61,630 nucleotides of DNA, from assembly GCF_030145145.1 (NCBI RefSeq), contig NZ_JAQYWD010000040.1, positions 1 to 61,630 on the forward strand. Direction: 5' to 3'. A program made the translations under genes and the position numbers. The notes under the pieces are model-generated. The model had not been told where the DNA came from and did no database searches. It worked only from the letters and a program-made list of their open reading frames with translations. Below are positions 1 to 61,630 of this stretch, in pieces; within the stretch, counting starts at the first letter, position 1; each line of letters opens with the position of its first letter. The DNA comes from Desulfobacula sp. Its GTDB lineage: Bacteria; Desulfobacterota; Desulfobacteria; Desulfobacterales; Desulfobacteraceae.

Positions 1-113
1 GAGTCTTTGGGGGAGCTTTGTGACATAGTAAATAAGGAAAAATTTTTATACCCCGGGACAGAACTGAAACTGGTATTTAAGGCTGCATAAGCTGCATTTA
101 AATTTGGCTAATG

Positions 114-653
114 TCAGGAGCTCTGAACTTCTGCAGCTATTGCAACAATTATTGCTTGTTCTGTATTTTGCCCGTGTATTTTGAACTTCTTCCCACCTTG
201 GATATGGAATACACCCATTTCGATGACTCCAGTCAATTTATCCCATTCAGGATTCACCATACAGCTACGAAGCTTGTGAAGCCAAGCCCATGTTGTGTTG
301 TAGCTCCCCATTTCGAGTTTTTTTTGCAAACTAAAGGCGTTTATTTTATACGTTTTATCCGTCATCAACCAAATAGCCATAAACCAGGTTAGCAAAGGTT
401 TACGTGTCTTATGAAATAATGTCCCAGATGTAATTGAAATTTGACGATTACAATTTTTGCAAAGGAAAAGGCCACGAGCTGTGGCAGAAGGGTTATCCGT
501 AGTTTTTTCACAACTCTCACAGTAAAACCCATTTGGCCAACGAAGTTTAAAAAGATAATCCATACAATCTTGGTTACTTTTAAAATATTCATTAAATGCT
601 TTAGTTGATCCCGGAAAGGCAATCTTTGTTTTTAAACCTTGTGAAGTAGCCAT
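114..653 (-). pseudogene. IS1595-type transposase remnant
   Basis: The reading frame encodes the N-terminal part of an IS1595-family transposase. A zinc ribbon with two CxxC pairs (CESC and CKNC, about residues 46-72) is followed by the family's helical region (TWFMAIWLMTDKTYKINAFS). Where the DDE domain should begin with a pattern like VEVDETYIGG, this copy reads IEMGVFHIQGG, so the first catalytic Asp is gone. The frame stops at 179 residues, well short of the roughly 300 usual in the family, and the bases down to position 1 give no open continuation. I read it as a dead, truncated insertion sequence. No terminal inverted repeats were identified. Confidence 0.75.
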
Positions 654-887
654 CCCACAATAATATTCTATTACTCTACTTAAGTAAAGTGCATATTAAA
701 TCTTCAAGAAATATTTATGCAATTAAATTAATAATTATTTATATCTAATAATTTAAGATAGTTACATAATATTATATGCTAAAATATTGTTAATTTAAAA
801 AAAACATCATTCATAAGTGAATTCCAAACCCCTTCTTTCTATTAAATAATTACAAACGTAATGATTTTTTGAATAGGAGGAAATGTA
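654..887. other. AT-rich non-coding spacer
   Basis: About 230 bases, strongly AT-rich (long runs of A/T between 700 and 810), lie between the decayed transposase and the next small ORF. No gene is visible. The AT content fits a promoter region for the rightward genes or old IS flank. Confidence 0.4.
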
Positions 888-965
888 ATGGGAAAGAAAA
901 AAGTAATAGCTACAGCAAGGGGGATTGCAACCCAAAAATTTGATGAAATGCTGGCCAAATGGTGA
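888..965 (+). CDS. 25-residue basic peptide ORF
   Basis: A short ORF (begins MGKKKVIATARG, ends MLAKW) starts at an ATG placed 6 bases after a perfect AGGAGG Shine-Dalgarno sequence. That ribosome site is much better than chance and is the main support. The peptide is basic at its N-terminus and has no recognisable domain. It sits about 100 bases upstream of the unrecognised 281-residue protein and may be a leader or the start of a decayed gene. Confidence 0.35.
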   Translation: MGKKKVIATARGIATQKFDEMLAKW

Positions 966-1065
966 GTTCCAAATTCTCAACTAAATACAAGGGGGAAGCC
1001 TAAAAAGATATACCTATAATAATAAGAATTTAATACCACAAGGTGGTAGATGGAGATTGATTCCC

Positions 1066-1911
1066 ATGGCAGATTTTATACCGAGCTGGAACAAGATTTT
1101 GAAGGGCAGGGAATTTGTCTCCCATGTAGACAATGTGGTTTGCAATATCAGGTTGTCTACAATGGGAATCAAATCAAAAGGACGACCAGCTCTAACTGTT
1201 TATAAGAACCTGTTTGATGCTTCAGGCGTTCTCAGAAGTTTTCACATAACTGGAAGAGACAAATATGGGGCTACTTACCAACTTAGGGATGAAGAAACAG
1301 GCGTTGTGATCAAGTTTAGGGGCTCATATCTAACCATTGCCATGCCAAGGCATTGGACCACCTATGACCAAACCAGGGTCACCTATAACCAGATTTTGAC
1401 AACCATGGTTTCCAACCTGCTATCCCTGAACTTCATAAAGTTCGGCACCGGGAAATCAAACTACCAGACCGCCCGCCACCTGCTATTAACCAGGGGAACC
1501 ATTTATATTGAGCACGCCATTGACTTGATAGAGGTGAAAGCCTGCCCCCTTGTCGAATCAGATAAAAAAAACAAATGGTATCAGCGCAAAGGACTTTCAC
1601 GCCTGGAGGTGGTTTTAGCCTTCAAATACTGTGACATCAAGCACGCCCTGAAACAAAGGAATTCCCTACCCCTGATAAATGAAATGGGAATAAATGACGT
1701 TGTTAAAAGGCACACCAAGAATATCATGAACAAGATGCCGCCATGGAAGATAAAGGAGGTTTTCGGAGTGAAACCGGGCAAAGACCGAGCCTATACTGTA
1801 CAGCGGTTAAAACCGGTGCTGCGTGAGATCATCACCAACCACGACATCTCGGCCTTTCCAGCGGCAACTCAAATCAAGTTACATGGCTACACCCATCAGA
1901 ACTATATATAA
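1066..1911 (+). CDS. unrecognised 281-residue protein in mobile DNA
   Basis: I do not recognise this family with confidence. The ATG at 1066 is preceded by GGAG at proper spacing; a TTG at 1057 is in frame but too close to that site. The protein is basic, has no membrane segments or signal peptide, and contains a stretch near residues 180-195 (KGLSRLEVVLAFKYCDIKH) faintly reminiscent of phage/plasmid gene II/X-type replication proteins. That resemblance is weak. Its setting, between an IS remnant and repeats in AT-rich DNA, suggests a mobile-element gene. Confidence 0.55.
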   Translation: MADFIPSWNKILKGREFVSHVDNVVCNIRLSTMGIKSKGRPALTVYKNLFDASGVLRSFHITGRDKYGATYQLRDEETGVVIKFRGSYLTIAMPRHWTTYDQTRVTYNQILTTMVSNLLSLNFIKFGTGKSNYQTARHLLLTRGTIYIEHAIDLIEVKACPLVESDKKNKWYQRKGLSRLEVVLAFKYCDIKHALKQRNSLPLINEMGINDVVKRHTKNIMNKMPPWKIKEVFGVKPGKDRAYTVQRLKPVLREIITNHDISAFPAATQIKLHGYTHQNYI

Positions 1912-1985
1912 CCCCGTATGTATAATGCCCATCCAAATTATGCTGTCTACATCCATTCCGATTGGCAGGATATAAAACTGACAAC

Positions 1986-2074
1986 TCAACCTTAATACCA
2001 ATGAAGGATATTACAAATCATTCTGAGAAAGGGGATGGTTTTGATAATTTGGGTGTAAAAAAGGCTGTTTAACC
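1986..2074 (+). repeat. 89-bp dispersed repeat, copy A
   Basis: This stretch matches 45671-45759 at 83 of 89 positions without gaps, in the same orientation. One frame reads ITNHSEKGDGFD then N/D, LGVKK, A/T, V and a stop in both copies, so it could be the 3' end of a lost coding region. However, two of the six differences change the encoded residue. Both copies sit in accessory DNA beside truncated genes, which suggests a mobile element or recombination remnant. Confidence 0.7.
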
Positions 2075-2194
2075 CAATGAATGACGTCATAACCCATATT
2101 ATGTAAATCTTTTATTTTGACATGGTAAAAGGCTCTTGCCGATAAATCTCTCCGGCGGTCTTCCCGGAGGTATCAATCAGCGGGACAAGGTCGC

Positions 2195-2359
2195 ATGGAG
2201 GAATTGGGATGGCATATAAAGAGTAAGGATTCAAAAGTGGAGCTGGCGGAACTTATGGATGCCTACGCTTTGTGCCATACCAGCTCTGGAGTAAACCCCG
2301 CCTCAATATCAAGCCTTACGGCGTTTGAGCCCTTAAAATTTAAAAAGAATGGTGGGTGA
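2195..2359 (+). CDS. small hypothetical ORF (54 aa)
   Basis: An ORF starting MEELGWHIKSKDSKVELAEL and ending in KKNGG has a plausible amphipathic composition and higher GC than its flanks. The upstream purine-rich stretch GGACAAGG is only a modest ribosome site. No family is recognised. It could be a fragment of a larger decayed gene. Confidence 0.3.
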   Translation: MEELGWHIKSKDSKVELAELMDAYALCHTSSGVNPASISSLTAFEPLKFKKNGG

Positions 2360-2494
2360 TGCGATGGGGGTTCTGGAAGGGATAATGGCCCGGTTTTCTG
2401 TTAATCAGAAAGTCCCCTCTCATATGCCCTCTTTTTAGGTACCAAGGGGCGATGACGTTATCAGGCAGAATCTCATGCAAAGCCCTCACGTTCG

Positions 2495-2605
2495 ATTTAA
2501 AGGCCATTTGTCGTCTTCTGGGGCAATGACATATCCAGCAGTCCAAAAACAATTCTTTGCCACCGCAATGCTAACCAAATGATAAGTAATGGATATCTGG
2601 AGTAA
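2495..2605 (+). repeat. degenerate 111-bp direct repeat, copy 1
   Basis: It shares the ordered blocks ATTTAAAGGC, CATATC(N3)CAGTCCAAAAA and TAAGTAATGGAT with 2751-2861, at a nearly constant offset of 255-256 bases. Identity between blocks is low, so this is an old duplication or two copies of a family. Confidence 0.55.
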
Positions 2606-2750
2606 TGAAATTTGAATTTTAGAGATGTGTGTCGCTTTTCTTTTTTGGTTCAAGATGGAATTATTAAAATGTATTTCCATAATAATTTTGGGGACTTTGT
2701 GATTTAAAAAGGAAATATAAATACATCTCACACAAGAGCTTTTTAGGTGC

Positions 2751-2861
2751 ATTTAAAGGCCTTTGTCATTTCTCTATACACTGCCATATCTGCCAGTCCA
2801 AAAAGGCTTATTTGATACTTTTAATTAATCGACATAATAAGTAATGGATCTATGGAAGTAA
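2751..2861 (+). repeat. degenerate 111-bp direct repeat, copy 2
   Basis: Second copy of the element at 2495-2605, same length and orientation, with the same three conserved blocks. Confidence 0.55.
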
Positions 2862-3060
2862 AAGATTTGTGGGTGTTTTTGATTAAACTTTTTCTCCAAT
2901 AAAATTTACAGCAAGCTTTTTAAATTTGACTTCAGGCTATCCCATATAATTTAATTTTAAATCTGAGGATGAAAGATTTGTCCATACCAGATATGGTATT
3001 CTGGAAATAATTAAAAAGCCCGGACTGGTGGATCAAGCGCTCGGTAAGTTGGGGAGTTTG

Positions 3061-3095
3061 ACTCGTCTCTATAGATACCATCTATAGTCGCGAGT
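3061..3095. repeat. 35-base nested palindrome
   Basis: An inner perfect 8-bp dyad (CTATAGAT, loop ACC, ATCTATAG) sits inside outer arms ACTCG/CGAGT separated by small internal loops. No T-run follows, so it is not an obvious terminator. It might be a protein-binding or recombination site. Confidence 0.55.
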
Positions 3096-3203
3096 AATTC
3101 GGTTGAAACTTATGAATTCTTTTTGCATTATTAGAATGTTTATTATATTGTGAATTTGGTCCAATATGCTTAAAGACATTAGTTGAATTTTTGAGGGTTC
3201 AAG

Positions 3204-3255
3204 AAACAATGACTATTGCAAGTATGGCAAATTCTAAATTGAAGAGTCATTGTTT
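3204..3255. repeat. 11-bp perfect inverted repeat before the MetF-like gene
   Basis: AAACAATGACT at 3204-3214 is exactly complementary to AGTCATTGTTT at 3245-3255, with 30 bases between. The right arm ends 5 bases before the ATG at 3261 and 23 bases before the better-supported start at 3279. It could be an operator or a 5'-UTR hairpin controlling that gene. Confidence 0.55.
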
Positions 3256-3260
3256 ATGAT

Positions 3261-4067
3261 ATGTCTAATGAGGTAAACATGTTTAATTATCCTTATATAA
3301 TCGAATTACTGTCACCTAAAAGGTCCATTGAGGGTCAAGCGGTTGATCATCATCTGGATAGATTCGCAGATCGATATCAGAGAATCATTGATGTTGGGCT
3401 CGGTCTATCGATACCGGATAATCCCATGGGCCAGCCACGAATGGGCGCACTGGAAAGTATTGGGCTAAAAAGGCTTCAAATAGATCCCAATAGAATTTTT
3501 ATGAATTTGAACACGTTTCATACAAAAAATGAACTTGACGAGATGTTGAAAAAAGCGGCGTCTGCGAAATTAAGATATATTCTGGTCGTCAGAGGCGATG
3601 GAGGACCTTTACTTTCTAAACTCGAACCCAAAAGCATCGGTGGTGCACGAAGCATTTCGACATCTATTGATTTAATTCGATATATCAATGTGGAATTTCC
3701 TGGTAAGTTCATAACTGGGGCCGCGTATAATCCCTACAAACCTCTGTCATTCGAGCTAAAACACATGACGCAAAAGATAAAAGCTGGTGCAAAGTTTGCG
3801 GTTACCCAACCAATCATCGGTCAAGACCAGAGTGTTGACGAACTGAAATTGTTGAACATTCCGATCATCGTAGAAGCATGGATGTCGAAAAACGTAGATC
3901 TACTTTATAAGAGTGTTGGAAAAAAGAAAGATGAAACGGCCGAGAATTATGATCCCATTGACAATCTGAAGGCTCTACATGCGATTTATCCGGAATGCTG
4001 TATCTATCTTTCAATGCTAAGCTTTATGCAAGATTGGCATCAAATCTTGCCAAAATCTATTGAATAG
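3261..4067 (+). CDS. MetF-like (methylenetetrahydrofolate reductase family) protein
   Basis: A TIM-barrel protein related to methylenetetrahydrofolate reductase. Supporting segments are GAAYNPYKPLSFE and IKAGAKFAVTQPIIG (about residues 155-195), which match the MetF pattern of a substrate-loop Asn followed by an 'AGA.F..TQ' strand. Length (268 aa) is close to short MetF proteins, but the N-terminus lacks a clear catalytic Glu motif, so a role in C1 metabolism is inferred. The first ATG (3261) has no ribosome site. An in-frame ATG at 3279 follows GAGG by 6 bases and may be the true start. The gene is isolated, preceded by an inverted repeat. Confidence 0.65.
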   Translation: MSNEVNMFNYPYIIELLSPKRSIEGQAVDHHLDRFADRYQRIIDVGLGLSIPDNPMGQPRMGALESIGLKRLQIDPNRIFMNLNTFHTKNELDEMLKKAASAKLRYILVVRGDGGPLLSKLEPKSIGGARSISTSIDLIRYINVEFPGKFITGAAYNPYKPLSFELKHMTQKIKAGAKFAVTQPIIGQDQSVDELKLLNIPIIVEAWMSKNVDLLYKSVGKKKDETAENYDPIDNLKALHAIYPECCIYLSMLSFMQDWHQILPKSIE

Positions 4068-4123
4068 CATCCGTAGCTGATTGAGGACCCAGCTCATACA
4101 GCTTGTTCTGTCAGCAAACAGAC

Positions 4124-4375
4124 TCATTTGATGATGCGTTGTTCATATTTCCATGATTCTGCGGCATATTTCAGCTCATAGAATAGGGGTTGGTTAGAGA
4201 CATAATTAATAAGTTTTTGATGTAGTAAGAATCGTTCCGTCAAGGTCCGGAGAAATATCTTGTCGTCCACAACTAATTGATCTATAAATAACCCAAGAAA
4301 ATGTTTATATGAACTGAATTCCTTTGATATCCGTGCCCCATCGTGAACAAAAAAAAGTTGGCTGTAATACGGCAC
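4124..4375 (-). CDS. hypothetical ORF, 83 aa, possibly a gene fragment
   Basis: A GTG-initiated reverse-strand frame (begins with PYYSQLFF) fills most of the gap between the MetF-like gene and ovoA. It has a protein-like composition, but no ribosome site and no recognised family. A stop lies shortly upstream in frame, so it is not simply the end of a longer gene. Low confidence that it is expressed. Confidence 0.25.
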   Translation of the reverse strand: MPYYSQLFFVHDGARISKEFSSYKHFLGLFIDQLVVDDKIFLRTLTERFLLHQKLINYVSNQPLFYELKYAAESWKYEQRIIK

Positions 4376-4413
4376 GCCGGTCCTACGAGAATCTTATCGA
4401 GGAGGCATAGAGC

Positions 4414-6534
4414 ATGAATTTACGCAATACCCGAACAATAATTTTGAATGAAGGAAATGCTGAAGAGAAAAGAGCGGCGGTTCGTGATTATTTTCACAAG
4501 ACATACAGCATCGATGAACAACTCTATGAAACCCTTCTGCACGAGGAAAGTTTTTATATCCGAGCGGAGCCGTTGAGGCATCCTCTGATTTTTTATCTGG
4601 GCCACACGGCTTGTTTTTATATCAACAAGCTGATCACTGCAAAAATTATTGAACACCGAATCAACCCCGCATATGAAGCTATGTTTGCTGTTGGCGTGGA
4701 TGAAATGTCATGGGATGATCTGGATGAATCTCACTATAATTGGCCTGCTGTGTCTGAAGTCAAAGCATATCGGGATAAAGTCCGTAAATTTTTGGATACC
4801 TTGATCACTACTATGCCCCTGACGATGCCCATTACCTGGGACCAGCCTTTCTGGGCAATCATAATGGGTATCGAACACCAAAGGATTCACCTTGAGACCT
4901 CTTCGGTCATTATCCGACGACTGCCCATTGATCATGTCCGGATGCTCCCCTTGTGGGAGATCTGTGCCGAAACCGGCGATGCCCCGGAAAATGAATTGCT
5001 GCCCGCGGCAGGTGGCCGGGTAACCTTAGGAAAACCCCTGGACAGCCCTCTCTACGGCTGGGATAATGAATTTGGCCACCATCAGTTTGATGTTTGGGAT
5101 TTTTCGGCTTCCAAATACCTTGTTTCCAATCAGGAATTCTTGGGTTTTGTAACGGATAAGGGGTATTCCCGTCATGGGTTGTGGACAGAGGAAGGGCTGC
5201 GCTGGGTGGGTTTTACCCGAGCCGAACACCCGTTTTTCTGGATAAAAAAAAAGAACCGGTATCGGCTTCGGACCATGACTCAAATTATTGACATGCCCTG
5301 GGACTGGCCCGTTGAAGTCAACTATCTTGAGGCCAAGGCGTTTTGTAATTGGCTCGGAGAAAAACATAACCGGGCGATCCGGCTTCCCACAGAAGATGAG
5401 TGGTATCGTCTGAGGGACCTTCACGACATCCCGGATCAGCCTTTCTGGGAGCAGGCGCCGGGAAATATCAACCTGGAACATTGGGCCTCACCCTGCCCGG
5501 TGACCCGGTTTGGTTTTGGAGACTTCTATGACATTATCGGAAATGTCTGGCAATGGACAGAAACACCCATTAGCGGATTCCAGGGATTTAAGGTCCACCC
5601 GTATTACGACGATTTTTCCACCCCGACGTTTGACACCCGGCACAACCTGATAAAAGGTGGTTCCTGGATTTCAACGGGGAATGAAGCCACCCGTGATTCC
5701 CGATATGCATTTCGGCGCCATTTTTTTCAACACGCAGGATTTAGATACATCCACTCAGAGCAACCTCTGGAGGAGCCACAAGCCATGTATGAAACCGACA
5801 GCGCCGTATCACAATATTGTGAGGCGCACTATGGACCTGACTATTATAAAGTTGACAATTTCCCTGCGACCTGCGCTAAACTGGCACTCGGGTATCTGTC
5901 AGATCGTCCGAAAAAGAAAGCGCTTGATCTGGGGTGTGCTGTAGGACGCTCGACATTTGAACTTGCCCGGTCGTTCGATGCGGTGACCGGTCTTGATTTC
6001 TCTGCCCGTTTTATCCGTATGGCCATTCAAATGCAGGAGAAAGGCACGATTCATTATGAATTGGCAGAAGAGGGGGATATTGTATCATTCCATGAGAAAA
6101 GACTGGAAGAATTTGGGTTGGAGCAGTTCAAGAACAAAGTGGAATTTTTTCAAGCGGATGCTTCTAATCTTAAGTCTCGGTTTACGGGTTATGATCTTAT
6201 TCTGGCGGCCAATCTTATCGACAGACTCTACGACCCGGTGAAATTTCTTACCACTATTCACATGCGACTTCGTATGAACGGATTGCTGGTGCTAACCTCT
6301 CCTTATACCTGGTTGGAAGAGTTCACAAAAAAAGAGAACTGGGTGGGCGGGATTCGAAAGGCCGGCGAGCCATATACCACACTGGATGGGTTAAAAGAAC
6401 TTCTCAGCGCTCATTTCAAGATGCTCGATGAGCCCCGTGATATTGAATTTGTAATTCATGAGACCCGGAGAAAATTTCAGCATACAACAGCCCAGATGAC
6501 GATGTGGGAAAGAGTAAATCCAATCGAAGACTAA
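4414..6534 (+). CDS. ovoA: ovothiol synthase OvoA (sulfoxide synthase + N-methyltransferase)
   Basis: Predicted bifunctional enzyme of ovothiol A synthesis. The N-terminal half joins cysteine to C5 of histidine using O2 and non-heme iron. The C-terminal domain methylates the imidazole of 5-thiohistidine. An N-terminal DinB-like domain carries the iron motif HX3HXE (H155, H159, E161), a formylglycine-generating-enzyme/C-lectin domain follows (about 230-460; GNVWQW, GGSW, AFRRHF), and a class I SAM fold starts near residue 507 (ALDLGCAVGRS). Length 706 aa matches full OvoA. AGGAGG stands 9 bases before the ATG. The lipocalin remnant follows 4 bases after the stop, so they may once have formed an operon. 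O2 dependence is notable if the host is an anaerobe. Confidence 0.9.
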   Translation: MNLRNTRTIILNEGNAEEKRAAVRDYFHKTYSIDEQLYETLLHEESFYIRAEPLRHPLIFYLGHTACFYINKLITAKIIEHRINPAYEAMFAVGVDEMSWDDLDESHYNWPAVSEVKAYRDKVRKFLDTLITTMPLTMPITWDQPFWAIIMGIEHQRIHLETSSVIIRRLPIDHVRMLPLWEICAETGDAPENELLPAAGGRVTLGKPLDSPLYGWDNEFGHHQFDVWDFSASKYLVSNQEFLGFVTDKGYSRHGLWTEEGLRWVGFTRAEHPFFWIKKKNRYRLRTMTQIIDMPWDWPVEVNYLEAKAFCNWLGEKHNRAIRLPTEDEWYRLRDLHDIPDQPFWEQAPGNINLEHWASPCPVTRFGFGDFYDIIGNVWQWTETPISGFQGFKVHPYYDDFSTPTFDTRHNLIKGGSWISTGNEATRDSRYAFRRHFFQHAGFRYIHSEQPLEEPQAMYETDSAVSQYCEAHYGPDYYKVDNFPATCAKLALGYLSDRPKKKALDLGCAVGRSTFELARSFDAVTGLDFSARFIRMAIQMQEKGTIHYELAEEGDIVSFHEKRLEEFGLEQFKNKVEFFQADASNLKSRFTGYDLILAANLIDRLYDPVKFLTTIHMRLRMNGLLVLTSPYTWLEEFTKKENWVGGIRKAGEPYTTLDGLKELLSAHFKMLDEPRDIEFVIHETRRKFQHTTAQMTMWERVNPIED

Positions 6535-6538
6535 AAAG

Positions 6539-6881
6539 ATGAAAATTTTTTTTCTGAGTATCGTATCATTGGTGTTGGGCGGATGCATGGGGATTCTGGA
6601 GTCTGTGTTGCCGGTCAAAGAATTCGAACTCGATAAATATCTCGGTAAATGGTATGAAGTTGCTAGTTTGGATCATTCTTATGAGAGAGGGCTGGAACAG
6701 TTAACCGCCTGAGTATTCATTGCGAAAAACCGGGGGTATCCAAGTCAAAAACATCGGTTTTTCGGTGAAGACAAGCGAATGGCGAACAAGCTTCGGCAAG
6801 GCCTTTTTCATCCGAGAATCAAATGAAGGGTTCTTGAAAGTTTCTTTTTTTGGCCCATTCTATGGTTCCTATATCGTGTTT
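6539..6881 (+). pseudogene. lipocalin (Blc-type) gene, frameshifted and 3'-truncated
   Basis: Starts as a bacterial lipocalin lipoprotein: signal peptide with lipobox LVLGGC, then DKYLGKWYEVASLDHSYERG. One extra base near 6709-6710 throws the frame into a TGA. Skipping it restores EYSLRKTGGIQVKNIGF and KVSFFGPFYGSYIVF, closely matching the intact lipocalin at 35236-35820. Similarity stops at 6881, so about 80 C-terminal residues are missing and the sequence joins directly to a DUF523 gene on the other strand. The TGA is not a selenocysteine candidate, because the frame, not the codon, is wrong. Originally it would have been an outer-membrane lipid-binding lipoprotein. Confidence 0.85.
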
Positions 6882-6882
6882 G

Positions 6883-7128
6883 CATCTGTGCTGTTTTGTC
6901 CACCCCGGTTTTCTGCGTCAATAATCTTGGATTCTCGGTGGGGCCTACCAACCTGACCGCTTCACGGGGGGTTGGCATACCGCATTCAACTTCGGGACAG
7001 ACAGGTACATACGCTGCAAACAGTCCAAGCGTTTGAGTCAGGAATCTATCATGAATGTGTCCACCGTCATAACGAACTTTATTTCCTAAAAGACAGGAGC
7101 TGATGCCTATTTTGATGGGTGTAAGCAT
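6883..7128 (-). pseudogene. DUF523 (TudS-type) gene, 3'-truncated
   Basis: The frame begins with an ATG behind GGAG and reads GISSCLLGNKVRYDGGHIHD and PVCPEVECGMPTPRE, the hallmark N-terminus of DUF523 proteins (thiouracil-desulfurase relatives with Cys ligands for a 4Fe-4S cluster). After about 82 residues it runs into antisense lipocalin sequence at 6881-6883; the frame stays open to 6808 only by chance. The normal protein is about 150 aa or longer, so half is missing. DUF523-DUF1722 genes often neighbour photolyase genes in aerobic Proteobacteria, which fits the island that follows. Confidence 0.8.
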
Positions 7129-7241
7129 TTGGATTCTCCATTAATCAAGATAAAACTGCCCAATATTATCAAGAGCTATGAGTGAATTATATAATTATCG
7201 ATTAACTATATTAGTTTTTGAAATAATTGACACTCATTTTC

Positions 7242-7271
7242 TTGATTAAACCGTCTTTTTATCGGTATAAG
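7242..7271 (+). promoter_or_regulatory. candidate sigma-70 promoter for the 7333 gene cluster
   Basis: TTGATT, 18 bases, TATAAG, about 60 bases before the ATG at 7333. A second TTGACA at 7227 lacks a good -10. Found by eye only. Confidence 0.3.
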
Positions 7272-7332
7272 TCATATACAGACAACATTTTCATTCTTTG
7301 ATTCTGACAACAGATTATTTCAGGGAGCCCGG

Positions 7333-8868
7333 ATGATTAACGTAAAACCCATTTTAGTGACAGGAGCAACCGGCTATGTTTCTGGCCGTCTTATCCCTTT
7401 ATTATTGGCAGACGGCTACAAGGTGAAAGCTATGGGGCGTTCCATACCCAAAATGACCGACCGGCCATGGGGGCAAAATAAAAATGTAGAACTGGTTAAA
7501 GGAGATATCCAGGATATAGCGTCGCTAAAAAATGCGACTAAAGGATGCGGGACTGTTTATTATCTTGTCCATTCTATGATTTCCCAAAAAGGCAAATACC
7601 GAGATGCAGACAAAACTGGTGCAAAGAACATGGTTCAAGCAGCCGCAGAGGAAGGATTAGAGCATATTATATATTTAGGTGGCCTTGGAGACATAAGCCA
7701 TAAAAATATCAGCAAACATCTTATTTCCAGAAATGAAGTTGGTAAGATTCTCATGGAAGGACCTGTTCCAACAACGGTTCTTCGAGCTGCCATGATCCTG
7801 GGATCAGGCAGTGCCAGTTTTGAAATATTAAGATATCTTGCCGAGCGGTTGCCTGTAATGGTCACTCCTAAATGGGTAAGTATGCCCACCCAGCCGATAT
7901 CCATAACTAACGTTTTAGGATATTTAAAAGGCTGTTTAGAACACCCTGAAACAAAAGGAAAAACCTTCGATATTGGCGGACCTGACGTTGTCGCATATAA
8001 GGATCTGTTCCGAATCTTTGCCAATGAATCAAAATTACCAGTTCCATTTATGATTCCGGTCCCCGTATTGACGCCCAGATTATCATCTCTTTGGATTCAC
8101 CTTGTAACCCCGGTTCCAGCGGCCATCGCACAACCCTTAGCGGAAGGTTTAAGCGTTCCCACCACCTGCACAGAAGACAGCATTAAACAGATTATTCATC
8201 AGGATCTGATCTCATGTGCCGAGGCAATTCGCAGGGCACTTGAGCCGGTCATCCAGGAACAGGTCGACACCTGCAGGGCTGATGGAGGTAAAATCAAACA
8301 CCCTGAATGGTCACATTATGGAGACGCTTCCTATACAGGCGGGACCCTCTTTTCCTGTGGATATCAGGCTATTGTAAAAGGAACTCCCGGCGATCTATGG
8401 AAACCCATTGAAAAAATCGGCGGAAGGACAGGATATTATGGAGCAGATATATTATGGAAAATTCGTGGTATCATCGATACATTTGTCGGAGGTGTCGGAT
8501 TATCCGACAGCAGTCACTCGAAAAAAGCGCTAAGGGTTGGTGCCACAGTTGATTTCTGGAGAGTCCTTGAGATGGCACCTGAATCAAAACTGCTTTTACT
8601 GTCTGAGATGAAAGCTCCTGGGCAAGCACTTTTGGAACTAAGAATAGAGGACATGGATAATGGACAAAGCCAAATTATTTTGCTGTCACGTTTTCTGCCC
8701 AAAGGATTAATAGGTCTTTTATACTGGTATATTTTATTCCCATTTCACCAATATGTATTCATACAAATGTTAAAAGGACTGGTAACCGCTTCCGGTTTAA
8801 AATTGTTGACACAACCGGGAAAATATCATCCACACCCTTCAGATATCTGTCGGTGGTCGAACAAATAA
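7333..8868 (+). CDS. SDR-DUF2867 NAD(P)-binding protein
   Basis: An atypical short-chain dehydrogenase with Rossmann motif TGATGYVSG (residues 10-18) and a YYLVHSM segment in place of the usual active-site region, followed by a C-terminal DUF2867 domain (about 320-500; GKIKHPEWSHYGDASY, GGRTGYYGADILWKIRG). The 511-aa length is typical of this two-domain family. The likely role is NAD(P)H-dependent modification or binding of a small hydrophobic substrate; the substrate is unknown. GGGAG precedes the start. It heads a rightward set with the flavoprotein and PEP-synthase-like genes. In other bacteria this family recurs beside photolyase and cyclopropane-synthase genes (from memory). Confidence 0.8.
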   Translation: MINVKPILVTGATGYVSGRLIPLLLADGYKVKAMGRSIPKMTDRPWGQNKNVELVKGDIQDIASLKNATKGCGTVYYLVHSMISQKGKYRDADKTGAKNMVQAAAEEGLEHIIYLGGLGDISHKNISKHLISRNEVGKILMEGPVPTTVLRAAMILGSGSASFEILRYLAERLPVMVTPKWVSMPTQPISITNVLGYLKGCLEHPETKGKTFDIGGPDVVAYKDLFRIFANESKLPVPFMIPVPVLTPRLSSLWIHLVTPVPAAIAQPLAEGLSVPTTCTEDSIKQIIHQDLISCAEAIRRALEPVIQEQVDTCRADGGKIKHPEWSHYGDASYTGGTLFSCGYQAIVKGTPGDLWKPIEKIGGRTGYYGADILWKIRGIIDTFVGGVGLSDSSHSKKALRVGATVDFWRVLEMAPESKLLLLSEMKAPGQALLELRIEDMDNGQSQIILLSRFLPKGLIGLLYWYILFPFHQYVFIQMLKGLVTASGLKLLTQPGKYHPHPSDICRWSNK

Positions 8869-8886
8869 TTTTAATAGGATACTTTC

Positions 8887-9342
8887 ATGAGCGATAACAA
8901 AAAAGAAAAATTGAATAATATCTCTGAGCTATTTGAATCCCAGAGTCTTGCTGTACTCTCAACCCAGAAAAACGATCAGCCATATTCAAGTCTTGTTGCA
9001 TTTGCTGCAAGTTCCGATCTTGAATCTGTTTATTTTTTAACCCCCAATACAACCCGCAAATATGAGAACCTGATAACCAACCCCAAAGTCACTATACTGG
9101 TCAATAACAGCGTGAATCAAGCCGATGACATTTATAACGCAATTTCCGTAACCGGTATCGGAACTGCAGCAGTTGCAGCGGCATCTGACCGAACACAACT
9201 TTTAAACGTGTACTTAAAGAAACACCCTCATCTTAAAGGATTTTCGAAAGCGCCTACAACCGCTTTTATCTGCGTATCAATGAAGCGGTATTTTATGGTC
9301 AACCAGTTTCAGAATGTCGTTGAAATCCAGGTAAACTCATGA
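8887..9342 (+). CDS. PPOX-like FMN split-barrel flavoprotein
   Basis: A 151-aa pyridoxamine 5'-phosphate oxidase-like split barrel. The N-terminal pattern LAVLSTQKNDQPYSSLVAF, then FLTPNTTRKYENLITNPKV and the repeated SVTGIGTA strand, is the usual signature of FMN- or F420-dependent oxidoreductases or heme-binding relatives. The cofactor cannot be told from sequence alone. Its stop overlaps the next start by 4 bases (ATGA), so translation is coupled to the PEP-synthase-like gene. It lies 18 bases after the SDR-DUF2867 gene with AGGA as ribosome site. Confidence 0.8.
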   Translation: MSDNKKEKLNNISELFESQSLAVLSTQKNDQPYSSLVAFAASSDLESVYFLTPNTTRKYENLITNPKVTILVNNSVNQADDIYNAISVTGIGTAAVAAASDRTQLLNVYLKKHPHLKGFSKAPTTAFICVSMKRYFMVNQFQNVVEIQVNS

Positions 9343-11534
9343 AACCGGTCCTCGAGATAGAAGACTTTATAAATGCCGGTATTGACCAAGTCGGTGGAAA
9401 GGCTCTCTGCCTGGCCAAAATCCATGAACAGGGATTCATCGTTCCCAAAACAATTTGTATCCCTTGTCAGATATACGAAACTTATCTCAAACAGACCCGG
9501 CTTAAAAACACGATTCTTCTTGAGATCAACCGAAAGCCGTTCAAACATATGCGTTGGGAAGAAATCTGGGACATCTCCCTTCGGATCCGAAATTTATTTT
9601 TAACCACACCGATTCCACCGAACATCCAAAAAGACCTTTTTTCTTTAATCGTTGAATCCTTTGGGGATCATCCGGTTGCCGTAAGATCCTCGGCACCTGG
9701 TGAAGATAATGCGGCCAGCTCTTTTGCAGGCCTCCATGATTCTTTCCTGAACATTATCGGAGCCGATAATATTGTCAAACATATCCGGTTGGTATGGGCT
9801 TCGCTCTATTCAGATGCTGCGCTTTTATATCGAAAAGAGTTAGGGCTTGACATTCATACCAGCCAAATGGCGGTTGTTCTTCAGGAATTGATACCCTCTG
9901 ACAGGTCCGGTATCTTTTTTGGGTTGAATCCATCCAATTCAAACGAATCGGTTATAGAATCAGTCTATGGCTTAAACCAGGCCCTTGTAGATGGTGACGT
10001 TGAGCCGGATCGATGGATTTTAAGCCAATCTTCAGGCAAAATATTAAACCATATCGAACCTGTTCGAAAACAATACGCATACCCCAACGCACAAGGGGTT
10101 GGTTTCGCTGATTTGTCCGAAAGAAAGAATCAGACACCCCCTTTGGATGATCAGGAAGTTTTCCAAATATGGGAAACCGGCAGAAAAATGGAAGCATTGT
10201 TCGGCAGACCCCAGGATATGGAATGGACGTTTTGCAACGATCAGTTGATTATCCTTCAGTCAAGGCCGATTACCAGTGTTGGCTTTAAAGACTCCGATGA
10301 TAAAAGAAGCTGGTATTTAACATTGCATAGAAGTTACGAAAATTTAAAAAAATTATACGTTAAAATTGAACACCATTTGATTCCCCAGATGATTGACGAA
10401 GCAACGCGTCTGGGACAGATAAATTTTCAAACCATGACCACAAAACTGCTCTGTCAGGAGATAGAACAAAGACAAACGCTATATGATCATTGGGTAAAGG
10501 TTTACTGGGCTGAGTTTATACCCTTTGCCCATGGTATTCGATTGTTCGGGCAGGTTTACAACGATGCTGTCACACCGGATGATCCCTATGAGTTCATGGC
10601 CCTTCTTGAAAATACCGGCCTTAAAAGTATGGCCAGAAATCATCTGCTTGAAAAACTTGCCCAAATGATCCGGTGTAATATGGGTCTAAAAACGATGCTG
10701 GACGATGACATGATCCCAGAAATGGATCACCCCTTCAGGCGCCTGCTGGACAAATTTGTTGAAGAGTTTGGTGACCTTTCCTGCACCACCGGCAGCGGGA
10801 ACGAATGTCAGCATGGGAACAATGGTATTATCAGACTTTTGATCGAATTTGCAAAGCAGCCGCCCAGACAAAAACACACAGATGGACCTGATGTTAAGCG
10901 CCTTCAAGAAAATTATATGGACAGTTTCCCCGCCCCCAAAAAAAAGTTTGCAGCAGATGTACTTCATTTGGGACGTGAGAGTTATCGACTGCGGGACGAC
11001 GATAATATTCATCTGGGCAGAATAGAAGCCCGATTAATCGAATCGGTGTGGGAAGGGCAGTCCCGGCTGTCAGACCCCCTAATCGACACAGACGAACAAA
11101 AAATGCTCGCCCAAATCCCCGCCCTCAGCAGGGTGCCTGATGAACCATCGATATCCATTGAGCTAACCTTATCTGATAAGACGTCCAAGAGATGGTTCAA
11201 ATCCCGCCAGATCGTCGGTCATCCGGCAGGACCGGGTATCGCAACCGGAAAAGCAAAACGTATTCAAAATCCCCAGGACCTGCTGGATTTTAAACAGGGG
11301 GATGTCCTTGTCTGTTCGGGAGTGGATCCGAATATGACATTTGTAATACCGCTGGCATCCGCCGTAGTGGAAGAACGCGGGGGCATGCTCATTCACGGTG
11401 CCATTATTGCCAGGGAATATGGATTGCCCTGTATTACAGGCGCTTCCCAGGCCATGCAGCTTATTAAAAATGGCGATCAGATAACGGTTGACGGATATCT
11501 TGGCATTATCACATGTAAAACAGATGAACTGTAA
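9339..11534 (+). CDS. PEP-synthase-like dikinase (ATP-grasp + swivelling His domain)
   Basis: The N-terminal ATP/pyruvate-binding domain of the PEP synthase/PPDK family is clear (AVRSSAPGEDNAASSFAGLH about residue 120; ILQSRPITS about 305). The C-terminal phosphohistidine domain has the motif IHGAIIAREYGLPCITG near residue 690. The C-terminal PEP-binding barrel of PpsA is absent. A divergent middle region of about 330 residues takes its place, giving the domain order of rifampin phosphotransferase-type enzymes. It is therefore more likely a phosphotransferase acting on an unknown small molecule than a gluconeogenic PEP synthase. It is translationally coupled to the flavoprotein gene before it. 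Confidence 0.75.
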   Translation: MKPVLEIEDFINAGIDQVGGKALCLAKIHEQGFIVPKTICIPCQIYETYLKQTRLKNTILLEINRKPFKHMRWEEIWDISLRIRNLFLTTPIPPNIQKDLFSLIVESFGDHPVAVRSSAPGEDNAASSFAGLHDSFLNIIGADNIVKHIRLVWASLYSDAALLYRKELGLDIHTSQMAVVLQELIPSDRSGIFFGLNPSNSNESVIESVYGLNQALVDGDVEPDRWILSQSSGKILNHIEPVRKQYAYPNAQGVGFADLSERKNQTPPLDDQEVFQIWETGRKMEALFGRPQDMEWTFCNDQLIILQSRPITSVGFKDSDDKRSWYLTLHRSYENLKKLYVKIEHHLIPQMIDEATRLGQINFQTMTTKLLCQEIEQRQTLYDHWVKVYWAEFIPFAHGIRLFGQVYNDAVTPDDPYEFMALLENTGLKSMARNHLLEKLAQMIRCNMGLKTMLDDDMIPEMDHPFRRLLDKFVEEFGDLSCTTGSGNECQHGNNGIIRLLIEFAKQPPRQKHTDGPDVKRLQENYMDSFPAPKKKFAADVLHLGRESYRLRDDDNIHLGRIEARLIESVWEGQSRLSDPLIDTDEQKMLAQIPALSRVPDEPSISIELTLSDKTSKRWFKSRQIVGHPAGPGIATGKAKRIQNPQDLLDFKQGDVLVCSGVDPNMTFVIPLASAVVEERGGMLIHGAIIAREYGLPCITGASQAMQLIKNGDQITVDGYLGIITCKTDEL

Positions 11535-11557
11535 GTCTTGTTCTCAAGGGAGACAAA

Positions 11558-11971
11558 ATGATTCGCTGCCTTAAAGTATATGGCGTTGCATTATCTGCAT
11601 TTCTTGTCGTTGATCTGATATGGATCGGTTTTATTGCCCGAACCTTTTATAAGGATCAACTGGGTTTTATTCTGGCATCCTCCCCCAATTGGATAGCAGC
11701 CATCATTTTCTACCTGATGTTCGTTGCCGGTCTATTGTTTTTTGTTGTCTTGCCTGGATTGAAAGACAATTCTTTAAAAATGAGTTTTTTGCGAGCCGCC
11801 GTTTTTGGGGCCCTGACCTACGGGACCTATGATTTAACGAACCTTGCACTCATTGAAGGCTGGCCGGTTTTGGTCACTGTTGTGGACATAATCTGGGGAA
11901 TGGCATTGAGCGTAATTGTAAGCCTGGTAAGCGTGAAGGCCGGCAGGCATTTTGATTCACCGTCAATTTAA
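11558..11971 (+). CDS. DUF2177 membrane protein
   Basis: A 137-aa inner-membrane protein with four predicted hydrophobic helices and the DUF2177 pattern: VVDLIWIGFIARTFY near the N-terminus, then AAVFGALTYGTYDLTNLALI and WPVLVTVVDIIWGM. Function is unknown. The family recurs in clusters with cyclopropane-synthase-like, FAD-oxidoreductase and photolyase genes. GGGAG precedes the ATG; it is the last gene of the first rightward run of the island. Confidence 0.85.
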   Translation: MIRCLKVYGVALSAFLVVDLIWIGFIARTFYKDQLGFILASSPNWIAAIIFYLMFVAGLLFFVVLPGLKDNSLKMSFLRAAVFGALTYGTYDLTNLALIEGWPVLVTVVDIIWGMALSVIVSLVSVKAGRHFDSPSI

Positions 11972-12051
11972 TTATTACCAAGCCCCGTGCCCCCATGACA
12001 AACATGATGGGCCTAAAACTGTCAAGGCGGACACGGGGGTTGATTGGTGTT

Positions 12052-12387
12052 TCATACAAAATTTAATATCATGCTGTCATTGGCAGTATACTGCGTAAAA
12101 GGTAAATTCGCGGTCTTTGCAATATATTCGGGTACGGCTAATCCATTGGCGTACTCAGCATAATTGACAAATGTACGGCCGTCAATACGCACCTTCATTC
12201 CAGGCTGTGGATCTTTCAACGCCACCACCCCCTCTCGTTTCAGGTATTTCTTGTGAAGGGTTTTGAAACCCAACTCCAATGCAACCTTGCCAATATCCAC
12301 GTTAAGATAATTGCGTGCACCGGACATTGCTTTATCGCGGTATGTTATATTTATATGTTCGAGAACTTTCATCAGTTGTTCGTTCAT
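12052..12387 (-). CDS. hypothetical protein, 111 aa
   Basis: I do not recognise this family. The start at 12387 (MNEQLMKVLEHINIT) is chosen because GAGAGGTG sits just upstream; 17 extra codons are open 5' of it but lack a ribosome site. The protein has an amphipathic N-terminal helix and a C-terminal half rich in short strands (MKVRIDGRTFVNYAEYANG), with no Cys and no membrane segment. It is the last gene of a leftward run that begins at 15440. A nested hairpin with arms CCCCGTG/CACGGGG at 11983-12038 separates it from the convergent DUF2177 gene. Confidence 0.6.
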   Translation of the reverse strand: MNEQLMKVLEHINITYRDKAMSGARNYLNVDIGKVALELGFKTLHKKYLKREGVVALKDPQPGMKVRIDGRTFVNYAEYANGLAVPEYIAKTANLPFTQYTANDSMILNFV

Positions 12388-12469
12388 TTTTTCACCTCTC
12401 GTTACGGTTAAATCCGAACCATAAAATAATAAAATCACCAGGTTTCAAATAGCCTGGATTTTTTGATTA

Positions 12470-13375
12470 CTATGCACTTGAACCATACTTTTGTGACAGA
12501 TGTGTCAGGGTCGCATCTTTTTTTTCCCAAAGCCCATTTAACCAAACCTGAAAACGGGATTTAAATTCTGAATCCATAAAATAGTCACCCAGGATCTCTT
12601 CGGTAACTGGCAGTTTTTCAACTCTGACAACCACTTCGTTGACTTCTCCGCAAAAAAACTGCCAGATTGCCTTAGCTCCCTGGGGATAATAAATGGTAAC
12701 ATTCAAAATTGCCTGCAGCTGCGTTCCTAAGGCGTCCAGGACAAGCGCTGTCCCACCCGCCTTAGGGCGCAAAATATTTTTATACGGAGACTGCTGATCC
12801 TTTTGCTTTTGGGGTGTAAACCTTGTTCCTTCCACAAAATTCATCACAGATACCGGAAGTTCCTTGAACTTTTCACAGGCTTTTCGGGTAATCTCTAAAT
12901 CTTTTCCCTTGAGATGCCTATTTTTTTCTAAGAATTCTTTTGAATACCGTTTCATAAAAGGGAACTCCAGGGCCCACCAGGAAAAACCCAGTACCGGAAT
13001 CCAAATCAGTTCCTGCTTGATAAAAAATTTCAAAAAAGGAATCTTGTCAAGAAAGATCTTTTCAAGAACAAGGATATCAACCCATGTCTGATGATTACAA
13101 ATGACCAAATAAGAATCCGATTTTTTTAAATTTTCAAGCCCCTGGACATCCCACCGGACATTCTGCATCAGATCAATGAGTCGGTTATTCCAGCTATTCC
13201 ATCTGGCGCAGACATATGTGACGGATTTGTTACAGATTTTACGAAATTTGGCAGCAGGTACTAAAAGCTTGAAAATCCCTGATATAAAAAGTGGGATCAT
13301 CCAGAACAACGTATTCATTATCAAGAGGATTAGAAATGCAATAGCGCGAAATTGGCGGGTTATTTTTTTCTTCAC
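12470..13375 (-). CDS. 1-acyl-glycerol-3-phosphate acyltransferase-like (PlsC/YihG type)
   Basis: A membrane-anchored acyltransferase of about 301 residues. The catalytic NHX4D-type block appears as CNHQTWVDILVLE (about residue 93), and the substrate motif as FVEGTRF (about 189). An N-terminal hydrophobic helix (residues 12-33) anchors it. It resembles the YihG/LCLAT subgroup of PlsC proteins, which acylate lysophospholipids. The start codon is GTG behind a purine-rich AAGAGAGAG. In this island the job may be remodelling membrane phospholipids whose acyl chains the neighbouring enzymes alter; that is inference. Confidence 0.85.
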   Translation of the reverse strand: MKKKITRQFRAIAFLILLIMNTLFWMIPLFISGIFKLLVPAAKFRKICNKSVTYVCARWNSWNNRLIDLMQNVRWDVQGLENLKKSDSYLVICNHQTWVDILVLEKIFLDKIPFLKFFIKQELIWIPVLGFSWWALEFPFMKRYSKEFLEKNRHLKGKDLEITRKACEKFKELPVSVMNFVEGTRFTPQKQKDQQSPYKNILRPKAGGTALVLDALGTQLQAILNVTIYYPQGAKAIWQFFCGEVNEVVVRVEKLPVTEEILGDYFMDSEFKSRFQVWLNGLWEKKDATLTHLSQKYGSSA

Positions 13376-13470
13376 AGCTCTCTCTTTTCCTCTTTCTGCC
13401 TGCCTCTTTTAAATCTGAATCAATAAAGTTTCTCAAAAAAAAATTACTATATTTAAAAAAACAGACCTTT

Positions 13471-14841
13471 TCAATGTCTATTTTTTTCAATATCAGACCG
13501 AATTTGGGCATGATATTTTTCTGTAATAGGATAAAAAGAAATAATCAGAATGGACAGGCCATTGCAGATAGAAGGCACCAACGCATATAGAACCCTCAGA
13601 ATATCGACTGTTTTAATATCCTGTTCAACGTTCGGCTGATAGCCGGTACTGCCCAGCAGCAAAAGCCCAATTCCAATCCCAAATGCAGCCGCCATTTTCT
13701 TTGAAATAGACCATAGGCCAATATACCGTCCCTCTCGTCTTTGACCGCTCATCAGTTCATCATAGTCAATCACATCCGCCTGAATGGATGACGGCAGTGC
13801 CAATCCTGCACCAAAACCAATTCCTGAAACAAATACCAGTATGCCGTAAAGTTCAACGTCTCCCGGTCCTAAAAAATATACACCCGTAAAAGCACCGGTG
13901 TTGATGATCATCGATATGATCCATGCATTTTTTTTGCCGATCTTCTTTGAAATCCCAACCCAGAAAGGTAAAAATATAATCCCGGTTATGAAATAAATTA
14001 GAAGAAATCCTTCGGCATGGTCTGCCTGTAATACATACTCCACGTAATATAAAATAAGGGTTGCCGGCAGGTTACTTCCAAAGGCACTGATGGTATACGC
14101 TAGTATAAGAATAACAAACGGCCGATTTTTCATGACATCCGCCAGCCCCTGAAAAAAAAGATCTTTTCGGACGTTCGGATAAATAAGGACTTCTTTTACC
14201 TTCCATATACAAATAACGGACGAAAGGAGAATCATCGGTGCATAAACATATGCCATGATAGAGAATCGAAGGTTTTCAGAAGATTTTTGGTTCAGCATTT
14301 CAAGCGCCTGGTCAATCAATACAGGAAAAGACGCCGCCAGAAGTGTTCCACCGATAAGGAATCCATCCCTGAGACCGAACAGCGCTGTACGCTCGTGGTA
14401 ATGGGTCGTCAGTTCAGGACCAAGAGATTCATATGGGATGGTAATCAATGTCCAAAACAAAAAAAGGACAAACAACCAGAACCCAAAATAGAATGTCAGA
14501 TTTGTCCCGGAAGAAACCGGCGGTATAAAGAGAAAAAGTATGGAAATACTTAAACCGGCAGCGCCGAGAGCAATAAATGGCTTTCGCCTTCCAAACCGTG
14601 TTGATATCTTGTCGGACGCATAACCGATCACAGGATCTGTCAGTGCATCAAAAATCCTTACTGCCATCAACAGCATTCCCACAGTTGATATACTGATTCC
14701 CATGGTATCACTGTAAAATTTGGGCAGATAAACATAGACAGGAATACCGATAACGGCTAATGCCATTGCCGGAAATGCATATGAAAACCGTGTAACCCAT
14801 GAAAGGGGGATGTAAGGACTTTTTTTAATTTGGTTGGCCAT
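13471..14841 (-). CDS. MFS transporter, GPH (MelB-like) family
   Basis: A 456-aa, 12-helix transporter of the glycoside-pentoside-hexuronide:cation symporter family. Seen are DALTDPVIGYASDKISTRFG (the GPH loop 2-3 signature, about residues 50-75) and RRKPFI. GPH members typically couple sugar or related solute uptake to Na+ or H+, but members in photo-oxidative stress clusters have no proven substrate. The ATG overlaps the stop of the upstream chalcone-isomerase-like gene (TAATG), showing one operon. It precedes the acyltransferase by about 95 bases. Confidence 0.8.
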   Translation of the reverse strand: MANQIKKSPYIPLSWVTRFSYAFPAMALAVIGIPVYVYLPKFYSDTMGISISTVGMLLMAVRIFDALTDPVIGYASDKISTRFGRRKPFIALGAAGLSISILFLFIPPVSSGTNLTFYFGFWLFVLFLFWTLITIPYESLGPELTTHYHERTALFGLRDGFLIGGTLLAASFPVLIDQALEMLNQKSSENLRFSIMAYVYAPMILLSSVICIWKVKEVLIYPNVRKDLFFQGLADVMKNRPFVILILAYTISAFGSNLPATLILYYVEYVLQADHAEGFLLIYFITGIIFLPFWVGISKKIGKKNAWIISMIINTGAFTGVYFLGPGDVELYGILVFVSGIGFGAGLALPSSIQADVIDYDELMSGQRREGRYIGLWSISKKMAAAFGIGIGLLLLGSTGYQPNVEQDIKTVDILRVLYALVPSICNGLSILIISFYPITEKYHAQIRSDIEKNRH

Positions 14842-15440
14842 TATATTTTCCCAAGAAGTCTGTCTCGAAAGCCCACATCTATCGGATTTTCACCTATCCA
14901 GATCGAGAACAGCGCTTTGGAAAATTCTATCCCTTCAATGGTGCCGAGAGGGATTGTGTTGTAGGTCAATGTTGTTCCTTTCCCCGGAATATAGGTCAAC
15001 GCATACCGATCTCCAGAATTAACATCTCTGTATAACCGGTTTAATTGATTTATCTTTGGATAAAGTCGATTGTAAACCTCATTGCTCACAGATTCTTTTA
15101 TCTTTATTGTTGTTGCATCAGCAAATTTACTTGCAGAAATGCCTACCCGGTAGTCCAGAACCAGATGTCTGGGTATATTTTTAAGCGCTTGATCTGATCT
15201 GATATCTTCCGGCAGATAAAGCGCACCGGCATATGCCTCTATAAATACAAGATATCTCAATAATGCTGTACCTTTGAGTTGAAGCTGATAATCCGAAACC
15301 GTCAGTATTTTGTAAAAGGATGTTCCATCAACGTTTATCGTCTGAGCATACACCACACTTTTTGAAGACAGCAGTATAAACATAAGGGACAGGTTTATAA
15401 ACCGCAAAGCAAATTTTTTTATGTCGTCTGATATTTTCAT
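14841..15440 (-). CDS. chalcone isomerase-like periplasmic protein
   Basis: A 199-aa protein with an N-terminal hydrophobic segment (about residues 15-32, probable signal peptide) and the bacterial chalcone-isomerase-like fold: GTSFYKILTVSDYQLQLKGTA, then LYLPEDIRSDQALKNIPRHL and a C-terminal FSKALFSIWIGENPID. Bacterial members probably bind fatty acids rather than flavonoids. The family recurs with FAD oxidoreductase, DUF1365 and cyclopropane-synthase genes. It is the first gene of the leftward run with the GPH transporter, acyltransferase and the 111-aa protein. Confidence 0.8.
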   Translation of the reverse strand: MKISDDIKKFALRFINLSLMFILLSSKSVVYAQTINVDGTSFYKILTVSDYQLQLKGTALLRYLVFIEAYAGALYLPEDIRSDQALKNIPRHLVLDYRVGISASKFADATTIKIKESVSNEVYNRLYPKINQLNRLYRDVNSGDRYALTYIPGKGTTLTYNTIPLGTIEGIEFSKALFSIWIGENPIDVGFRDRLLGKI

Positions 15441-15460
15441 TATTTTTCGACCTTTTGAAT

Positions 15461-15491
15461 AAAAAAAGGCAGAGCCTCAAAGAGGCTCTGC
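15461..15491 (-). terminator. intrinsic terminator
   Basis: Read leftward: a perfect 10-bp stem GCAGAGCCTC, loop TTT, GAGGCTCTGC, then CTTTTTTT. It lies 30 bases after the small acidic gene and ends its transcript before the chalcone-isomerase-like gene. Confidence 0.9.
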
Positions 15492-15520
15492 TGTTTCATA
15501 TTTCTGTCTCAAAGTTTGTA

Positions 15521-15664
15521 TCATCCGGCAACATCGATTCCAGGATCGCAACCAAGGTTTTTATCGGGTGTTTCACACTCAAAGTTTTTACTACGGGTAT
15601 CTTCGTGACCTTCTTCTGACTCTTCTTTGCTTTCTGTATAATCTTGAGTTTTATTTGTCGTCAT
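15521..15664 (-). CDS. small acidic Cys-containing protein, 47 aa
   Basis: A short gene starting MTTNKTQDYTESKEES with GAGGTGG as ribosome site. It is strongly acidic in the first half and has two Cys in the second half (FECETPDKNLGCDPGIDVAG). A strong terminator lies 30 bases downstream, so it is probably its own transcript. No family is recognised. It sits in the divergent region before the FAD oxidoreductase. Confidence 0.65.
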   Translation of the reverse strand: MTTNKTQDYTESKEESEEGHEDTRSKNFECETPDKNLGCDPGIDVAG

Positions 15665-15951
15665 TTTACCACCTCATTGCTTCGGGTTAATTGAAATTAT
15701 ATTCGGTTAATTAAAATATAAACTAAGTCTGAATTCCAGTATTTCAATAAGAGCAAAAAAAGGGTTTAATGATAGGTTAAAACTATTATTTTTTGGCTCT
15801 AATATTGATATACGGCAATCGTATGAACCTGTTACCAGGCCAAAGATAAAATAAAGATTGAAATTTCTTCTCCATCGCGATTAAATAAGTCCATTAAAGG
15901 CAGCACCCTGTGATGGATACAAACGTATGCTGGAATTAAAGGACGGTTCTC

Positions 15952-17232
15952 GTGAATCTCATCAATAAGAACAACCTGGATATTGCCGTGATCGGCTCTG
16001 GTATCTCCGGAATCTGCAGCGCATATCTGCTTCAACACCGCCACAACGTCTCTCTTTTTGAAAAAAACGATTATTTTGGCGGTCATACCCATACGGTTAT
16101 GATTCCTGAGGGACCAGACAAAGGAACCCCTGTAGATACCGGCTTTATTGTGTTAAATGAACGGACATACCCCAATTTCATTGATTTTTTGAATCAACTC
16201 GGGGTTGAAAAATGCCGGACCAACATGTCATTCAGCTATTATGATCAAAAAACAAAACTTTACTATGCCAGTAATAACCTGAACAGTATATTTGCCCAGC
16301 GACGCAACCTGGTTAAACCCCGTTATCTCAGGTTTGTATATGAGATGGTTCAGTTTATTAAAATTCTTCGCAAGACCTATCTTGAGGGTCTTCTTGAAGA
16401 TATCACTCTGTCTGAATATGTAGAAAAAAAAGGCCTTCATCGCGAAGTGGTTGACCAGTTTATCATTCCCATGGCCGCTGCTATCTGGTCCGGTTCAGAC
16501 CTCCAGATGGGTAAATTTCCTATCCGCACATTTGCCCAATTTTATGAAAATCATGGTCTTTTAGCGGTGACAGGACACCCCCCATGGTACTTTGTCAAAA
16601 ACGGCAGCCATACCTATGTGAATGCCTTTTTAAAATCCTTTAAAGGGAAACCGATAAAATCGTCAAAAATAATATCCATTTCACGACAAAACGCAAAGCC
16701 TGAAATCCATTTCGAAAATAGTGCGCCACAAACCTTTGATGCGGTTATCATTGCAACCCACGCAGACCAGGCACTCAAGCTGCTGGAGAACCCCAGTAAA
16801 AATGAAGAACGGCTTCTGGGAGTGTGGTCCTATTCCAATAATAAAACCTTTTTACATACAGACAAAACGGTCATGCCGCCGAATAAACGCGCCTGGGCCA
16901 GCTGGAATTATACACGATATAACCCCATCGATTCAATGGCGCCGGTGACGCTCAGTTATGATATGACACGGCTTCAGAAGCTTGATACCCAAAATTCTTA
17001 TTTTGTGACACTGAACCCTCAACGCTCAATACCCCAGGCGCATATTATAAAAGAAATAAATTATACCCACCCACAATATTCTTTTGAGGCATTCGACTCC
17101 CAGCGAGACCTGCCGTCATTAAACGAAAACCAAAACATATTTTTTTGCGGCAGTTATTTCGGGTATGGGTTTCACGAGGATGGTGTGAATTCGGCGCTTG
17201 CTGTGGGTAAAAAGTTTGGAGTGTCGCTATGA
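15952..17232 (+). CDS. NAD(P)/FAD-dependent oxidoreductase (amine-oxidase fold)
   Basis: A 426-aa flavoprotein with the dinucleotide-binding motif IGSGISGICSAYLL (about residues 14-27), then EKNDYFGGHTHTV and a C-terminal FAD signature FFCGSYFGYGFHEDGVNSAL. It is the family that precedes DUF1365 and cyclopropane-synthase-like genes in many Proteobacteria, where it is proposed to desaturate or oxidise fatty acyl chains; the reaction here is inferred. Translation starts at a GTG with AAAGGA upstream. The stop overlaps the next start by 4 bases, so the two products are made together. Two further members lie at 26155 and 33197. Confidence 0.85.
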   Translation: MNLINKNNLDIAVIGSGISGICSAYLLQHRHNVSLFEKNDYFGGHTHTVMIPEGPDKGTPVDTGFIVLNERTYPNFIDFLNQLGVEKCRTNMSFSYYDQKTKLYYASNNLNSIFAQRRNLVKPRYLRFVYEMVQFIKILRKTYLEGLLEDITLSEYVEKKGLHREVVDQFIIPMAAAIWSGSDLQMGKFPIRTFAQFYENHGLLAVTGHPPWYFVKNGSHTYVNAFLKSFKGKPIKSSKIISISRQNAKPEIHFENSAPQTFDAVIIATHADQALKLLENPSKNEERLLGVWSYSNNKTFLHTDKTVMPPNKRAWASWNYTRYNPIDSMAPVTLSYDMTRLQKLDTQNSYFVTLNPQRSIPQAHIIKEINYTHPQYSFEAFDSQRDLPSLNENQNIFFCGSYFGYGFHEDGVNSALAVGKKFGVSL

Positions 17233-19190
17233 ATTCATTGATTTATACCGGCACCATTGAACACCGACGCTTCGCCCCGATAACCCATCAGCTGTCATAC
17301 CCAATCTACATGTATGGCTTTGATCTGGAGGATCTGCCGCACCTGGGTCGCAGGTATCCTTTGTTTGGATATAACCGAAAGGCAATAACATCCATTCATG
17401 ACAAAGATTATCTGCAACCGGGTGACATGCCGATTAAACAAAAAATTGATCAATTACTCGACCAGCACAATGTTAAAGAATCAATACAGTCTGTAATGAT
17501 GATCACCTCTGCCAGATATTTCAACTATGTTTTCAACCCCGCCAATTTTCATTATTGCTTTTCAGCGGACAACCGACTGGCCACTATCATAGCTGAAGTT
17601 AATAATACCTATGGTGAACGTCATCCATATGTATTGACACAAAACACCCATACGTCCCCTGACTGGCTGGCAAGCTATCAGGCGACAAAAGCATTTCATG
17701 TGTCCCCATTCAATAAAATTGAAGGACATTACCGTTTTTATTTTTCAGCTCCGGAAAACCAGATAAATATCAGGATTGAACTTGTTCGCGACCGAACAAA
17801 AGTGATGGAAGCTGTTTTGCGTGCACAAGCCATTCCGTTCACAGGCCGTAATCATTTAAAAACGTTGGCGAAGCACCCCTTTGCTCCCCATTTGAGCGTT
17901 CCCAGGATCTATTACCATACGTTCAGACTTTTTTTCCAAAAGCGACTCAAATTCAATGATAAACCCTTACCCAGGAGCCCCATCACAATGCCCAGGCAGA
18001 CCCCCAACCTTTTGGAATCCATCAGCAAACGATTGATCCTTTCTGTGTTAAAAAAAATGAATACCGGAAGCCTTGACTTGCAATTACCCAACAAAAAAAC
18101 CATGACCATCGGCAGGATCGACCCTGTAAAAGATGCCGTCATCCAAATAAAAGATTTTTCTTTTTTCCCAAGGATCGTTTTTGATGGAGAAATCGGATTG
18201 GGTGAAGCATACATGGCCGGAGAATGGGACAGCCCTGACCTGGTCGCTGCGTTAACAAGGCTCATTGAAAACAGGGACCGATTCGGCGATGGAAACCTTT
18301 TGTTATCCATCCTGACACGGATCCAGGAAAAACTGGCGCATGACCGACGCAAAAACACCATTGAAAATACACCCGGGAACATTGCCGCCCACTATGATTT
18401 AAGCAATGAGATGTATGCCCTCTTTTTAGATCAGAAAATGCTGTATTCCTGCGGCCTTTTTCTCCAAAACCATGACACACTGGAAATCGCCCAGACGAAT
18501 AAAATGAACCGAATTTTAAAACAGGCGGATATAGGACCTGGGCAACACCTGCTTGAAATAGGCTGCGGCTGGGGAGGTTTTGCCGTCTTTGCCGCAAAAA
18601 AGACAGGATGTCGTGTCACCGGTATCACTGTTTCCAAAGCGCAATACCAGCGGGCCCGTCAACGGGTCAAAGCGGAAGGGTTAGAGGATCAGATTACGAT
18701 TCTCCTCCAGGATTACCGACACACCCGAGGAAACTTTGACCGCATTGTTTCCATAGAGATGATTGAGGCGGTTGGACCTCAGTTTTTAGGACAATATTTC
18801 AGGCAATGTAAAAATCTCTTACACGCTGGCGGAAAAATGGTTTTCCAGGCCATTACCATTGTAGACGAACGATATGATCAGTACTGTAAAGAAAGGGACT
18901 GGATACAAAAACATATTTTTCCAGGGGGTCATCTGCCATGTCTTAACATCCTTGAACAAACCATTCACGACCATACCGATTTCACGGTCACCGATATTTA
19001 TCATATGGGCCCTCATTATGCCACAACACTGTCACGCTGGCGGGAAAGGTTTGCCGAACGCTGGGATGATATCATTGCCATGGGCTTTGACAAAACCTTT
19101 TACCGAAAGTGGATGTACTATTTTTCAATCTGCGAAGCCGGGTTTATCACGGGTGGTATTGATGATATTCAGGTAACACTGCAACGATGA
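17229..19190 (+). CDS. DUF1365 - cyclopropane-fatty-acid synthase fusion
   Basis: One 653-aa protein joins two domains usually made by adjacent genes. Residues 1-245 are DUF1365 (RFAPITHQLSYPIYMYGFDL, MITSARYFNYVFNPANFHYC, HVSPFNKIEGHYRF). Residues about 265-653 are a cyclopropane-fatty-acid-synthase-like methyltransferase with SAM loop LEIGCGWGGFAVFAA (about 442) and IEMIEAVG. The second domain transfers a methyl or methylene group from SAM to unsaturated phospholipid acyl chains, or performs the UfaM-type methylation that starts furan-fatty-acid synthesis. Which one cannot be settled by eye. The fusion suggests DUF1365 acts on the same lipid substrate. Confidence 0.9.
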   Translation: MNSLIYTGTIEHRRFAPITHQLSYPIYMYGFDLEDLPHLGRRYPLFGYNRKAITSIHDKDYLQPGDMPIKQKIDQLLDQHNVKESIQSVMMITSARYFNYVFNPANFHYCFSADNRLATIIAEVNNTYGERHPYVLTQNTHTSPDWLASYQATKAFHVSPFNKIEGHYRFYFSAPENQINIRIELVRDRTKVMEAVLRAQAIPFTGRNHLKTLAKHPFAPHLSVPRIYYHTFRLFFQKRLKFNDKPLPRSPITMPRQTPNLLESISKRLILSVLKKMNTGSLDLQLPNKKTMTIGRIDPVKDAVIQIKDFSFFPRIVFDGEIGLGEAYMAGEWDSPDLVAALTRLIENRDRFGDGNLLLSILTRIQEKLAHDRRKNTIENTPGNIAAHYDLSNEMYALFLDQKMLYSCGLFLQNHDTLEIAQTNKMNRILKQADIGPGQHLLEIGCGWGGFAVFAAKKTGCRVTGITVSKAQYQRARQRVKAEGLEDQITILLQDYRHTRGNFDRIVSIEMIEAVGPQFLGQYFRQCKNLLHAGGKMVFQAITIVDERYDQYCKERDWIQKHIFPGGHLPCLNILEQTIHDHTDFTVTDIYHMGPHYATTLSRWRERFAERWDDIIAMGFDKTFYRKWMYYFSICEAGFITGGIDDIQVTLQR

Positions 19191-19231
19191 CCGTTTGATT
19201 TAAAACAATTAACGATGGGTTTTAAATGCGA

Positions 19232-20662
19232 TCATGCCGTTTCAAATGGACGGGTCAGCCGGTTTAATTTTTCCCATAACACCTGCCTCGCCTCTTCAGA
19301 TTCACCGGTTTTGGGAAATAAAACAGTTTCATGGGGCCGTCTGTCCAGCCAGAATCTACCGGTTGATTCTCCTGCCTCTTTCGAAGCGGCAAGCCATACG
19401 ATGGTATCTGCACCCTGGTCAGGCGTCCTTAAAACAGAATTTACCAATGAATGAAACCCTGGTAAAGCGGTTTCGATGCCGGGTGTATCCACCCAGCCGG
19501 GATGCATGGAATGGACCGTTACGTTTAAATGATGCATCTGCTGCGCCCAGAGCCGGGTGAGAATGACAATCCCTCTTTTTGCTCTGGCATAGGCTTTTGC
19601 ACCCGCATAGGGGACGGCTTTATTTTGAAGATCGTCCACAAAAATCCCTTGGGTATACATGCCCCCGGAGGAAACATTGACGATCCGGCCGCCTGTCGAG
19701 GCAAAACAGTCTTTCAGCAATTCGGTAAGATAAAAAACACCCAAAAGATCTGTGGCAAAGGTTTGTTCAAACCCTTCAACTGTCTCTTTTCTTTCATTGA
19801 AAAGCGCCCCCGCATTATTGATCAGAACATCTATGGTTTTTTTGCTGTCCCTTAATTTTTTTACGACATGCTTAATATCTTCCATCCTGCTCAAGTCTGC
19901 TATCAAAAAATCCACATGGGGATTCCCGGTTTTTTCAATGATCTGCTGCCGCACTCGCTCCGCCTTTTTTCTATTTCTGGCAATGATGGTCAGGCAGGCT
20001 TTTTTTTCCGCCAGTTTTATGGCTGCCGCTTTTCCAATACCAGAGGTTCCCCCTGTTATGACAACCTTTTGCCCAAAAAGCGTTTCATGGTTTTTGGCCC
20101 AGAACCTTTTGCTGAATGAATATCCTAAGTTGCTGAACATCAGCATACCTGGCAAAATCATATGATCTGCAATATAATCGAATAAAGTTGATCCTGAAAA
20201 AAACCAGCTGCTTTGTTTATAAATTCTATTTTCTCCACTCAGTTTGGCTTCGAGCCCTTGTATGGCTTTTCGCCCTGTATTTTTTAAAACAGGCGTTAAT
20301 AATTTTTCCGTGCGTTTTGAAAACCCTGAAAAAAATATTTGGGCCTCGTAGTCAATTCGCGTGCCTGTTGGGGTTTTAAAAAACGAGATGGTGTCAACCG
20401 CACTGAAAGAGTCTCCCCTGCCTTTTAAGATTACCTTGGAAAAAGGAATATAGGCGGTGATCGTATATTTCATTTTGGGTCTGAACGGCCCAAACCGCAA
20501 AGTGAGATCATAGGTTGACCCGACCTGGGTTCCGCCTTTTGATCTCTTTTGGGATACTGCCACACCCGGATCCCAGTCTTTGATATTGCTAAAATCGCTG
20601 GTATAGGTAAAAGCGGCCTCTAACGCGTTTGGAACATGAATGAATTCGTTTAATTTTATCAT
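19232..20662 (-). CDS. SRPBCC - short-chain dehydrogenase fusion
   Basis: Start 20662 (MIKLNEFIHVPNALE) is chosen for AGGTG 8 bases upstream; 16 further codons are open without a site. Residues 1-150 form an SRPBCC/polyketide-cyclase-like ligand-binding domain (IHVPNALEAAFTYTSDFSNI, PFSKVILKGRGDSF). Residues about 200-476 are a classical SDR: TGGTSGIGKA cofactor motif, NNAG, and YAGAKAYARAK catalytic Tyr/Lys. The SDR part resembles human DHRS-type retinol/lipid dehydrogenases. The fused binding domain may present a hydrophobic substrate. It faces the CFA fusion gene and is divergent from the dioxygenase gene. Confidence 0.85.
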   Translation of the reverse strand: MIKLNEFIHVPNALEAAFTYTSDFSNIKDWDPGVAVSQKRSKGGTQVGSTYDLTLRFGPFRPKMKYTITAYIPFSKVILKGRGDSFSAVDTISFFKTPTGTRIDYEAQIFFSGFSKRTEKLLTPVLKNTGRKAIQGLEAKLSGENRIYKQSSWFFSGSTLFDYIADHMILPGMLMFSNLGYSFSKRFWAKNHETLFGQKVVITGGTSGIGKAAAIKLAEKKACLTIIARNRKKAERVRQQIIEKTGNPHVDFLIADLSRMEDIKHVVKKLRDSKKTIDVLINNAGALFNERKETVEGFEQTFATDLLGVFYLTELLKDCFASTGGRIVNVSSGGMYTQGIFVDDLQNKAVPYAGAKAYARAKRGIVILTRLWAQQMHHLNVTVHSMHPGWVDTPGIETALPGFHSLVNSVLRTPDQGADTIVWLAASKEAGESTGRFWLDRRPHETVLFPKTGESEEARQVLWEKLNRLTRPFETA

Positions 20663-20809
20663 GGGACACCTTTTTGATTCGTTACCACATCCAATTTTAA
20701 ATATGATCATGATTTAAAGGACTTCAACCAAATTAAAAAATAGTTTATAATTCAATTTGTCTTTTTTTTCAGCAAGAACGGCTATACACCCAATGGAGAA
20801 ATAAAAAAA

Positions 20810-21613
20810 ATGACAATTAAAAAGAATACCGGTTTAAGTGTTTTATATATTCCTCACGGTGGCGGCCCCTTACCTTTACTTGATCACAAAGGACATCTTG
20901 AGTTAATTCAGTTTCTAAAAAAAATCCCTGAGCAGCTCGAACCACCAGACGACATCATTATTGTCAGCGCCCATTGGGAGCAGTCAATTCCCACCCTTAC
21001 CGCAAGTGCTTCTCCGCCCTTGATTTATGACTATTATGGGTTTGCACCGGAAGCTTATGAAATCGACTACCCTGCGCCGGGAAACCTCCGGATTGCAGAA
21101 AAATTGCTTTCTCTTCTATACGAACAAAACATTCAGGCCCAACTTGATAAACGTTGGGGGTTTGACCATGGCATGTTTGTTCCCCTTAAGCTGATGTACC
21201 CGGATGCCCGGATACCCTGTATTCAGTTGTCATTGGTTAATGGTTTGGACCCGTTGCAGCATATCAAATTAGGATGCGCATTAAGGGCATTGGGAGATGA
21301 AAAAATATTAGTTCTTGGATCAGGGTTTTCTTTTCACAATATGAAAACGTTTGGAGAAACAGGACAGGATCCAAAAAACATTGAATTTGATCAATGGCTC
21401 GTAAAAACAATGACGGATCCTCTTTTGTCACCTTCTGAGAGGAAAAACAGACTGGTTAACTGGCAAAACGCTCCCCATGCTCGATATTGTCATCCAACAG
21501 AGGAGCATCTTCTGCCCCTGCATGTTTGTTACGGCATTACTGAAATGCCGGCCAGAGTGGTTTTTCATGGATCTGTTCTTGGCAAAAAAAGCTGCGCTTT
21601 CCTTTGGCAGTGA
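20810..21613 (+). CDS. DODA-type extradiol ring-opening dioxygenase (LigB-like)
   Basis: A 267-aa class III extradiol dioxygenase. Signature segments are IPHGGGPLPLLD (first metal His, about residue 16), ISAHWE-like IIVSAHWEQ (about 52), WGFDHGMFVPLKLMYP (about 120) and the C-terminal HARYCHPTEEHLLPL (about 220), matching YgiD/DODA proteins. These cleave catechol-type rings with O2 and a non-heme metal. The natural substrate here is unknown. It is transcribed alone, divergently from the SRPBCC-SDR gene, and has a weak GGAG site 11 bases upstream. Confidence 0.85.
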   Translation: MTIKKNTGLSVLYIPHGGGPLPLLDHKGHLELIQFLKKIPEQLEPPDDIIIVSAHWEQSIPTLTASASPPLIYDYYGFAPEAYEIDYPAPGNLRIAEKLLSLLYEQNIQAQLDKRWGFDHGMFVPLKLMYPDARIPCIQLSLVNGLDPLQHIKLGCALRALGDEKILVLGSGFSFHNMKTFGETGQDPKNIEFDQWLVKTMTDPLLSPSERKNRLVNWQNAPHARYCHPTEEHLLPLHVCYGITEMPARVVFHGSVLGKKSCAFLWQ

Positions 21614-21680
21614 GAAGACTCTTTTCAATTCTGTGTCAAAGGTATGCCAAATGCCTGCCAAGTTGGTTTTTATCGATCTG

Positions 21681-22175
21681 TTATTTTTGAGCTTTTTTCA
21701 GAAAACCGCTCAATTGGGCGACATGTTTTTTTTCCTCTTCAATAATCTCATCTATCTTTGACCGTCCCAGCTTGGCAGGAACAATATCTTTGAGACCGAT
21801 ATAAAACAGGATGGATTCTTTTTCTAACCCAATGGCTGTTTCAATGACCTGAGCCATTGTTTCTTCACCGGTTAATTGGTCGGCCACATCCGGGTTCCCC
21901 TCACCCCCATGCGCATCCGCCATGGCTTTCAAATACGAGACCAACTCTTCTTGGGGATCAAATACCGTCTGTGATTTTTCCATGTCAGACACGGCAACTT
22001 TCATTTCTTCAAACCCTGATTGATGTCTGTCTTCCATACGGGCAATCGATTCAAGGAACTCTTTGTTCGCCTTATTCTCCTGAAGAGAAGCTGCTTTCCT
22101 GTAAAATGCAGCACCGTTTTTCTCTATTTGAACGGCCATTTCAAATACTTCACCAGCATTAAAGTCGTATGACAT
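21681..22175 (-). CDS. rubrerythrin-like ferritin-family diiron protein
   Basis: A 164-aa four-helix diiron protein with the expected ligands: an EKNGAAFYRKA Glu in helix A (about residue 18), ExxH as MEDRH, a Glu in helix C (GLEKESILFY) and EEEKKHVAQL at the C-terminal ExxH. It has no rubredoxin domain, so it is a rubrerythrin-like or ferritin-family protein of the sort sulfate reducers use to reduce peroxide or handle iron. AAGGAGAG precedes the start. It is the last gene of the photolyase/selenoprotein run, 24 bases after the selenoprotein stop. Confidence 0.85.
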   Translation of the reverse strand: MSYDFNAGEVFEMAVQIEKNGAAFYRKAASLQENKANKEFLESIARMEDRHQSGFEEMKVAVSDMEKSQTVFDPQEELVSYLKAMADAHGGEGNPDVADQLTGEETMAQVIETAIGLEKESILFYIGLKDIVPAKLGRSKIDEIIEEEKKHVAQLSGFLKKAQK

Positions 22176-22199
22176 ATTTGCTCTCCTTTCGTGCCTGAG

Positions 22200-22751
22200 T
22201 CACAACGGCTGCAAATTATCAACAGCGCTGATCAATTCATTTATTTTAGGATGGTCCCCTGCTTTTTTACCAGAAAAAAAATAGCAGACAGCACCTGATA
22301 CGTCAATCAAAATCGCCCCCCCCAACTGCATGGCGCTGCCTTGAACTGACCCCTGTCGATGGCCTTTTTTCAGTGCAGATGCCGCCTTGAAGACAGAACT
22401 GATGCTCATAAAACCTGCCAGCCCCTTTGAAAAGCCTAAAAGAGAGAAAGCTGCCAGAGAAGGGTCAGAAAAAAGAAGGCCGCCATATCCGGTTGTTTTT
22501 TTAAACGTTTCAAAATGACGGGGGTCACCTGAACCAATGACCGCAAGCGTTACATTTTTGTCATTAAAATATTGAGAATTTTCTGCCAGTTCAGCCACCT
22601 GCTGACGGCAGAACACTCAGCCAAAATGACGGACAAAAACCAATAGAGCGGGTGTTCCCTGCCATAGGGTAGATAATTTCACATGCTCATTTCTATCATT
22701 TAGGACACCCAATTCTCCAAGATCTTCAACTGATACATTATTTGTTTCCAT
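22200..22751 (-). CDS. selenocysteine Prx-like2 (AhpC/TSA family) protein
   Basis: The frame runs from the ATG at 22751 through an in-frame TGA at 22617-22619 (codon 45) to 22200, 183 residues. The TGA replaces the first Cys of the Prx-like2 redox motif: RHFG-U-VFCRQQ, where relatives have RHFGCPFCR. Frame, composition and similarity continue on both sides, and a textbook bacterial SECIS hairpin follows. The product is a thioredoxin-fold thiol/selenol peroxidase or lipid-quinone reductase relative in the cytoplasm. An annotation made without Sec recoding would start at the GTG 22616 and lose the active site. It lies between the photolyase and rubrerythrin-like genes. Confidence 0.88.
22581..22613 (-). 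promoter_or_regulatory. bacterial SECIS element
   Basis: Beginning 4 bases after the TGA: outer 7-bp stem TTCTGCC/GGCAGAA and inner 5-bp stem TCAGC/GCTGA with apical loop AGGTG. Both stems are perfect and the loop carries the G residues expected for SelB binding, at the right distance from the UGA. Confidence 0.85.
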
Positions 22752-22768
22752 ATTTGCCCTGTTTATCT

Positions 22769-24133
22769 TTAAATCATTTGGTTTATTCTGCTGACATACC
22801 CTTTAATGTCGCATTTTCGCTCTAACCCAGATGCTGCCATATAGCGAACTTTGCCAAAGACAGGTCTTTCAAACCAGGCACGATCATGCAGCCCGAAAAT
22901 CCATCCAACACCTGCATGGGAATTGGGATCCCTGCCGTCTAAAAAATATGTATTGTTGATTGCCAATAAAGTTTCCCAGGCCTTTTCAGGTGTTTCACTC
23001 CACTCAAGAATTTTTTTCCCCCAATACATCCGCATATAATTGTGCATGAAGCCTGAAACCTTCATTTCGCGCATTGCTGCATTCCAGTAAATATCGTGTG
23101 TCTGACTGTTCTCAAGCTCAGATTTTGAATACACAAACGTGCGGGTATCTTTTTTATGGGCATCCAAGGTTTTTCTGGCCCAGTTCGGGAGGCACTCCAG
23201 AGAACCATAGGCCGGGTTGAAATAGACAAAATTCATGGCCAGCTCTCTTCGAACAATCAATTCCTCCAGATAACTTGCCTTGGCCTCTTCAAGCGAATCC
23301 TGGCAGCTTTTAATTTTAAGCGCCAGATAAAGAGAAGAAACTTGACCAAAATGAAGATAAGGGCTCATGAAGGATACATCTAATGTTTTGGGCTGATTCC
23401 GGTGCGCCACATATCGCTCGAAACAATTTTCAACAAAATAGTTAAACCGGTCTTTTGCCTGGGATGTCCCTCCCTTGAAAAATTTGGGGACAGCCGGAAC
23501 ACTTCGGTCAATATCCAGCTGATCCAATACCGTTTGAATATTATCAAGCTCAAGTCCTTTTAAAGGAATAGACAAGGATGAATGCGATACAATTCTCGGT
23601 ACCAGATCTTTCAGATACATATCAAGCTGGCGGTTTATTTTCCGACGTATCGTATACGCCGCATATTCTGCCTTGTCCGAGACCTCCTGGATTGGAACAA
23701 TCGCATCACTTTCAACCTGCACAACAGCACAGGCGGCTTTTTTTGCAATTTTTTGCCGCCACCCTCTTTGATGCCTCAAATATCCCCTGTCGCAGACAAT
23801 CATGGATGCATTGCGTCCAAGATCCAGGACCACCTGTACCGGATCCCCATACCGGACAACCATCTGGATGCCCCTTGATGCCAGCTGTTGTTTTGTCTCT
23901 TTTAATCCTTCCAGCATGAAGGTGTAATGCCTCAGGTTGGCCTCCGGATAATCATCGGTCAAGGCAAATAACACAAGGATCGGTCGGCCCTGAATATTTG
24001 CCTGCTCTATGGCATACTCTACCGCATGATTATACTCAGCCCGCTGTGCCTGCTGCATCCAATACAATACAAACCTACCGGAAGATGGGGGTAACTGGTT
24101 TAAGTCCTGTATGCGGGATGCTTGAATCGTCAT
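22769..24133 (-). CDS. phr: class II CPD photolyase
   Basis: A 454-aa DNA photolyase that repairs cyclobutane pyrimidine dimers with FADH- and light. Class II features are clear: SFMSPYLHFGQVSSLYLALK, LEELIVRRELAMNFVYFNP, THDIYWNAAMREM, MHNYMRMYWGKKILEWSE and DGRDPNSHAGVGWIFG, followed by AWFERPVFGKVRYM. The N-terminal antenna domain is intact. The stop is 17 bases upstream of the selenoprotein ATG, so they share a transcript with the rubrerythrin-like gene. It is an unusual possession for an anaerobe and implies light exposure. Confidence 0.93.
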   Translation of the reverse strand: MTIQASRIQDLNQLPPSSGRFVLYWMQQAQRAEYNHAVEYAIEQANIQGRPILVLFALTDDYPEANLRHYTFMLEGLKETKQQLASRGIQMVVRYGDPVQVVLDLGRNASMIVCDRGYLRHQRGWRQKIAKKAACAVVQVESDAIVPIQEVSDKAEYAAYTIRRKINRQLDMYLKDLVPRIVSHSSLSIPLKGLELDNIQTVLDQLDIDRSVPAVPKFFKGGTSQAKDRFNYFVENCFERYVAHRNQPKTLDVSFMSPYLHFGQVSSLYLALKIKSCQDSLEEAKASYLEELIVRRELAMNFVYFNPAYGSLECLPNWARKTLDAHKKDTRTFVYSKSELENSQTHDIYWNAAMREMKVSGFMHNYMRMYWGKKILEWSETPEKAWETLLAINNTYFLDGRDPNSHAGVGWIFGLHDRAWFERPVFGKVRYMAASGLERKCDIKGYVSRINQMI

Positions 24134-24158
24134 TCTTTAATCTCAATAAATTTATATA

Positions 24159-24263
24159 TCATTTCCTATTATCATCACCGACCAGTGGACGCTGCCGATC
24201 AAGTTCAAAAAACACAAGGAATCTGTCCTCGCCGGGATCGAACTGTTTTTTCCTGCGTTTCAA
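24159..24263 (-). CDS. candidate 34-residue ORF upstream of photolyase
   Basis: A TTG-initiated frame (KRRKKQFDPGEDRF, then LVFFELDRQRPLVGDD) fills the gap before the photolyase gene and ends 25 bases from it. Its composition is protein-like, but the ribosome site is weak and the start is a guess. It could be a small protein, or the end of a decayed gene that lost its 5' part. Confidence 0.3.
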   Translation of the reverse strand: MKRRKKQFDPGEDRFLVFFELDRQRPLVGDDNRK

Positions 24264-24335
24264 AATAATTTTTCAGTTCCATTTTTTTTTCTTTCCTTTT
24301 CAATATGATTTTCGTGTAACGGCACTCAAATTTTA

Positions 24336-25355
24336 TTAAACCAGTTTAGAAATATCATATGGGGTGATATCAATCAATCCATTCCGCCATCTGCCCGGCC
24401 AGCAATTCACCCCCCCAGCAGCACCCAGCAGGGCCCCCAAAACGGATCCCCTTCCAGCATTATCGCCCCCGCACATCGTGTTTGCAATCAAGCCAGACGC
24501 CGATGCCTGACCGTATTTTAAGGCCAGATAAAGGGTCGCAGGTATTGACTGATCCATGTAACAGGCGGATGAAAAATGCTTTCCAACGACGATATGATCC
24601 GGAAATTCAATTAAAGATTCCAATGAAGTTGCGGACACATTTCCCCCTTTGTATCGTCCATGGGCAGCAATGGCATTTTCAAGGGTTTCCCCATGAAGCA
24701 CATCAAGGATAATCTGCGCTATAATTTTTCCGCCATACTGCATGGCCGGTCCCCCATGAGTCAAGTTCATATGACTTAAAGCTGTTTTTAACGCATATTC
24801 CCTGTCTTGTCCCAATACAATGAGAAGCGGCAGCATGAGACTCAATCCGCCGATATGGTTTTCATCCTTTCTACCGCATTCCATCACGTCACACCCTTTA
24901 CCGTATTGGGTAAAAAAATGTCTGAGATATTCCTCAACATAGGTATCATTATGATTGCCCGGAGTGGTCATAAAGGTGACCATATGATTCAACCATAGAC
25001 GCTCATCATATGCGCGATTATGTTGAAACAGCAGCAGTTCCCGGGCAAGTTTTAGATTGAGGGTATTTTCTCCGGCTTTCAGGAATTGATGATAATGTAT
25101 CCCTCGCTGGCCCCAAAATTTTGATTGGTTGTGCAAAATATCAACGCGCTTATTTCGTGGAGAATACGATGACCGCCATAGAATCGAATCGGGGTGCGGG
25201 TTGCGGGGTGCCACATAATCCTCGACCAATCCGTAATCTCTTTTCAAGGCGTTGGTATCGTAGTACCAATGAACCGGCATTGCCAGCGCATCTCCAATGA
25301 AAAGCCCAACCAATGCGCCGGCTGCCCGGTCCTGGAATGTTAATTCATTCAACAC
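24336..25355 (-). CDS. ADP-ribosylglycohydrolase family (J1-crystallin-like)
   Basis: A 339-aa member of the ADP-ribosylglycohydrolase superfamily. Metal-site segments are GALVGLFIGDALAMPVHWYY (residues 14-33) and CGGDNAGRGSVLGALLGAAG (about 295). The Gly-Gly-Asp-Asn form is that of J1-crystallin-like members rather than DraG (which has DTD), so the substrate is uncertain. Start is a GTG with AAGGA 8 bases before it. It follows the SDR gene by 5 bases and so belongs to the same operon. Confidence 0.85.
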   Translation of the reverse strand: MLNELTFQDRAAGALVGLFIGDALAMPVHWYYDTNALKRDYGLVEDYVAPRNPHPDSILWRSSYSPRNKRVDILHNQSKFWGQRGIHYHQFLKAGENTLNLKLARELLLFQHNRAYDERLWLNHMVTFMTTPGNHNDTYVEEYLRHFFTQYGKGCDVMECGRKDENHIGGLSLMLPLLIVLGQDREYALKTALSHMNLTHGGPAMQYGGKIIAQIILDVLHGETLENAIAAHGRYKGGNVSATSLESLIEFPDHIVVGKHFSSACYMDQSIPATLYLALKYGQASASGLIANTMCGGDNAGRGSVLGALLGAAGGVNCWPGRWRNGLIDITPYDISKLV

Positions 25356-25360
25356 GTTTA

Positions 25361-26092
25361 TTATCCTTTCACTTCGATTGTTGAGCGCCCCCCATCAACC
25401 CCGATGATCTGACCTGTGATCCATCCAGCGTCCTCGGAAATTAAAAATGCGGCAAGCGCGGCCATGTCTTCGGGGGTTCCCAGACGGTTTAAGGGATGCT
25501 TATTTTTAATCGCCTCAGCCATGGATGGGTTTGACAGGATCTTTTCAGTAAGAGGGGTCTGGGTAATAGAGGGAGAAATTGCATTCACTCGAATTAGAGG
25601 TGAAAGCTCTGCAGCCAGCGAACGTGTCAACCCATTTACGGCACCTTTGGCCATAGCGATGGACGTATGCATTGAAAATCCCCTTTGAGCGGCCACACTC
25701 GAAAACAGAACAATAGATGATATGTGTTTATTTTTTTTAAGTTTAGTTAAAGCAGACTGGACTGCCATGGCAGCACCTAATGCATTTACTTTAAAATCGA
25801 GAAGAAAATCCGTTTGTCTGAACTTTCGAATGCTGCCCAGGTTGATGGTACCCACGGCATAGACAATTCCCCCGATTTCACTTCCAGCATCATCGTTCAC
25901 ACGTTTGAACAAGTCTTGATCCGTAACATCTCCAATGGTGATCCCGGCGTTAAGATCGCTGGCCAGATCGGCAAGCTTCTCCGGGTTCCTTCCGACCAAA
26001 TGAATGCGAAAGCCTTTGTCAAAGAGTATTTTTGCCGTAGCAGATCCAATTGCACCGGAGGCTCCATAAATAATAATAGTTGGTTTCATCAT
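25361..26092 (-). CDS. short-chain dehydrogenase/reductase
   Basis: A 243-aa classical SDR: cofactor motif IYGASGAIGSATAKI (residues 8-22), Ser in SSVAAQRG, and a divergent catalytic region where HTSIAMAKGAVNGLTRSL stands in for YxxxK. The Tyr of the YxxxK pair appears to be replaced by Ile or Ser, so catalysis may be altered. The C-terminal GQIIGVDGGRS is typical. It is closely packed between the FAD oxidoreductase (62-base gap) and the ADP-ribosylglycohydrolase gene. Confidence 0.8.
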   Translation of the reverse strand: MMKPTIIIYGASGAIGSATAKILFDKGFRIHLVGRNPEKLADLASDLNAGITIGDVTDQDLFKRVNDDAGSEIGGIVYAVGTINLGSIRKFRQTDFLLDFKVNALGAAMAVQSALTKLKKNKHISSIVLFSSVAAQRGFSMHTSIAMAKGAVNGLTRSLAAELSPLIRVNAISPSITQTPLTEKILSNPSMAEAIKNKHPLNRLGTPEDMAALAAFLISEDAGWITGQIIGVDGGRSTIEVKG

Positions 26093-26154
26093 TACCCCGC
26101 TTATACTTTATTTCAAGCGGCCATATGGATTTTTCTCATCACTATATGACCCAC

Positions 26155-27414
26155 TCACATGAAATGGTTTTCGTTTATTATCTGCTCTGCTGTCAACCGA
26201 CCGGACAACAGGGCCCATTGGATGCCGGGAATACGTTGATATTCACCGCAGGTGTATACGCCATCCCTTACCCTGCCAGAATCCATTGCCGGATTTGATA
26301 CGGGTGGAGACTGGTCCGGCAGCGCATGATCAATGTGATATGTTTTTATATGCTCCCAGTTTCGGACCGGGTCTCCAAACCACTGGCGCAATTCGCTTCG
26401 AACCGAATGTTCCAATGACTCATTGTCCATTGATGGATGATCCAGCACGACAACAGCAATCAGATGTCTACCAGAGGATGAATAAGAAGGTGCCGTCAGG
26501 GTTGGTATGGCAATATTGTTAATGAGCCCTTTTCCTTCGCCATTCAAAATCAAAAACGGGCTGGAAATCGGAGGTTTTTCAGCAGAAAAATATAGACACC
26601 GCTCTCCCTTTGAATTAGACTTGACGGGAAGTTTTAACAATCGTTGCGTCTCTGGTCCCTCTGTTGCGATTACAATTGTTCTGCCGGTAATTTTCTGGCC
26701 GTTTGTGAGTGTCACACCGTCATCACCAATCAATTCCACGCTTGCACCCAAACGGATTTGATTTGCTGGAATACCTTCAGAAAGCTGTATCGGGATTGCG
26801 CCCATTCCTTTGGCAGGAAGCGCGGCATCTCCTGAAGCGAATATATTAAAAAGATATCTGAAAACCCTGCTGGATGCATTTAAATCAGGATCAAGGCAGA
26901 CACCAGCGAAGAAGGGTCTGAAGAAACGCTCGATGATGCGGTCAGAAAACGGGTATGACCTTAAAAAATCTATGGTTCTCATATCCGTTGATTCAAAGAT
27001 GCCCTTGGACCCTTTAATTTTATTCCCGGCAAAAAGTCTTAGGATTCTCAATCGATCCGTTATTGTGCCAATGGGTGCCGTCAGCGTACCCCATAAATCC
27101 TGCGGTCTTCGAATGGGATCAGAAATGTAAAACAATTGTCCATTTGTCCTTACAGCAACGCCTGGTGAAAATAGTTTTAAATCGAGTGCATCGAAATCTA
27201 ACAGACTGCGGGCCTCAGGATAAGTGGTTTGCAAAACTTGAAACCCGTGATCAAGGATAAACCCATCAACACGGTCTGATTTTATCCTGCCCCCCACGGT
27301 TTGACCGGCTTCAAGGACCAGAAATCGTATCCCTTCTTTTATAAGCCTTTTCGCGCAGGACAAACCGGAAATTCCTGCCCCAATAATGATCACATCTGTA
27401 TTTGATTTTTCCAT
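26155..27414 (-). CDS. FAD-dependent protoporphyrinogen oxidase/desaturase-like protein
   Basis: A 419-aa flavin amine-oxidase-fold protein: IIGAGISGLSCAKRL and LEAGQTVGGRIKSD (residues 10-48) bind FAD, and GVYTCGEYQRIPGIQWALLSG closes the FAD site at the C-terminus. It belongs to the group that contains protoporphyrinogen oxidases, phytoene-desaturase-like and plant-type proteins of unknown substrate. It is the first gene of the tight leftward run 27414-24336, with GGAGA 6 bases upstream of the ATG. It differs clearly from the paralogues at 15952 and 33197. Confidence 0.8.
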   Translation of the reverse strand: MEKSNTDVIIIGAGISGLSCAKRLIKEGIRFLVLEAGQTVGGRIKSDRVDGFILDHGFQVLQTTYPEARSLLDFDALDLKLFSPGVAVRTNGQLFYISDPIRRPQDLWGTLTAPIGTITDRLRILRLFAGNKIKGSKGIFESTDMRTIDFLRSYPFSDRIIERFFRPFFAGVCLDPDLNASSRVFRYLFNIFASGDAALPAKGMGAIPIQLSEGIPANQIRLGASVELIGDDGVTLTNGQKITGRTIVIATEGPETQRLLKLPVKSNSKGERCLYFSAEKPPISSPFLILNGEGKGLINNIAIPTLTAPSYSSSGRHLIAVVVLDHPSMDNESLEHSVRSELRQWFGDPVRNWEHIKTYHIDHALPDQSPPVSNPAMDSGRVRDGVYTCGEYQRIPGIQWALLSGRLTAEQIINENHFM

Positions 27415-27452
27415 GAATTATCTCCAGATTAGAATTCCGTGATCTGAACTGG

Positions 27453-27487
27453 AAAAAAAGGCCCCCCAAATGAATTGAGGGGCCTTT
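27453..27487 (-). terminator. intrinsic terminator
   Basis: Read leftward: AAAGGCCCC, 13-base loop, GGGGCCTTT, then a T-run (seven T). It closes the coiled-coil protein gene at 27527-27829 and insulates the next run. Confidence 0.85.
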
Positions 27488-27526
27488 CATTTAGTTAGCG
27501 CCATCTTAACAAAATGGCGATGGAGA

Positions 27527-27829
27527 CTATCCGCCTACACTTCCAGCATCAAGGTCTTTCCATGCTCTGTCAACACTGCTTCCAACTGTTCCAAAAAGGT
27601 CATCAAGTTCATTTTTCATGGGCGACCAGTCTGATGGGCACTCGTTCTCTAACTGATCAACTCGAAGCTGCGCCGCTGTCACTTCTTGATCAAGTTGCCC
27701 AATTAATGGTAAAATTTTTTCTTTTTCAGCAGATCCGTAAGTGTCTGCAACTTTTTTCATCGCTTCAAGTTTTTCTTTCCAAGCGGAAACTTCTGACAAC
27801 ATTGCTTTACAGTAATCTTTCACTTCCAT
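27527..27829 (-). CDS. coiled-coil stress-type protein, 100 aa
   Basis: A short, highly charged helical protein (heptad pattern over residues 5-75) ending in SSVDRAWKDLDAGSVGG. The layout, a long helix pair followed by a Trp-containing AWKDL tail, resembles the sll1863-type stress-response family. That assignment is tentative. GAGGAG precedes the ATG and a strong terminator follows, so it is monocistronic and probably well expressed. Confidence 0.7.
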   Translation of the reverse strand: MEVKDYCKAMLSEVSAWKEKLEAMKKVADTYGSAEKEKILPLIGQLDQEVTAAQLRVDQLENECPSDWSPMKNELDDLFGTVGSSVDRAWKDLDAGSVGG

Positions 27830-28110
27830 GATTTCTCCTCCATGATTCAGGTTTATGAAATAATAAATTAGCCATATAATCCTACTTAAAGTAGTGTAAA
27901 ACTCAATACCCAGATCTGAATCAACTCAGTTTATGAAAGGTTAAAGAGTTTTGGAAGTAGGGCTCTTTAAATTATATGATTCATCACAATACGGTTAATC
28001 AAGAAAAATGTCACGCGATATCTCACCTTATGATTATCGACAAGTCGGGGAAGAAAAATCAATTTGGGGTTCCTGATCTACATCTGTTTTCTCGGCATAG
28101 GAAGATCGTT

Positions 28111-28872
28111 TTAAGGATAATTCATGCGCGTGGGCCTCACCACTGCATTACACAGGTGAACCTGGGGAGGCTGGGAAATGATATAGTGGATGGTATTGGC
28201 AATATCTATCACATCCAGCAGAGGGCCGAATTGTTCCACCATGGTCTGAATGGTGTCATCGCCGTATCCAGCACTCGACTGGAATCCGGTCAAACAAGCT
28301 CCCGGCTCTACCAGTGAGACCCTTACACCGGATGAAGATAGTTCCCGGCGAAGTCCTTCGGTCAATGCATGAACAGCCGCTTTAGAGGCCCCGTAAACAG
28401 TACTGAATTCAGAGACATGCCGCCCCGCCACCGAACCGATGACAACGATGTCTGCTGCAGCATCTGGAAATCGGCTTTTTTGCCTGTCTTCCATATTCCG
28501 GGCCGCCCATTGCATCAGTTTCAATGCAGCCGTCACATTGACCTGAATCATCTCCTCCAGTTCAGATAAATCAGCGTCTTTTACAGAGCCACCCAATCCA
28601 CGGCCGGCATTAACCACAACAATATCAGCCGGTTGCCCGAACCGTTCCGCGGCCATTGAAAACAGACGGTCAAGAACGACTTCGTCTGCTGCATCACCGA
28701 CCACAGCCGAAAAATTGGGTTTAAATTTTTTCTCCATCATTTCCAGACGAGATTGGTTGCGCCCAGACCCTACAATTCCAAATCCGGAATCGATAAATTT
28801 TTTAGCCGTGGCCTCGCCGATTCCTGAGGTGGCGCCGGTAACAATGGCCACGCGGGGAAATTTTTTTGACAT
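28111..28872 (-). CDS. short-chain dehydrogenase/reductase
   Basis: A 253-aa classical SDR with TGATSGIGEATAKKF (residues 13-27), NAGRGLGG, catalytic Ser in IGSVAGRH and YGASKAAVHALTEGLR (Tyr/Lys) and VSLVEPGA. All catalytic residues are present. The closest style is the serine 3-dehydrogenase/YdfG-like group, but the substrate is unknown. AGGAG precedes the ATG. It is transcribed leftward, apparently alone. Confidence 0.85.
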   Translation of the reverse strand: MSKKFPRVAIVTGATSGIGEATAKKFIDSGFGIVGSGRNQSRLEMMEKKFKPNFSAVVGDAADEVVLDRLFSMAAERFGQPADIVVVNAGRGLGGSVKDADLSELEEMIQVNVTAALKLMQWAARNMEDRQKSRFPDAAADIVVIGSVAGRHVSEFSTVYGASKAAVHALTEGLRRELSSSGVRVSLVEPGACLTGFQSSAGYGDDTIQTMVEQFGPLLDVIDIANTIHYIISQPPQVHLCNAVVRPTRMNYP

Positions 28873-29089
28873 GCTTACTCCTTACTACCGAGTTGATTAG
28901 TTTTGAGATATTGAATCACTTAACATTTCAGTCGCTTTGTGTCTGTCTTGAATTGCTGTGGTCTGATACCGGTCTTCCTTGAAATTGCCTTGAATATTTG
29001 TAACTATCTTTCTATAAGGGTTGGTGCATTTGGCTGATACGATTCCATCCCTATTCAACCTAATACCAAAACGCTTGTTACAATTGCTA

Positions 29090-29686
29090 CTATTTGTATG
29101 ATCTAATCCAATCAATTTCAAGTTGGAATTTTTCAGCTTTTTTATTTGATATCAGGAATCCGATTTGTTGAATTTTTTCAGGATGCAGTGGCTTTAGGTT
29201 TTCAAGAATACGCCCTCTGAACACCGGCACACACTCATGGAAGGGAACGCTAACTATTGTCCAAGTATTCGGTTGTGTTTCAAACTGATATCGATACGAT
29301 ATACCATCGAAACGATCATTTGTTCTTATCCGAAATTGGTATTTTTTCCCATCTCCTTTTACTCGAAGCAGAATGCCATTATATCCATCCAACTCATATG
29401 AGCGCGGCAGTGTTCGCATTGATGCAAAGCCACCATTGTTTTCCAAAGAAACAATACCTTTAAAAATAATTAAATTGTTGCGGAAGACAATTTCACTTTC
29501 TGATAACCCACCCATAACGCCATCATTTACGATCTGCCAATTTTTAATTTCATCTGTATTCTTGAAGTCAAATATAAGCTTTTCCGCTTTATTTATGACG
29601 TTATACGTTTCATTTGCCCGAGCTTCTGACAATAAAAATAATAATGACACCACCATTAATATAAACTGTATTCTGACAGGTTTCAC
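29090..29686 (-). CDS. CIA30-domain secreted protein
   Basis: A 198-aa protein with an N-terminal signal peptide (hydrophobic residues 7-20) followed by a CIA30/NDUFAF1-type beta-sandwich: IFDFKNTDEIKNWQIVNDGV, MGGLSESEI and GILLRVKGDGKKYQFRIRT. Bacterial CIA30 proteins have no fixed function; the mitochondrial relative assists complex I assembly. Start codon is GTG with GAAGG upstream. The family also turns up near photolyase/lipid-stress genes in other bacteria (from memory). Confidence 0.8.
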   Translation of the reverse strand: MKPVRIQFILMVVSLLFLLSEARANETYNVINKAEKLIFDFKNTDEIKNWQIVNDGVMGGLSESEIVFRNNLIIFKGIVSLENNGGFASMRTLPRSYELDGYNGILLRVKGDGKKYQFRIRTNDRFDGISYRYQFETQPNTWTIVSVPFHECVPVFRGRILENLKPLHPEKIQQIGFLISNKKAEKFQLEIDWIRSYK

Positions 29687-29800
29687 TATTTAGCCTTCCA
29701 TTTCTTATTAAGGAAAGAATCTTGAGCACTTTATATAGACCATCTATAAGAAGGTCAGTGCAATTGGGTATCCGCGCTTTTGTCTGATTCTTTGATAAAA

Positions 29801-30217
29801 CTAGTCTGTGACATCCTTTTGTATAGCCAGATAATGGCTAATCCTGTCATTCTTACCATTGATAGGAACGATTTTCCATTCCATCATAAATTCGGAGCCA
29901 TCCCGCCTGTAGTTCAAGGCTCTTCCATGGAACAGTCTGCCGGCCCTGATATCTTCATTCAGTTGTTTGATAACAGCTGGATCGGTTTCTTTTCCCTGAA
30001 GCATTGACGGTGACTTTCCCAGGACTTCATGGGGACCGTAACCTGTCATTTCGCAGAATGCTGGATTAACATACACAATCGGGTAACCTTTACTGGCTTC
30101 TGTAATGATTATTGAGTTAAAGGACTCTTCCATAGACTGCTCCAACAACCGTTTCATAATGAATTTATAGTTATCGTCATGGTCAAAAAGATCAAATATT
30201 GATTTTGGATTTTCCAT
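29801..30217 (-). CDS. stand-alone LOV-like PAS protein lacking the photoactive Cys
   Basis: A 138-aa single PAS domain with an N-terminal helix, the layout of short LOV proteins. It keeps YVNPAFCEMTGYGPHEVLG, LQGKETDP and NYRRDGSEF plus a C-terminal AIQKDVTD whose Gln is the flavin-contacting residue in LOV domains. The LOV motif GxNCRFLQG reads GKSPSMLQG (residues 67-75), so the adduct-forming Cys is Pro70, and the second Asn (FWN) is Met. It may bind flavin without an adduct, or another ligand. No output domain is fused, so it would act through a partner. AGGAG precedes the ATG. Confidence 0.75.
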   Translation of the reverse strand: MENPKSIFDLFDHDDNYKFIMKRLLEQSMEESFNSIIITEASKGYPIVYVNPAFCEMTGYGPHEVLGKSPSMLQGKETDPAVIKQLNEDIRAGRLFHGRALNYRRDGSEFMMEWKIVPINGKNDRISHYLAIQKDVTD

Positions 30218-30457
30218 TAAATTGACTCCTTTTTTGTCTGATTATGGCCATCTATTAAAAAATTTAAAGGAACGGGTTTCAAACACATACGTATCATTAA
30301 AGATTATTATCACTATTTCAATTTTTTAAAGAAAATAAATTCACAAACCCATCTTTTTGCTTTTATTGGGATTTGGCAGGCATGTTACTGAAGCAATTTA
30401 ACTTGTTAGAGTTAATGTGGGCAGTGACAAATGTAATAAAGATTACGAGATTTATTA

Positions 30458-30871
30458 TTATTTTTTGGCTTCCAATGCAGCGATGAGCCGTCCGTAAAGG
30501 TGGATGAGGTCATCTCCCGGAAAGCGCCGAAGGTCGCATTCAAGCAACGCGCCTTGCTCAGCTTTCATACCCATGGTTTGGTAAAGCAGCCGGGCTTGAT
30601 GCCAGGTCGGCAGCCAGACCAGTTTTTCGGAAATCTGCCCGACACTTCCCAGGATATCGATAAACCGGGGCAGGCTCAGGACAAAGTAGACACGGTTTGG
30701 GAACGGGGATTCAGACGAGATAATACCGTCCGGGTCCCATGCAAAACATCCCACATGGGGGTGCCAGATCAATCCCGATTTCTTCATTTTCAAGGCCAGT
30801 TGGCAGACCTTTTCATCAAATGGAATGGGTGCCAGATCTTTTTTACCGTCAAACTTAACAGGTTTTATCAT
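30458..30871 (-). CDS. unrecognised protein, 137 aa
   Basis: No family is recognised. The protein is soluble, with a Trp/His-rich segment LIWHPHVGCFAWDPDG (about residues 34-49) and YFVLSLPRFIDILG, and good ribosome site AGAGG. It begins 14 bases after the stop of the 328-aa unknown gene and is surely co-transcribed with it. The His-x-His plus Cys arrangement could bind a metal, but that is speculation. Confidence 0.65.
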   Translation of the reverse strand: MIKPVKFDGKKDLAPIPFDEKVCQLALKMKKSGLIWHPHVGCFAWDPDGIISSESPFPNRVYFVLSLPRFIDILGSVGQISEKLVWLPTWHQARLLYQTMGMKAEQGALLECDLRRFPGDDLIHLYGRLIAALEAKK

Positions 30872-30884
30872 TTTTTACCTCTTT

Positions 30885-31871
30885 TTAAAAAGATTGCGAA
30901 GGTGCCCTTTCTGACTGTTTTGTGTTTGTATAAGCCGAAACGATACGGCGGGCATCGGCAGTCCCCTCCTGCCGGATGAGGGGATAAAGATGGAGACAGT
31001 CTTTGATCTTGAGTGTCCGGGCCATCCGGATACAATCCCGTTCATCGGTAAGGTGCAAGAATGTCCTTGCATCCTCACGGCTTTCTTCTTTTTGAATAAT
31101 TTTGGAATAAACAATGGATTGTGCTGCCATCAGTGATTCCCACGTTTCATCTGCCAGGCGGGGATGAAAGATATAGGCCAGGGTCAACTGGTCGCCCGGG
31201 CTGTAAAGATGCTGTGGCTGATTTGGTACCTGCAATGCCACCCGATCAAGGAAAACCGGCTGAACCCGGAATGACCCTGACAATTGGCGCCAGAGCTTCT
31301 GCCACAACAGATAGTGAATCGTACCGGCTTCAACAAAGATGCTCTCATACCCCCCTGTCTGCTGGGCAATCGCCTGGGCACGCAGGGAGTCTCTCAGCCG
31401 GAACCGGGCCGCGTCTGCCCTTGCAAATTGCCTGATGGCCTCAACCGTGGCTTCAAAAGGACCGGTCACAGCGGTTCGATAATATTTTAACAGCGCGCCG
31501 GTGGCGTTTCGCTCCGCCAGATAAACGAAATACGGCAGCGTGTCCTGTTCCAGCTCTTCGGGCGTGTTTCCCTGTGCAAAAAATTCATGAACGGACAACA
31601 GGGCCTCGACAAACGGTTCAACCTGGATCAATTGTTTGCCCCTGGCATATAGTTCCTGCTCAAGATGGCACATGCGCCGGCTGAATTCGGGGTATTCCAG
31701 ATCTAACGGCATCAGGTAGTCGTCCACCCCAAGCGACCGGTTCAACATATTTTCAAAGTTGACTTCCGGGGGTTCCTCCAGGAAAATCACGTCATGCTGC
31801 CCCATGATCCGGGCCATAACAGGAACCATTTCCGGCCGGTGAATGGAAAAACCGATGTTGATATGCTTCAT
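30885..31871 (-). CDS. unrecognised protein, 328 aa
   Basis: I do not recognise this family. It begins with a strand-helix pattern (IGFSIHRPEMVPVMARIM) followed by DVIFLEEPPEVNFE, giving an alpha/beta look with acidic pairs, and the rest is mostly helical (RNATGALLKYYRTAV, TFLHLTDERDCIRMARTL). No signal peptide or membrane segment. It lies between the selenocysteine peroxiredoxin and the 137-aa protein, all in one direction with gaps of 13-19 bases, so a shared role with thiol/selenol chemistry is plausible. The ribosome site is weak. Confidence 0.65.
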   Translation of the reverse strand: MKHINIGFSIHRPEMVPVMARIMGQHDVIFLEEPPEVNFENMLNRSLGVDDYLMPLDLEYPEFSRRMCHLEQELYARGKQLIQVEPFVEALLSVHEFFAQGNTPEELEQDTLPYFVYLAERNATGALLKYYRTAVTGPFEATVEAIRQFARADAARFRLRDSLRAQAIAQQTGGYESIFVEAGTIHYLLWQKLWRQLSGSFRVQPVFLDRVALQVPNQPQHLYSPGDQLTLAYIFHPRLADETWESLMAAQSIVYSKIIQKEESREDARTFLHLTDERDCIRMARTLKIKDCLHLYPLIRQEGTADARRIVSAYTNTKQSERAPSQSF

Positions 31872-31890
31872 TTGACTGCCCGATCTATTT

Positions 31891-32376
31891 TTAAGGCATC
31901 GCTTTTAAGGCATCGATAAACGCCCGATTGTCCGGAACACCTTTTTGCTTGAAACGGATGATACCTTTTTTGTCAATTAAATAGGTCACCCTTCCTGACC
32001 CATAGCGTTTTTTTATTGTTTTGTCTTTGTCAGAGACAAGGGGAAACCTGATGTGGTTTTTCCCTGCAAATTCCTTGTTGTCTTCAAGACTGTCCGTGCT
32101 GACACCCACAACCTGGGTATCCCATTTTTCAAATTCTTCCAGATCCCGCTGGAAGGCAATCAGTTCATCCGTTCAGACGGGTGTAAAAACTGCGTAATAA
32201 AGTGCCAGCACCACATTCTTTTTTCCGGTAAACTCGCCGAGCGAAACCATCCCCTGTGTGGATTTGCCACTAAATGACGGGGCCTTGTCGCCAACGTCAA
32301 GGCTGAAGGATACAGCCGGAAAAAATAAAAAGCCCAGCAGGACCGCACAAGGTAAAAGCAATCTTAATTTTTTCAT
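31891..32376 (-). CDS. selenocysteine peroxiredoxin with signal peptide
   Basis: The frame runs from the ATG at 32376 (site AGGAGAG) through an in-frame TGA at 32173-32175 to 31891, 161 residues. The TGA (codon 68) falls exactly on the peroxidatic Cys of the AhpC/TSA motif: AVFTPV-U-TDEL, where relatives have TPVCTxE. Downstream the Prx pattern continues (VVGVSTDS, FPLVSDKD, RVTYLIDKKGIIRF). A SECIS hairpin follows the TGA. Residues 1-25 are a signal peptide, so the enzyme acts outside the cytoplasm and presumably reduces peroxides there. Conventional annotation would split it into two fragments. Confidence 0.88.
32137..32154 (-). promoter_or_regulatory. bacterial SECIS element
   Basis: Starting 19 bases after the TGA, a perfect 6-bp stem TTCCAG/CTGGAA encloses the loop CGGGAT with G residues. 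Position and loop fit the bacterial SECIS consensus for SelB. Confidence 0.75.
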
Positions 32377-32457
32377 TTTTATCTCTCCTGGAATGTTTTT
32401 GCATGTCCAAATTATAAGTCGGTTCCGGCAACTTTCAATGCCGGGACCTGCCTTTCC

Positions 32458-33054
32458 TCACTCGGCTGTCATATATTCAGGATTGCGTGGTTCCACCAAA
32501 TGTTTTAAATCAAACCAGAACCGGGCCCGCTGTTCCGATTCCGGTGGCTGTTGAATCGGTAATTCAAGAAAGGGAACATCCATATTCAGGGCATGAAATT
32601 TTTCAGATAGGATTTCTGCCATAATACCCATTAGTACTGGATCTTCAGTACTGGGGGTGTCCACCGGCATGGGCGATTCTGTATGATACCTGTTCACCTT
32701 GTGCTTGCCCCAGTGAATCCCGCAGGTCGGACTGTTGCGCAGGCCAATATAGGCGACCAGGCGATAGTCATTTTTCAGGAATTCCTCAACCATAAGAAAT
32801 GGGGTTTGCAGAAGATCTTTGCAATGATTACGGAAAAACATATTGTCATATTGCTGTCTGCCCTGGGGATTGCGCTGTAATCCCATGGCGGTAGTTTCAG
32901 GGCAAAGGTATTGGATAATGCCGACCCGATATTTCATCAGATAATCCATTAATTCATGTGACAAGGGAAAATTCTGTCCAAGCACATGAACACGACAATA
33001 TGGATTGATTAAACACTGCGCGACTAAAATGATTTTTTTATCTTTCTTGCTCAT
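32458..33054 (-). CDS. TudS-related (DUF523-like) Fe-S desulfidase-type protein
   Basis: Start 33054 (MSKKDKKIILVAQCL) is preferred for AAGGA 8 bases upstream; 42 more codons are open but look unstructured. The protein (198 aa) has Cys positions typical of DUF523/TudS-like enzymes: ILVAQCLINPYCRV, YLCPETTAMG and RNSPTCGIHWG. These probably hold a 4Fe-4S cluster. Characterised TudS removes sulfur from thiouracil; the CD3072-type subgroup to which this seems closest has no proven substrate. It is the first gene of a leftward run with the Sec-peroxiredoxin and two unknown proteins. Confidence 0.75.
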   Translation of the reverse strand: MSKKDKKIILVAQCLINPYCRVHVLGQNFPLSHELMDYLMKYRVGIIQYLCPETTAMGLQRNPQGRQQYDNMFFRNHCKDLLQTPFLMVEEFLKNDYRLVAYIGLRNSPTCGIHWGKHKVNRYHTESPMPVDTPSTEDPVLMGIMAEILSEKFHALNMDVPFLELPIQQPPESEQRARFWFDLKHLVEPRNPEYMTAE

Positions 33055-33196
33055 AATGGGGTTCCTTGTATTTAAAGCTGTCATCTTTATCTTTTCCCCC
33101 TTTTTCTGTTGGGATACAGGGGCCGTCATCGTTACGTTTTCGCGTGACCGATTGTCGCCGGCGATATCAAGATCCGTCATAATGACATTGGATTAC

Positions 33197-34450
33197 TCAC
33201 ATGCCAATTGGAACCAACAAACGATTCGCTACTCGAAGAACTGAAAGAACCGCACTTTCCAAAAGGGGCACCCCTTCAGCAGCATAGGATCCACAGAACC
33301 AAATCCGCCTGCCAGCCTTCTGATGCAACAGCTTCAATAAATCTAAGCCAGCCAATGATTGTTCATTGACGACAGGCCGTTGCAGGTTATACTGAGCGAT
33401 TATAGTCTCTGGCTGAGGCTCAATCAGAGGATTGATGGTCTGGATAATGGGTTGGTCAATCTGCCAATCCGGATTAAAGCGGTTCATCAAAACACTACAC
33501 ATTGTGGCACGCCGGTCCGGTGCAATGAGGAGATTGATATGAGCCCATTTTTTCCTTTTAACAGGCATCAAGGCCGAATCCTGATGAACTATAATGGGAA
33601 CGTCGTCATAGCTAAAAGAGCTGAGCATTTTGCATTCAGTCTCGGAAGGGTTGGATAAAATATCGAGGGCTTGATTTGCCTGAGTGGCAACAATCAGATG
33701 ATCAAATGTTTCTACCTTTCCCTGTGTCGTTTCCAACCGCACATCGGACGGCGTTGGTTCCAAAGCACAGACCTCTGTTCCATACCGAATATCATCAATA
33801 CCACGGCTTAAACGCCTGACAACGTCTTGCGCGCCATATTTTGTTCGCAGTAGGGGCTGGGATCCAAATAAGTTGAGTAATGTCTCTAAAATTACAGGGG
33901 CCGGGTAAGCATTCAGACTGTCATAAGAACATGTACAAACCGTTGAAGCGAGTATTGGATATAGAAAATCAGTGATAAAGGCTTGAGAATAATCCTGACG
34001 CTGCAAATAATCAGCCAGGGTTGTTTGAGCTGATAAACCATCAGCCAAATCCTGAGAAGCGCCAAGGGCAAGTCGGGCTATATCATTCATAATTTGATTC
34101 AACTGTTCTGTGATTTCAGATCCGTCTGGCACTTGAGGCTGATAGGCGACATCCACATTCAGAAAATTCGGTTGACCGATCAGACAAAAAGATTGTGATG
34201 GATCGATAGGGTCAAAAGCTACCCCCACCTCACGATAGAGATTGAGTAAATTGGGCCACTGAGTGACATTAAAAATACGGGGGGGCACGTCCGTACGCAG
34301 GGCGACCCCCTTCTGTTCAAAGGTTATTGAATGCGCGTCCATGCCCAGGGTATGATGTTTCTCATATAGTGTCACCCGGTGTCCAGCCCGATTGAAAAGC
34401 CAGGCCGCACTTAAACCGGCAATGCCGGTCCCAATAATTCCAATTTTCAT
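33197..34450 (-). CDS. NAD(P)/FAD-dependent oxidoreductase (amine-oxidase fold)
   Basis: Start 34450 (MKIGIIGTGIAGLSAAW) follows AAGGGA; the 24 codons open upstream look non-coding. The 417-aa flavoprotein has the Rossmann motif GTGIAGLSAAWLFNRAG, then EKHHTLGMDAHSITFEQ and a C-terminal IWFCGSYAAEGVPLLESAV. It is a paralogue of the protein at 15952-17232 and keeps the same overall layout, though the GGH after the first Glu is replaced by GMDAH. It leads into a cytochrome, lipocalin and SRPBCC group on the same strand. Confidence 0.82.
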   Translation of the reverse strand: MKIGIIGTGIAGLSAAWLFNRAGHRVTLYEKHHTLGMDAHSITFEQKGVALRTDVPPRIFNVTQWPNLLNLYREVGVAFDPIDPSQSFCLIGQPNFLNVDVAYQPQVPDGSEITEQLNQIMNDIARLALGASQDLADGLSAQTTLADYLQRQDYSQAFITDFLYPILASTVCTCSYDSLNAYPAPVILETLLNLFGSQPLLRTKYGAQDVVRRLSRGIDDIRYGTEVCALEPTPSDVRLETTQGKVETFDHLIVATQANQALDILSNPSETECKMLSSFSYDDVPIIVHQDSALMPVKRKKWAHINLLIAPDRRATMCSVLMNRFNPDWQIDQPIIQTINPLIEPQPETIIAQYNLQRPVVNEQSLAGLDLLKLLHQKAGRRIWFCGSYAAEGVPLLESAVLSVLRVANRLLVPIGM

Positions 34451-34608
34451 ACCAATTCCCTTATGATGACAGTTGAATATACGTGTGACAGTCTGCACTT
34501 GGATATTTGTAATTATTCTCAATGACCGTCATCATTAAAACAGTCCCCTTTATAATACCCAATAAATAAATCGGCTCGTTATCGTAACAAATTTGACGCT
34601 GGCGTCAT

Positions 34609-35148
34609 CTACTCACATTTCATACCCCCCTCTATCCAGGCCATGACCTCTTTTTTCCACTCATCCAATCCGCCTTCGACCATATCAGTTTCTTTCTTTT
34701 TAAACGGCAGATTACCGCTCTCTGGTGTGGCGCCTTCTATGCCCCAAAGTACTCTTGGATCTTCTAATAGATGATGTTCCAAATCCCTGGCAAGTAACTC
34801 CCTGCTCTTGAATTTGGCAAATAACACTTCCATAATTTTTTCACAGGTTGTTTTCGCGTCCATACCTGAGATGTAAAGCCCAGGTTGAGCGAACCAGTCG
34901 TCACTGTGTTTAAATCCTGTTACGCTGCTTTTATGGCATTTAGTACAACGATTCACATCACTGCGTTTTTTATGGTTCGTAAAGGCAATTCCATTTTTAT
35001 CATTCTCCCAAAAATCATGGCAGATGGTACATGAGCCAGCATGGAATTTCGCGAAAAGATTAGTGCTGAACAAAGTATCATCTGCGTGAGCAAGACTAAA
35101 GATAAAAAACAATATCGCAGGTAAGACATATTGAATTTTTTTTTTCAT
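34609..35148 (-). CDS. periplasmic diheme cytochrome c
   Basis: A 179-aa exported protein: signal peptide over residues 1-22 and two heme-c attachment sites, CTICH (about 40) and CTKCH (about 68). Two extra Cys (TTCEKIM and the C-terminal GGMKCE) do not form further CxxCH motifs. AGGAGG stands just before the ATG. It would carry electrons in the periplasm; its neighbour at 33197 is a flavoprotein, so an electron-transfer link is possible but unproven. Confidence 0.85.
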   Translation of the reverse strand: MKKKIQYVLPAILFFIFSLAHADDTLFSTNLFAKFHAGSCTICHDFWENDKNGIAFTNHKKRSDVNRCTKCHKSSVTGFKHSDDWFAQPGLYISGMDAKTTCEKIMEVLFAKFKSRELLARDLEHHLLEDPRVLWGIEGATPESGNLPFKKKETDMVEGGLDEWKKEVMAWIEGGMKCE

Positions 35149-35235
35149 TTCCCCTCCTTTTTATGTTTGGACTATCCGACTACAATTTTAGACGGACTTC
35201 AAAATTCATCCTCGCCACTTTTTTAATCAACTGAA

Positions 35236-35820
35236 TTAGCCTTTTTTAGGCAAATTTTCATGATTGACAAATATTAACTGGCTTATGTCGAAACCAGCTT
35301 CTGCTGCTTTTTCTAATAGCGCAGACTTTATGCCTTCTTTCATAGTTGGGTTTCTTCCAAGAATCCACAAGTAGGATTTATCCGGCCCGCATACAAGTGA
35401 ATATTGGTAACCCTCCTGGTCAAGTTCAAAAATTATATAAGAACCATAAAAAGGGCCAAAGAAGGAAACTTTAAAGTAACCCAAATCTGACGCTTCTACA
35501 AAATACGCCTTTCCTTCATCTTCTTTCCATGAGTCTTTCTCCGCGGAGTATCCACGATTTATGACTTTGATACCACCGTCATTCCGCAATTTATAATCTG
35601 CGGTCACATGGGACAATCCTCGTTCAAATGAATGGTCCAGTCTTGCAATTTCATACCACTTACCCAGATATTTTTCTAACTTGAAATTATTAACGGGTTT
35701 TACATTTTCAGGTATTCCAGTACACCCAATTAGAAATATAAAAAATAAGATTGATACCTTTTTTATATTAGAACCTTTTTGGCCAAATCTGTTTTCAGTT
35801 CGTGAAATCTTCAAGGTCAA
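35236..35820 (-). CDS. blc: lipocalin (Blc-type) outer-membrane lipoprotein
   Basis: A bacterial lipocalin with lipobox FLIGC followed by NFKLEKYLGKWYEIARLDHS (the GxW lipocalin signature), GGIKVINRGYSAEKDSWKE and FFGPFYGSYIIFELD. It binds membrane lipids or lysophospholipids at the outer membrane. The start is unclear: the frame opens with TTG at 35820, inside the SRPBCC gene, but the natural N-terminus (KKVSILFF) begins at an ATA codon preceded by AAGG, so an unusual start is possible. The broken gene at 6539 is a close paralogue. Confidence 0.82.
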   Translation of the reverse strand: MTLKISRTENRFGQKGSNIKKVSILFFIFLIGCTGIPENVKPVNNFKLEKYLGKWYEIARLDHSFERGLSHVTADYKLRNDGGIKVINRGYSAEKDSWKEDEGKAYFVEASDLGYFKVSFFGPFYGSYIIFELDQEGYQYSLVCGPDKSYLWILGRNPTMKEGIKSALLEKAAEAGFDISQLIFVNHENLPKKG

Positions 35821-36241
35821 AATCCTTGTTTTTAATTGAAGTTACAAGCTTTTTGATACGATTAAGTGCAATCAAGCAGATAATTGAATAAGGGATGGCC
35901 CAGATCGGCATATCAAAGAACAACATACAACAATCCTCATTAATTGGAATAATGCGATGCCCCGTGGCGTTGATACCGCCAACGGACCATGTCCATTCTC
36001 TTTCTTTTTTTAAAGATGTAATGGTTAAAGCAAGAGAGAAACCCATAACAGTTTTTACAGAACCCTTGCTGCCATATAAAATGAACCTGTTAATGCAATT
36101 CACATCCACAACGGATGGCCCCCATTGAGGCCAGAGAGATGTGTCTGTAATGATCCGCCATACAAAACTTGAAGGCGCCATTATAATTAGCCCTGCCGAG
36201 AATCGCCCGGAATTTATTTGAAATTCGGGTCTGCTGTCCAT
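35795..36241 (-). CDS. SRPBCC (START-like) membrane-associated protein
   Basis: A START/polyketide-cyclase-like ligand-binding protein: IIMAPSSFVWRIITDTSLWP QWGP (about residues 20-43), then ALTITSLKKEREWTWSVGG, and a hydrophobic C-terminal helix (about 110-130) that may anchor it. Start is uncertain: ATG at 36241 (148 aa) lacks a site, while TTG at 36265 follows AGGTAG. The 3' end overlaps the lipocalin frame by 26 bases. A lipid or pigment ligand is likely. Confidence 0.72.
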   Translation of the reverse strand: MDSRPEFQINSGRFSAGLIIMAPSSFVWRIITDTSLWPQWGPSVVDVNCINRFILYGSKGSVKTVMGFSLALTITSLKKEREWTWSVGGINATGHRIIPINEDCCMLFFDMPIWAIPYSIICLIALNRIKKLVTSIKNKDFDLEDFTN

Positions 36242-36442
36242 GAGATCGTTCAACCAGTATTGCAAAAATCTACCTATACAATCTTTTTAAAGACTTCATA
36301 TCATGAATCGTTTTTTACCTTTAATGGATTTAGGCTTGTGGAAGTTCGTTACCGCAAGTCCATTTTAAGCTATCCTTTACAGCTTACCCGTTTGTTGCAT
36401 AAAGAAATTAGAAAATTAGCAAATAAAAAGCCTGAGGAACCT

Positions 36443-36838
36443 ATGAATAAGGGTTATAATAAGTTATCGAGACAAAAAATAACCAACTCCAGGAGACCAC
36501 CTCAAGTGAAGCCCAGTAAAGCACAAATTTATACTAAATACCATAAAATTCCCGAAATTCGATTCGAAGATCAGCAGCTAACTTCTTTCTCTGGTATCAT
36601 AATTTTTCAGTTGTTATTTGGACGACTCAATTTAAAGGCCAAAATTAAAAAATGTTTCTCGCATTTAAAAGTATCACCGATTTTTGGACACCACCTGATC
36701 GTCATACTGCTTATCCTTCACTTTACCCTGTCGCCTATTTTCGGGTTTGTGCTGGCCGTTCCGGTCACAGCCCTGGTCATTTATATTTTTCGACTCCACT
36801 TGAATGATCAGTGCGAGATTGATTTTCCAAACAAATAA
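36443..36838 (+). pseudogene. IS1380-type transposase remnant joined to an AI-2E-transporter-like tail
   Basis: Residues from the ATG at 36443 match the N-terminus of IS1380-family transposases (IPEIRFEDQQLTSFSGII, then FQLLFGRLNLKAKIKKCFSH). After about 36720 the frame changes abruptly to a membrane-type tail (SPIFGFVLAVPVTALVIYIF) that looks like the C-terminal helix of an AI-2E-family permease. The open frame therefore spans a deletion junction. Neither part is functional. The open frame extends upstream to 36218 by chance. Confidence 0.6.
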
Positions 36839-36850
36839 GTGTCTATCTAA

Positions 36851-36888
36851 AGGGCTTTTTGATTTTTTTTAAAATGGCCCTTTTTTAC
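36851..36888 (+). terminator. intrinsic terminator-like hairpin
   Basis: AAAGGGC and GCCC followed by six T form a hairpin with an AT-rich loop, 13 bases after the chimeric frame ends. It is likely the terminator of the gene whose 3' end survives here. Confidence 0.6.
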
Positions 36889-36966
36889 CCCTTACCCCAT
36901 CTTTTTGAAAGAGATTTACCCAAGTTGAACTTCGTTTTGTGATTTCTGAAAAGTAGGAGGAGGATC

Positions 36967-37284
36967 ATGTTCACAAAACCCTTGAGTTCAGACTTACCGT
37001 CAACCATTGACGAGGCGGTCAGAATACTTCTGGATGATTTGCGATTACGGGATCGAACCCAGCTGGGGTCGATGACAGCCGAAGATTTAAATTTGATCAA
37101 TAAGGTCGTTGGGCTTCAAATTACCTGGGATTTTCGATTATGGAGCGGCAATGGGTTACTATTGCATGCATGCCTGAATGCGATGGAGGATACTGGCAAG
37201 GAGTATGCCGATCCAACCATGGCCATTGTCCACTCCATGTGGAAAAAATTACAGGAAACCCATGTATTGAGGTTGGTAAAATAA
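36967..37284 (+). CDS. DUF6794-like hypothetical protein, 105 aa
   Basis: Small cytoplasmic protein with a very strong ribosome site (AGGAGGAGG before the ATG). The sequence STIDEAVRILLDDLRLRD, then MTAEDLNLINKVVGLQI and DFRLWSGNGLLLHACLNAM, matches the pattern I remember for DUF6794, whose function is unknown. It stands alone between the IS remnant and the HxlR regulator. Confidence 0.7.
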   Translation: MFTKPLSSDLPSTIDEAVRILLDDLRLRDRTQLGSMTAEDLNLINKVVGLQITWDFRLWSGNGLLLHACLNAMEDTGKEYADPTMAIVHSMWKKLQETHVLRLVK

Positions 37285-37399
37285 AACAGGTCAGCCATGA
37301 CTGCTGAGCTTATGGATAAAACCTATCATCAATGGATTTCAATGTGCGTCCCATATCGAATAATATCTATGTCTTAAAACTTCCTGTGGCGTTCATTTA

Positions 37400-37456
37400 G
37401 TCTATGAAAGGTCTCTATATTCCTACCAAAGATAGGTGAGCACTGGTGTTTCAAGC
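37400..37456 (+). repeat. 57-bp direct repeat, left copy
   Basis: Matches 38751-38807 at 44 of 57 positions without gaps. Conserved ends are GTCTATGA and GAGCACTGG/TTTCAAGC. The two copies flank the HxlR-VOC gene pair. Confidence 0.6.
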
Positions 37457-37576
37457 CATGGGTGAAATTTTAATTCGCGGTATGTTTGATAATACCATTA
37501 TGCACATGAGGAAAACCATTAAAAAATGATATGCAATATAAGAAAACATCCATAATATCTATAGAGAATGTCAGAT

Positions 37577-37912
37577 TCAATCCGATTCGACCAAACCCAG
37601 CTTGCCGACACCCCAAGAGTGCATCATTTCAAGGATTGGGAATGTACTTTGGCCAAGCTCAGTCAAAGAATATTCCACTCGGGGTGGGATCTCTGGGTAT
37701 ACCGTTCTAATCAATAACCCATCTCTTTCTAATTCTTTGAGTTGCTGAGTCAACATCTTCTGGCTCACGCCGGGTACGATCCGTTCAAGTTCTTTGTACC
37801 TCTTGGTTCCATCATGCAAATGCCAAAGCATGAGGCTTTTCCATTTCCCACTGAGAACATCCATTGTCACTTCAACCGGGCAACGATATTCTTTGCCGTT
37901 CCATTCAATCAT
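37577..37912 (-). CDS. HxlR-family transcriptional regulator
   Basis: A 111-aa winged-helix regulator: CPVEVTMDVLSGKWKSLML at the N-terminus, RYKELERIVPGVSQKMLTQQ as the recognition region and RVEYSLTELG in the wing. The conserved Cys11 is the redox-sensing position of YodB/QsrR-type members, which respond to quinones, methylglyoxal or other electrophiles. It is divergent from the VOC gene across about 200 bases and probably controls it. AAGGA precedes the ATG. Confidence 0.87.
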   Translation of the reverse strand: MIEWNGKEYRCPVEVTMDVLSGKWKSLMLWHLHDGTKRYKELERIVPGVSQKMLTQQLKELERDGLLIRTVYPEIPPRVEYSLTELGQSTFPILEMMHSWGVGKLGLVESD

Positions 37913-38110
37913 TTTTTATCCTTCTTAAAAAAAATATCTATTTAGCCGGCCCGAATATCAGCAATTCGAACCAAATGGTCCGTAACGAATTTAAAAGTGC
38001 CTTCTTGTTAATAAAATTCAAATACTTATTATTATGACATATCAGCTACACCAAGATGAAATATTTATTGTATCATAAATTAAGAATCAATTTTTATAAA
38101 GGGGAAAGAA

Positions 38111-38614
38111 ATGACTTATCCGAGAACTTTTTCACACATTGGGCTGTCTGTAACGGATCTTGACAAGGCCGTTGAGTTTTATACAAAAGTAATGGGGTGG
38201 TATGTAATAATGCCACCAACAGAAATTGTTGCTGATGACTCAGCAATCGGTGTCATGTGCAATGACGTTTTTGGTGAGGGATGGGGTAGTTTCCGTATCG
38301 CTCACATGGCAACAGGAGATAAGATCGGTGTTGAAATTTTTGAATTTAAAAATGCTGAACAAAGAGAGAACAATTTTGAGTACTGGAAAACCGGGGTTTT
38401 TCATTTCTGTGTTCAAGATCCAGATGTAGAAGGCTTAGCTGAGAAAATAGTTGAGCATGGTGGCAAACAACGAATGCCAGTACGTGAATATTATCCTGGT
38501 GAGAAACCTTATCGCATGGTTTATTGTGAAGACCCTTTTGGAAATCTCATCGAGATTTATTCTCACAGCTACGAACTGACGTATGCTGCTGGTGCTTATC
38601 AAGATAAACTATAA
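38111..38614 (+). CDS. VOC-family (glyoxalase/dioxygenase-like) protein
   Basis: A 167-aa vicinal-oxygen-chelate protein with two beta-alpha-beta-beta-beta modules: FSHIGLSVTDLDKAVEFYTK (metal His near residue 8), GVFHFCVQDPDVEGLAEKI (second His) and CEDPFGNLIEIYSHSY (Glu ligand). Such proteins isomerise or cleave small carbonyl or thiol-conjugated substrates. Divergent from and likely regulated by the HxlR gene. GGGGAAAG precedes the ATG. Confidence 0.85.
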   Translation: MTYPRTFSHIGLSVTDLDKAVEFYTKVMGWYVIMPPTEIVADDSAIGVMCNDVFGEGWGSFRIAHMATGDKIGVEIFEFKNAEQRENNFEYWKTGVFHFCVQDPDVEGLAEKIVEHGGKQRMPVREYYPGEKPYRMVYCEDPFGNLIEIYSHSYELTYAAGAYQDKL

Positions 38615-39104
38615 GTTATATGTTTATATGGGGGGCAGAATTTACAGATTTTGCCTCCTCGTCTTAATCTAAAATATCCTTACTGGTCCCCAATATTTCA
38701 AAAAATAACTTCGTCCAAGTAAAATAATGGTCGCAGAAAGTGTCCAATATGTCTATGACCTGTCTCAGTTTTACTATAAAAGGTAGGCGAGCACTGGCAT
38801 TTCAAGCAACCACTGAGAATATGTAAAAAGGGGATTGAAAATTATCCAATCCCCAATTTTTTAGCAGCTTTCAGAAACTATTTTGTTTAATTTTCTGCTG
38901 TCAAGGTCGTGGTGGGTTTATATACCATAAATGCTTGTTAGAAAATTATACCAAATCATTTAAGATCTTTGCAATATTTCTATTGCCCTGAACCTTAGAC
39001 TATTTGTTTATAGTTAAGATTCAGGGTGGTCTGTTATGACGTGTATTCCAGAGCAATTTTTAACCAGATACTTTGCCGTTCATTTCAGGCACGCGTCATG
39101 ATAT
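38615..39104. other. intergenic region with hairpins and repeat copy
   Basis: No gene is visible. A stem GGGGGCAGAAT/ATTTTGCCTCC at 38630-38659 may end the VOC transcript (no T-run). CCCTGAACCTTA at 38986 pairs with TTAAGATTCAGGG at 39014 and may end the leftward DJ-1 transcript. The right copy of the 57-bp repeat lies between. Confidence 0.45.
38751..38807 (+). repeat. 57-bp direct repeat, right copy
   Basis: Partner of 37400-37456 (77 percent identity, same orientation). Confidence 0.6.
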
Positions 39105-39788
39105 CTACTTATTGAGAAGCTTATTCATCATTTCAATCGCAACTGCCTTTGAGGATGCAGGATTCTGACCCGTTAACAGATTTCCGTCAACCTCAACATG
39201 ACTTTCCCAGTCAGCTCCCTTATGATAAAGACCCTGATTAGACTTGAGCATATCTTCAAGTAAAAAAGGGACAACCTCTGTGAGTTGCACAGCTTCTTCT
39301 TCAGAATTGCTGAAGCCGGTTACTCTTTTTCCTTTCACCAGGGGAGAACCATCCTCAGCTTTCGTATGACATAGAACTCCGGGCGCATGGCAAACCAGTC
39401 CAATCGGTTTGCCTTGCTGTGAAAAAGTCTCCAGGAGTGAAATGGAACTTTTGTCTTCAGCAAGGTCCCAGAGAGGTCCGTGCCCTCCAGGATAGAAAAC
39501 GGCATCGAAATCTGAAAAGTCCAGAGCGTCTAAACGGAGCGTGTTGGCGAGGTGCTTCTGAGCGTCTTCGTCATTGCGGAACCGCTCTGTTGACTCTGTC
39601 TGGAAATCAGGCTCGTCGCTTTTGGGGTCTAAAGGGGGATTCCCTCCTTTAGGAGATGCTAAGGTGACATCAACATTCTGGTCTTTAAATACGTAATAAG
39701 GGGAGGCGAATTCTTCCAGCCAGAAACCGGTTTTGTGTCCTGTGTTTCCAAGTTTATCGTGGGAGGTGAGTACCATTAATATTTTCAT
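39105..39788 (-). CDS. DJ-1/PfpI-family protein (Hsp31-like)
   Basis: A 227-aa class I glutamine-amidotransferase-like protein. The nucleophile elbow is GLVCHAPGVL with the catalytic Cys near residue 129; DAVFYPGGHGPLWDL and EFASPYYVFKDQNVDV match the Hsp31/glyoxalase III-type subgroup, which removes methylglyoxal adducts or acts as a chaperone. AAAGGAA precedes the ATG. It is the last gene of the electrophile-response run, 15 bases after the MDR gene. Confidence 0.87.
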   Translation of the reverse strand: MKILMVLTSHDKLGNTGHKTGFWLEEFASPYYVFKDQNVDVTLASPKGGNPPLDPKSDEPDFQTESTERFRNDEDAQKHLANTLRLDALDFSDFDAVFYPGGHGPLWDLAEDKSSISLLETFSQQGKPIGLVCHAPGVLCHTKAEDGSPLVKGKRVTGFSNSEEEAVQLTEVVPFLLEDMLKSNQGLYHKGADWESHVEVDGNLLTGQNPASSKAVAIEMMNKLLNK

Positions 39789-39803
39789 AAAAAATTTCCT
39801 TTT

Positions 39804-40853
39804 TTAAACGATCAATTCGTCTTTGTCATTAACCCGGACAACCAATTTCCCGAAGTTTTGACCATCCAACATGCCGATAAAGGCGTTCGGTGCATTCTCT
39901 AACCCATTGATCATATGCTCACGGTATTTTATCTGTCCTGTGCTCAGCCATTGAGACATCTCTTTTGCAAATTCGTCGTAGCGGTGGCCATAATCATCAA
40001 AAATAATGAATCCCTGAACCTTTAATCGTTTGACTAAAATTGTACCCATCAGAAGAGACATACGGTCCGGTCCATCAGGAAGCTGTGTCGCATTATACTG
40101 AGAAATAAGTCCGCATACTGGAATTCTGGCCTTTGTGTTGAGCAGCGGCAAGACTGCATCGAATACTTTTCCACCTACGTTCTCGAAGTAGATGTCAATT
40201 CCCTTGGGACAAACCTGGCTAAGATGCTGGGCAAAATCCAAAGATTTGTGGTCCAGACACTCATCAAATCCAAGCACCTCTTTTGCGTAGTTGCATTTTT
40301 CGCTACCACCGGCAATACCGACAACACGACAGCCTTTCAACTTCCCTATTTGTCCTACTGTTGCACCAACAGGGCCAGTGGCAGCAGCGACAACCAGGGT
40401 CTCTCCCTGTTTGGGTTGACCAATATCCAATAATCCCATATAGGCGGTAAACCCTGGCATACCCAGGATCCCCAATGCATAGGAGGCATTTTTGGGATTT
40501 TCGCCTAATCGGGTGAGACCGGAACCATCTGAAAGCGCATAATCCTGCCAGCCACTATACGCAAGTACCCACTCACCTTCTTTGTAATCAGGGTGACGGG
40601 ATGCTTCGATCTGAGAAATTGTTGCCCCCACCATCACTTGATCAATCTTAACAGGTTCTGCATAAGATGGCGCATCGTTCATCCTGCCCCGCATATAAGG
40701 ATCAAGGGAAAGATACTCGGTGCGCAGCAGCACCTGACCTTCAGCCGGCTGAGGAACAGGTGTATTGACCATGCGGAAATTATCGGGAACCGGAGCCCCC
40801 TTAGGGCGCGCAGCGAGCACGATGGAACGGTTGTGTTCTTTATTTTGAACCAT
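39804..40853 (-). CDS. NADP-dependent medium-chain reductase (CurA/YncB-like)
   Basis: A 349-aa zinc-independent MDR enzyme: LSLDPYMRGRMND near residue 50, AAATGPVGATVGQIGKLKG for NADP binding (about 155) and IDIYFENVGG. Such enzymes reduce the C=C bond of alpha,beta-unsaturated aldehydes and ketones. The ATG lies inside the last codons of the upstream old-yellow-enzyme gene (14-base overlap) with AAAGGAG in front, so the two are translationally coupled. Confidence 0.9.
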   Translation of the reverse strand: MVQNKEHNRSIVLAARPKGAPVPDNFRMVNTPVPQPAEGQVLLRTEYLSLDPYMRGRMNDAPSYAEPVKIDQVMVGATISQIEASRHPDYKEGEWVLAYSGWQDYALSDGSGLTRLGENPKNASYALGILGMPGFTAYMGLLDIGQPKQGETLVVAAATGPVGATVGQIGKLKGCRVVGIAGGSEKCNYAKEVLGFDECLDHKSLDFAQHLSQVCPKGIDIYFENVGGKVFDAVLPLLNTKARIPVCGLISQYNATQLPDGPDRMSLLMGTILVKRLKVQGFIIFDDYGHRYDEFAKEMSQWLSTGQIKYREHMINGLENAPNAFIGMLDGQNFGKLVVRVNDKDELIV

Positions 40854-41976
40854 GATTTGCTCCTTTTTCTTTTTTTAAAGATTCTTTTTTTTCAATGGCA
40901 CAATGCAACGCCTCTTCCATGGCGAGAGTTGAAAAGCACTTATTACATGAAATGCAGGATGCTTTTTCTCTGTCTCCTGCGGCCCATCTTTTGACAAGGT
41001 CTGGTTCCCTGATAAGCGGCCTTGACAGCGCAACATAGTCTGCGACTCCTGATGTTATGATTTCTTGTGCAATATTAAAGGACAGAAAACCGCCCACAAG
41101 AATAAGCGGAATCTTTATTTCCTTCTTGAAATCTTCAGCAGCTTTTCTGTAGTAGGCTTCCCGCTCTTCAGACTTTGATGTGCCGGCCCTGGAGGGAATG
41201 AGCTTGCCCGATTCGAAGGTTCCGCCGCTCATCTCGATGGCGTCTATTCCACGATCTTCAAGCATATGGCAAACCGTGATGATCTCATTTACCGTGATCC
41301 CCCCTTCGAGAAAATCTTCCGAGTTGATCTTGACCAGGACCGGGAATGACTGGCCCACCCTCTGCCTGATTTCTTCGTACACCTGGACAAGAAACTTTGC
41401 CCGGTTCTCAAGGGTTCCACCGTATACGTCATCACGCTGGTTATAAAAGGGAGATAAAAACTGACTCAGCAGATAGCCATGGGCAGCGTGGATCTGAACC
41501 GCATCAAAGCCCGATTTTACGGCTCTTTGGGCAGCATCACCAAAGGCAGTTACCGTTCTTTCAATCTCATCTACCGTCATTGCAGATGCTTTTTTAATAC
41601 CATCTACAATTACGTCTGAAGGGCCCAGGGGTGCATATTCGTCTTTTCCGATGCCGTTTTTTCCAGCATGGGCCAGCTGCACGGCAACAAGGCCGCCATG
41701 TTCGTGAACAGCTGAAGCAACCTGTTTTAAGCTGTCGATCATTGCGTCGGAATAGATGCCCATCTGTCTTGGGCCTGCCTGACCTTCCCTGATCACATGG
41801 GCATGGCCGGTAATAACAAGTCCGACTTCACCAAGGGCAAGTTGTGCCATGCAGCTCAACAACTTGTCATTTACCCTTCCATCAAGCCCTGCCATTGCTT
41901 CGTGGGTAGCAGATCTGACAAACCGATTTTTTATGTTCATTCCATTTATCTTGGTTGATTCAAATAATCTGGACAT
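40840..41976 (-). CDS. old yellow enzyme-type NADH:flavin oxidoreductase
   Basis: Start 41976 (MSRLFESTKINGMNIKNRF) has AAGGAA upstream; the 46 open codons before it look non-coding. A 378-aa FMN TIM barrel with IHAAHGYLLSQFLSPFYNQR (the His pair that binds substrate), VKINSEDF and ALSRPLIREPDLV for phosphate binding. The C-terminal CISCNKC cluster suggests a partial 4Fe-4S site like the 2,4-dienoyl-CoA reductase group, but the NADPH domain is absent. It reduces activated alkenes or quinones, complementing the MDR enzyme beside it. Confidence 0.88.
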   Translation of the reverse strand: MSRLFESTKINGMNIKNRFVRSATHEAMAGLDGRVNDKLLSCMAQLALGEVGLVITGHAHVIREGQAGPRQMGIYSDAMIDSLKQVASAVHEHGGLVAVQLAHAGKNGIGKDEYAPLGPSDVIVDGIKKASAMTVDEIERTVTAFGDAAQRAVKSGFDAVQIHAAHGYLLSQFLSPFYNQRDDVYGGTLENRAKFLVQVYEEIRQRVGQSFPVLVKINSEDFLEGGITVNEIITVCHMLEDRGIDAIEMSGGTFESGKLIPSRAGTSKSEEREAYYRKAAEDFKKEIKIPLILVGGFLSFNIAQEIITSGVADYVALSRPLIREPDLVKRWAAGDREKASCISCNKCFSTLAMEEALHCAIEKKESLKKEKGANHGSK

Positions 41977-42079
41977 TTTTTTCCTTTGATATTCATGTTT
42001 GACTTCGGTTGACAATGACGGCTGACATACGTGTATAACAACATGCAGCCGATTTAATTGATCAAAATTAAGGTTAGGG

Positions 42080-43237
42080 TTACAGGCTAAGTTCCAAAAT
42101 TTTCCTGCTGACATCCAATGTGATTTCCTGGCGCTCGCCCAAGCGAATCATTCCATGGGCCTTTAGCTTTTCCTCAAGATCCGGGATGCTGTCGGTACCA
42201 ATGCCATAATCAGACAAGCGGGTTTTTATCTGCATCCGCTCAAAGAATTTACGGGTCTGATCAATGGCAGCATCAATCCGCTGGTCATTGTCGCCTTCAT
42301 TAAAGCCCCAGATGCGCTCGGCATATTGAATCAATTTTTCCCGCTTGCCCTGCCTGCACACCTCCAACAGATTTGGCAGAATAACGGCAAGTGTCTGAGC
42401 GTGATCAAGGCCATGCATGGCCGTCAGTTCATGCCCGATCATATGAGTGGCCCAATCCTGGGGCACACCAGCCCCGATTAAACCATTTAATGCCAGCGTT
42501 GACGCCCACATCAGATTGGAACGGACCTCGTAATCCTTTGGGTTTTCAAGTGCTTTGGGCCCCTCTTCAATCAAAGTCAGCAGCAAGCCTTCAGCGAAGC
42601 GATCCTGAATTTTTGCGTTCACCGGGTATGTCAGGTACTGCTCGACCACATGAACAAAGGCATCAACCACTCCATTGCTGATTTGTCGCAACGGCAGGGT
42701 ATAGGTTTTTTCAGGGTCCAGTACAGAAAAAAGCGGGAATACATGGGGGCTCATGAAGGCCAGTTTCGCCTGTAATGATTTTCGTGTGATAACGCTGCCG
42801 CAATTCATCTCCGAACCCGTCGCCGGAAGGGTTAGTACCGTTCCCATGGGCAATGCCTTTTTAACCGGGGTGCCACCTTTTTCAAGAATCGACCACGGTT
42901 CTCCTTCAAATAAAGCCGCTGCTGCAATGAATTTTGTTCCGTCGATGACAGATCCCCCGCCAACTGCCAGGAGAAAATCAATTGACTCCTTATGCACGAG
43001 TTCAACTGCTTTCATAAGAGTTTCATAAGACGGATTGGGCTCAATACCACTGAATTCGAATAAGGTGTACCCATGAAGGGCCGCAAAAACCTCATCCAGT
43101 GTTCCGTTCTTTTTAACACTGCCTCCCCCGTACAGTACGAGGACCCTACTTTCGGAAGGAATACACTCTTTAATAGTAGCTATTTTTCCCTTGCCAAACA
43201 AGATATTGGTAGGGTTCTTGAAATTAAAATCTAACAT
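42080..43237 (-). CDS. iron-containing alcohol dehydrogenase (YqhD/BdhA-like)
   Basis: A 385-aa group III alcohol dehydrogenase: AVGGGSVIDGTKFIA for NAD(P) binding (about 93), LPATGSEMNCGSVI, and a metal site in ATHMIGHELTAMHGLDHAQT (three His plus an earlier Asp). YqhD-type members reduce short aldehydes, including those from lipid peroxidation, with NADPH. AAAGGA precedes the ATG. It is the first enzyme gene after the TetR regulator in the same direction. Confidence 0.9.
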   Translation of the reverse strand: MLDFNFKNPTNILFGKGKIATIKECIPSESRVLVLYGGGSVKKNGTLDEVFAALHGYTLFEFSGIEPNPSYETLMKAVELVHKESIDFLLAVGGGSVIDGTKFIAAAALFEGEPWSILEKGGTPVKKALPMGTVLTLPATGSEMNCGSVITRKSLQAKLAFMSPHVFPLFSVLDPEKTYTLPLRQISNGVVDAFVHVVEQYLTYPVNAKIQDRFAEGLLLTLIEEGPKALENPKDYEVRSNLMWASTLALNGLIGAGVPQDWATHMIGHELTAMHGLDHAQTLAVILPNLLEVCRQGKREKLIQYAERIWGFNEGDNDQRIDAAIDQTRKFFERMQIKTRLSDYGIGTDSIPDLEEKLKAHGMIRLGERQEITLDVSRKILELSL

Positions 43238-43296
43238 ATAATTATCCTTTATTCGTCTGTGTTGAATTTATTGTTTAAATAATGGGTGAATCTTAA

Positions 43297-43893
43297 TCAG
43301 GGCCTTAGAAAAAAATCAAAAAGGAGACTTATGCATTCTTTGACCGGCGCTGTTGAGTTCACTATTTTCATATTCAACAACGCCCCTTCCCAGGCATTCC
43401 AGATGAATTCTGTTAAGGCATCAGCTGAAATATCACCCCTGACAGTTCCCATGGTTTGACCTTGACTGATCTGTTTTGAAACACGATCTTTCCAGACAGC
43501 CGTTGCCTGATGCATTTTTTGCCGACACAGATCACTGGCCTCGCTAATCTCCGCCGCCAAATTTCCGATGAGACAACCCGTTCTCACTTCACTTTGTTCA
43601 TGATGGGAAATGATCATCTCAAAACTGTATCTCAATGCCCCAAACGGTTCCTTTGGGCCGCTTTTGAGCAAATCGTCCCAAAGGATCGATAAGTTATCCG
43701 AATAGAACTGAATAATTTCAACGGTGTAGTCTTCCTTGCTTTTGAAATAATTATAAAATGACCCTTTCGGCACACCGACTTCATCAACAATTTCCTTAAT
43801 CCCTGTTCCATTGAAGCCGTTTTCTCCAAACAAAATAAGTCCGGTCTGAAGGAGTTTTGTTCTGACTTCAGTTTTTTGCTTTCTTTTTTTCAT
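43297..43893 (-). CDS. TetR/AcrR-family repressor
   Basis: A 198-aa regulator with an N-terminal helix-turn-helix GIKEIVDEVGVPKGSFYNYF followed by KSKEDY, and a C-terminal ligand domain (TDF-like FIWNAWEGALLNMKIV). It opens the electrophile-response operon and probably autoregulates: a GACCGGTC palindrome lies 14 bases before its ATG. The ligand is likely a reactive carbonyl or quinone, by analogy to NemR/AcuR-type regulators. The ribosome site is weak. Confidence 0.87.
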   Translation of the reverse strand: MKKRKQKTEVRTKLLQTGLILFGENGFNGTGIKEIVDEVGVPKGSFYNYFKSKEDYTVEIIQFYSDNLSILWDDLLKSGPKEPFGALRYSFEMIISHHEQSEVRTGCLIGNLAAEISEASDLCRQKMHQATAVWKDRVSKQISQGQTMGTVRGDISADALTEFIWNAWEGALLNMKIVNSTAPVKECISLLFDFFLRP

Positions 43894-43902
43894 GGTTATA
43901 AA

Positions 43903-43918
43903 ATATGACCGGTCGTCT
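43903..43918. promoter_or_regulatory. candidate TetR operator
   Basis: The perfect dyad GACCGGTC at 43907-43914, with near-symmetric flanks (ATAT on the left, GTCT on the right), sits just upstream of the TetR gene. NemR-type operators share GACC/GGTC half-sites. No second copy was found at the HxlR-VOC promoter. Confidence 0.45.
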
Positions 43919-43960
43919 TATTGTCAAGAAAGTTTTTTAAACATGCTCCTTCCTCCAAAA

Positions 43961-44031
43961 AATAGACACAGATTAAGTCAATTTTTTTAGATAAAAGGTC
44001 CTTCTTTAGTGGATAGTAAAAAAGTGTCTAT
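43961..44031. repeat. AATAGACAC inverted-repeat element
   Basis: ATAGACAC at 43962-43969 pairs with GTGTCTAT at 44024-44031; inner T-rich and A-rich arms extend the pairing. A second element with the same AATAGACA/TGTCTATT ends lies at 60151-60211, suggesting a small repeat family. The rest of 43894-44446 holds a 16-bp palindrome at 44114 and no convincing gene. Confidence 0.5.
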
Positions 44032-44446
44032 GTCTATCATTATGGGGTTTCAAGCTGTGATGGAACGGTGAGAACTGGAAAAAGAAAGTGTCGCTTTTAG
44101 CTGAAATTGACCAATACCATATATGGTATATGAATATTTTTCAGTTTTGAAGTTTTGATTCCACTATATGAGCCGCAACCGCAGTTACAACCCAATTTTG
44201 AACTATAAATTTTATAATATATATACATCACATTTTGGCAGATTTCAGAAAATTCCTTCCCGGGGTCTGAACAAAAATCAAGTTGGTCTCCAATAAAAAA
44301 CATTTTACCAGATCCTTCCTTAATCAATTATATTTTCATGATAGTTGATATTTCGAAATATCTTTACAGGCAGCATGAATATTGAGTAGAGTGTATGATC
44401 ATAAATAAATGCTGATCAGTCATTAATTTGTCACTTCGAGGGTAAA

Positions 44447-44674
44447 ATGTTTGATGATAAAAGCTATTTATATAAGCACACAGAAATGCCCAAAGGAAAG
44501 TCAAGTGCAAGGTTGCATGTTACGAAGGCTATCGAAAGATTAGAATGGAGAGACAATAAAACTCAATACGTCAAAATTGATGGTGATCGATTGAAAGAGT
44601 TTTATGATGAATACGTTGAATTAGAGACTAAACTCAAGAAAATTAGGGATATATTTGGCGATACCCAATCTTAA
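44447..44674 (+). CDS. small hypothetical protein, 75 aa
   Basis: A basic, largely helical protein (KHTEMPKGKSSARLHVTKAI, then ELETKLKKIRDIFGD). GAGG stands 8 bases before the ATG. No family is recognised. It ends directly before an attC-like structure and upstream of a HEPN-like gene, so it may be an integron-type cassette or the partner of that gene. Confidence 0.5.
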   Translation: MFDDKSYLYKHTEMPKGKSSARLHVTKAIERLEWRDNKTQYVKIDGDRLKEFYDEYVELETKLKKIRDIFGDTQS

Positions 44675-44806
44675 AAACAACGCATAACCATCCGGCTTCA
44701 CCAGATCGCAGGGGTCGGGGCGCTTTGGAAACCTTTGGGTTAATGTAATTCATAGAGATTTAAAAATTCTTAGTAGCCCCTTCGCCAGGTGATCCGGGGC
44801 GTTATT
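44675..44806 (+). other. attC-like imperfect inverted repeat
   Basis: AACGC at 44679 pairs with GCGTT at 44799-44803, CCGG at 44692 with CCGG at 44794, and TCACC at 44698 with GGTGA at 44788. The order, spacing, about 130-base length, small bulges and closing GGGGCGTTA resemble integron attC (VCR-type) sites between cassettes. The core is not a perfect GTTRRRY, so the assignment is tentative. Confidence 0.4.
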
Positions 44807-44818
44807 AATAGGGATAAC

Positions 44819-45319
44819 ATGAACTATCTTGAACTGATAAAAAAAGAGTGTTTTGAGGAATCCCCTTACTTCAAAGATGAAATAGATTTTCTTAAATCAT
44901 TATTTATTGAAAGAAACTATTTTGATATTATCATTATTGCACCCCAACTAATGGAAAAAATCGCATACGAGATTGATGAATGTTATGATCAATACTTAAC
45001 CAGGAAAATGGGAGAACCTTCTGAAGAGGAAAAAGAGGTACATAGTTTATATAGTAGGGTTATCAAAGAAGAATCAACAAAAGCGAGGGTTGCAAAAATA
45101 CTTATAGACCTATATCAAAATGAACATTTCGATTGTTCTTTTTCAAGAAATGAATTTATTAAATATTTTACCAAATTGGAAAACATAATATCTTGCCGTA
45201 ACCATCTTGCCCATGATTTTTACAAGATCCAAATTTCAAAGAAAAGAATTAAACAAGTTGCAAATGAAGCAATTGAACTCATTGAATTATTGGCATATTA
45301 TCCAGGATTAGGATATTAA
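44819..45319 (+). CDS. HEPN-like protein, 166 aa
   Basis: The ATG at 44819 is preferred to a GTG at 44789, which lies inside the attC-like stem. The protein is all-helical and AT-rich in codon use. Near its C-terminus it carries RNHLAH (R127 to H132), which fits the RX4H active motif of HEPN ribonucleases and of DUF4145-like proteins. Upstream helices contain conserved-looking acidic positions (YEIDECYDQYL). If active it could be a toxin-type RNase, with the 75-aa gene before it as a possible partner. Both are inference; a non-catalytic HEPN is equally possible. Confidence 0.5.
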   Translation: MNYLELIKKECFEESPYFKDEIDFLKSLFIERNYFDIIIIAPQLMEKIAYEIDECYDQYLTRKMGEPSEEEKEVHSLYSRVIKEESTKARVAKILIDLYQNEHFDCSFSRNEFIKYFTKLENIISCRNHLAHDFYKIQISKKRIKQVANEAIELIELLAYYPGLGY

Positions 45320-45355
45320 AATTCACAATTCCGACTGCTGAAGCAGATCATTAAA

Positions 45356-45676
45356 CTATATTTTTTGATAAGCTTCATATATTAGGTACTTCCTCATAGT
45401 GGTTTTTTTAATATAAAAAAAACATTCCCCCCCTTCAGGCATAAGAATATCTTGCCAGATTACATTTATTCTTGGATCTTTGCCTGCCAAATGATTTATG
45501 GCAATATTTGATATATCCACAGCATCCACCTGGAAGCCTTTTTTTAAGCAAGGAATCTGCTATTTCTGCCATTTCCACAAGCAAGATCCAGGGTGTTCCC
45601 ATGAGATGCCAGAGAGATATACTTTTTTAAAATATTTGAAGGATGATTGTCAGGTTTCAGAACAGACAAATCAAAC
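45356..45676 (-). pseudogene. SAM-dependent methyltransferase (TehB-like) fragment, frameshifted
   Basis: Read leftward: KPDNHPSNILKKYISLASHG, then the SAM motif NTLDLACGNGRNSRFLA. A shift in a run of seven A (about 45539-45545) interrupts the frame. After it follow KKGFQVDAVDISNIAINHLA and DPRINVIWQDILMPEGGECF. The fragment ends at a TAG at 45356, far short of a 200-residue methyltransferase, and its 5' end abuts the 89-bp repeat at 45671. Clearly non-functional. Confidence 0.75.
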
Positions 45677-45759
45677 TTGATACCAGTGAGGGATATTACA
45701 AATCATTCTGAGAAAGGGGATGGTTTTGATGATTTGGGTGTAAAAAAGACTGTTTAACC
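45671..45759 (+). repeat. 89-bp dispersed repeat, copy B
   Basis: Same element as 1986-2074 (83 of 89 identical). It borders the truncated methyltransferase gene. Confidence 0.7.
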
Positions 45760-45872
45760 AGTTCCCCTATAGTCCCATATGCAAAACTGATAATGCAAAT
45801 TTTTTTCTGTATTTATAATCCGTATACAAATTGAATGGTATCAACACCCTTTATTTACCTTATTATTTACTC

Positions 45873-45900
45873 TTGTACAAAACCCTGATACACTTATACA
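45873..45900 (+). promoter_or_regulatory. candidate promoter of the structured RNA
   Basis: TTGTAC, 16 bases, TATACA. A start near 45907 would give a transcript of about 170 bases to the terminator. Confidence 0.45.
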
Positions 45901-45905
45901 TAGAA

Positions 45906-46078
45906 TTTAACTGAAACATGCAGGGAACAAGAGTTTCCGTTGGTAGCAGTTTGATTGCAAACAAATCTCTGCGTCGCTACCAAAATAATGAAGAGGCTTG
46001 ATACATAAGCCTTTTAACATAAGCGAAACCCCCGTTTCCAATGGTGTACAAACGCATCAGAAACGGGGGTTTTTTTTA
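45906..46078 (+). ncRNA. candidate structured small RNA
   Basis: Between a promoter-like sequence and a strong terminator no ORF is seen, but stems stack up: GGTAGC/GCTACC enclosing GTTTG-ATTG-CAAAC, then GGCTT/AAGCC with a 7-base loop, then the terminator. It matches no RNA family I can name. It may be a free-standing sRNA, or a leader (attenuator) for queD-queE-queC, which starts 173 bases further on. It does not resemble preQ1-I, -II or -III riboswitches. Confidence 0.45.
46025..46078 (+). terminator. strong intrinsic terminator
   Basis: Perfect 13-bp stem AAACCCCCGTTTC/GAAACGGGGGTTT with a 21-base loop, running into eight T. Confidence 0.9.
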
Positions 46079-46173
46079 AGATAATGTTCCCAAGTTCATG
46101 ATTTGTTGTCCATTTCCTCTGCAATGGGCTGACATTATGCTTATTTTATACACTTTTTGCCCTGTCCTGCCCC

Positions 46174-46203
46174 TTGACATTTTTGATTCAGAACAAAGTT
46201 TAT
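46174..46203 (+). promoter_or_regulatory. candidate promoter of the que operon
   Basis: A perfect TTGACA at 46174 followed after 18 bases by GTTTAT, about 50 bases before the queD ATG. It lies after the terminator, so the que genes can be transcribed independently of the upstream RNA. Confidence 0.4.
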
Positions 46204-46250
46204 GGGTATTATTAAAACCGTAATTGCAGGATCTATATAAAGGAGTGTGT

Positions 46251-46631
46251 ATGACGGGTGTATATGAAATTTATATAAAAGATCATTTTTCCGCTGCCCA
46301 TGTGTTGAAAGGGTATGATGGAGATTGTTCCAATATGCATGGCCACAACTGGATCATTGAGGCCTATATTCAGTGCACAAAACTCAACGAACTGGGAATT
46401 GGTATTGATTTCAGGGATGTAAAGGAAACGGTAACCAATGTACTCAGTAAGCTTGACCATACCACACTCAATGACATTGCAGAGTTTAGCAGCATCAATC
46501 CAACATCTGAAAACATTTCCAAATTTTTATATACCGAACTGTCCCGACGGCTGAACACCGACCATATCACCGTCAGCAAAGTCATGGTATTTGAAAGCCC
46601 CGGATGCGGGTCTTCCTACCAGGAGGGATAA
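46251..46631 (+). CDS. queD: 6-carboxy-5,6,7,8-tetrahydropterin synthase QueD
   Basis: First step unique to 7-deazaguanine synthesis: converts dihydroneopterin triphosphate to carboxytetrahydropterin. Zn ligands appear as HFSAAH and MHGHNW (residues 10-36). The ATG at 46251 has AAGGAG 5-6 bases upstream; an in-frame codon 27 bases earlier has none. The 126-aa length is normal. The stop TAA is directly followed by the GTG of queE. With queE and queC it supplies preQ0 for queuosine in tRNA. Confidence 0.93.
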   Translation: MTGVYEIYIKDHFSAAHVLKGYDGDCSNMHGHNWIIEAYIQCTKLNELGIGIDFRDVKETVTNVLSKLDHTTLNDIAEFSSINPTSENISKFLYTELSRRLNTDHITVSKVMVFESPGCGSSYQEG

Positions 46632-47276
46632 GTGCAGCTGAACGTCTGCGAAATTTTTTACAGCCTTCAGGGGGAATCCTCATTTACCGGGCTGCCCTGC
46701 ATTTTCATACGGCTTTCCGGATGCAATCTGAAGTGTTCATGGTGTGACACCGGGTATGCCAACACAGAATTTCACGCCATGACATTTGACCAGATCCTGA
46801 AAAAAGTGGATGCGTATAATTGCAATCTGGTTGAAATCACCGGCGGTGAACCTTTGCTGCAAAACGATACATCCAAACTGATATCCGTACTGTTAAAAAA
46901 AAAATACCAGGTTCTCCTTGAAACCAACGGCAGTAAAAGCATTCAAAATATCCATCCGGACTGCATAAAGATCATGGATATCAAATGTCCGTCCAGCAAT
47001 GAATCAAATAGTTTTTTGTTCGATAACATCCCGTTCTTGACAAAACAAGACGAGATCAAATTTGTCATTGGTTCCAGAAAAGACTATGTGTTTGCCAAAG
47101 CCATCATTGAAAATGAATTAACCGGTATTTCCCAAAAAAAAATCCATCTGTCACCGGTTTTCGGACACATAGCGCCTGACGTCATTGCTGCCTGGATGAT
47201 AGATGACAATCTTCATGCAAGGCTTTCCCTGCAGCAGCACAAAACCATATGGGAACCGGACAAAAGAGGGGTTTAA
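46632..47276 (+). CDS. queE: 7-carboxy-7-deazaguanine synthase QueE
   Basis: A radical SAM enzyme converting carboxytetrahydropterin to 7-carboxy-7-deazaguanine. The cluster motif is CNLKCSWC (Cys31, 35, 38; CX3CX2C), preceded by SLQGESSFTGLPCIFIR and followed by LVEITGGEPLLQ. The 214-aa size fits. The GTG start abuts the queD stop and uses AGGAGG in the end of queD, so translation is coupled. Confidence 0.93.
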   Translation: MQLNVCEIFYSLQGESSFTGLPCIFIRLSGCNLKCSWCDTGYANTEFHAMTFDQILKKVDAYNCNLVEITGGEPLLQNDTSKLISVLLKKKYQVLLETNGSKSIQNIHPDCIKIMDIKCPSSNESNSFLFDNIPFLTKQDEIKFVIGSRKDYVFAKAIIENELTGISQKKIHLSPVFGHIAPDVIAAWMIDDNLHARLSLQQHKTIWEPDKRGV

Positions 47277-47285
47277 CACAGACAA

Positions 47286-47975
47286 ATGACTGACAAAGCC
47301 ATTGTACTTTCCAGCGGCGGGATTGATTCCACCACTGCCATGGCCATTGCAAAATCAAAGGGCAAAGAGATTTACGCCCTGAGTTTCAGATATGGACAAC
47401 GCCATGCCCTGGAACTTGAAGCATCCAAACAGGTGGCCATTTCTCTGGGGGCAAAGGTCCATAAAATCATTGACATTGATTTAAGGCAATTTGGCGGCTC
47501 AGCCCTGACCGATGATATCCATGTTCCCAAACATGACACAATGGATGATATTGACAGGGACCAGATTCCCATCACGTATGTTCCCGCCCGAAACACCATT
47601 TTTCTGTCCTATGCCATGGCCTGGGCTGAAGTGTTAATGGCCACATCCATATACATTGGTGTGACAGCCGTGGATTATTCCGGGTATCCTGACTGCAGGC
47701 CCGAGTTTATTGATGCATTTGAACGAATGGCCAACCTGGCCACCAAAACCGGCGTCACAGGACAAGCCATCCTGACCATTGAAACCCCTTTGATCCATCT
47801 GTCAAAAGGAGACATTATCAAAACAGGAAATGACCTGGGGGTGGATTATGCGTTAACCCTTTCCTGTTATGACCCCGATGCCAACGGCAGGTCCTGTGGC
47901 AGATGTGACAGTTGCCTTCACAGGATAAAGGGATTTAAAGAAGCCGGTATTAAAGATCCGACGGTTTACGTTTAG
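47286..47975 (+). CDS. queC: 7-cyano-7-deazaguanine synthase QueC
   Basis: ATP-dependent nitrile-forming enzyme giving preQ0. PP-loop [14 protein letters not shown] (residues 7-20), RYGQRHALE, and the C-terminal zinc site [17 protein letters not shown]. Length 229 aa is normal. It ends tail-to-tail with a 26-base overlap over the Fe-S protein gene on the other strand, leaving no room for a terminator between them. Confidence 0.94.
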
Positions 47976-49314
47976 CCCCAAGGGCTTGCGCATAGATCTC
48001 CACCGGATGTTTCACCGCCACCGGCTGTTTTAATCTGGCCAGCATATCAGATATCTGCATCATGCATGCAGGACAGGAGGTTGCCACTGTGGAACACCCG
48101 GTATCAATAATGTTCTGGGCTTTTTTCAGGCCAATTTGGGTTGAAATGTCATAGTGGGCAAGATTGAAACTTCCCCCCATGCCACAGCAGGTGTCACTGT
48201 CCTTCATTTCTTTTATATCATGGCCGGCAGCAAGAATGACTTGCCGGGGCTCATTAAATATGCCCAGGGATTTTTTCAGGTGACAGGGATCATGATAGGT
48301 AACCTTTTTTTTGCCCCCCTCATTTTCTGGAATTGCAGATGTCAGGTCAAACCGCTTTTCCATGAGCCAGCTGATATCCACGGTTTTTTCAGCCAATGCT
48401 TCAATCCGGCGTAACAATAGTTTATCCCCTTGTTTTAACAGGGAGGGCCACAGGTTTATAATGGTGGAGGAACAGGTGGCACAGGCCGTCACCAGATAAT
48501 CAAATTTTTCTTTTGAAAAAAGGTCTATATGGCGTTTTACAAGGACCTTAAAGGTTTCAAAATCGCCGGATGCAATGGCAGGAATACCACAGCAGCCCTG
48601 ATGGGAAGGGATAAACACCTGGGCATTAAAATGGCTTAATACATCCACCACGCTGTGGGCAATATTGGGAAATGCCTTGTCAATCAAACACCCCACAAAA
48701 AACGCCACCTTTACCCCTTTCCCGTCAATCCGGCAGTCTATGCTGCCAAGGGTCTGGTTAAAAGCGGTGTCGTCCAGGGGAACCATATGTCGATGCCGCA
48801 GCAGTGGCGAGGCAATCCTGGCACAGGACGTTTTCTGGACATTGTGCTCTCGTTTAAAAAATATTTTTTGAAATGACGCAACCCGCCCCATGAGACCATT
48901 GAATGTATCCGGGTGAGACAGCAGTTGTTTAAACACTATTTTTTTTGCAAAGGGTAATCCCAGATATTGCGCAATGATGACCCGGGCCTTTAGAAATATG
49001 TCAAGAACATTCACGCCACTGGGACATCCATGGGCGCAGGATCCACAAAGAAGGCATCGTTGGAGACGCTCGTTCACCCCTTTTGCATCATCAAACATCT
49101 GGTCAATCAATCCATTGATCAGTACCAGCTTCCCCCTTGACACATCGGCTTCTTTTCCGGTCTGGGCAAACAACGGGCAATTGGCCTGACACATCCCGCA
49201 ACGGGTACAAGCGGCCAGTTGATCTTCCAGCTTTCTCACATCCCGGGCAAGCTGCTGCATTTTACCGGTGGCCGCCAGGTTACGTGTTACCTTCAGGCTA
49301 TTCAGGTTAACCAT
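47950..49314 (-). CDS. (Fe-S)-binding protein, glycolate oxidase GlcF-like
   Basis: Start 49314 ([13 protein letters not shown]) lies within the serB stop region (8-base overlap). The 454-aa protein has two 4Fe-4S motifs, [12 protein letters not shown] and [12 protein letters not shown] (about residues 35-105), and two CCG domains (HQGCCGIPA about 240, [10 protein letters not shown] about 380). This is the GlcF/LutA-like electron-transfer subunit that works with an FAD glycolate or D-lactate dehydrogenase. No FAD subunit is adjacent; the neighbour is serB, and an OFA-type transporter follows upstream, so organic-acid oxidation is plausible. Confidence 0.85.
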
Positions 49315-50554
49315 ATGAATACTCAGTGGCCTGCCGAACTTCCTGTTTGATCTCCCGTTCATGAATACCGATCAGGTACAGAAGACCGTCCAGCCCAACA
49401 CTTGAAATGGTATTGGAGGCTCGCTGCCGGACAACCGGTTTGGCATTGAAGGCAACCCCTAAACCGGCAATGCTGATCATGGGAAGATCATTGGCCCCAT
49501 CGCCCACGGCAATGGTCTGTTCAAGGGCGATCCCCTCCTTTTGGGCAATCTGTCGTAACAAGATGGCTTTTTTCTCACCATCTATAATCTCCCCTTTCAC
49601 CTCGCCGGTGACCACGCCATCTTCCATATCCAAGTCATTGGCATACATATAATCAAATCCCAGCCGATCCTTTAAATATTCACCCACAAAGGTAAATCCA
49701 CCGGACAGGATCCCCAGCTTGTAGCCCAGGCCTCTCAGGGTCTTGGTCACCAGGTCCGCTCCCTCCGTCAAGGGCAGGGTCTTTGATATGTGAGCCAGCT
49801 GTTCTTGTTTTATCCCTTTTAACAATGCCACCCGTTTTCTAAAACTTTCTTTAAAATCGATTTCCCCCCTCATGGCAGATTCAGTAATTTTATCCACCTG
49901 CTGCCCCATCCCCACCAGCTTGGCCAGTTCAACAATGACTTCGGCCTGAATCAAGGTGGAATCCATGTCAAAAACAACCAGTTTCCTGTTTTTTCTGTAG
50001 ATGTTGTCCACATGAAAAGAGATATCAATCCCGGCTTTTTGAGAAATTTCCATGAATCTTTTTCTCATATCAAGAATATTCAACGGTTTTCCACTGACGG
50101 AAAGCTGCACACTGGCCCTTGGATTATGCTGGGTTTGTTTAAGGGAAATCCTGCCTGTCAAGCGGGAAATACCATCAATGTTCAAATGATTATCAGCGAT
50201 GATAGAGGCAACAGCGGAAATCTGCTGGGCCGTTATGGTTCTGCCCAAAAGGGTAATAATCCGTCGTTCTTTGCCCTGGGCATGAACCCATTTTTCATAA
50301 CTCTCCGAGTCAATCGGCTTTATGTCAATCTGGAGACCCATTTTATGGCCCTCATACAACATATCTTTGAAAATGGGGGAAAAATCCCTTGACTTGGGAA
50401 TTTCAGCCAGAATCCCCAGGGAAATATGCTCATGGATAACCGCCTGACCAATATCCAGGATATTCACCTCATATTCTGCCAAAATCCCTGTAAACTTTGC
50501 ATCCAGGCCTTTTCTATCCCTGCCGGTAATGTTGATCAATACGACATCACTCAT
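49307..50554 (-). CDS. serB: phosphoserine phosphatase with N-terminal ACT domains
   Basis: Makes serine from phosphoserine. Residues about 1-170 are two ACT-like regulatory domains (NITGRDRKGLDAKFTGILAE, ITLLGRTITAQQISAVASI). The HAD phosphatase begins VVFDMDSTLIQAEVIVELA (DxD nucleophile near residue 195) and continues with LSGGFTFV and VGDGANDLPM. The 415-aa length equals the long SerB type of Desulfobacterota. The 3' end overlaps the GlcF-like gene start. Confidence 0.93.
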   Translation of the reverse strand: MSDVVLINITGRDRKGLDAKFTGILAEYEVNILDIGQAVIHEHISLGILAEIPKSRDFSPIFKDMLYEGHKMGLQIDIKPIDSESYEKWVHAQGKERRIITLLGRTITAQQISAVASIIADNHLNIDGISRLTGRISLKQTQHNPRASVQLSVSGKPLNILDMRKRFMEISQKAGIDISFHVDNIYRKNRKLVVFDMDSTLIQAEVIVELAKLVGMGQQVDKITESAMRGEIDFKESFRKRVALLKGIKQEQLAHISKTLPLTEGADLVTKTLRGLGYKLGILSGGFTFVGEYLKDRLGFDYMYANDLDMEDGVVTGEVKGEIIDGEKKAILLRQIAQKEGIALEQTIAVGDGANDLPMISIAGLGVAFNAKPVVRQRASNTISSVGLDGLLYLIGIHEREIKQEVRQATEYSYG

Positions 50555-50587
50555 TGCCCTTATCCTTCACTTCATATTTAACGGTTA

Positions 50588-51760
50588 TCATTGTTTTTTT
50601 ACCCTTAATATCAGCATCGCGGAAATCAAATAAAACCCTGCAAACAAAGGGAACACCATTTTAAAATTTGACCCGGTCATATCCAGGATGATGCCGGACA
50701 GCCATGGGCCTAAAATCCCTGCAACAAATCCGTATGCCGTAAATACCAGCCCGAACACTTTCCCAAAATTTTCAAGCCCGAACACCTCGGTCACCAGGGG
50801 GGCTGACACCGTAAACATCGCACCAAAGGCAAGCCCGATAAAGCAGGCCAGAAAGCTGATGATATACAGGTGGCTGACCCACGGCATCAACAGGTACGCC
50901 CCCGATGCCATTGAAAAAACAATCATCAGGATGTGCCCCTTGGAATAGTGATCCGACAGACGGCCGCAAACCAGGCGGCCGATGCCGTTTAACACATTAA
51001 AACAGGTCAACATATAGACATATTGTGTGATATCATATCCCAGTTTCTGCCCAAAGGATGATGCCAAAACAATCAAGGAAATTCCCGCAGCACCGGACAG
51101 GGCCCATACCCCCCAGATAAACCAGAAAGAGGACATCCTGAGTATCTGCTTTGATGACAAGGTGGTTACGGAGTGTTCGGCCGGGTCTTTTTTTTGTCCC
51201 GGCATCCGTATGAACAAGGTCAGGGATGTGCCGAAAACAAGGGAACTGATACCGGCAAAACTGGACGTAAACGCATAGCCTTTTGAAACCAGCAGACCGG
51301 TAAAAACCGGTGCCATAATGGCAGAAGATCCCCCAAAGGTTAAATTAAAAATACCGGTGACCAATCCTTTCTTGTCGGGAAACATTCGTTGAAAAAGGGT
51401 AAGGCAGGGGATATAAACAAACCCACTGAAAAAGCCTTCAATAAACGCCCACAGATAAACGTGTTCAATGGCGGTGGCCTGACCCACCGCTATCATGGCA
51501 AGGGAAAACACCAAACTGCCCGTAAAAATAATATAGTGGCTGGGGATTTTTTCCTGTAGTTTTCCAGCCAGGTACATTGAGAACCCTGTTCCGGCAAGGA
51601 TAAAAAACATGAGCTGGCCTATCTGGGCCTTATTCACATGGAACAGGGCCTGCCACTCCGAGGCCATGACACCGGGGAACCCAAACACAAATGCACCATT
51701 GAAAAAAATGGTGAGACATCCGAAAACAAGAATTATTCGTTTATTGGTAACGACCGGCAT
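50588..51760 (-). CDS. MFS transporter, OFA (oxalate/formate antiporter-like) family
   Basis: A 390-aa, 12-helix carrier. RIILVFGCLTIFFNGAFVFG forms helix 1, GRLVCGRLSDHYSKGH the loop between helices 8 and 9 and FTAYGFVAGILGPWLSG a late helix, all in OFA style. Family members move oxalate, formate or lactate-type monocarboxylates. The 5' end overlaps the end of the CCA-polymerase gene by 28 bases, and serB follows after 33 bases. Confidence 0.82.
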   Translation of the reverse strand: MPVVTNKRIILVFGCLTIFFNGAFVFGFPGVMASEWQALFHVNKAQIGQLMFFILAGTGFSMYLAGKLQEKIPSHYIIFTGSLVFSLAMIAVGQATAIEHVYLWAFIEGFFSGFVYIPCLTLFQRMFPDKKGLVTGIFNLTFGGSSAIMAPVFTGLLVSKGYAFTSSFAGISSLVFGTSLTLFIRMPGQKKDPAEHSVTTLSSKQILRMSSFWFIWGVWALSGAAGISLIVLASSFGQKLGYDITQYVYMLTCFNVLNGIGRLVCGRLSDHYSKGHILMIVFSMASGAYLLMPWVSHLYIISFLACFIGLAFGAMFTVSAPLVTEVFGLENFGKVFGLVFTAYGFVAGILGPWLSGIILDMTGSNFKMVFPLFAGFYLISAMLILRVKKQ

Positions 51761-53040
51761 AGCTTTTTCAACTCCTGATGGGTGTTCAGCCTGGGATCAT
51801 CCAATACCTTTTCAAACAGCAGGCGTTTTATCTTACCGATATCGGGACCGGGGGGGATCCCCAGAATCCGGACAATATCGTTCCCTTTAATGGCAAGGCC
51901 GTCCATCCGGAAAACGGATGGTTCAGCCATTACATTGAACAACTTTTTGAGCCTGATCCGGATGTCAGACAGGGTATAGGGCCTTTTGGCCAGATTCCCT
52001 TTTTTGTCTGCAATCCTCATTTGCATAAATGCCCGATAATCAAGTCCGTGTTCATCCAGCATGGACAGCAGTCGTCTGGCTGCCCTGGGTGTTGTCTGAT
52101 CGGTCAACGGTCTCATATGGGTCTTTATCAAAGCCGTGATATAGGTGATCTCCTTAATGGGAAATCTTAAGGCAGTCAGATCCTGGATCACCGAGCGGGT
52201 ATGATTCTCATGCCCGGGAAATGTCAATTTGCCTTGTTTTATTTCTGCAGCATCAAATTTACCGGTATCATGTAAAAACCCTGCCAGCCTTAACATTGGA
52301 AGGGTTGCCGGCACGGCATCTCCCACCAGCATGCAGTGGTCAAATACGGTTTCACCATGATGGGGACCGCCATCAAGGTCATGGCAACGATCAAGGCTGG
52401 GAAAAATTTTTGACAATAACCCGGTTTTTTTTAATGCCCTGAAAAAAAGAGAGGGCCGTTGCAACCCCAGTGCCTTCACGATTTCATGGTGAATTCTCTC
52501 TTTTGCAATGGCAGTGTCCAGCAAGTCCTTACAGGCAAGGATACTTTTAAGGGAAGAGACGGAAAGCGATCCGTCTATCATGGCCATGAACCGGCAGGCC
52601 CTGATCATTCTGACAGGATCTTCCCGAATTCTTTTGTCCGGATCATTGGTAAATCGGATAACAGCCGTTTCAAGATCTTTTCTGCCGTTAAAGGGATCAA
52701 TGATCTTTTCAGCAATGGGATCATAGGCCATGGCATTAATGGTGATATCTCTTCTGGCCAGGTCTGATTCAGGAAAAGAGGAGAGATCAACAGCCCCCCG
52801 GCCGGAAGAAACCTCAAACCCGTTTACCATACAGATGGGAAAGGTTTTACCCACCTGTTTAACGGTCTGACCCGAAAAAAGGGATTCGATCTCCCGGATG
52901 GCGGCATGAGTCAGGATATCCACATCAACCGGCGGTCTTTTGAGCAGCATGTCCCGGACAGCCCCCCCGGCAATGTAGGCTGCAAATCCATTTTTCTGCA
53001 GGGTGTCTAAAATAAACTGAACAGATTTTCCCCATTTCAT
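51733..53040 (-). CDS. CCA tRNA nucleotidyltransferase / poly(A) polymerase family with HD domain
   Basis: A 435-aa class II nucleotidyltransferase: IAGGAVRDMLLKRPPVDVDI at the N-terminus (GGxVRD and DxD metal site), RRDITINAMAYDP near 100, the RxxRF region, and an HD domain (FDHCM, LRLAGFLHDTGK). It adds CCA or A residues to RNA ends. The HD domain at about 225-300 is typical of the bacterial tRNA-repair type. It is immediately adjacent to the prenyltransferase gene (stop and start share a base). Confidence 0.88.
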   Translation of the reverse strand: MKWGKSVQFILDTLQKNGFAAYIAGGAVRDMLLKRPPVDVDILTHAAIREIESLFSGQTVKQVGKTFPICMVNGFEVSSGRGAVDLSSFPESDLARRDITINAMAYDPIAEKIIDPFNGRKDLETAVIRFTNDPDKRIREDPVRMIRACRFMAMIDGSLSVSSLKSILACKDLLDTAIAKERIHHEIVKALGLQRPSLFFRALKKTGLLSKIFPSLDRCHDLDGGPHHGETVFDHCMLVGDAVPATLPMLRLAGFLHDTGKFDAAEIKQGKLTFPGHENHTRSVIQDLTALRFPIKEITYITALIKTHMRPLTDQTTPRAARRLLSMLDEHGLDYRAFMQMRIADKKGNLAKRPYTLSDIRIRLKKLFNVMAEPSVFRMDGLAIKGNDIVRILGIPPGPDIGKIKRLLFEKVLDDPRLNTHQELKKLCRSLPINE

Positions 53041-53906
53041 TAAAAAAAACCCTGGATCAGCACACCGATAAAAAGGAGAACGGAAATCACTGAATTAATA
53101 TGAAAAAAGGCCATGTCAATCTGTGTTAAATTGTCTGGTTTCACCAGTTGATGCTCAGCGAGCAAAAGCACACCGATAATACCCAGAAACCCTAAAAAAA
53201 CAGGGTGCATGGCAAAGGCAACATACATGGCCAGCAGAAACATAAAGGTCCCCACATGAAGCAGGGAAGAAATCTGCATGGCGCGTTTTGCACCCAGTTT
53301 TGACGGCAGGGAAAAAAGTCCTTCCTTCCGGTCAAACTCAATGTCCTGGCAGGCATATAAAATATCAAATCCGGCAATATAGGTCATCAGGCCCAGGCCC
53401 AGGAAAAGGATACTCCATGACAGGGTGCCGGTAATCGCCACCCAGGCCCCCACCGGCGCCAGGGAAATGGCAAACCCAAGGTACAGATGGCAGAATCGGG
53501 TAAACCGCTTGGTATAGGAATACCCCATTAACAACAACAAAACCGGGACGGAAAGCATAAAACACAACGGGGACAACATGGCTGCAGAAAAAATGAAGAC
53601 CAGGCAGGACATCCCGACAAAGAGGACCGCTTCCTTTTTTGACAATTTACCGGAAGGAATTTCCCGGACGGCCGTTCTTTCATTTTTAAGATCAATATCC
53701 GCATCCACAATCCGATTAAACCCCATTGCAGCGGATCTTGCCCCCACCATGGCCAATAAAATCCAGGCAAGGGCCCCCATGGACGGCGGCTGTTTTTCCC
53801 AGCCCATGACCACAGCGGACAGGGCAAAGGGAAGCGCAAAAATGGTATGGGAAAACTTGATCATTTGCCCGTACACCTGTATTTTTCTATTTAAAACAAA
53901 ATCCAT
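53040..53906 (-). CDS. UbiA-like prenyltransferase, MqnP type
   Basis: Start 53906 (MDFVLNRKIQVYGQMIKFSH) is preferred; the 41 codons upstream are open but unlike the family. A 288-aa polytopic protein with NRIVDADIDLKNERTAVREI (first Asp-rich motif, about 68-87) and IAGFDILYACQDIEFDRKE (second, about 170). The REIPSGKLS variant is that of the putative 4-hydroxybenzoate/MqnP prenyltransferases of futalosine menaquinone pathways. It would join the polyprenyl tail to the menaquinone ring precursor in the membrane. Confidence 0.85.
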   Translation of the reverse strand: MDFVLNRKIQVYGQMIKFSHTIFALPFALSAVVMGWEKQPPSMGALAWILLAMVGARSAAMGFNRIVDADIDLKNERTAVREIPSGKLSKKEAVLFVGMSCLVFIFSAAMLSPLCFMLSVPVLLLLMGYSYTKRFTRFCHLYLGFAISLAPVGAWVAITGTLSWSILFLGLGLMTYIAGFDILYACQDIEFDRKEGLFSLPSKLGAKRAMQISSLLHVGTFMFLLAMYVAFAMHPVFLGFLGIIGVLLLAEHQLVKPDNLTQIDMAFFHINSVISVLLFIGVLIQGFF

Positions 53907-53967
53907 TTTAATTAAACCTTTGGGCTTGATCTTAACGTCGCCCATTTGTCGTAATTGTTGGTTCGAC

Positions 53968-54056
53968 GGGGTCAGGCTTGTGTTATTGTGCTTTTGATAA
54001 CAGCCTGTAATAACAAACAAATTCAGCAAAAGCGTCCATAACGCAAGCCTGACCCC
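53968..54056. repeat. REP/BIME-type palindrome
   Basis: GGGGTCAGGCTTG at 53968-53980 is perfectly complementary to CAAGCCTGACCCC at 54044-54056, and the pairing continues (GTTAT/ATAAC after one mismatch). An inner GCTTTTG/CAAAAGC stem extends it. Half-sites of this kind mark REP sequences mobilised by RAYT transposases. The core AAGCCTGACCCC recurs at 60042. Confidence 0.7.
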
Positions 54057-54105
54057 TCCTGAGTAAACTTCTCATTGGCCTAAACGATGACCAAGCCCAA
54101 ACCTT

Positions 54106-55116
54106 TTAATAGATACCATAGGCAATGGTATCACAATTGGGGCATTTCCCCCCTTCCTGAAAATAGGTTTCTATCTGATACGCATATCGTTTTACCAGCA
54201 CGGCATTACAGGAATGGCAATAGGTATTCTCCGACGACTGGCCCGGCACATTCCCAATATACACGTACCGCAGGCCGGCCTGTCGGCCCGCTTCATATGC
54301 CCTTTCCAGAGAGGATAACGGCGTTGGTGATCTGTCCATCATCTGGTAGCAGGGATGAAATCGTGAAATATGCCAGGGGGTTTCCCTGCCGATATCCGTG
54401 GCAATAAAATGGGCCATGGCCTCAAGGTCGCTTTGACCGTCATTCAAGCCCGGAATCAAAAGGGTGGTGATTTCCACCAGGATACCCAGGTCTTTCATGC
54501 GTTTGATTGTTTCTTTCACCGGCTCAAGCCGTGCCTTGCAATAGGTTTTATAAAACCGGTCATCAAAGGCTTTCAGATCCACATTGGCCGCATCCAGAAC
54601 CGGCGCCAGCATGTCAAGGACCTGGGGGCTCATATACCCATTGGTGACAAAAACATTCAGCAGGCCCTGTTTCCTGGCAAGCATAGCGGTCTCAAGGGCC
54701 AATTCAACAAAAACAGTGGGTTCGGTATAGGTATAGGCAATACTGTCACACCCGGTTCCCAGGGCTTCGTTGACAATGGCTTCAGGGGAAAACCCGCTTC
54801 CCTGGATCATCCCCTTATTATCTGACGGCATATGGGCAATATCAGCATTCTGGCAGAACGCGCATTTAAAATTACACCCCACCGTGGCAATGGAATAGGC
54901 GAAGGATCCCGGTTTCAAATGAAACAGGGGTTTTTTCTCTATGGGGTCAACACTCCGGGCAATCACTCGTGGATATACCAGGGACAAAAGCCGGCCGCCT
55001 TTGTTTTCACGGACCCCGCAAATCCCCCGTTTCCCTTCTTTAATGACACAGAAATGGTGACAGATCTGACATTTTACACGTTGATCATCCAATTGTTCAT
55101 AGATAAGGGTTTCCAT
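54106..55116 (-). CDS. amrS: AmmeMemoRadiSam-system radical SAM enzyme AmrS
   Basis: A 336-aa radical SAM protein with an N-terminal Cys-rich region (CQICHHFCVIKEGKRGICGV), the cluster motif VGCNFKCAFCQNADIAH (CX3CX2C, about residue 80), TYTEPTVF and VFVTNGYM. The C-terminal part carries further Cys (YCHSCNAVL, CPNCDTIAYG). It is the AmrS family, usually linked to Memo-like and AMMECR1 partners; neither is in this window. Start ATG overlaps the region before the methyltransferase gene by 3 bases, so they are co-transcribed. Confidence 0.88.
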   Translation of the reverse strand: METLIYEQLDDQRVKCQICHHFCVIKEGKRGICGVRENKGGRLLSLVYPRVIARSVDPIEKKPLFHLKPGSFAYSIATVGCNFKCAFCQNADIAHMPSDNKGMIQGSGFSPEAIVNEALGTGCDSIAYTYTEPTVFVELALETAMLARKQGLLNVFVTNGYMSPQVLDMLAPVLDAANVDLKAFDDRFYKTYCKARLEPVKETIKRMKDLGILVEITTLLIPGLNDGQSDLEAMAHFIATDIGRETPWHISRFHPCYQMMDRSPTPLSSLERAYEAGRQAGLRYVYIGNVPGQSSENTYCHSCNAVLVKRYAYQIETYFQEGGKCPNCDTIAYGIY

Positions 55117-55118
55117 GT

Positions 55119-55886
55119 TTAATCTCTCATCCGGGTGACCATTCCGGTTACCGGATTATACGCTTTTGATTTCTTCACCTTCAGCAATAAGGGCCGGGTC
55201 CGAAACGTTGGCACCGGTTTGATTCTCATACCAATAAGGGTCCCGCAAAATGATTTTTGAACAATGGCTATATTTTCAATGGCCGCAGCGATTCCACCGC
55301 AGGCAAACGGGAATTGCACGGTTGTTTTCCATTTTACAGGCACATTGCCCAGGATGGCAAACAGAATCTGTTTGAGCTCCCATATACTGAAAAAATGGGC
55401 CTGGCTATAGATATTGGGCACAAAAAAACTTTTAAACCGGCGCACCATGTTGATGGGGGCATACCGGTTTAGAACGCAGAGAACCACGGTATCCTTTGTC
55501 ACCCTGCAGGCCTCTTCAATGGCCTTGGCCGGCCTGTCCGTAAATTCCAGGCTGGTGAACACGAACGCACTGTCAAAGGCATTGTCTTCAAACGGCAGAT
55601 CTTCAGCCGAGCCCCGGTGAAGATCTGCCTGATGTCCCAGCCGTTTTGATGCCAGGTCCAGCATGTACAAAGAAGGGTCCAGCCCTGTCAGGTATAGCCC
55701 CCTGTCCAGTAGAGGCTCAAGGCTGATCCCCGTGCCGCAGCCGATATCAAGGATCCGCTGTCCTTTTTCCGGGGACAGCAGATCCATCATCAATTTGATT
55801 TCAAGATCCAGAAAATACCGGTTCCGGGGTTGCTCAAACCAGGCATCATATGCGCCTGCATCTTGAAAATCAAATACATAGCCCAT
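55119..55886 (-). CDS. class I SAM-dependent methyltransferase
   Basis: A 255-aa UbiE/Methyltransf_11-type enzyme: ILDIGCGTGISLEPLLDRG (motif I, about 45), LTGLDPSLYMLDLASKRLG, then GSAEDLPFEDNAFDSAFVFT. The C-terminal domain is larger than in the simplest members. Substrate unknown. Packed between the CooC-like ATPase (2-base gap) and amrS (2-base gap), so it may serve the same cofactor or metalloenzyme pathway. Confidence 0.85.
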   Translation of the reverse strand: MGYVFDFQDAGAYDAWFEQPRNRYFLDLEIKLMMDLLSPEKGQRILDIGCGTGISLEPLLDRGLYLTGLDPSLYMLDLASKRLGHQADLHRGSAEDLPFEDNAFDSAFVFTSLEFTDRPAKAIEEACRVTKDTVVLCVLNRYAPINMVRRFKSFFVPNIYSQAHFFSIWELKQILFAILGNVPVKWKTTVQFPFACGGIAAAIENIAIVQKSFCGTLIGMRIKPVPTFRTRPLLLKVKKSKAYNPVTGMVTRMRD

Positions 55887-55888
55887 GG

Positions 55889-56653
55889 TTATTCGATCAT
55901 CTCTTTTACCTTTTCCATCATCTGATGGACGGCGACAACCGCTGGAGAATCTTCCTCCATTTCAAGAATCGACCGTCTTTCCATATCAAACTCAAGAAGA
56001 TTTTTATCTTCGGGGATAATGCACACGATGGGAACCCCAATACTTTCAACCTCATCCAGGAAGGCTTTGCTTAAGGTTTCCGGGGCCCGGTTTACAATCA
56101 GACCCTTTTGTCGCACCTCCAGCTTGAGATCCCCCAGCATTTCATTGATTCTTCCCACGGCTCTCAGGCCCCTTAACGCATAGTCGGTAACCAGTAACAA
56201 GATATCCACCTTACCACTGGTTCTGCGGCTTAAATGCTCCATCCCGGCTTCATTATCCACCAGCAGGTAGCTGTAATTTTTTTCCAGTTCGTCGGAAAAT
56301 CGATTCAGGATATTATTGACCATGCAATAGCATCCCTGACCTTCCTGACGGCCCATGACCAGAAGATCAAACGTCTTTTGTTCGATCAATACCTGGTTCA
56401 TGAGCATTTCCAGATACACTATCTTATCCATACCCGAAGGAACGCCCTGGGGGTTTTTCATAAAATCTTCACGGATGTCACCCACTGTTTTATCGATATT
56501 CAATCCAAGGGTTTCTCCCAGATTACTATTGGGATCTGCATCAATTGCCAGAAGCGGATCCTTCTGATGTTTTGTAAAATATCGGGTCACAAGTGCAGAA
56601 ACCGTTGTTTTTCCAACTCCACCTTTGCCAGCCATTGCGATTACTTTGCTCAT
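55889..56653 (-). CDS. CooC/AcsF-type nickel-insertion ATPase
   Basis: A 254-aa MinD/NifH-type P-loop ATPase. The deviant Walker A AMAGKGGVGKTTVSALV sits at residues 7-22, DADPNSNLGETLGL follows, and MGRQEGQGCYCMVN contains the CxC motif that binds metal at the dimer interface of CooC. It matures the Ni-Fe-S cluster of CO dehydrogenase/acetyl-CoA synthase. That implies a Wood-Ljungdahl or CO-dehydrogenase enzyme elsewhere in the genome. First gene of a run with the methyltransferase and amrS. Confidence 0.88.
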   Translation of the reverse strand: MSKVIAMAGKGGVGKTTVSALVTRYFTKHQKDPLLAIDADPNSNLGETLGLNIDKTVGDIREDFMKNPQGVPSGMDKIVYLEMLMNQVLIEQKTFDLLVMGRQEGQGCYCMVNNILNRFSDELEKNYSYLLVDNEAGMEHLSRRTSGKVDILLLVTDYALRGLRAVGRINEMLGDLKLEVRQKGLIVNRAPETLSKAFLDEVESIGVPIVCIIPEDKNLLEFDMERRSILEMEEDSPAVVAVHQMMEKVKEMIE

Positions 56654-56721
56654 ATTTACTCCAAATCCAGTTATTTAATTCCACATTTCCCTAACATAAC
56701 GCAATCTTAAAAAAAAGCAAT

Positions 56722-59109
56722 CTATCTTCCATATTGCAGGGACAATTTATGATATTTTTTCAATTTTTCCTGAACCTTACCAAAAACCGTTTCTATGGGG
56801 TAGTGGCCGGCTGCATCTGGTTGACCGGCCTTGACACCGGTCAGCACTTCAATCCCTTCATCAATGTTGCTGACCCTGTAAAGATGAAAGGACCCGTTTT
56901 CAATGGCCTGGGCAACATCCTTTCTTAAAACAAGATTCTTGACATTTGAGACGGGGATCATGACACCCTGGGTTTTTGTCAGGCCTTTTTTCACACAAAT
57001 GTCATAAAACCCTTCTATTTTTTCATTCACCCCCCCAATGGCCTGGATCTCCCCCTTTTGATTCACCGACCCGGTGACGGCAATGTCCTGGCGGATGGGA
57101 ACCCCGGAGAGGCTGGACAGGACGGCATACAATTCCGTGGATGAGGCACTGTCACCATCAATCCCCTCATAACTTTGCTCAAATGTGATACTGATACTGA
57201 CACTTAATGGATACGCCTGGGCAAAGATTCTTCCCAGATAACCGGAAATGATCATCACCCCTTTATCATGGGTCTCCCCCGAAAGATCAGATTCATGTTC
57301 CACATTAATGATCCCGGCAGGTCCCATATAGGACTCTGCCGTAATCCGCGTGGGCCTCCCAAAAGCAATTTCACCCATATCATAAACCGCCAGTGCATTC
57401 ACCTGGCCGACGATCTTTCCTGTCACATCAATCAAAACAGACTGGTCCTCAAATTGCGCCAATACCTTTTCTTCATACAGGTTATGGCGAAACCGCTGCT
57501 GGCTGAGTGCCCGGAGCACGTATGCCTGGGAAACCAGCCGGGCATTCTCTTTTTTAGCCCAATAATCTGCTTCCTTTAAAAGCCCCAGGAGCTGACCGAA
57601 CCGAAGAGACAGTTTCTGCTGGTTTGCCACCATTCTTTTCCCATATTCAATCACTGCCCACACTCCGTCAGCAGTGAAATTCAGCAGGTCTTCATCTTTA
57701 CAGACCCGGGCAATAAACCGGGCATAATTGACCCCATTCTCATCGGTTAATTCCGCTTCATAATCAAAATCCGCCCTGACCTTGAATATTTTGTTGAATC
57801 GGGCATCGGCACTCTGCAATATCCGAAACGGTTCATACCCACCCACAAGGATCACTTTCACCTTCAATGGTATGGGAGCGGGCTTTAATGAGGGCATACC
57901 GTAATCTGCCTGGTCCGGCATATCTTCAATCCTGAGCTGTGAGTCCTGGAGCGTTCTTTTTAACGCTTCCCACACCGGAAGATTGACCAGAAGCGGCTCA
58001 ATATTGATTACCAGATAGCCCTTATTGGCCCGTAACAAAGAGCCGGCCTGCACCAGTGTAAAATCCGTTTCAAATGATCCCATATTGGGTTTCTTTTCAA
58101 TTTTTCCAAACAGATTGTGGAAACTGGGGTTGGGCTCAACCACCACTGGTGCCCCTTTTTCCTGTCTTCGGTCCACCAGTACATTGACCTGATATCGTTT
58201 CACAAGAGATCCGGTCATTTCCAGAACTTTTTTTCCTTCAGCCCCGTCATGGCCTTTCACCCCCAGGAAGAGGGCAATATTATCAATAATATCGTCTTTG
58301 ACCTTTTCCAGATAGGTTTGAATATCCTTGCAATCCATGAAATAATACCGGACTGGATCAATCTGTTCTGAAATAAGCTGATCCGTTTTTGAGGCAGCCA
58401 GTTCTTTTAACACGGCCTTCATTTCCTCACCCAGCCGGTTGATCTCAATGAGGGCTTCATTCAGTCGTTCTTCCATCTGGATCATCCGCTCATCAAGATC
58501 TCGATGCGCCGCCTCATCCATGGATTCATAGGCTTCCTCGGACATGGGCTGGCCATCAAGGGCCGGAACAATCTGGTAATCCGCTTCGGTTCTGACGATG
58601 ATCAGCCCTTGACCCTGGGCCAGCTGTTCAACATCCTCAAGCCGTTTTTTTTGCCGGGTGGCCGTTTTTTTATGAATAACCGCCTGCTCTTCCAGAAAAG
58701 AGGGGGTTTCAAAAGCTTCCGGTATTCTGGTCTTTAACACTTCGATAAACTGGGTCATACTTCTGCTGAAATAGACCGCCGATCCTGCCGGCATTTCAAT
58801 AACAACCGGGCAATACTCATTGTCAAAATTATTGACCAGACAAAGGTCTTCCGACGTTTCCTGGTGTTTGGCATGCGCCATCAAAAGCGCCTGAACAATG
58901 GTGGATTTACCCGTGCCTTCCAGGCCTGTGACAAAAATATTATATTCCGGACCCTTCATGTTCAATCCGAAATCAATGGCTTCCACAGCTCGTTTTTGAC
59001 CGATAATACTGTCCAAAGGTTCCAATTCCGATGTGTCCTGAAAATCAAACCGGTCGGAAGCATATTTTTTGCTCAACTCGTTTACGGATACTTCAAATCT
59101 TTGCCCCAT
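56722..59109 (-). CDS. Lon-family (LonC/YcbZ-like) ATP-dependent protease
   Basis: A 795-aa AAA+ protease of the LonB/YcbZ-type S16 family. P-loop GLEGTGKSTIVQ lies near residue 62, and a long coiled-coil insertion covers about 185-270. The protease domain has DGDSASSTELYAVLSSLSGV (catalytic Ser) and GGVNEKIEGFYDICVKKG (catalytic Lys). It lacks the classical N-terminal Lon substrate-binding domain. It degrades damaged or regulatory proteins in the cytoplasm. Its first 28 bases overlap the end of the acyl-ACP thioesterase gene, so the two are coupled. Confidence 0.88.
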   Translation of the reverse strand: MGQRFEVSVNELSKKYASDRFDFQDTSELEPLDSIIGQKRAVEAIDFGLNMKGPEYNIFVTGLEGTGKSTIVQALLMAHAKHQETSEDLCLVNNFDNEYCPVVIEMPAGSAVYFSRSMTQFIEVLKTRIPEAFETPSFLEEQAVIHKKTATRQKKRLEDVEQLAQGQGLIIVRTEADYQIVPALDGQPMSEEAYESMDEAAHRDLDERMIQMEERLNEALIEINRLGEEMKAVLKELAASKTDQLISEQIDPVRYYFMDCKDIQTYLEKVKDDIIDNIALFLGVKGHDGAEGKKVLEMTGSLVKRYQVNVLVDRRQEKGAPVVVEPNPSFHNLFGKIEKKPNMGSFETDFTLVQAGSLLRANKGYLVINIEPLLVNLPVWEALKRTLQDSQLRIEDMPDQADYGMPSLKPAPIPLKVKVILVGGYEPFRILQSADARFNKIFKVRADFDYEAELTDENGVNYARFIARVCKDEDLLNFTADGVWAVIEYGKRMVANQQKLSLRFGQLLGLLKEADYWAKKENARLVSQAYVLRALSQQRFRHNLYEEKVLAQFEDQSVLIDVTGKIVGQVNALAVYDMGEIAFGRPTRITAESYMGPAGIINVEHESDLSGETHDKGVMIISGYLGRIFAQAYPLSVSISITFEQSYEGIDGDSASSTELYAVLSSLSGVPIRQDIAVTGSVNQKGEIQAIGGVNEKIEGFYDICVKKGLTKTQGVMIPVSNVKNLVLRKDVAQAIENGSFHLYRVSNIDEGIEVLTGVKAGQPDAAGHYPIETVFGKVQEKLKKYHKLSLQYGR

Positions 59110-59870
59110 CTGTTCTCCTTTTCCATATCATTACCGCATTCCATTGGAATGATTTCTGCATCTGCGTATAAGGTTGAATCATCAAATATATTGAATTGAT
59201 ACACCCCATTGGTCTTGTGCCAACCGCATCGAATGCGTTCTTTTGTTCTGTCGATTTCCCGGCAAAACCTGATTTTAATATTCCGGATCGGTCGGCCATT
59301 GGTATTGATCGTCCGCTGATACAAGGTTTCTAAAAATCCCAGGTATATGGTATTATTCACATGCCCGTTCACATCAAAATCCGAATACCGCAGGCTGATG
59401 TCCATCTCCTGTTCCGGCTGAATCTTCCCACAGGTCTCCCAGTCATTGATTTCCGTGTCAAAGGATGTTTCTTTTTCAACCGCATACCGCGTGGAAATTT
59501 TCCCCGGCACCCGGGAAATCCGCTTTCGTTTGAAATCATAAAAGAGCCAGACACTGGATCCCCGGGCGATTTCCACCTGGGAGGTGGTGTGTATCCGGTA
59601 CTCCCGGAATCCTTTCACCCCTTCAAACCCCCTTGACCATGTGGTGATGACAATGTCCTCACCCAGCATGGGGTAACGGAAAAATTCGATTTCCAAGCGA
59701 TGTAAAAACCAGACAAATCCTTTTTCAAGTAACACCTCCGGGCCAACCCCAATCTTTGTTGAATGAACCACTGCAATTTCCTGAAAAAACCGGGCAACCG
59801 ACTGAACTCTCAATTTAAATTGATGATCCACATCAAAAAAGCCTATCTTATGGTGGTGTTCAATCTTCAT
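59082..59870 (-). CDS. acyl-ACP thioesterase (FatA/FatB-like)
   Basis: A 262-aa double hot-dog thioesterase: FFDVDHQFKLRVQSVARFFQ at the N-terminus, WFLHRLEIEFFRYPMLGEDI, and the second domain with YSDFDVNGHVNNTIYLGFLE (Asn/His catalytic pair). It releases free fatty acids from acyl-ACP in the cytoplasm. Its upstream position in the Lon operon, with overlapping ends, is conserved-looking but unexplained. Confidence 0.87.
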   Translation of the reverse strand: MKIEHHHKIGFFDVDHQFKLRVQSVARFFQEIAVVHSTKIGVGPEVLLEKGFVWFLHRLEIEFFRYPMLGEDIVITTWSRGFEGVKGFREYRIHTTSQVEIARGSSVWLFYDFKRKRISRVPGKISTRYAVEKETSFDTEINDWETCGKIQPEQEMDISLRYSDFDVNGHVNNTIYLGFLETLYQRTINTNGRPIRNIKIRFCREIDRTKERIRCGWHKTNGVYQFNIFDDSTLYADAEIIPMECGNDMEKENRWGKDLKYP

Positions 59871-60150
59871 TTCTATCCTCTTTAAGAATGCCGAAGTGTT
59901 CTGATTTAAATCTGCCTCTTTGGTCGGCAGCCATGATAACAGCCTTTAAGGCTGTATCCAATCTATTTGGAAGCCGCCATTATTGCAACCCAATTTATTG
60001 TGCCGGTTGTTCAGGCCTCTTGGTAATCTTTACCCAAAAAAAAGCCTGACCCCGTCCATTAAAGCGAATGTTTAAAAAGAAATTATTCTGAAGCAAGGTT
60101 TTCATATTGATTTTGTAGAAACTATCCTTATTTTTAAACCATATTTAACA
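59871..60150. other. intergenic region with a REP half-site
   Basis: Contains AAGCCTGACCCC at 60042-60053, the half-site of the palindrome at 53968. No gene is seen. Confidence 0.5.
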
Positions 60151-60217
60151 AATAGACACCGGCGATTTTTGCTGAAATATTTTTGAGCAAAAAACGCCTA
60201 ATATGTCTATTCTTTTT
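60151..60217 (+). terminator. strong hairpin with T-run just before the Zn-ribbon gene
   Basis: Arms AATAGACA/TGTCTATT, GGCG/CGCC and TTTTTGCT/AGCAAAAA enclose a 12-base loop, and CTTTTTT follows at once. The T-run is only 3 bases from the AAGGAG of the gene at 60231. It could be an attenuator in that gene's leader, or a repeat element whose T-run is coincidental. Confidence 0.6.
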
Positions 60218-60230
60218 TAAGGAGCATATT

Positions 60231-60443
60231 ATGGGCACGACTTACAATTGTACGAATATAAATTGTAATTTTCCAGGCAAAGATCAGTTTAAAATGACAT
60301 TTAATACGGAATCCATTATTGATATCAATAATTTAGCCACTGTTTTCTGTCCGTTTTGTAAACAACCCATGGTGACATCAGAGATATTAAACGGCCTGGA
60401 AAAACCAGAGGTGAATTTAAAAGATGTTCAATCGCCTTCCTGA
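60231..60443 (+). CDS. Zn-ribbon-type small protein, 70 aa
   Basis: The ATG at 60231 has AAGGAG 7 bases upstream. The protein (MGTTYNCTNINCNF) has two Cys pairs, one as CTNINC and one as CPFC, spaced about 30 residues apart, so it likely holds one zinc. No other domain is visible. The upstream hairpin with T-run suggests regulated expression. It ends 93 bases from the convergent FKBP gene. Confidence 0.7.
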   Translation: MGTTYNCTNINCNFPGKDQFKMTFNTESIIDINNLATVFCPFCKQPMVTSEILNGLEKPEVNLKDVQSPS

Positions 60444-60473
60444 TTTCAGGTAAAGACAGTGGCGTTTATCAAC

Positions 60474-60510
60474 GCCGCCCTCCCCGCTGTCCGGCAGCGG
60501 GAAGGACGGC
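60474..60510. terminator. convergent hairpin without T-run
   Basis: GCCGCCCTCCCCGCTG and CAGCGGGAAGGACGGC form a 16-bp stem with few G-U pairs and a TCCGG loop, between two convergent genes. It probably stabilises or ends both transcripts. Confidence 0.6.
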
Positions 60511-60535
60511 AAAACAAACAAACGGCGGGTTCTTT

Positions 60536-61063
60536 CTATTCGCCACAGCCTGAACTGCAGCCGCAACCCGTATCAGACCCACACCCTGAATCACATCCGC
60601 AGCCTGATCCACAATCATGGGAATCGGGTTCAAGGCCGGTCTCAAGAATGCAGATATCAAATTCAAGGGTTTTGCCGGCCAGAAAATGATTCAAATCCAT
60701 TCGGATCGATTCTTCTCCGATCTCGCCAACGGTTGCCGGAACAGGCCGCCCTTCCGGATCCTGAAGCTGGAGTTGCATCCCCTCAGCCAGGGGAATCTCT
60801 TCAGGAAAATCCATTTTCGGTATATCCACATAATACGCATCATTGCGAAGGCCATACCCGTCTTCCGGTTCAATGACCACTGTTTTTTTTTCACCGATCT
60901 TCATTCCGATAACCGCCTGGTCAAATCCCTTGATCAGCATACCGGTTCCCACTGTAAATTTTAATGGAGATCCTCCCTCCGAGGTATCAAACACTTTGCC
61001 ACTTTGAAGTTTACCTGTATAGTCAACCGAGATGGTATCCCCGGATTTTACTTTTGTTGTCAT
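60536..61063 (-). CDS. SlyD-like FKBP peptidyl-prolyl isomerase
   Basis: Start 61063 (MTTKVKSGDTISVDYTGKL) follows AAGGA; the 32 open codons before it are unlike the family. A 175-aa FKBP-type cis-trans isomerase: DTSEGGSPLKFTVGTGMLIK and GEKKTVVIEPEDGYG at the N-terminal half, an insert-in-flap chaperone domain, then a Cys/Gly/Asp-rich metal-binding tail (GSGCGCDSGCGS repeated). SlyD folds nickel and other metal proteins; the Cys-rich tail is unusually long here and contains about ten Cys. It could support the nickel enzymes implied by the CooC-like gene. Confidence 0.9.
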   Translation of the reverse strand: MTTKVKSGDTISVDYTGKLQSGKVFDTSEGGSPLKFTVGTGMLIKGFDQAVIGMKIGEKKTVVIEPEDGYGLRNDAYYVDIPKMDFPEEIPLAEGMQLQLQDPEGRPVPATVGEIGEESIRMDLNHFLAGKTLEFDICILETGLEPDSHDCGSGCGCDSGCGSDTGCGCSSGCGE

Positions 61064-61318
61064 TTTATCATCCTTCAGGGAAATTTCCCTTTCCACCCTT
61101 GTATTTGGTTTTAAAATTAAAAATAACCACTGTATAAGATAATGCTCGCATATGTCCACCCAATTATTATTTTTTCAGCAACTCTCATTATGGCCATAAC
61201 CAAACCGGTTCAGGCGACTATTGCGTTTTATAATGAGCGTTGCTGTATTTTTCTTTGTTACACCTCCAGAAAACTGCTATAAATTAACCAGGTAAAACAA
61301 TTGAAACAAGGAGTCACC

Positions 61319-61480
61319 ATGGAACTGATTAAAATTATTATTGCGATACTTCTCCCCCCCCTGGGCGTCTTTCTTCAAGTGGGCATTGGCAAGCATTTCT
61401 GGCTAAACATTCTGTTAACCCTTTTAGGCTATATCCCCGGTATCGTTCATGCCATATGGGTTATTGCAAAAAACAAATAA
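61319..61480 (+). CDS. Pmp3/YqaE-type small membrane protein, 53 aa
   Basis: Two hydrophobic helices (ELIKIIIAILLPPLGVFLQV, then FWLNILLTLLGYIPGIVHAI) with the LPPLGVFLQ motif of the Pmp3/UPF0057 stress-associated proteolipids. AAGGAG lies 6 bases before the ATG. It resides in the inner membrane and is typically induced by salt or membrane stress. Standing alone at the right end of the window. Confidence 0.85.
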   Translation: MELIKIIIAILLPPLGVFLQVGIGKHFWLNILLTLLGYIPGIVHAIWVIAKNK

Positions 61481-61630
61481 AAAAATATGCCATAGCTGTC
61501 ACACTAACCCATCTTTTTGAACCAAAATTCATATGCCCTATAATTACAGCAAGTTATATTTTTAAAGGCTTTGTTATGGCACTACGTTTGTTTATTGTGC
61601 TCTTAATCGTCTTGCCGGGATGAGAGCATA

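Follow-up and report, generated by a model that had tools for sequence, protein, structure and literature searches.

A 61,630-nt stretch of Desulfobacula sp. DNA (the window) raises the question of whether a furan fatty acid (FuFA) stress island of the type associated with ChrR or LitR exists in a sulfate-reducing family, and which of its neighboring genes belong to such an island. The original prediction had listed these genes as one island in a probable anaerobe. A Pfam scan of 50 of the window's 117 listed ORFs was used to evaluate it, and the stated domains or features were found in all 15 named island genes. Also present, and absent from that list, are a dikinase-like enzyme, a LigB/4,5-DOPA-dioxygenase-like protein, and an ADP-ribosylglycohydrolase-like gene (24336–25355). 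Among the scanned ORFs, only one of the two lipocalin genes proposed outside the island was recovered (35236–35820, Pfam); the supposed second, an overlapping ORF at 35795–36265, matches SRPBCC weakly, at 17.3 bits, which is below the cut-off. The left end of the window carries a transposase-like ORF.

The core of the locus (15952–19190, plus strand) consists of two genes. A UfaD-like oxidoreductase of the FAD amine-oxidase family (15952–17232, 426 aa, PF01593) is followed by a 653-aa fusion of a DUF1365 (UfaO-like) domain and a CFA-family, UfaM-like methyltransferase (17229–19190, PF07103 and PF02353). The stop of the first gene overlaps the start of the second (ATGA), and the DUF1365 domain is full-length (PF07103 positions 1–233 of 235, 244 bits). 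A second cassette, 71–75% identical, is found elsewhere in the same Desulfobacula-like Desulfobacteraceae genome. According to the Rhodobacter study, UfaD is RSP1091 and UfaO is RSP1090, a DUF1365 protein, and together with UfaM they are sufficient for FuFA synthesis; the ring oxygen comes from O2, and UfaO and UfaD both need O2 (PMC7380195). In a second report, RSP1091-1087 adjoins rpoE-chrR in R. sphaeroides (PMC3818230). Judged by domain set and gene order, the window core closely resembles this published pathway, and the proposal of a FuFA-type core is upheld by the domain matches that couple a UfaD-like flavoprotein to DUF1365 and a CFA-family methyltransferase.

Across 45 named loci, collected by a pattern search that favors close relatives, the UfaD-like gene lies immediately 5' of DUF1365 in every case. 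This linkage exceeds chance, and it bears out conserved linkage across Desulfobacterota, which the original prediction had set as its own test. Twelve DUF1365 columns are invariant across the 45 aligned sequences, which come from several phyla. For direct protein comparison we used ChrR-linked Pseudoalteromonas proteins, standing in for the experimentally tested R. sphaeroides and R. palustris enzymes; the window UfaD-like protein is 40.5% identical to its counterpart, and the UfaO domain 29%. The DUF1365 structure was predicted with a mean pLDDT of 86.6, and no solved structure matched the model at E <= 0.001. Its best matches include lipocalin/FABP- and nitrobindin-like barrels (E 0.02–0.04) alongside thioesterase-like folds, which we treat as a lead only.

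The methyltransferase half carries a residue signature of its own. Q540 of the fusion occupies the position of the bicarbonate-binding His of CFA synthases, as aligned with 5z9o and by MAFFT, while the HMMER alignment to 6bqc places the His two residues away, across a gap. All 39 methyltransferases that are fused or operon-linked have Gln at this site, as does the ChrR-linked Pseudoalteromonas UfaM, and all eight others nearby have His; five of these eight also neighbor a DUF1365 gene. From this pattern, we infer that Q marks the UfaM reaction rather than cyclopropane formation. A plain cyclopropane synthase was considered for the fused enzyme and is disfavored by the Q signature.

The complete UfaO-UfaM fusion was observed in 27 of the 45 loci, three of them from cultured species, a proportion that is not a census because the pattern search favors close relatives. 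All eight own-family genomes having DUF1365 contain an open frame of at least 654 aa. In an even draw of 237 genomes from the phylum (completeness >= 90%), 20 had DUF1365, and eight of these had a frame of at least 621 aa. DUF1365 is also patchy within the genus (4/26 genomes). On a tree of the 45 rows, the fused state needs three changes, which a single gain with two losses would satisfy; the tree carries a long-branch warning for its members from Pseudomonadota, Bacteroidota, and Spirochaetota. Nor does every locus have the three-enzyme set: five in Desulfobacterales (L044, L046, L047, L048, and L054) retain the flavoprotein with DUF1365, but the only CFA genes close to them are H-type and lie upstream or on the opposite strand.

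Comparison with known systems places the window among several relatives. R. sphaeroides shares the three domain families, with the flavoprotein before DUF1365, and in its Rhodobacterales relative Paracoccus, UfaD-UfaO is followed by a GPH-related transporter, an SDR, and DUF2177, all represented in the window. Unlike R. sphaeroides, the window has UfaO and UfaM fused, a dikinase module, a selenoperoxiredoxin, and a host from a sulfate-reducing family whose genome gave no ChrR match. The RpoE-ChrR island on pPBSW1 of Pseudoalteromonas sp. Bsw20308 holds DUF523, photolyase, SDR, FAD oxidoreductase, DUF1365, Q-type CFA, and chalcone isomerase in one run; its UfaO and UfaM are separate, a sigma factor and ChrR stand at its head, and it adds DUF2878 and DUF3833. 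Its DUF523 is a DUF523-DUF1722 protein, and its photolyase aligns with that of the window only locally (27.5% over 149 aa). Cassettes of Desulfuromonadales and Malonomonas rubra (L041, L045, L049, and L051) share the fusion (cut by a contig end in L045), the flavoprotein, and DUF2177, and some also have chalcone isomerase and ADP-ribosylglycohydrolase-like neighbors. They differ in having DUF1295, often DUF2878, and, in L045, L049, L051, and the Malonomonas genome, a LitR-like MerR gene with a weak B12-binding match, which in L045, L049, and L051 shares the locus of the cassette. The proposed overlap with an RpoE-ChrR set (Pseudoalteromonas) and with cassettes bearing a LitR-like gene (Desulfuromonadales) was thus recovered. 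In Arabidopsis, the predicted FuFA enzymes AtUFAMD1 (AT3G23510) and AtUFAO1 (PMC10940516) also include a fusion involving UfaM, but there UfaM and UfaD share one protein and UfaO is separate.

Membership beyond the core was evaluated in flanks of at most 10 kb around DUF1365. The chalcone-isomerase-like gene (14841–15440, minus, PF16036) and DUF2177 (11558–11971, plus, PF09945) each accompany the core at 12 of the 45 loci, and the GPH-type MFS_2 transporter (13471–14841, minus; TIGR00792 251.2 bits, cut-off 231.35) in 10. The SRPBCC-SDR two-domain protein (19232–20710, minus, PF10604 and PF00106), convergent to the core, is found at seven of the eight nearest loci and nine of 45 overall. DUF523 (6808–7128, minus, 106 aa, PF04463) was counted in at least seven loci, a lower bound, because the 10-kb flank barely reaches the gene. 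Meanwhile, the PlsC-like acyltransferase (12470–13375, minus, PF01553) and the rubrerythrin-like gene were each seen in two loci, and the LigB-like gene (20810–21613, plus, PF02900; NF007914 131.8 bits, below the cut-off of 233) in one. CIA30 (29090–29686) and PAS (29801–30217), both assigned by Pfam, lie ~12 kb from DUF1365, outside the flanks; in 12 partly wider stretches, CIA30 was found in none, and there was one PAS match (33%). OvoA ovothiol synthase (4414–6534, plus; TIGR04344 and TIGR04345 over cut-off), just outside the island, was rejected as a member and taken as a neighbor because among 58 genomes it exceeds the cut-off only in the source genome, which has two copies.

A second module comprises DUF523, an NmrA/SDR-DUF2867 protein (7333–8868, plus, PF05368 and PF11066) transcribed divergently from it, a PPOX-like (PNPOx) protein (8887–9342, plus, PF01243), and a rifampin-phosphotransferase-like dikinase (9339–11534, plus, PPDK_N/PEP-utilizer, PF01326 and PF00391). 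The order SDR-DUF2867, PPOX, dikinase also occurs on another contig of the source genome (G000:C76) and in a second genome (G036:C43). In G044, SDR-DUF2867 accompanies DUF523 and photolyase, and the dikinase search gave no match. PPOX adjoins the dikinase in six loci (L033, as a 41-aa piece, L040, L050, L052, L055, and L070). The dikinase combines an ATP-grasp domain, a phospho-His mobile domain (H686), and a helical middle, the arrangement of rifampin phosphotransferase (RPH, 5hv1), and the top Foldseek matches of its low-confidence model (mean pLDDT 66.9) are 5hv1–5hv3 at E ~1e-33. It scores 275.5 bits against the RPH model NF041857, far under the cut-off of 999, no best stretch of its sequence matches to solved structures covers the middle domain, and a resistance role is not claimed. 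Among 58 genomes, seven of the eight having the dikinase (E <= 1e-100) also have DUF1365 (p = 1.9e-5). On these sequence comparisons, the core and module 2 are better described as two co-inherited modules than as one island.

Two further families track DUF1365 in the same 58 genomes. Photolyase (E <= 1e-50) is present in six, five of which have DUF1365, including unlinked cases (p = 9e-4), and COX1-family genes are more frequent in genomes with DUF1365 (10 of 12) than in the rest (16 of 46; p = 3e-3). With one genome per genus, the only way in which the tree was considered, p is 4.8e-4 for the dikinase, 2.8e-3 for photolyase, and 6.9e-4 for COX1. COX1-family matches can include NO reductases. 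The COX1 distribution suggests that the hosts use some O2, and "probable anaerobe" needs care because the source genome itself has a COX1-family gene; growth of this host is probably anaerobic.

The predicted selenoprotein and rubrerythrin genes were confirmed. The rubrerythrin-like gene (21681–22175, minus, PF02915) adjoins an AhpC/TSA_2 peroxiredoxin-like gene (22200–22751, minus) whose frame runs from an ATG at 22751 to a stop at 22200 with one in-frame TGA (22617–22619) at the catalytic Cys position, giving a U-V-F-C motif. The genome encodes tRNA-Sec (76.5 bits, gathering threshold 47). All six AhpC/TSA_2 sequences read have the TGA, and five have the second Cys; a hairpin lies 3' of the UGA in each of three folded sequences, beating shuffles only in the window copy. 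The class II CPD photolyase-like gene (22769–24133, minus) matches TIGR00591 (phr2) over the whole model, its best of five families, at 498.7 bits, though under the cut-off of 550.05.

The claim that no ChrR or LitR regulator is seen was confirmed for the source genome. ChrR (TIGR02451) had no match there, with a positive Caulobacter control, and across the 58 genomes none passed the cut-off; DUF1365 was found in none of the five with sub-cut-off matches. One LitR-like query, itself over cut-off for MerR but at 19.3 bits against 32.1 for B12-binding, matched none of the 58 relatives at E <= 1e-20; in 10 chosen genomes (E <= 1e-10), it matched five, including its own, and 0 of 3 Desulfobacteraceae. 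A simple ECF11-type pattern (TGATC...TAA) was absent from the stretches before 15952 and 7333 and gave 10 scattered matches in the 30 kb scanned. A promoter-like site precedes the core operon (15857–15889, plus), with a TTGAAA-like box, 18 bp, a TAAATA-like box, and GCGRT before the second box. Such sites were chosen by eye in six of 10 upstream regions (not evident in L034, L037, L038, and L040) and have leave-one-out scores of 12.6–31.3; the pattern was built from these sites, so it matches both cassettes by construction. It is not a regulon marker, because no other window site exceeded the threshold and the rest of the genome gave three matches, all with three mismatches, against two for the reversed control. 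The PAS gene was also rejected as a LOV photoreceptor, having no cysteine at the LOV site.

Taken together, we consider it probable that the island is a lineage-specific Desulfobacteraceae variant of the known ChrR/LitR-type FuFA stress island, used at oxic-anoxic boundaries. The C-terminal half of the fusion (UfaM) would methylate a mono-unsaturated membrane acyl chain, the flavoprotein (UfaD) would add a second, conjugated double bond, and the DUF1365 half (UfaO) would complete the furan ring by inserting an O atom taken from O2, the substrate passing from one end of the fusion to UfaD and back to the other end. Given the O2 requirement of both enzymes in Rhodobacter, this host would form furan lipids only on exposure to O2, at low concentration near oxic-anoxic boundaries, its cells also having a COX1-family oxidase. 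The furan may then quench or report singlet oxygen or radicals, while the selenoprotein peroxiredoxin, photolyase, and rubrerythrin would deal with peroxides and DNA lesions. The furan product, step order, O2 dependence, and light or singlet-oxygen role are putative for this host.

That O2 requirement, set against probably anaerobic growth, counts against the furan reading, as do the 29% identity to a ChrR-linked UfaO, the five loci with only H-type CFA genes nearby, and the patchy occurrence of DUF1365. The core might instead yield only methyl-branched or conjugated acyl chains, stopping under anoxia at the UfaM (or UfaM plus UfaD) product, with DUF1365 idle or in another role. Methyl-branched acids are classical for Desulfobacter, and the host comes from a sulfate-reducing family. 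The Rhodobacter work likewise has the UfaD product needing O2 (PMC7380195). We nevertheless judge this outcome unlikely, given a DUF1365 domain that retains its invariant columns and is fused in frame, and the frequency of COX1-family genes in its hosts. A stronger competitor, to which we give a real but less than even chance, is that the island answers O2 or peroxide in general rather than light or singlet oxygen, with photolyase an unrelated neighbor. Peroxides are the substrates of the selenoperoxiredoxin and rubrerythrin families, the two regulators are unmatched in the genome, the PAS protein lacks the LOV-site cysteine, and photolyase was seen at 0 of the 8 nearest loci (at the threshold of the neighbor count); however, photolyase is co-inherited with DUF1365 even when unlinked, the corresponding Desulfuromonadales cassette has a LitR-like gene close by, and the gene set is common to a ChrR island. 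A chance pile-up at a recombination hot spot, with no common function, is very improbable overall. The transposase-like ORF and the rarity of LigB, PlsC, and rubrerythrin-like genes near the core (within the 10-kb flanks) fit it, and it may hold for such peripheral genes, but for the core and module 2 it is largely refuted by linkage at 45 of 45 loci across several phyla and by modules that co-occur even unlinked.

Returning to the favored variant of the FuFA island, the likely role of module 2 is modification of a related lipid or small molecule. It is conceivable, though we think it doubtful, that this module is a second furan-lipid branch that phosphorylates or traps a furan-lipid oxidation product or linked signal, and that with the fused UfaO-UfaM it forms an O2-gated membrane alarm replacing ChrR and LitR signaling in sulfate reducers. 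In the literature searched, which covered few subscription journals, no report of a furan-lipid pathway in sulfate reducers was found. The favored reading predicts that an O2-consuming lipid pathway of aerobic phototrophs and their kin operates in cultured sulfate reducers. The Q/His site offers a candidate residue marker separating UfaM-type from cyclopropane-forming methyltransferases, the natural UfaO-UfaM fusion may help in studying UfaO, an enzyme that is poorly understood, and the co-inherited dikinase module points to a further step linked to furan lipids.

The flavoprotein gene at 15952-17232, of the FAD amine oxidase family, shares a stop/start overlap (ATGA) with the gene at 17229-19190, in which Pfam placed DUF1365 and a CFA-family methyltransferase in one 653-aa protein. 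In Rhodobacter sphaeroides, vaccenate is methylated by UfaM, desaturation is by UfaD (RSP1091), and the DUF1365 protein UfaO (RSP1090) forms the furan; the three genes are enough for furan fatty acid, the UfaD product requires O2, and O2 is the source of the ring oxygen (PMC7380195). By domain content, all three functions are predicted to be present in the window core. Identities to a ChrR-linked Pseudoalteromonas set, rather than to the experimentally tested enzymes, were 40.5% for UfaD, 37.0% for UfaM, and 29.2% for UfaO. Since the plant protein AtUFAMD1 contains both UfaM and UfaD matches (PMC10940516), fusions occur in the furan pathway, although the plant pairing is UfaM with UfaD, whereas the window pairs UfaO with UfaM.

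Scanning a genome collection for two peptide patterns gave 60 pattern matches, from which 45 loci with a DUF1365 relative were obtained. Linkage of the core was upheld: in all 45, the gene immediately preceding DUF1365, on the same strand, is a flavoprotein homologue, with the caveat that it is cut by the contig start in L074 and split between frames in L048 and L070. In 27 loci the fusion is complete, as a single ORF of 653-679 aa, while in three more (L045, L053, L060) DUF1365 runs into the methyltransferase before being cut by contig ends; the others were frameshifted (L050), unclear (L070), or unfused (13). An assembly artifact was ruled out as the source of the fusion because three cultured species, Desulfobacter latus, Desulfospira joergensenii, and Malonomonas rubra, have it. 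Among named relatives, the core is closest to that of the MAG Desulfobacteraceae bacterium OB14 (90% identical across the DUF1365 query), followed by Desulfobacula MAGs, D. latus, and D. joergensenii. In a tree of the 45 DUF1365 rows, the window grouped with Desulfobacteraceae, and the fused state requires three changes. DUF1365 was observed in 20 of 237 phylum genomes (even draw) and in 12 of 58 sampled relatives (own genome included); within the genus, the distribution is patchy, given its presence in 4 of 26 genomes. Among the DUF1365-bearing relatives, a frame of at least 654 aa was found in 8/8 from the same family and 0/4 from other families of the order.

In E. coli CFA synthase, bicarbonate is bound by Cys139, Glu239, and His266. 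Compared with the solved CFA 5z9o, the window protein keeps Cys and Glu, and Gln540 faces His; a MAFFT alignment also puts Gln540 in the His column, and the HMMER alignment to 6bqc has a gap at the site with His displaced by two residues. Gln was found in 39/39 aligned CFA domains, 30 of them fused to DUF1365 and 9 following it in an operon (a set that includes Microseira, where a desaturase gene precedes CFA), and also in the ChrR-linked Pseudoalteromonas UfaM. The 8/8 remaining CFA proteins of the same loci have His. Because five of these eight come from loci with an unfused DUF1365 and no Gln-type protein seen, the signature follows linkage and lineage, and perhaps also the reaction. Gln is thereby a candidate UfaM-type marker.

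Five Desulfobacterales loci (L044, L046, L047, L048, L054) carry the flavoprotein and an unfused DUF1365, with a His-type CFA alone nearby, and form one clade inside the fused forms of the DUF1365 tree, a position that would fit loss or replacement of the UfaM half. In the cyanobacterium Microseira wollei (L062, 3594-8981), flavoprotein, DUF1365, fatty acid desaturase, and Gln-type CFA genes are consecutive.

The window is one entire contig (C32, 61,630 bases) of a 5.66 Mb genome, annotated by running Pfam models over 50 of its 117 ORFs and NCBIfam models over 10 of the proteins. These confirmed the genes listed in the original prediction, except one of the two lipocalins, and added four: the dikinase-like enzyme, LigB/DODA-like, ADP-ribosylglycohydrolase-like, and OvoA genes. 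PlsC was near the core in 2/45 loci and LigB in 1/45. CIA30 and PAS lie ~12 kb from DUF1365, farther out than the 10 kb of flanking sequence taken for the named loci; in a set of 12 loci, some extending to ~18 kb, CIA30 had no match and PAS matched once (33%). PlsC, LigB, CIA30, and PAS are treated as neighbors of the island, as is OvoA. The 138-aa PAS domain stands alone at 29801-30217, and no cysteine occupies its LOV site. An IS1595-type transposase zinc-ribbon ORF (114-653) lies at the left contig end. A separate run at 32458-36265, with a third amine-oxidase-like flavoprotein (33197-34522), a lipocalin, and genes with weak matches to DUF523, c-type cytochrome, and SRPBCC families, is possibly a further lipid-oxidation unit.

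DUF523, SDR-DUF2867, PPOX, and the dikinase-like gene (9339-11534) occur together near the core in the window and two other genomes (G008, G033). The last three also occur apart from the core on own-genome contig C76 and on G036:C43, there with photolyase, while G044 has DUF523, SDR-DUF2867, and photolyase together, with no dikinase match. The dikinase (E <= 1e-100) was found in 8/58 genomes, 7 of them DUF1365-bearing (p 1.9e-5), photolyase (E <= 1e-50) in 6/58, 5 of them DUF1365-bearing (p 9e-4), and a COX1-family gene in 10/12 DUF1365 genomes versus 16/46 without (p 3e-3); limiting each genus to a single genome (33 in all) gave p values of 4.8e-4, 2.8e-3, and 6.9e-4, respectively. The dikinase-like enzyme has ATP-grasp and phospho-His domains, with H686 invariant in 7/7, and its middle is not covered by the best stretch of any solved-structure sequence match. 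Its structure model, of low confidence (mean pLDDT 66.9), most resembles rifampin phosphotransferase, and the sequence falls far under that family's cut-off. The gene is best described as a predicted phosphotransferase.

The predicted selenoprotein is supported: the in-frame TGA of an AhpC/TSA_2 gene falls in a U-V-F-C motif, and the genome has a tRNA-Sec scoring 76.5 bits, above the gathering score; sub-gathering matches were disregarded, as they were widespread in 14 control genomes. The TGA is retained in 6/6 sequences read and the second Cys in 5/6, the D. latus copy (L037, 13458-13859) having Ser (U-V-F-S). All three sequences folded have a hairpin 3' of the UGA, but the window copy alone does better than its shuffled versions (z -4.5 versus about 0.2 for the other two).

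A full OvoA ovothiol synthase (4414-6534) scored over both NCBIfam cut-offs. Its host belongs to a sulfate-reducing family, and among the 58 genomes only this one has OvoA over cut-off, in two copies, the second on contig C69. Contig C81 of this genome bears another cassette (identity 75% for the flavoprotein, 71% for the fusion, and 68% for SRPBCC-SDR), with rubrerythrin-like and DUF523 pieces. The copies of the core and the dikinase-containing set on C81 and C76 are divergent (60-75% identity), and together with that of OvoA they suggest parallel acquisition or old duplication.

The original prediction saw no ChrR- or LitR-type regulator, and no ChrR match was found in this genome; across the 58, none exceeded the cut-off, with sub-cut-off matches in five. 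A LitR-like query from L045, with MerR over cut-off and a weak B12-binding match (19.3 versus 32.1 bits), matched 0/58 relatives at E <= 1e-20. It matched 5/10 chosen genomes, its own included (four Desulfuromonadales-type cassette hosts and one Ramlibacter), and 0/3 Desulfobacteraceae among those ten; family members lie inside cassette loci L045, L049, L051, and L071. Upstream of the core is a promoter-like site (TTGAAA, 18 bp, TAAATA, with GCGRT before the second box), picked in 6/10 upstream regions. The pattern was built from picked sites, so both cassettes match by construction, and elsewhere in the genome it occurs at control level.

Furan fatty acids reportedly appear in the title of White et al. 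2005 on the anaerobe Dehalococcoides, giving furan lipids in anaerobes a precedent. A search of titles and abstract beginnings, which missed most subscription journals, found no report of a furan pathway in sulfate reducers. Furan fatty acid genes are required in Rhodobacter for ChrR turnover following singlet oxygen (PMC6852236), and singlet oxygen induces a DUF1365 gene in Chlamydomonas (PMC4067076). Without ChrR, the furan lipid would be a quencher or an input to another sensor. Cassette hosts mostly also have a COX1-family gene. Our best reading of the sequence is that the cassette would, in the presence of O2, produce a furan acyl chain, and that it may protect or signal when cells meet light together with O2, or radical stress.
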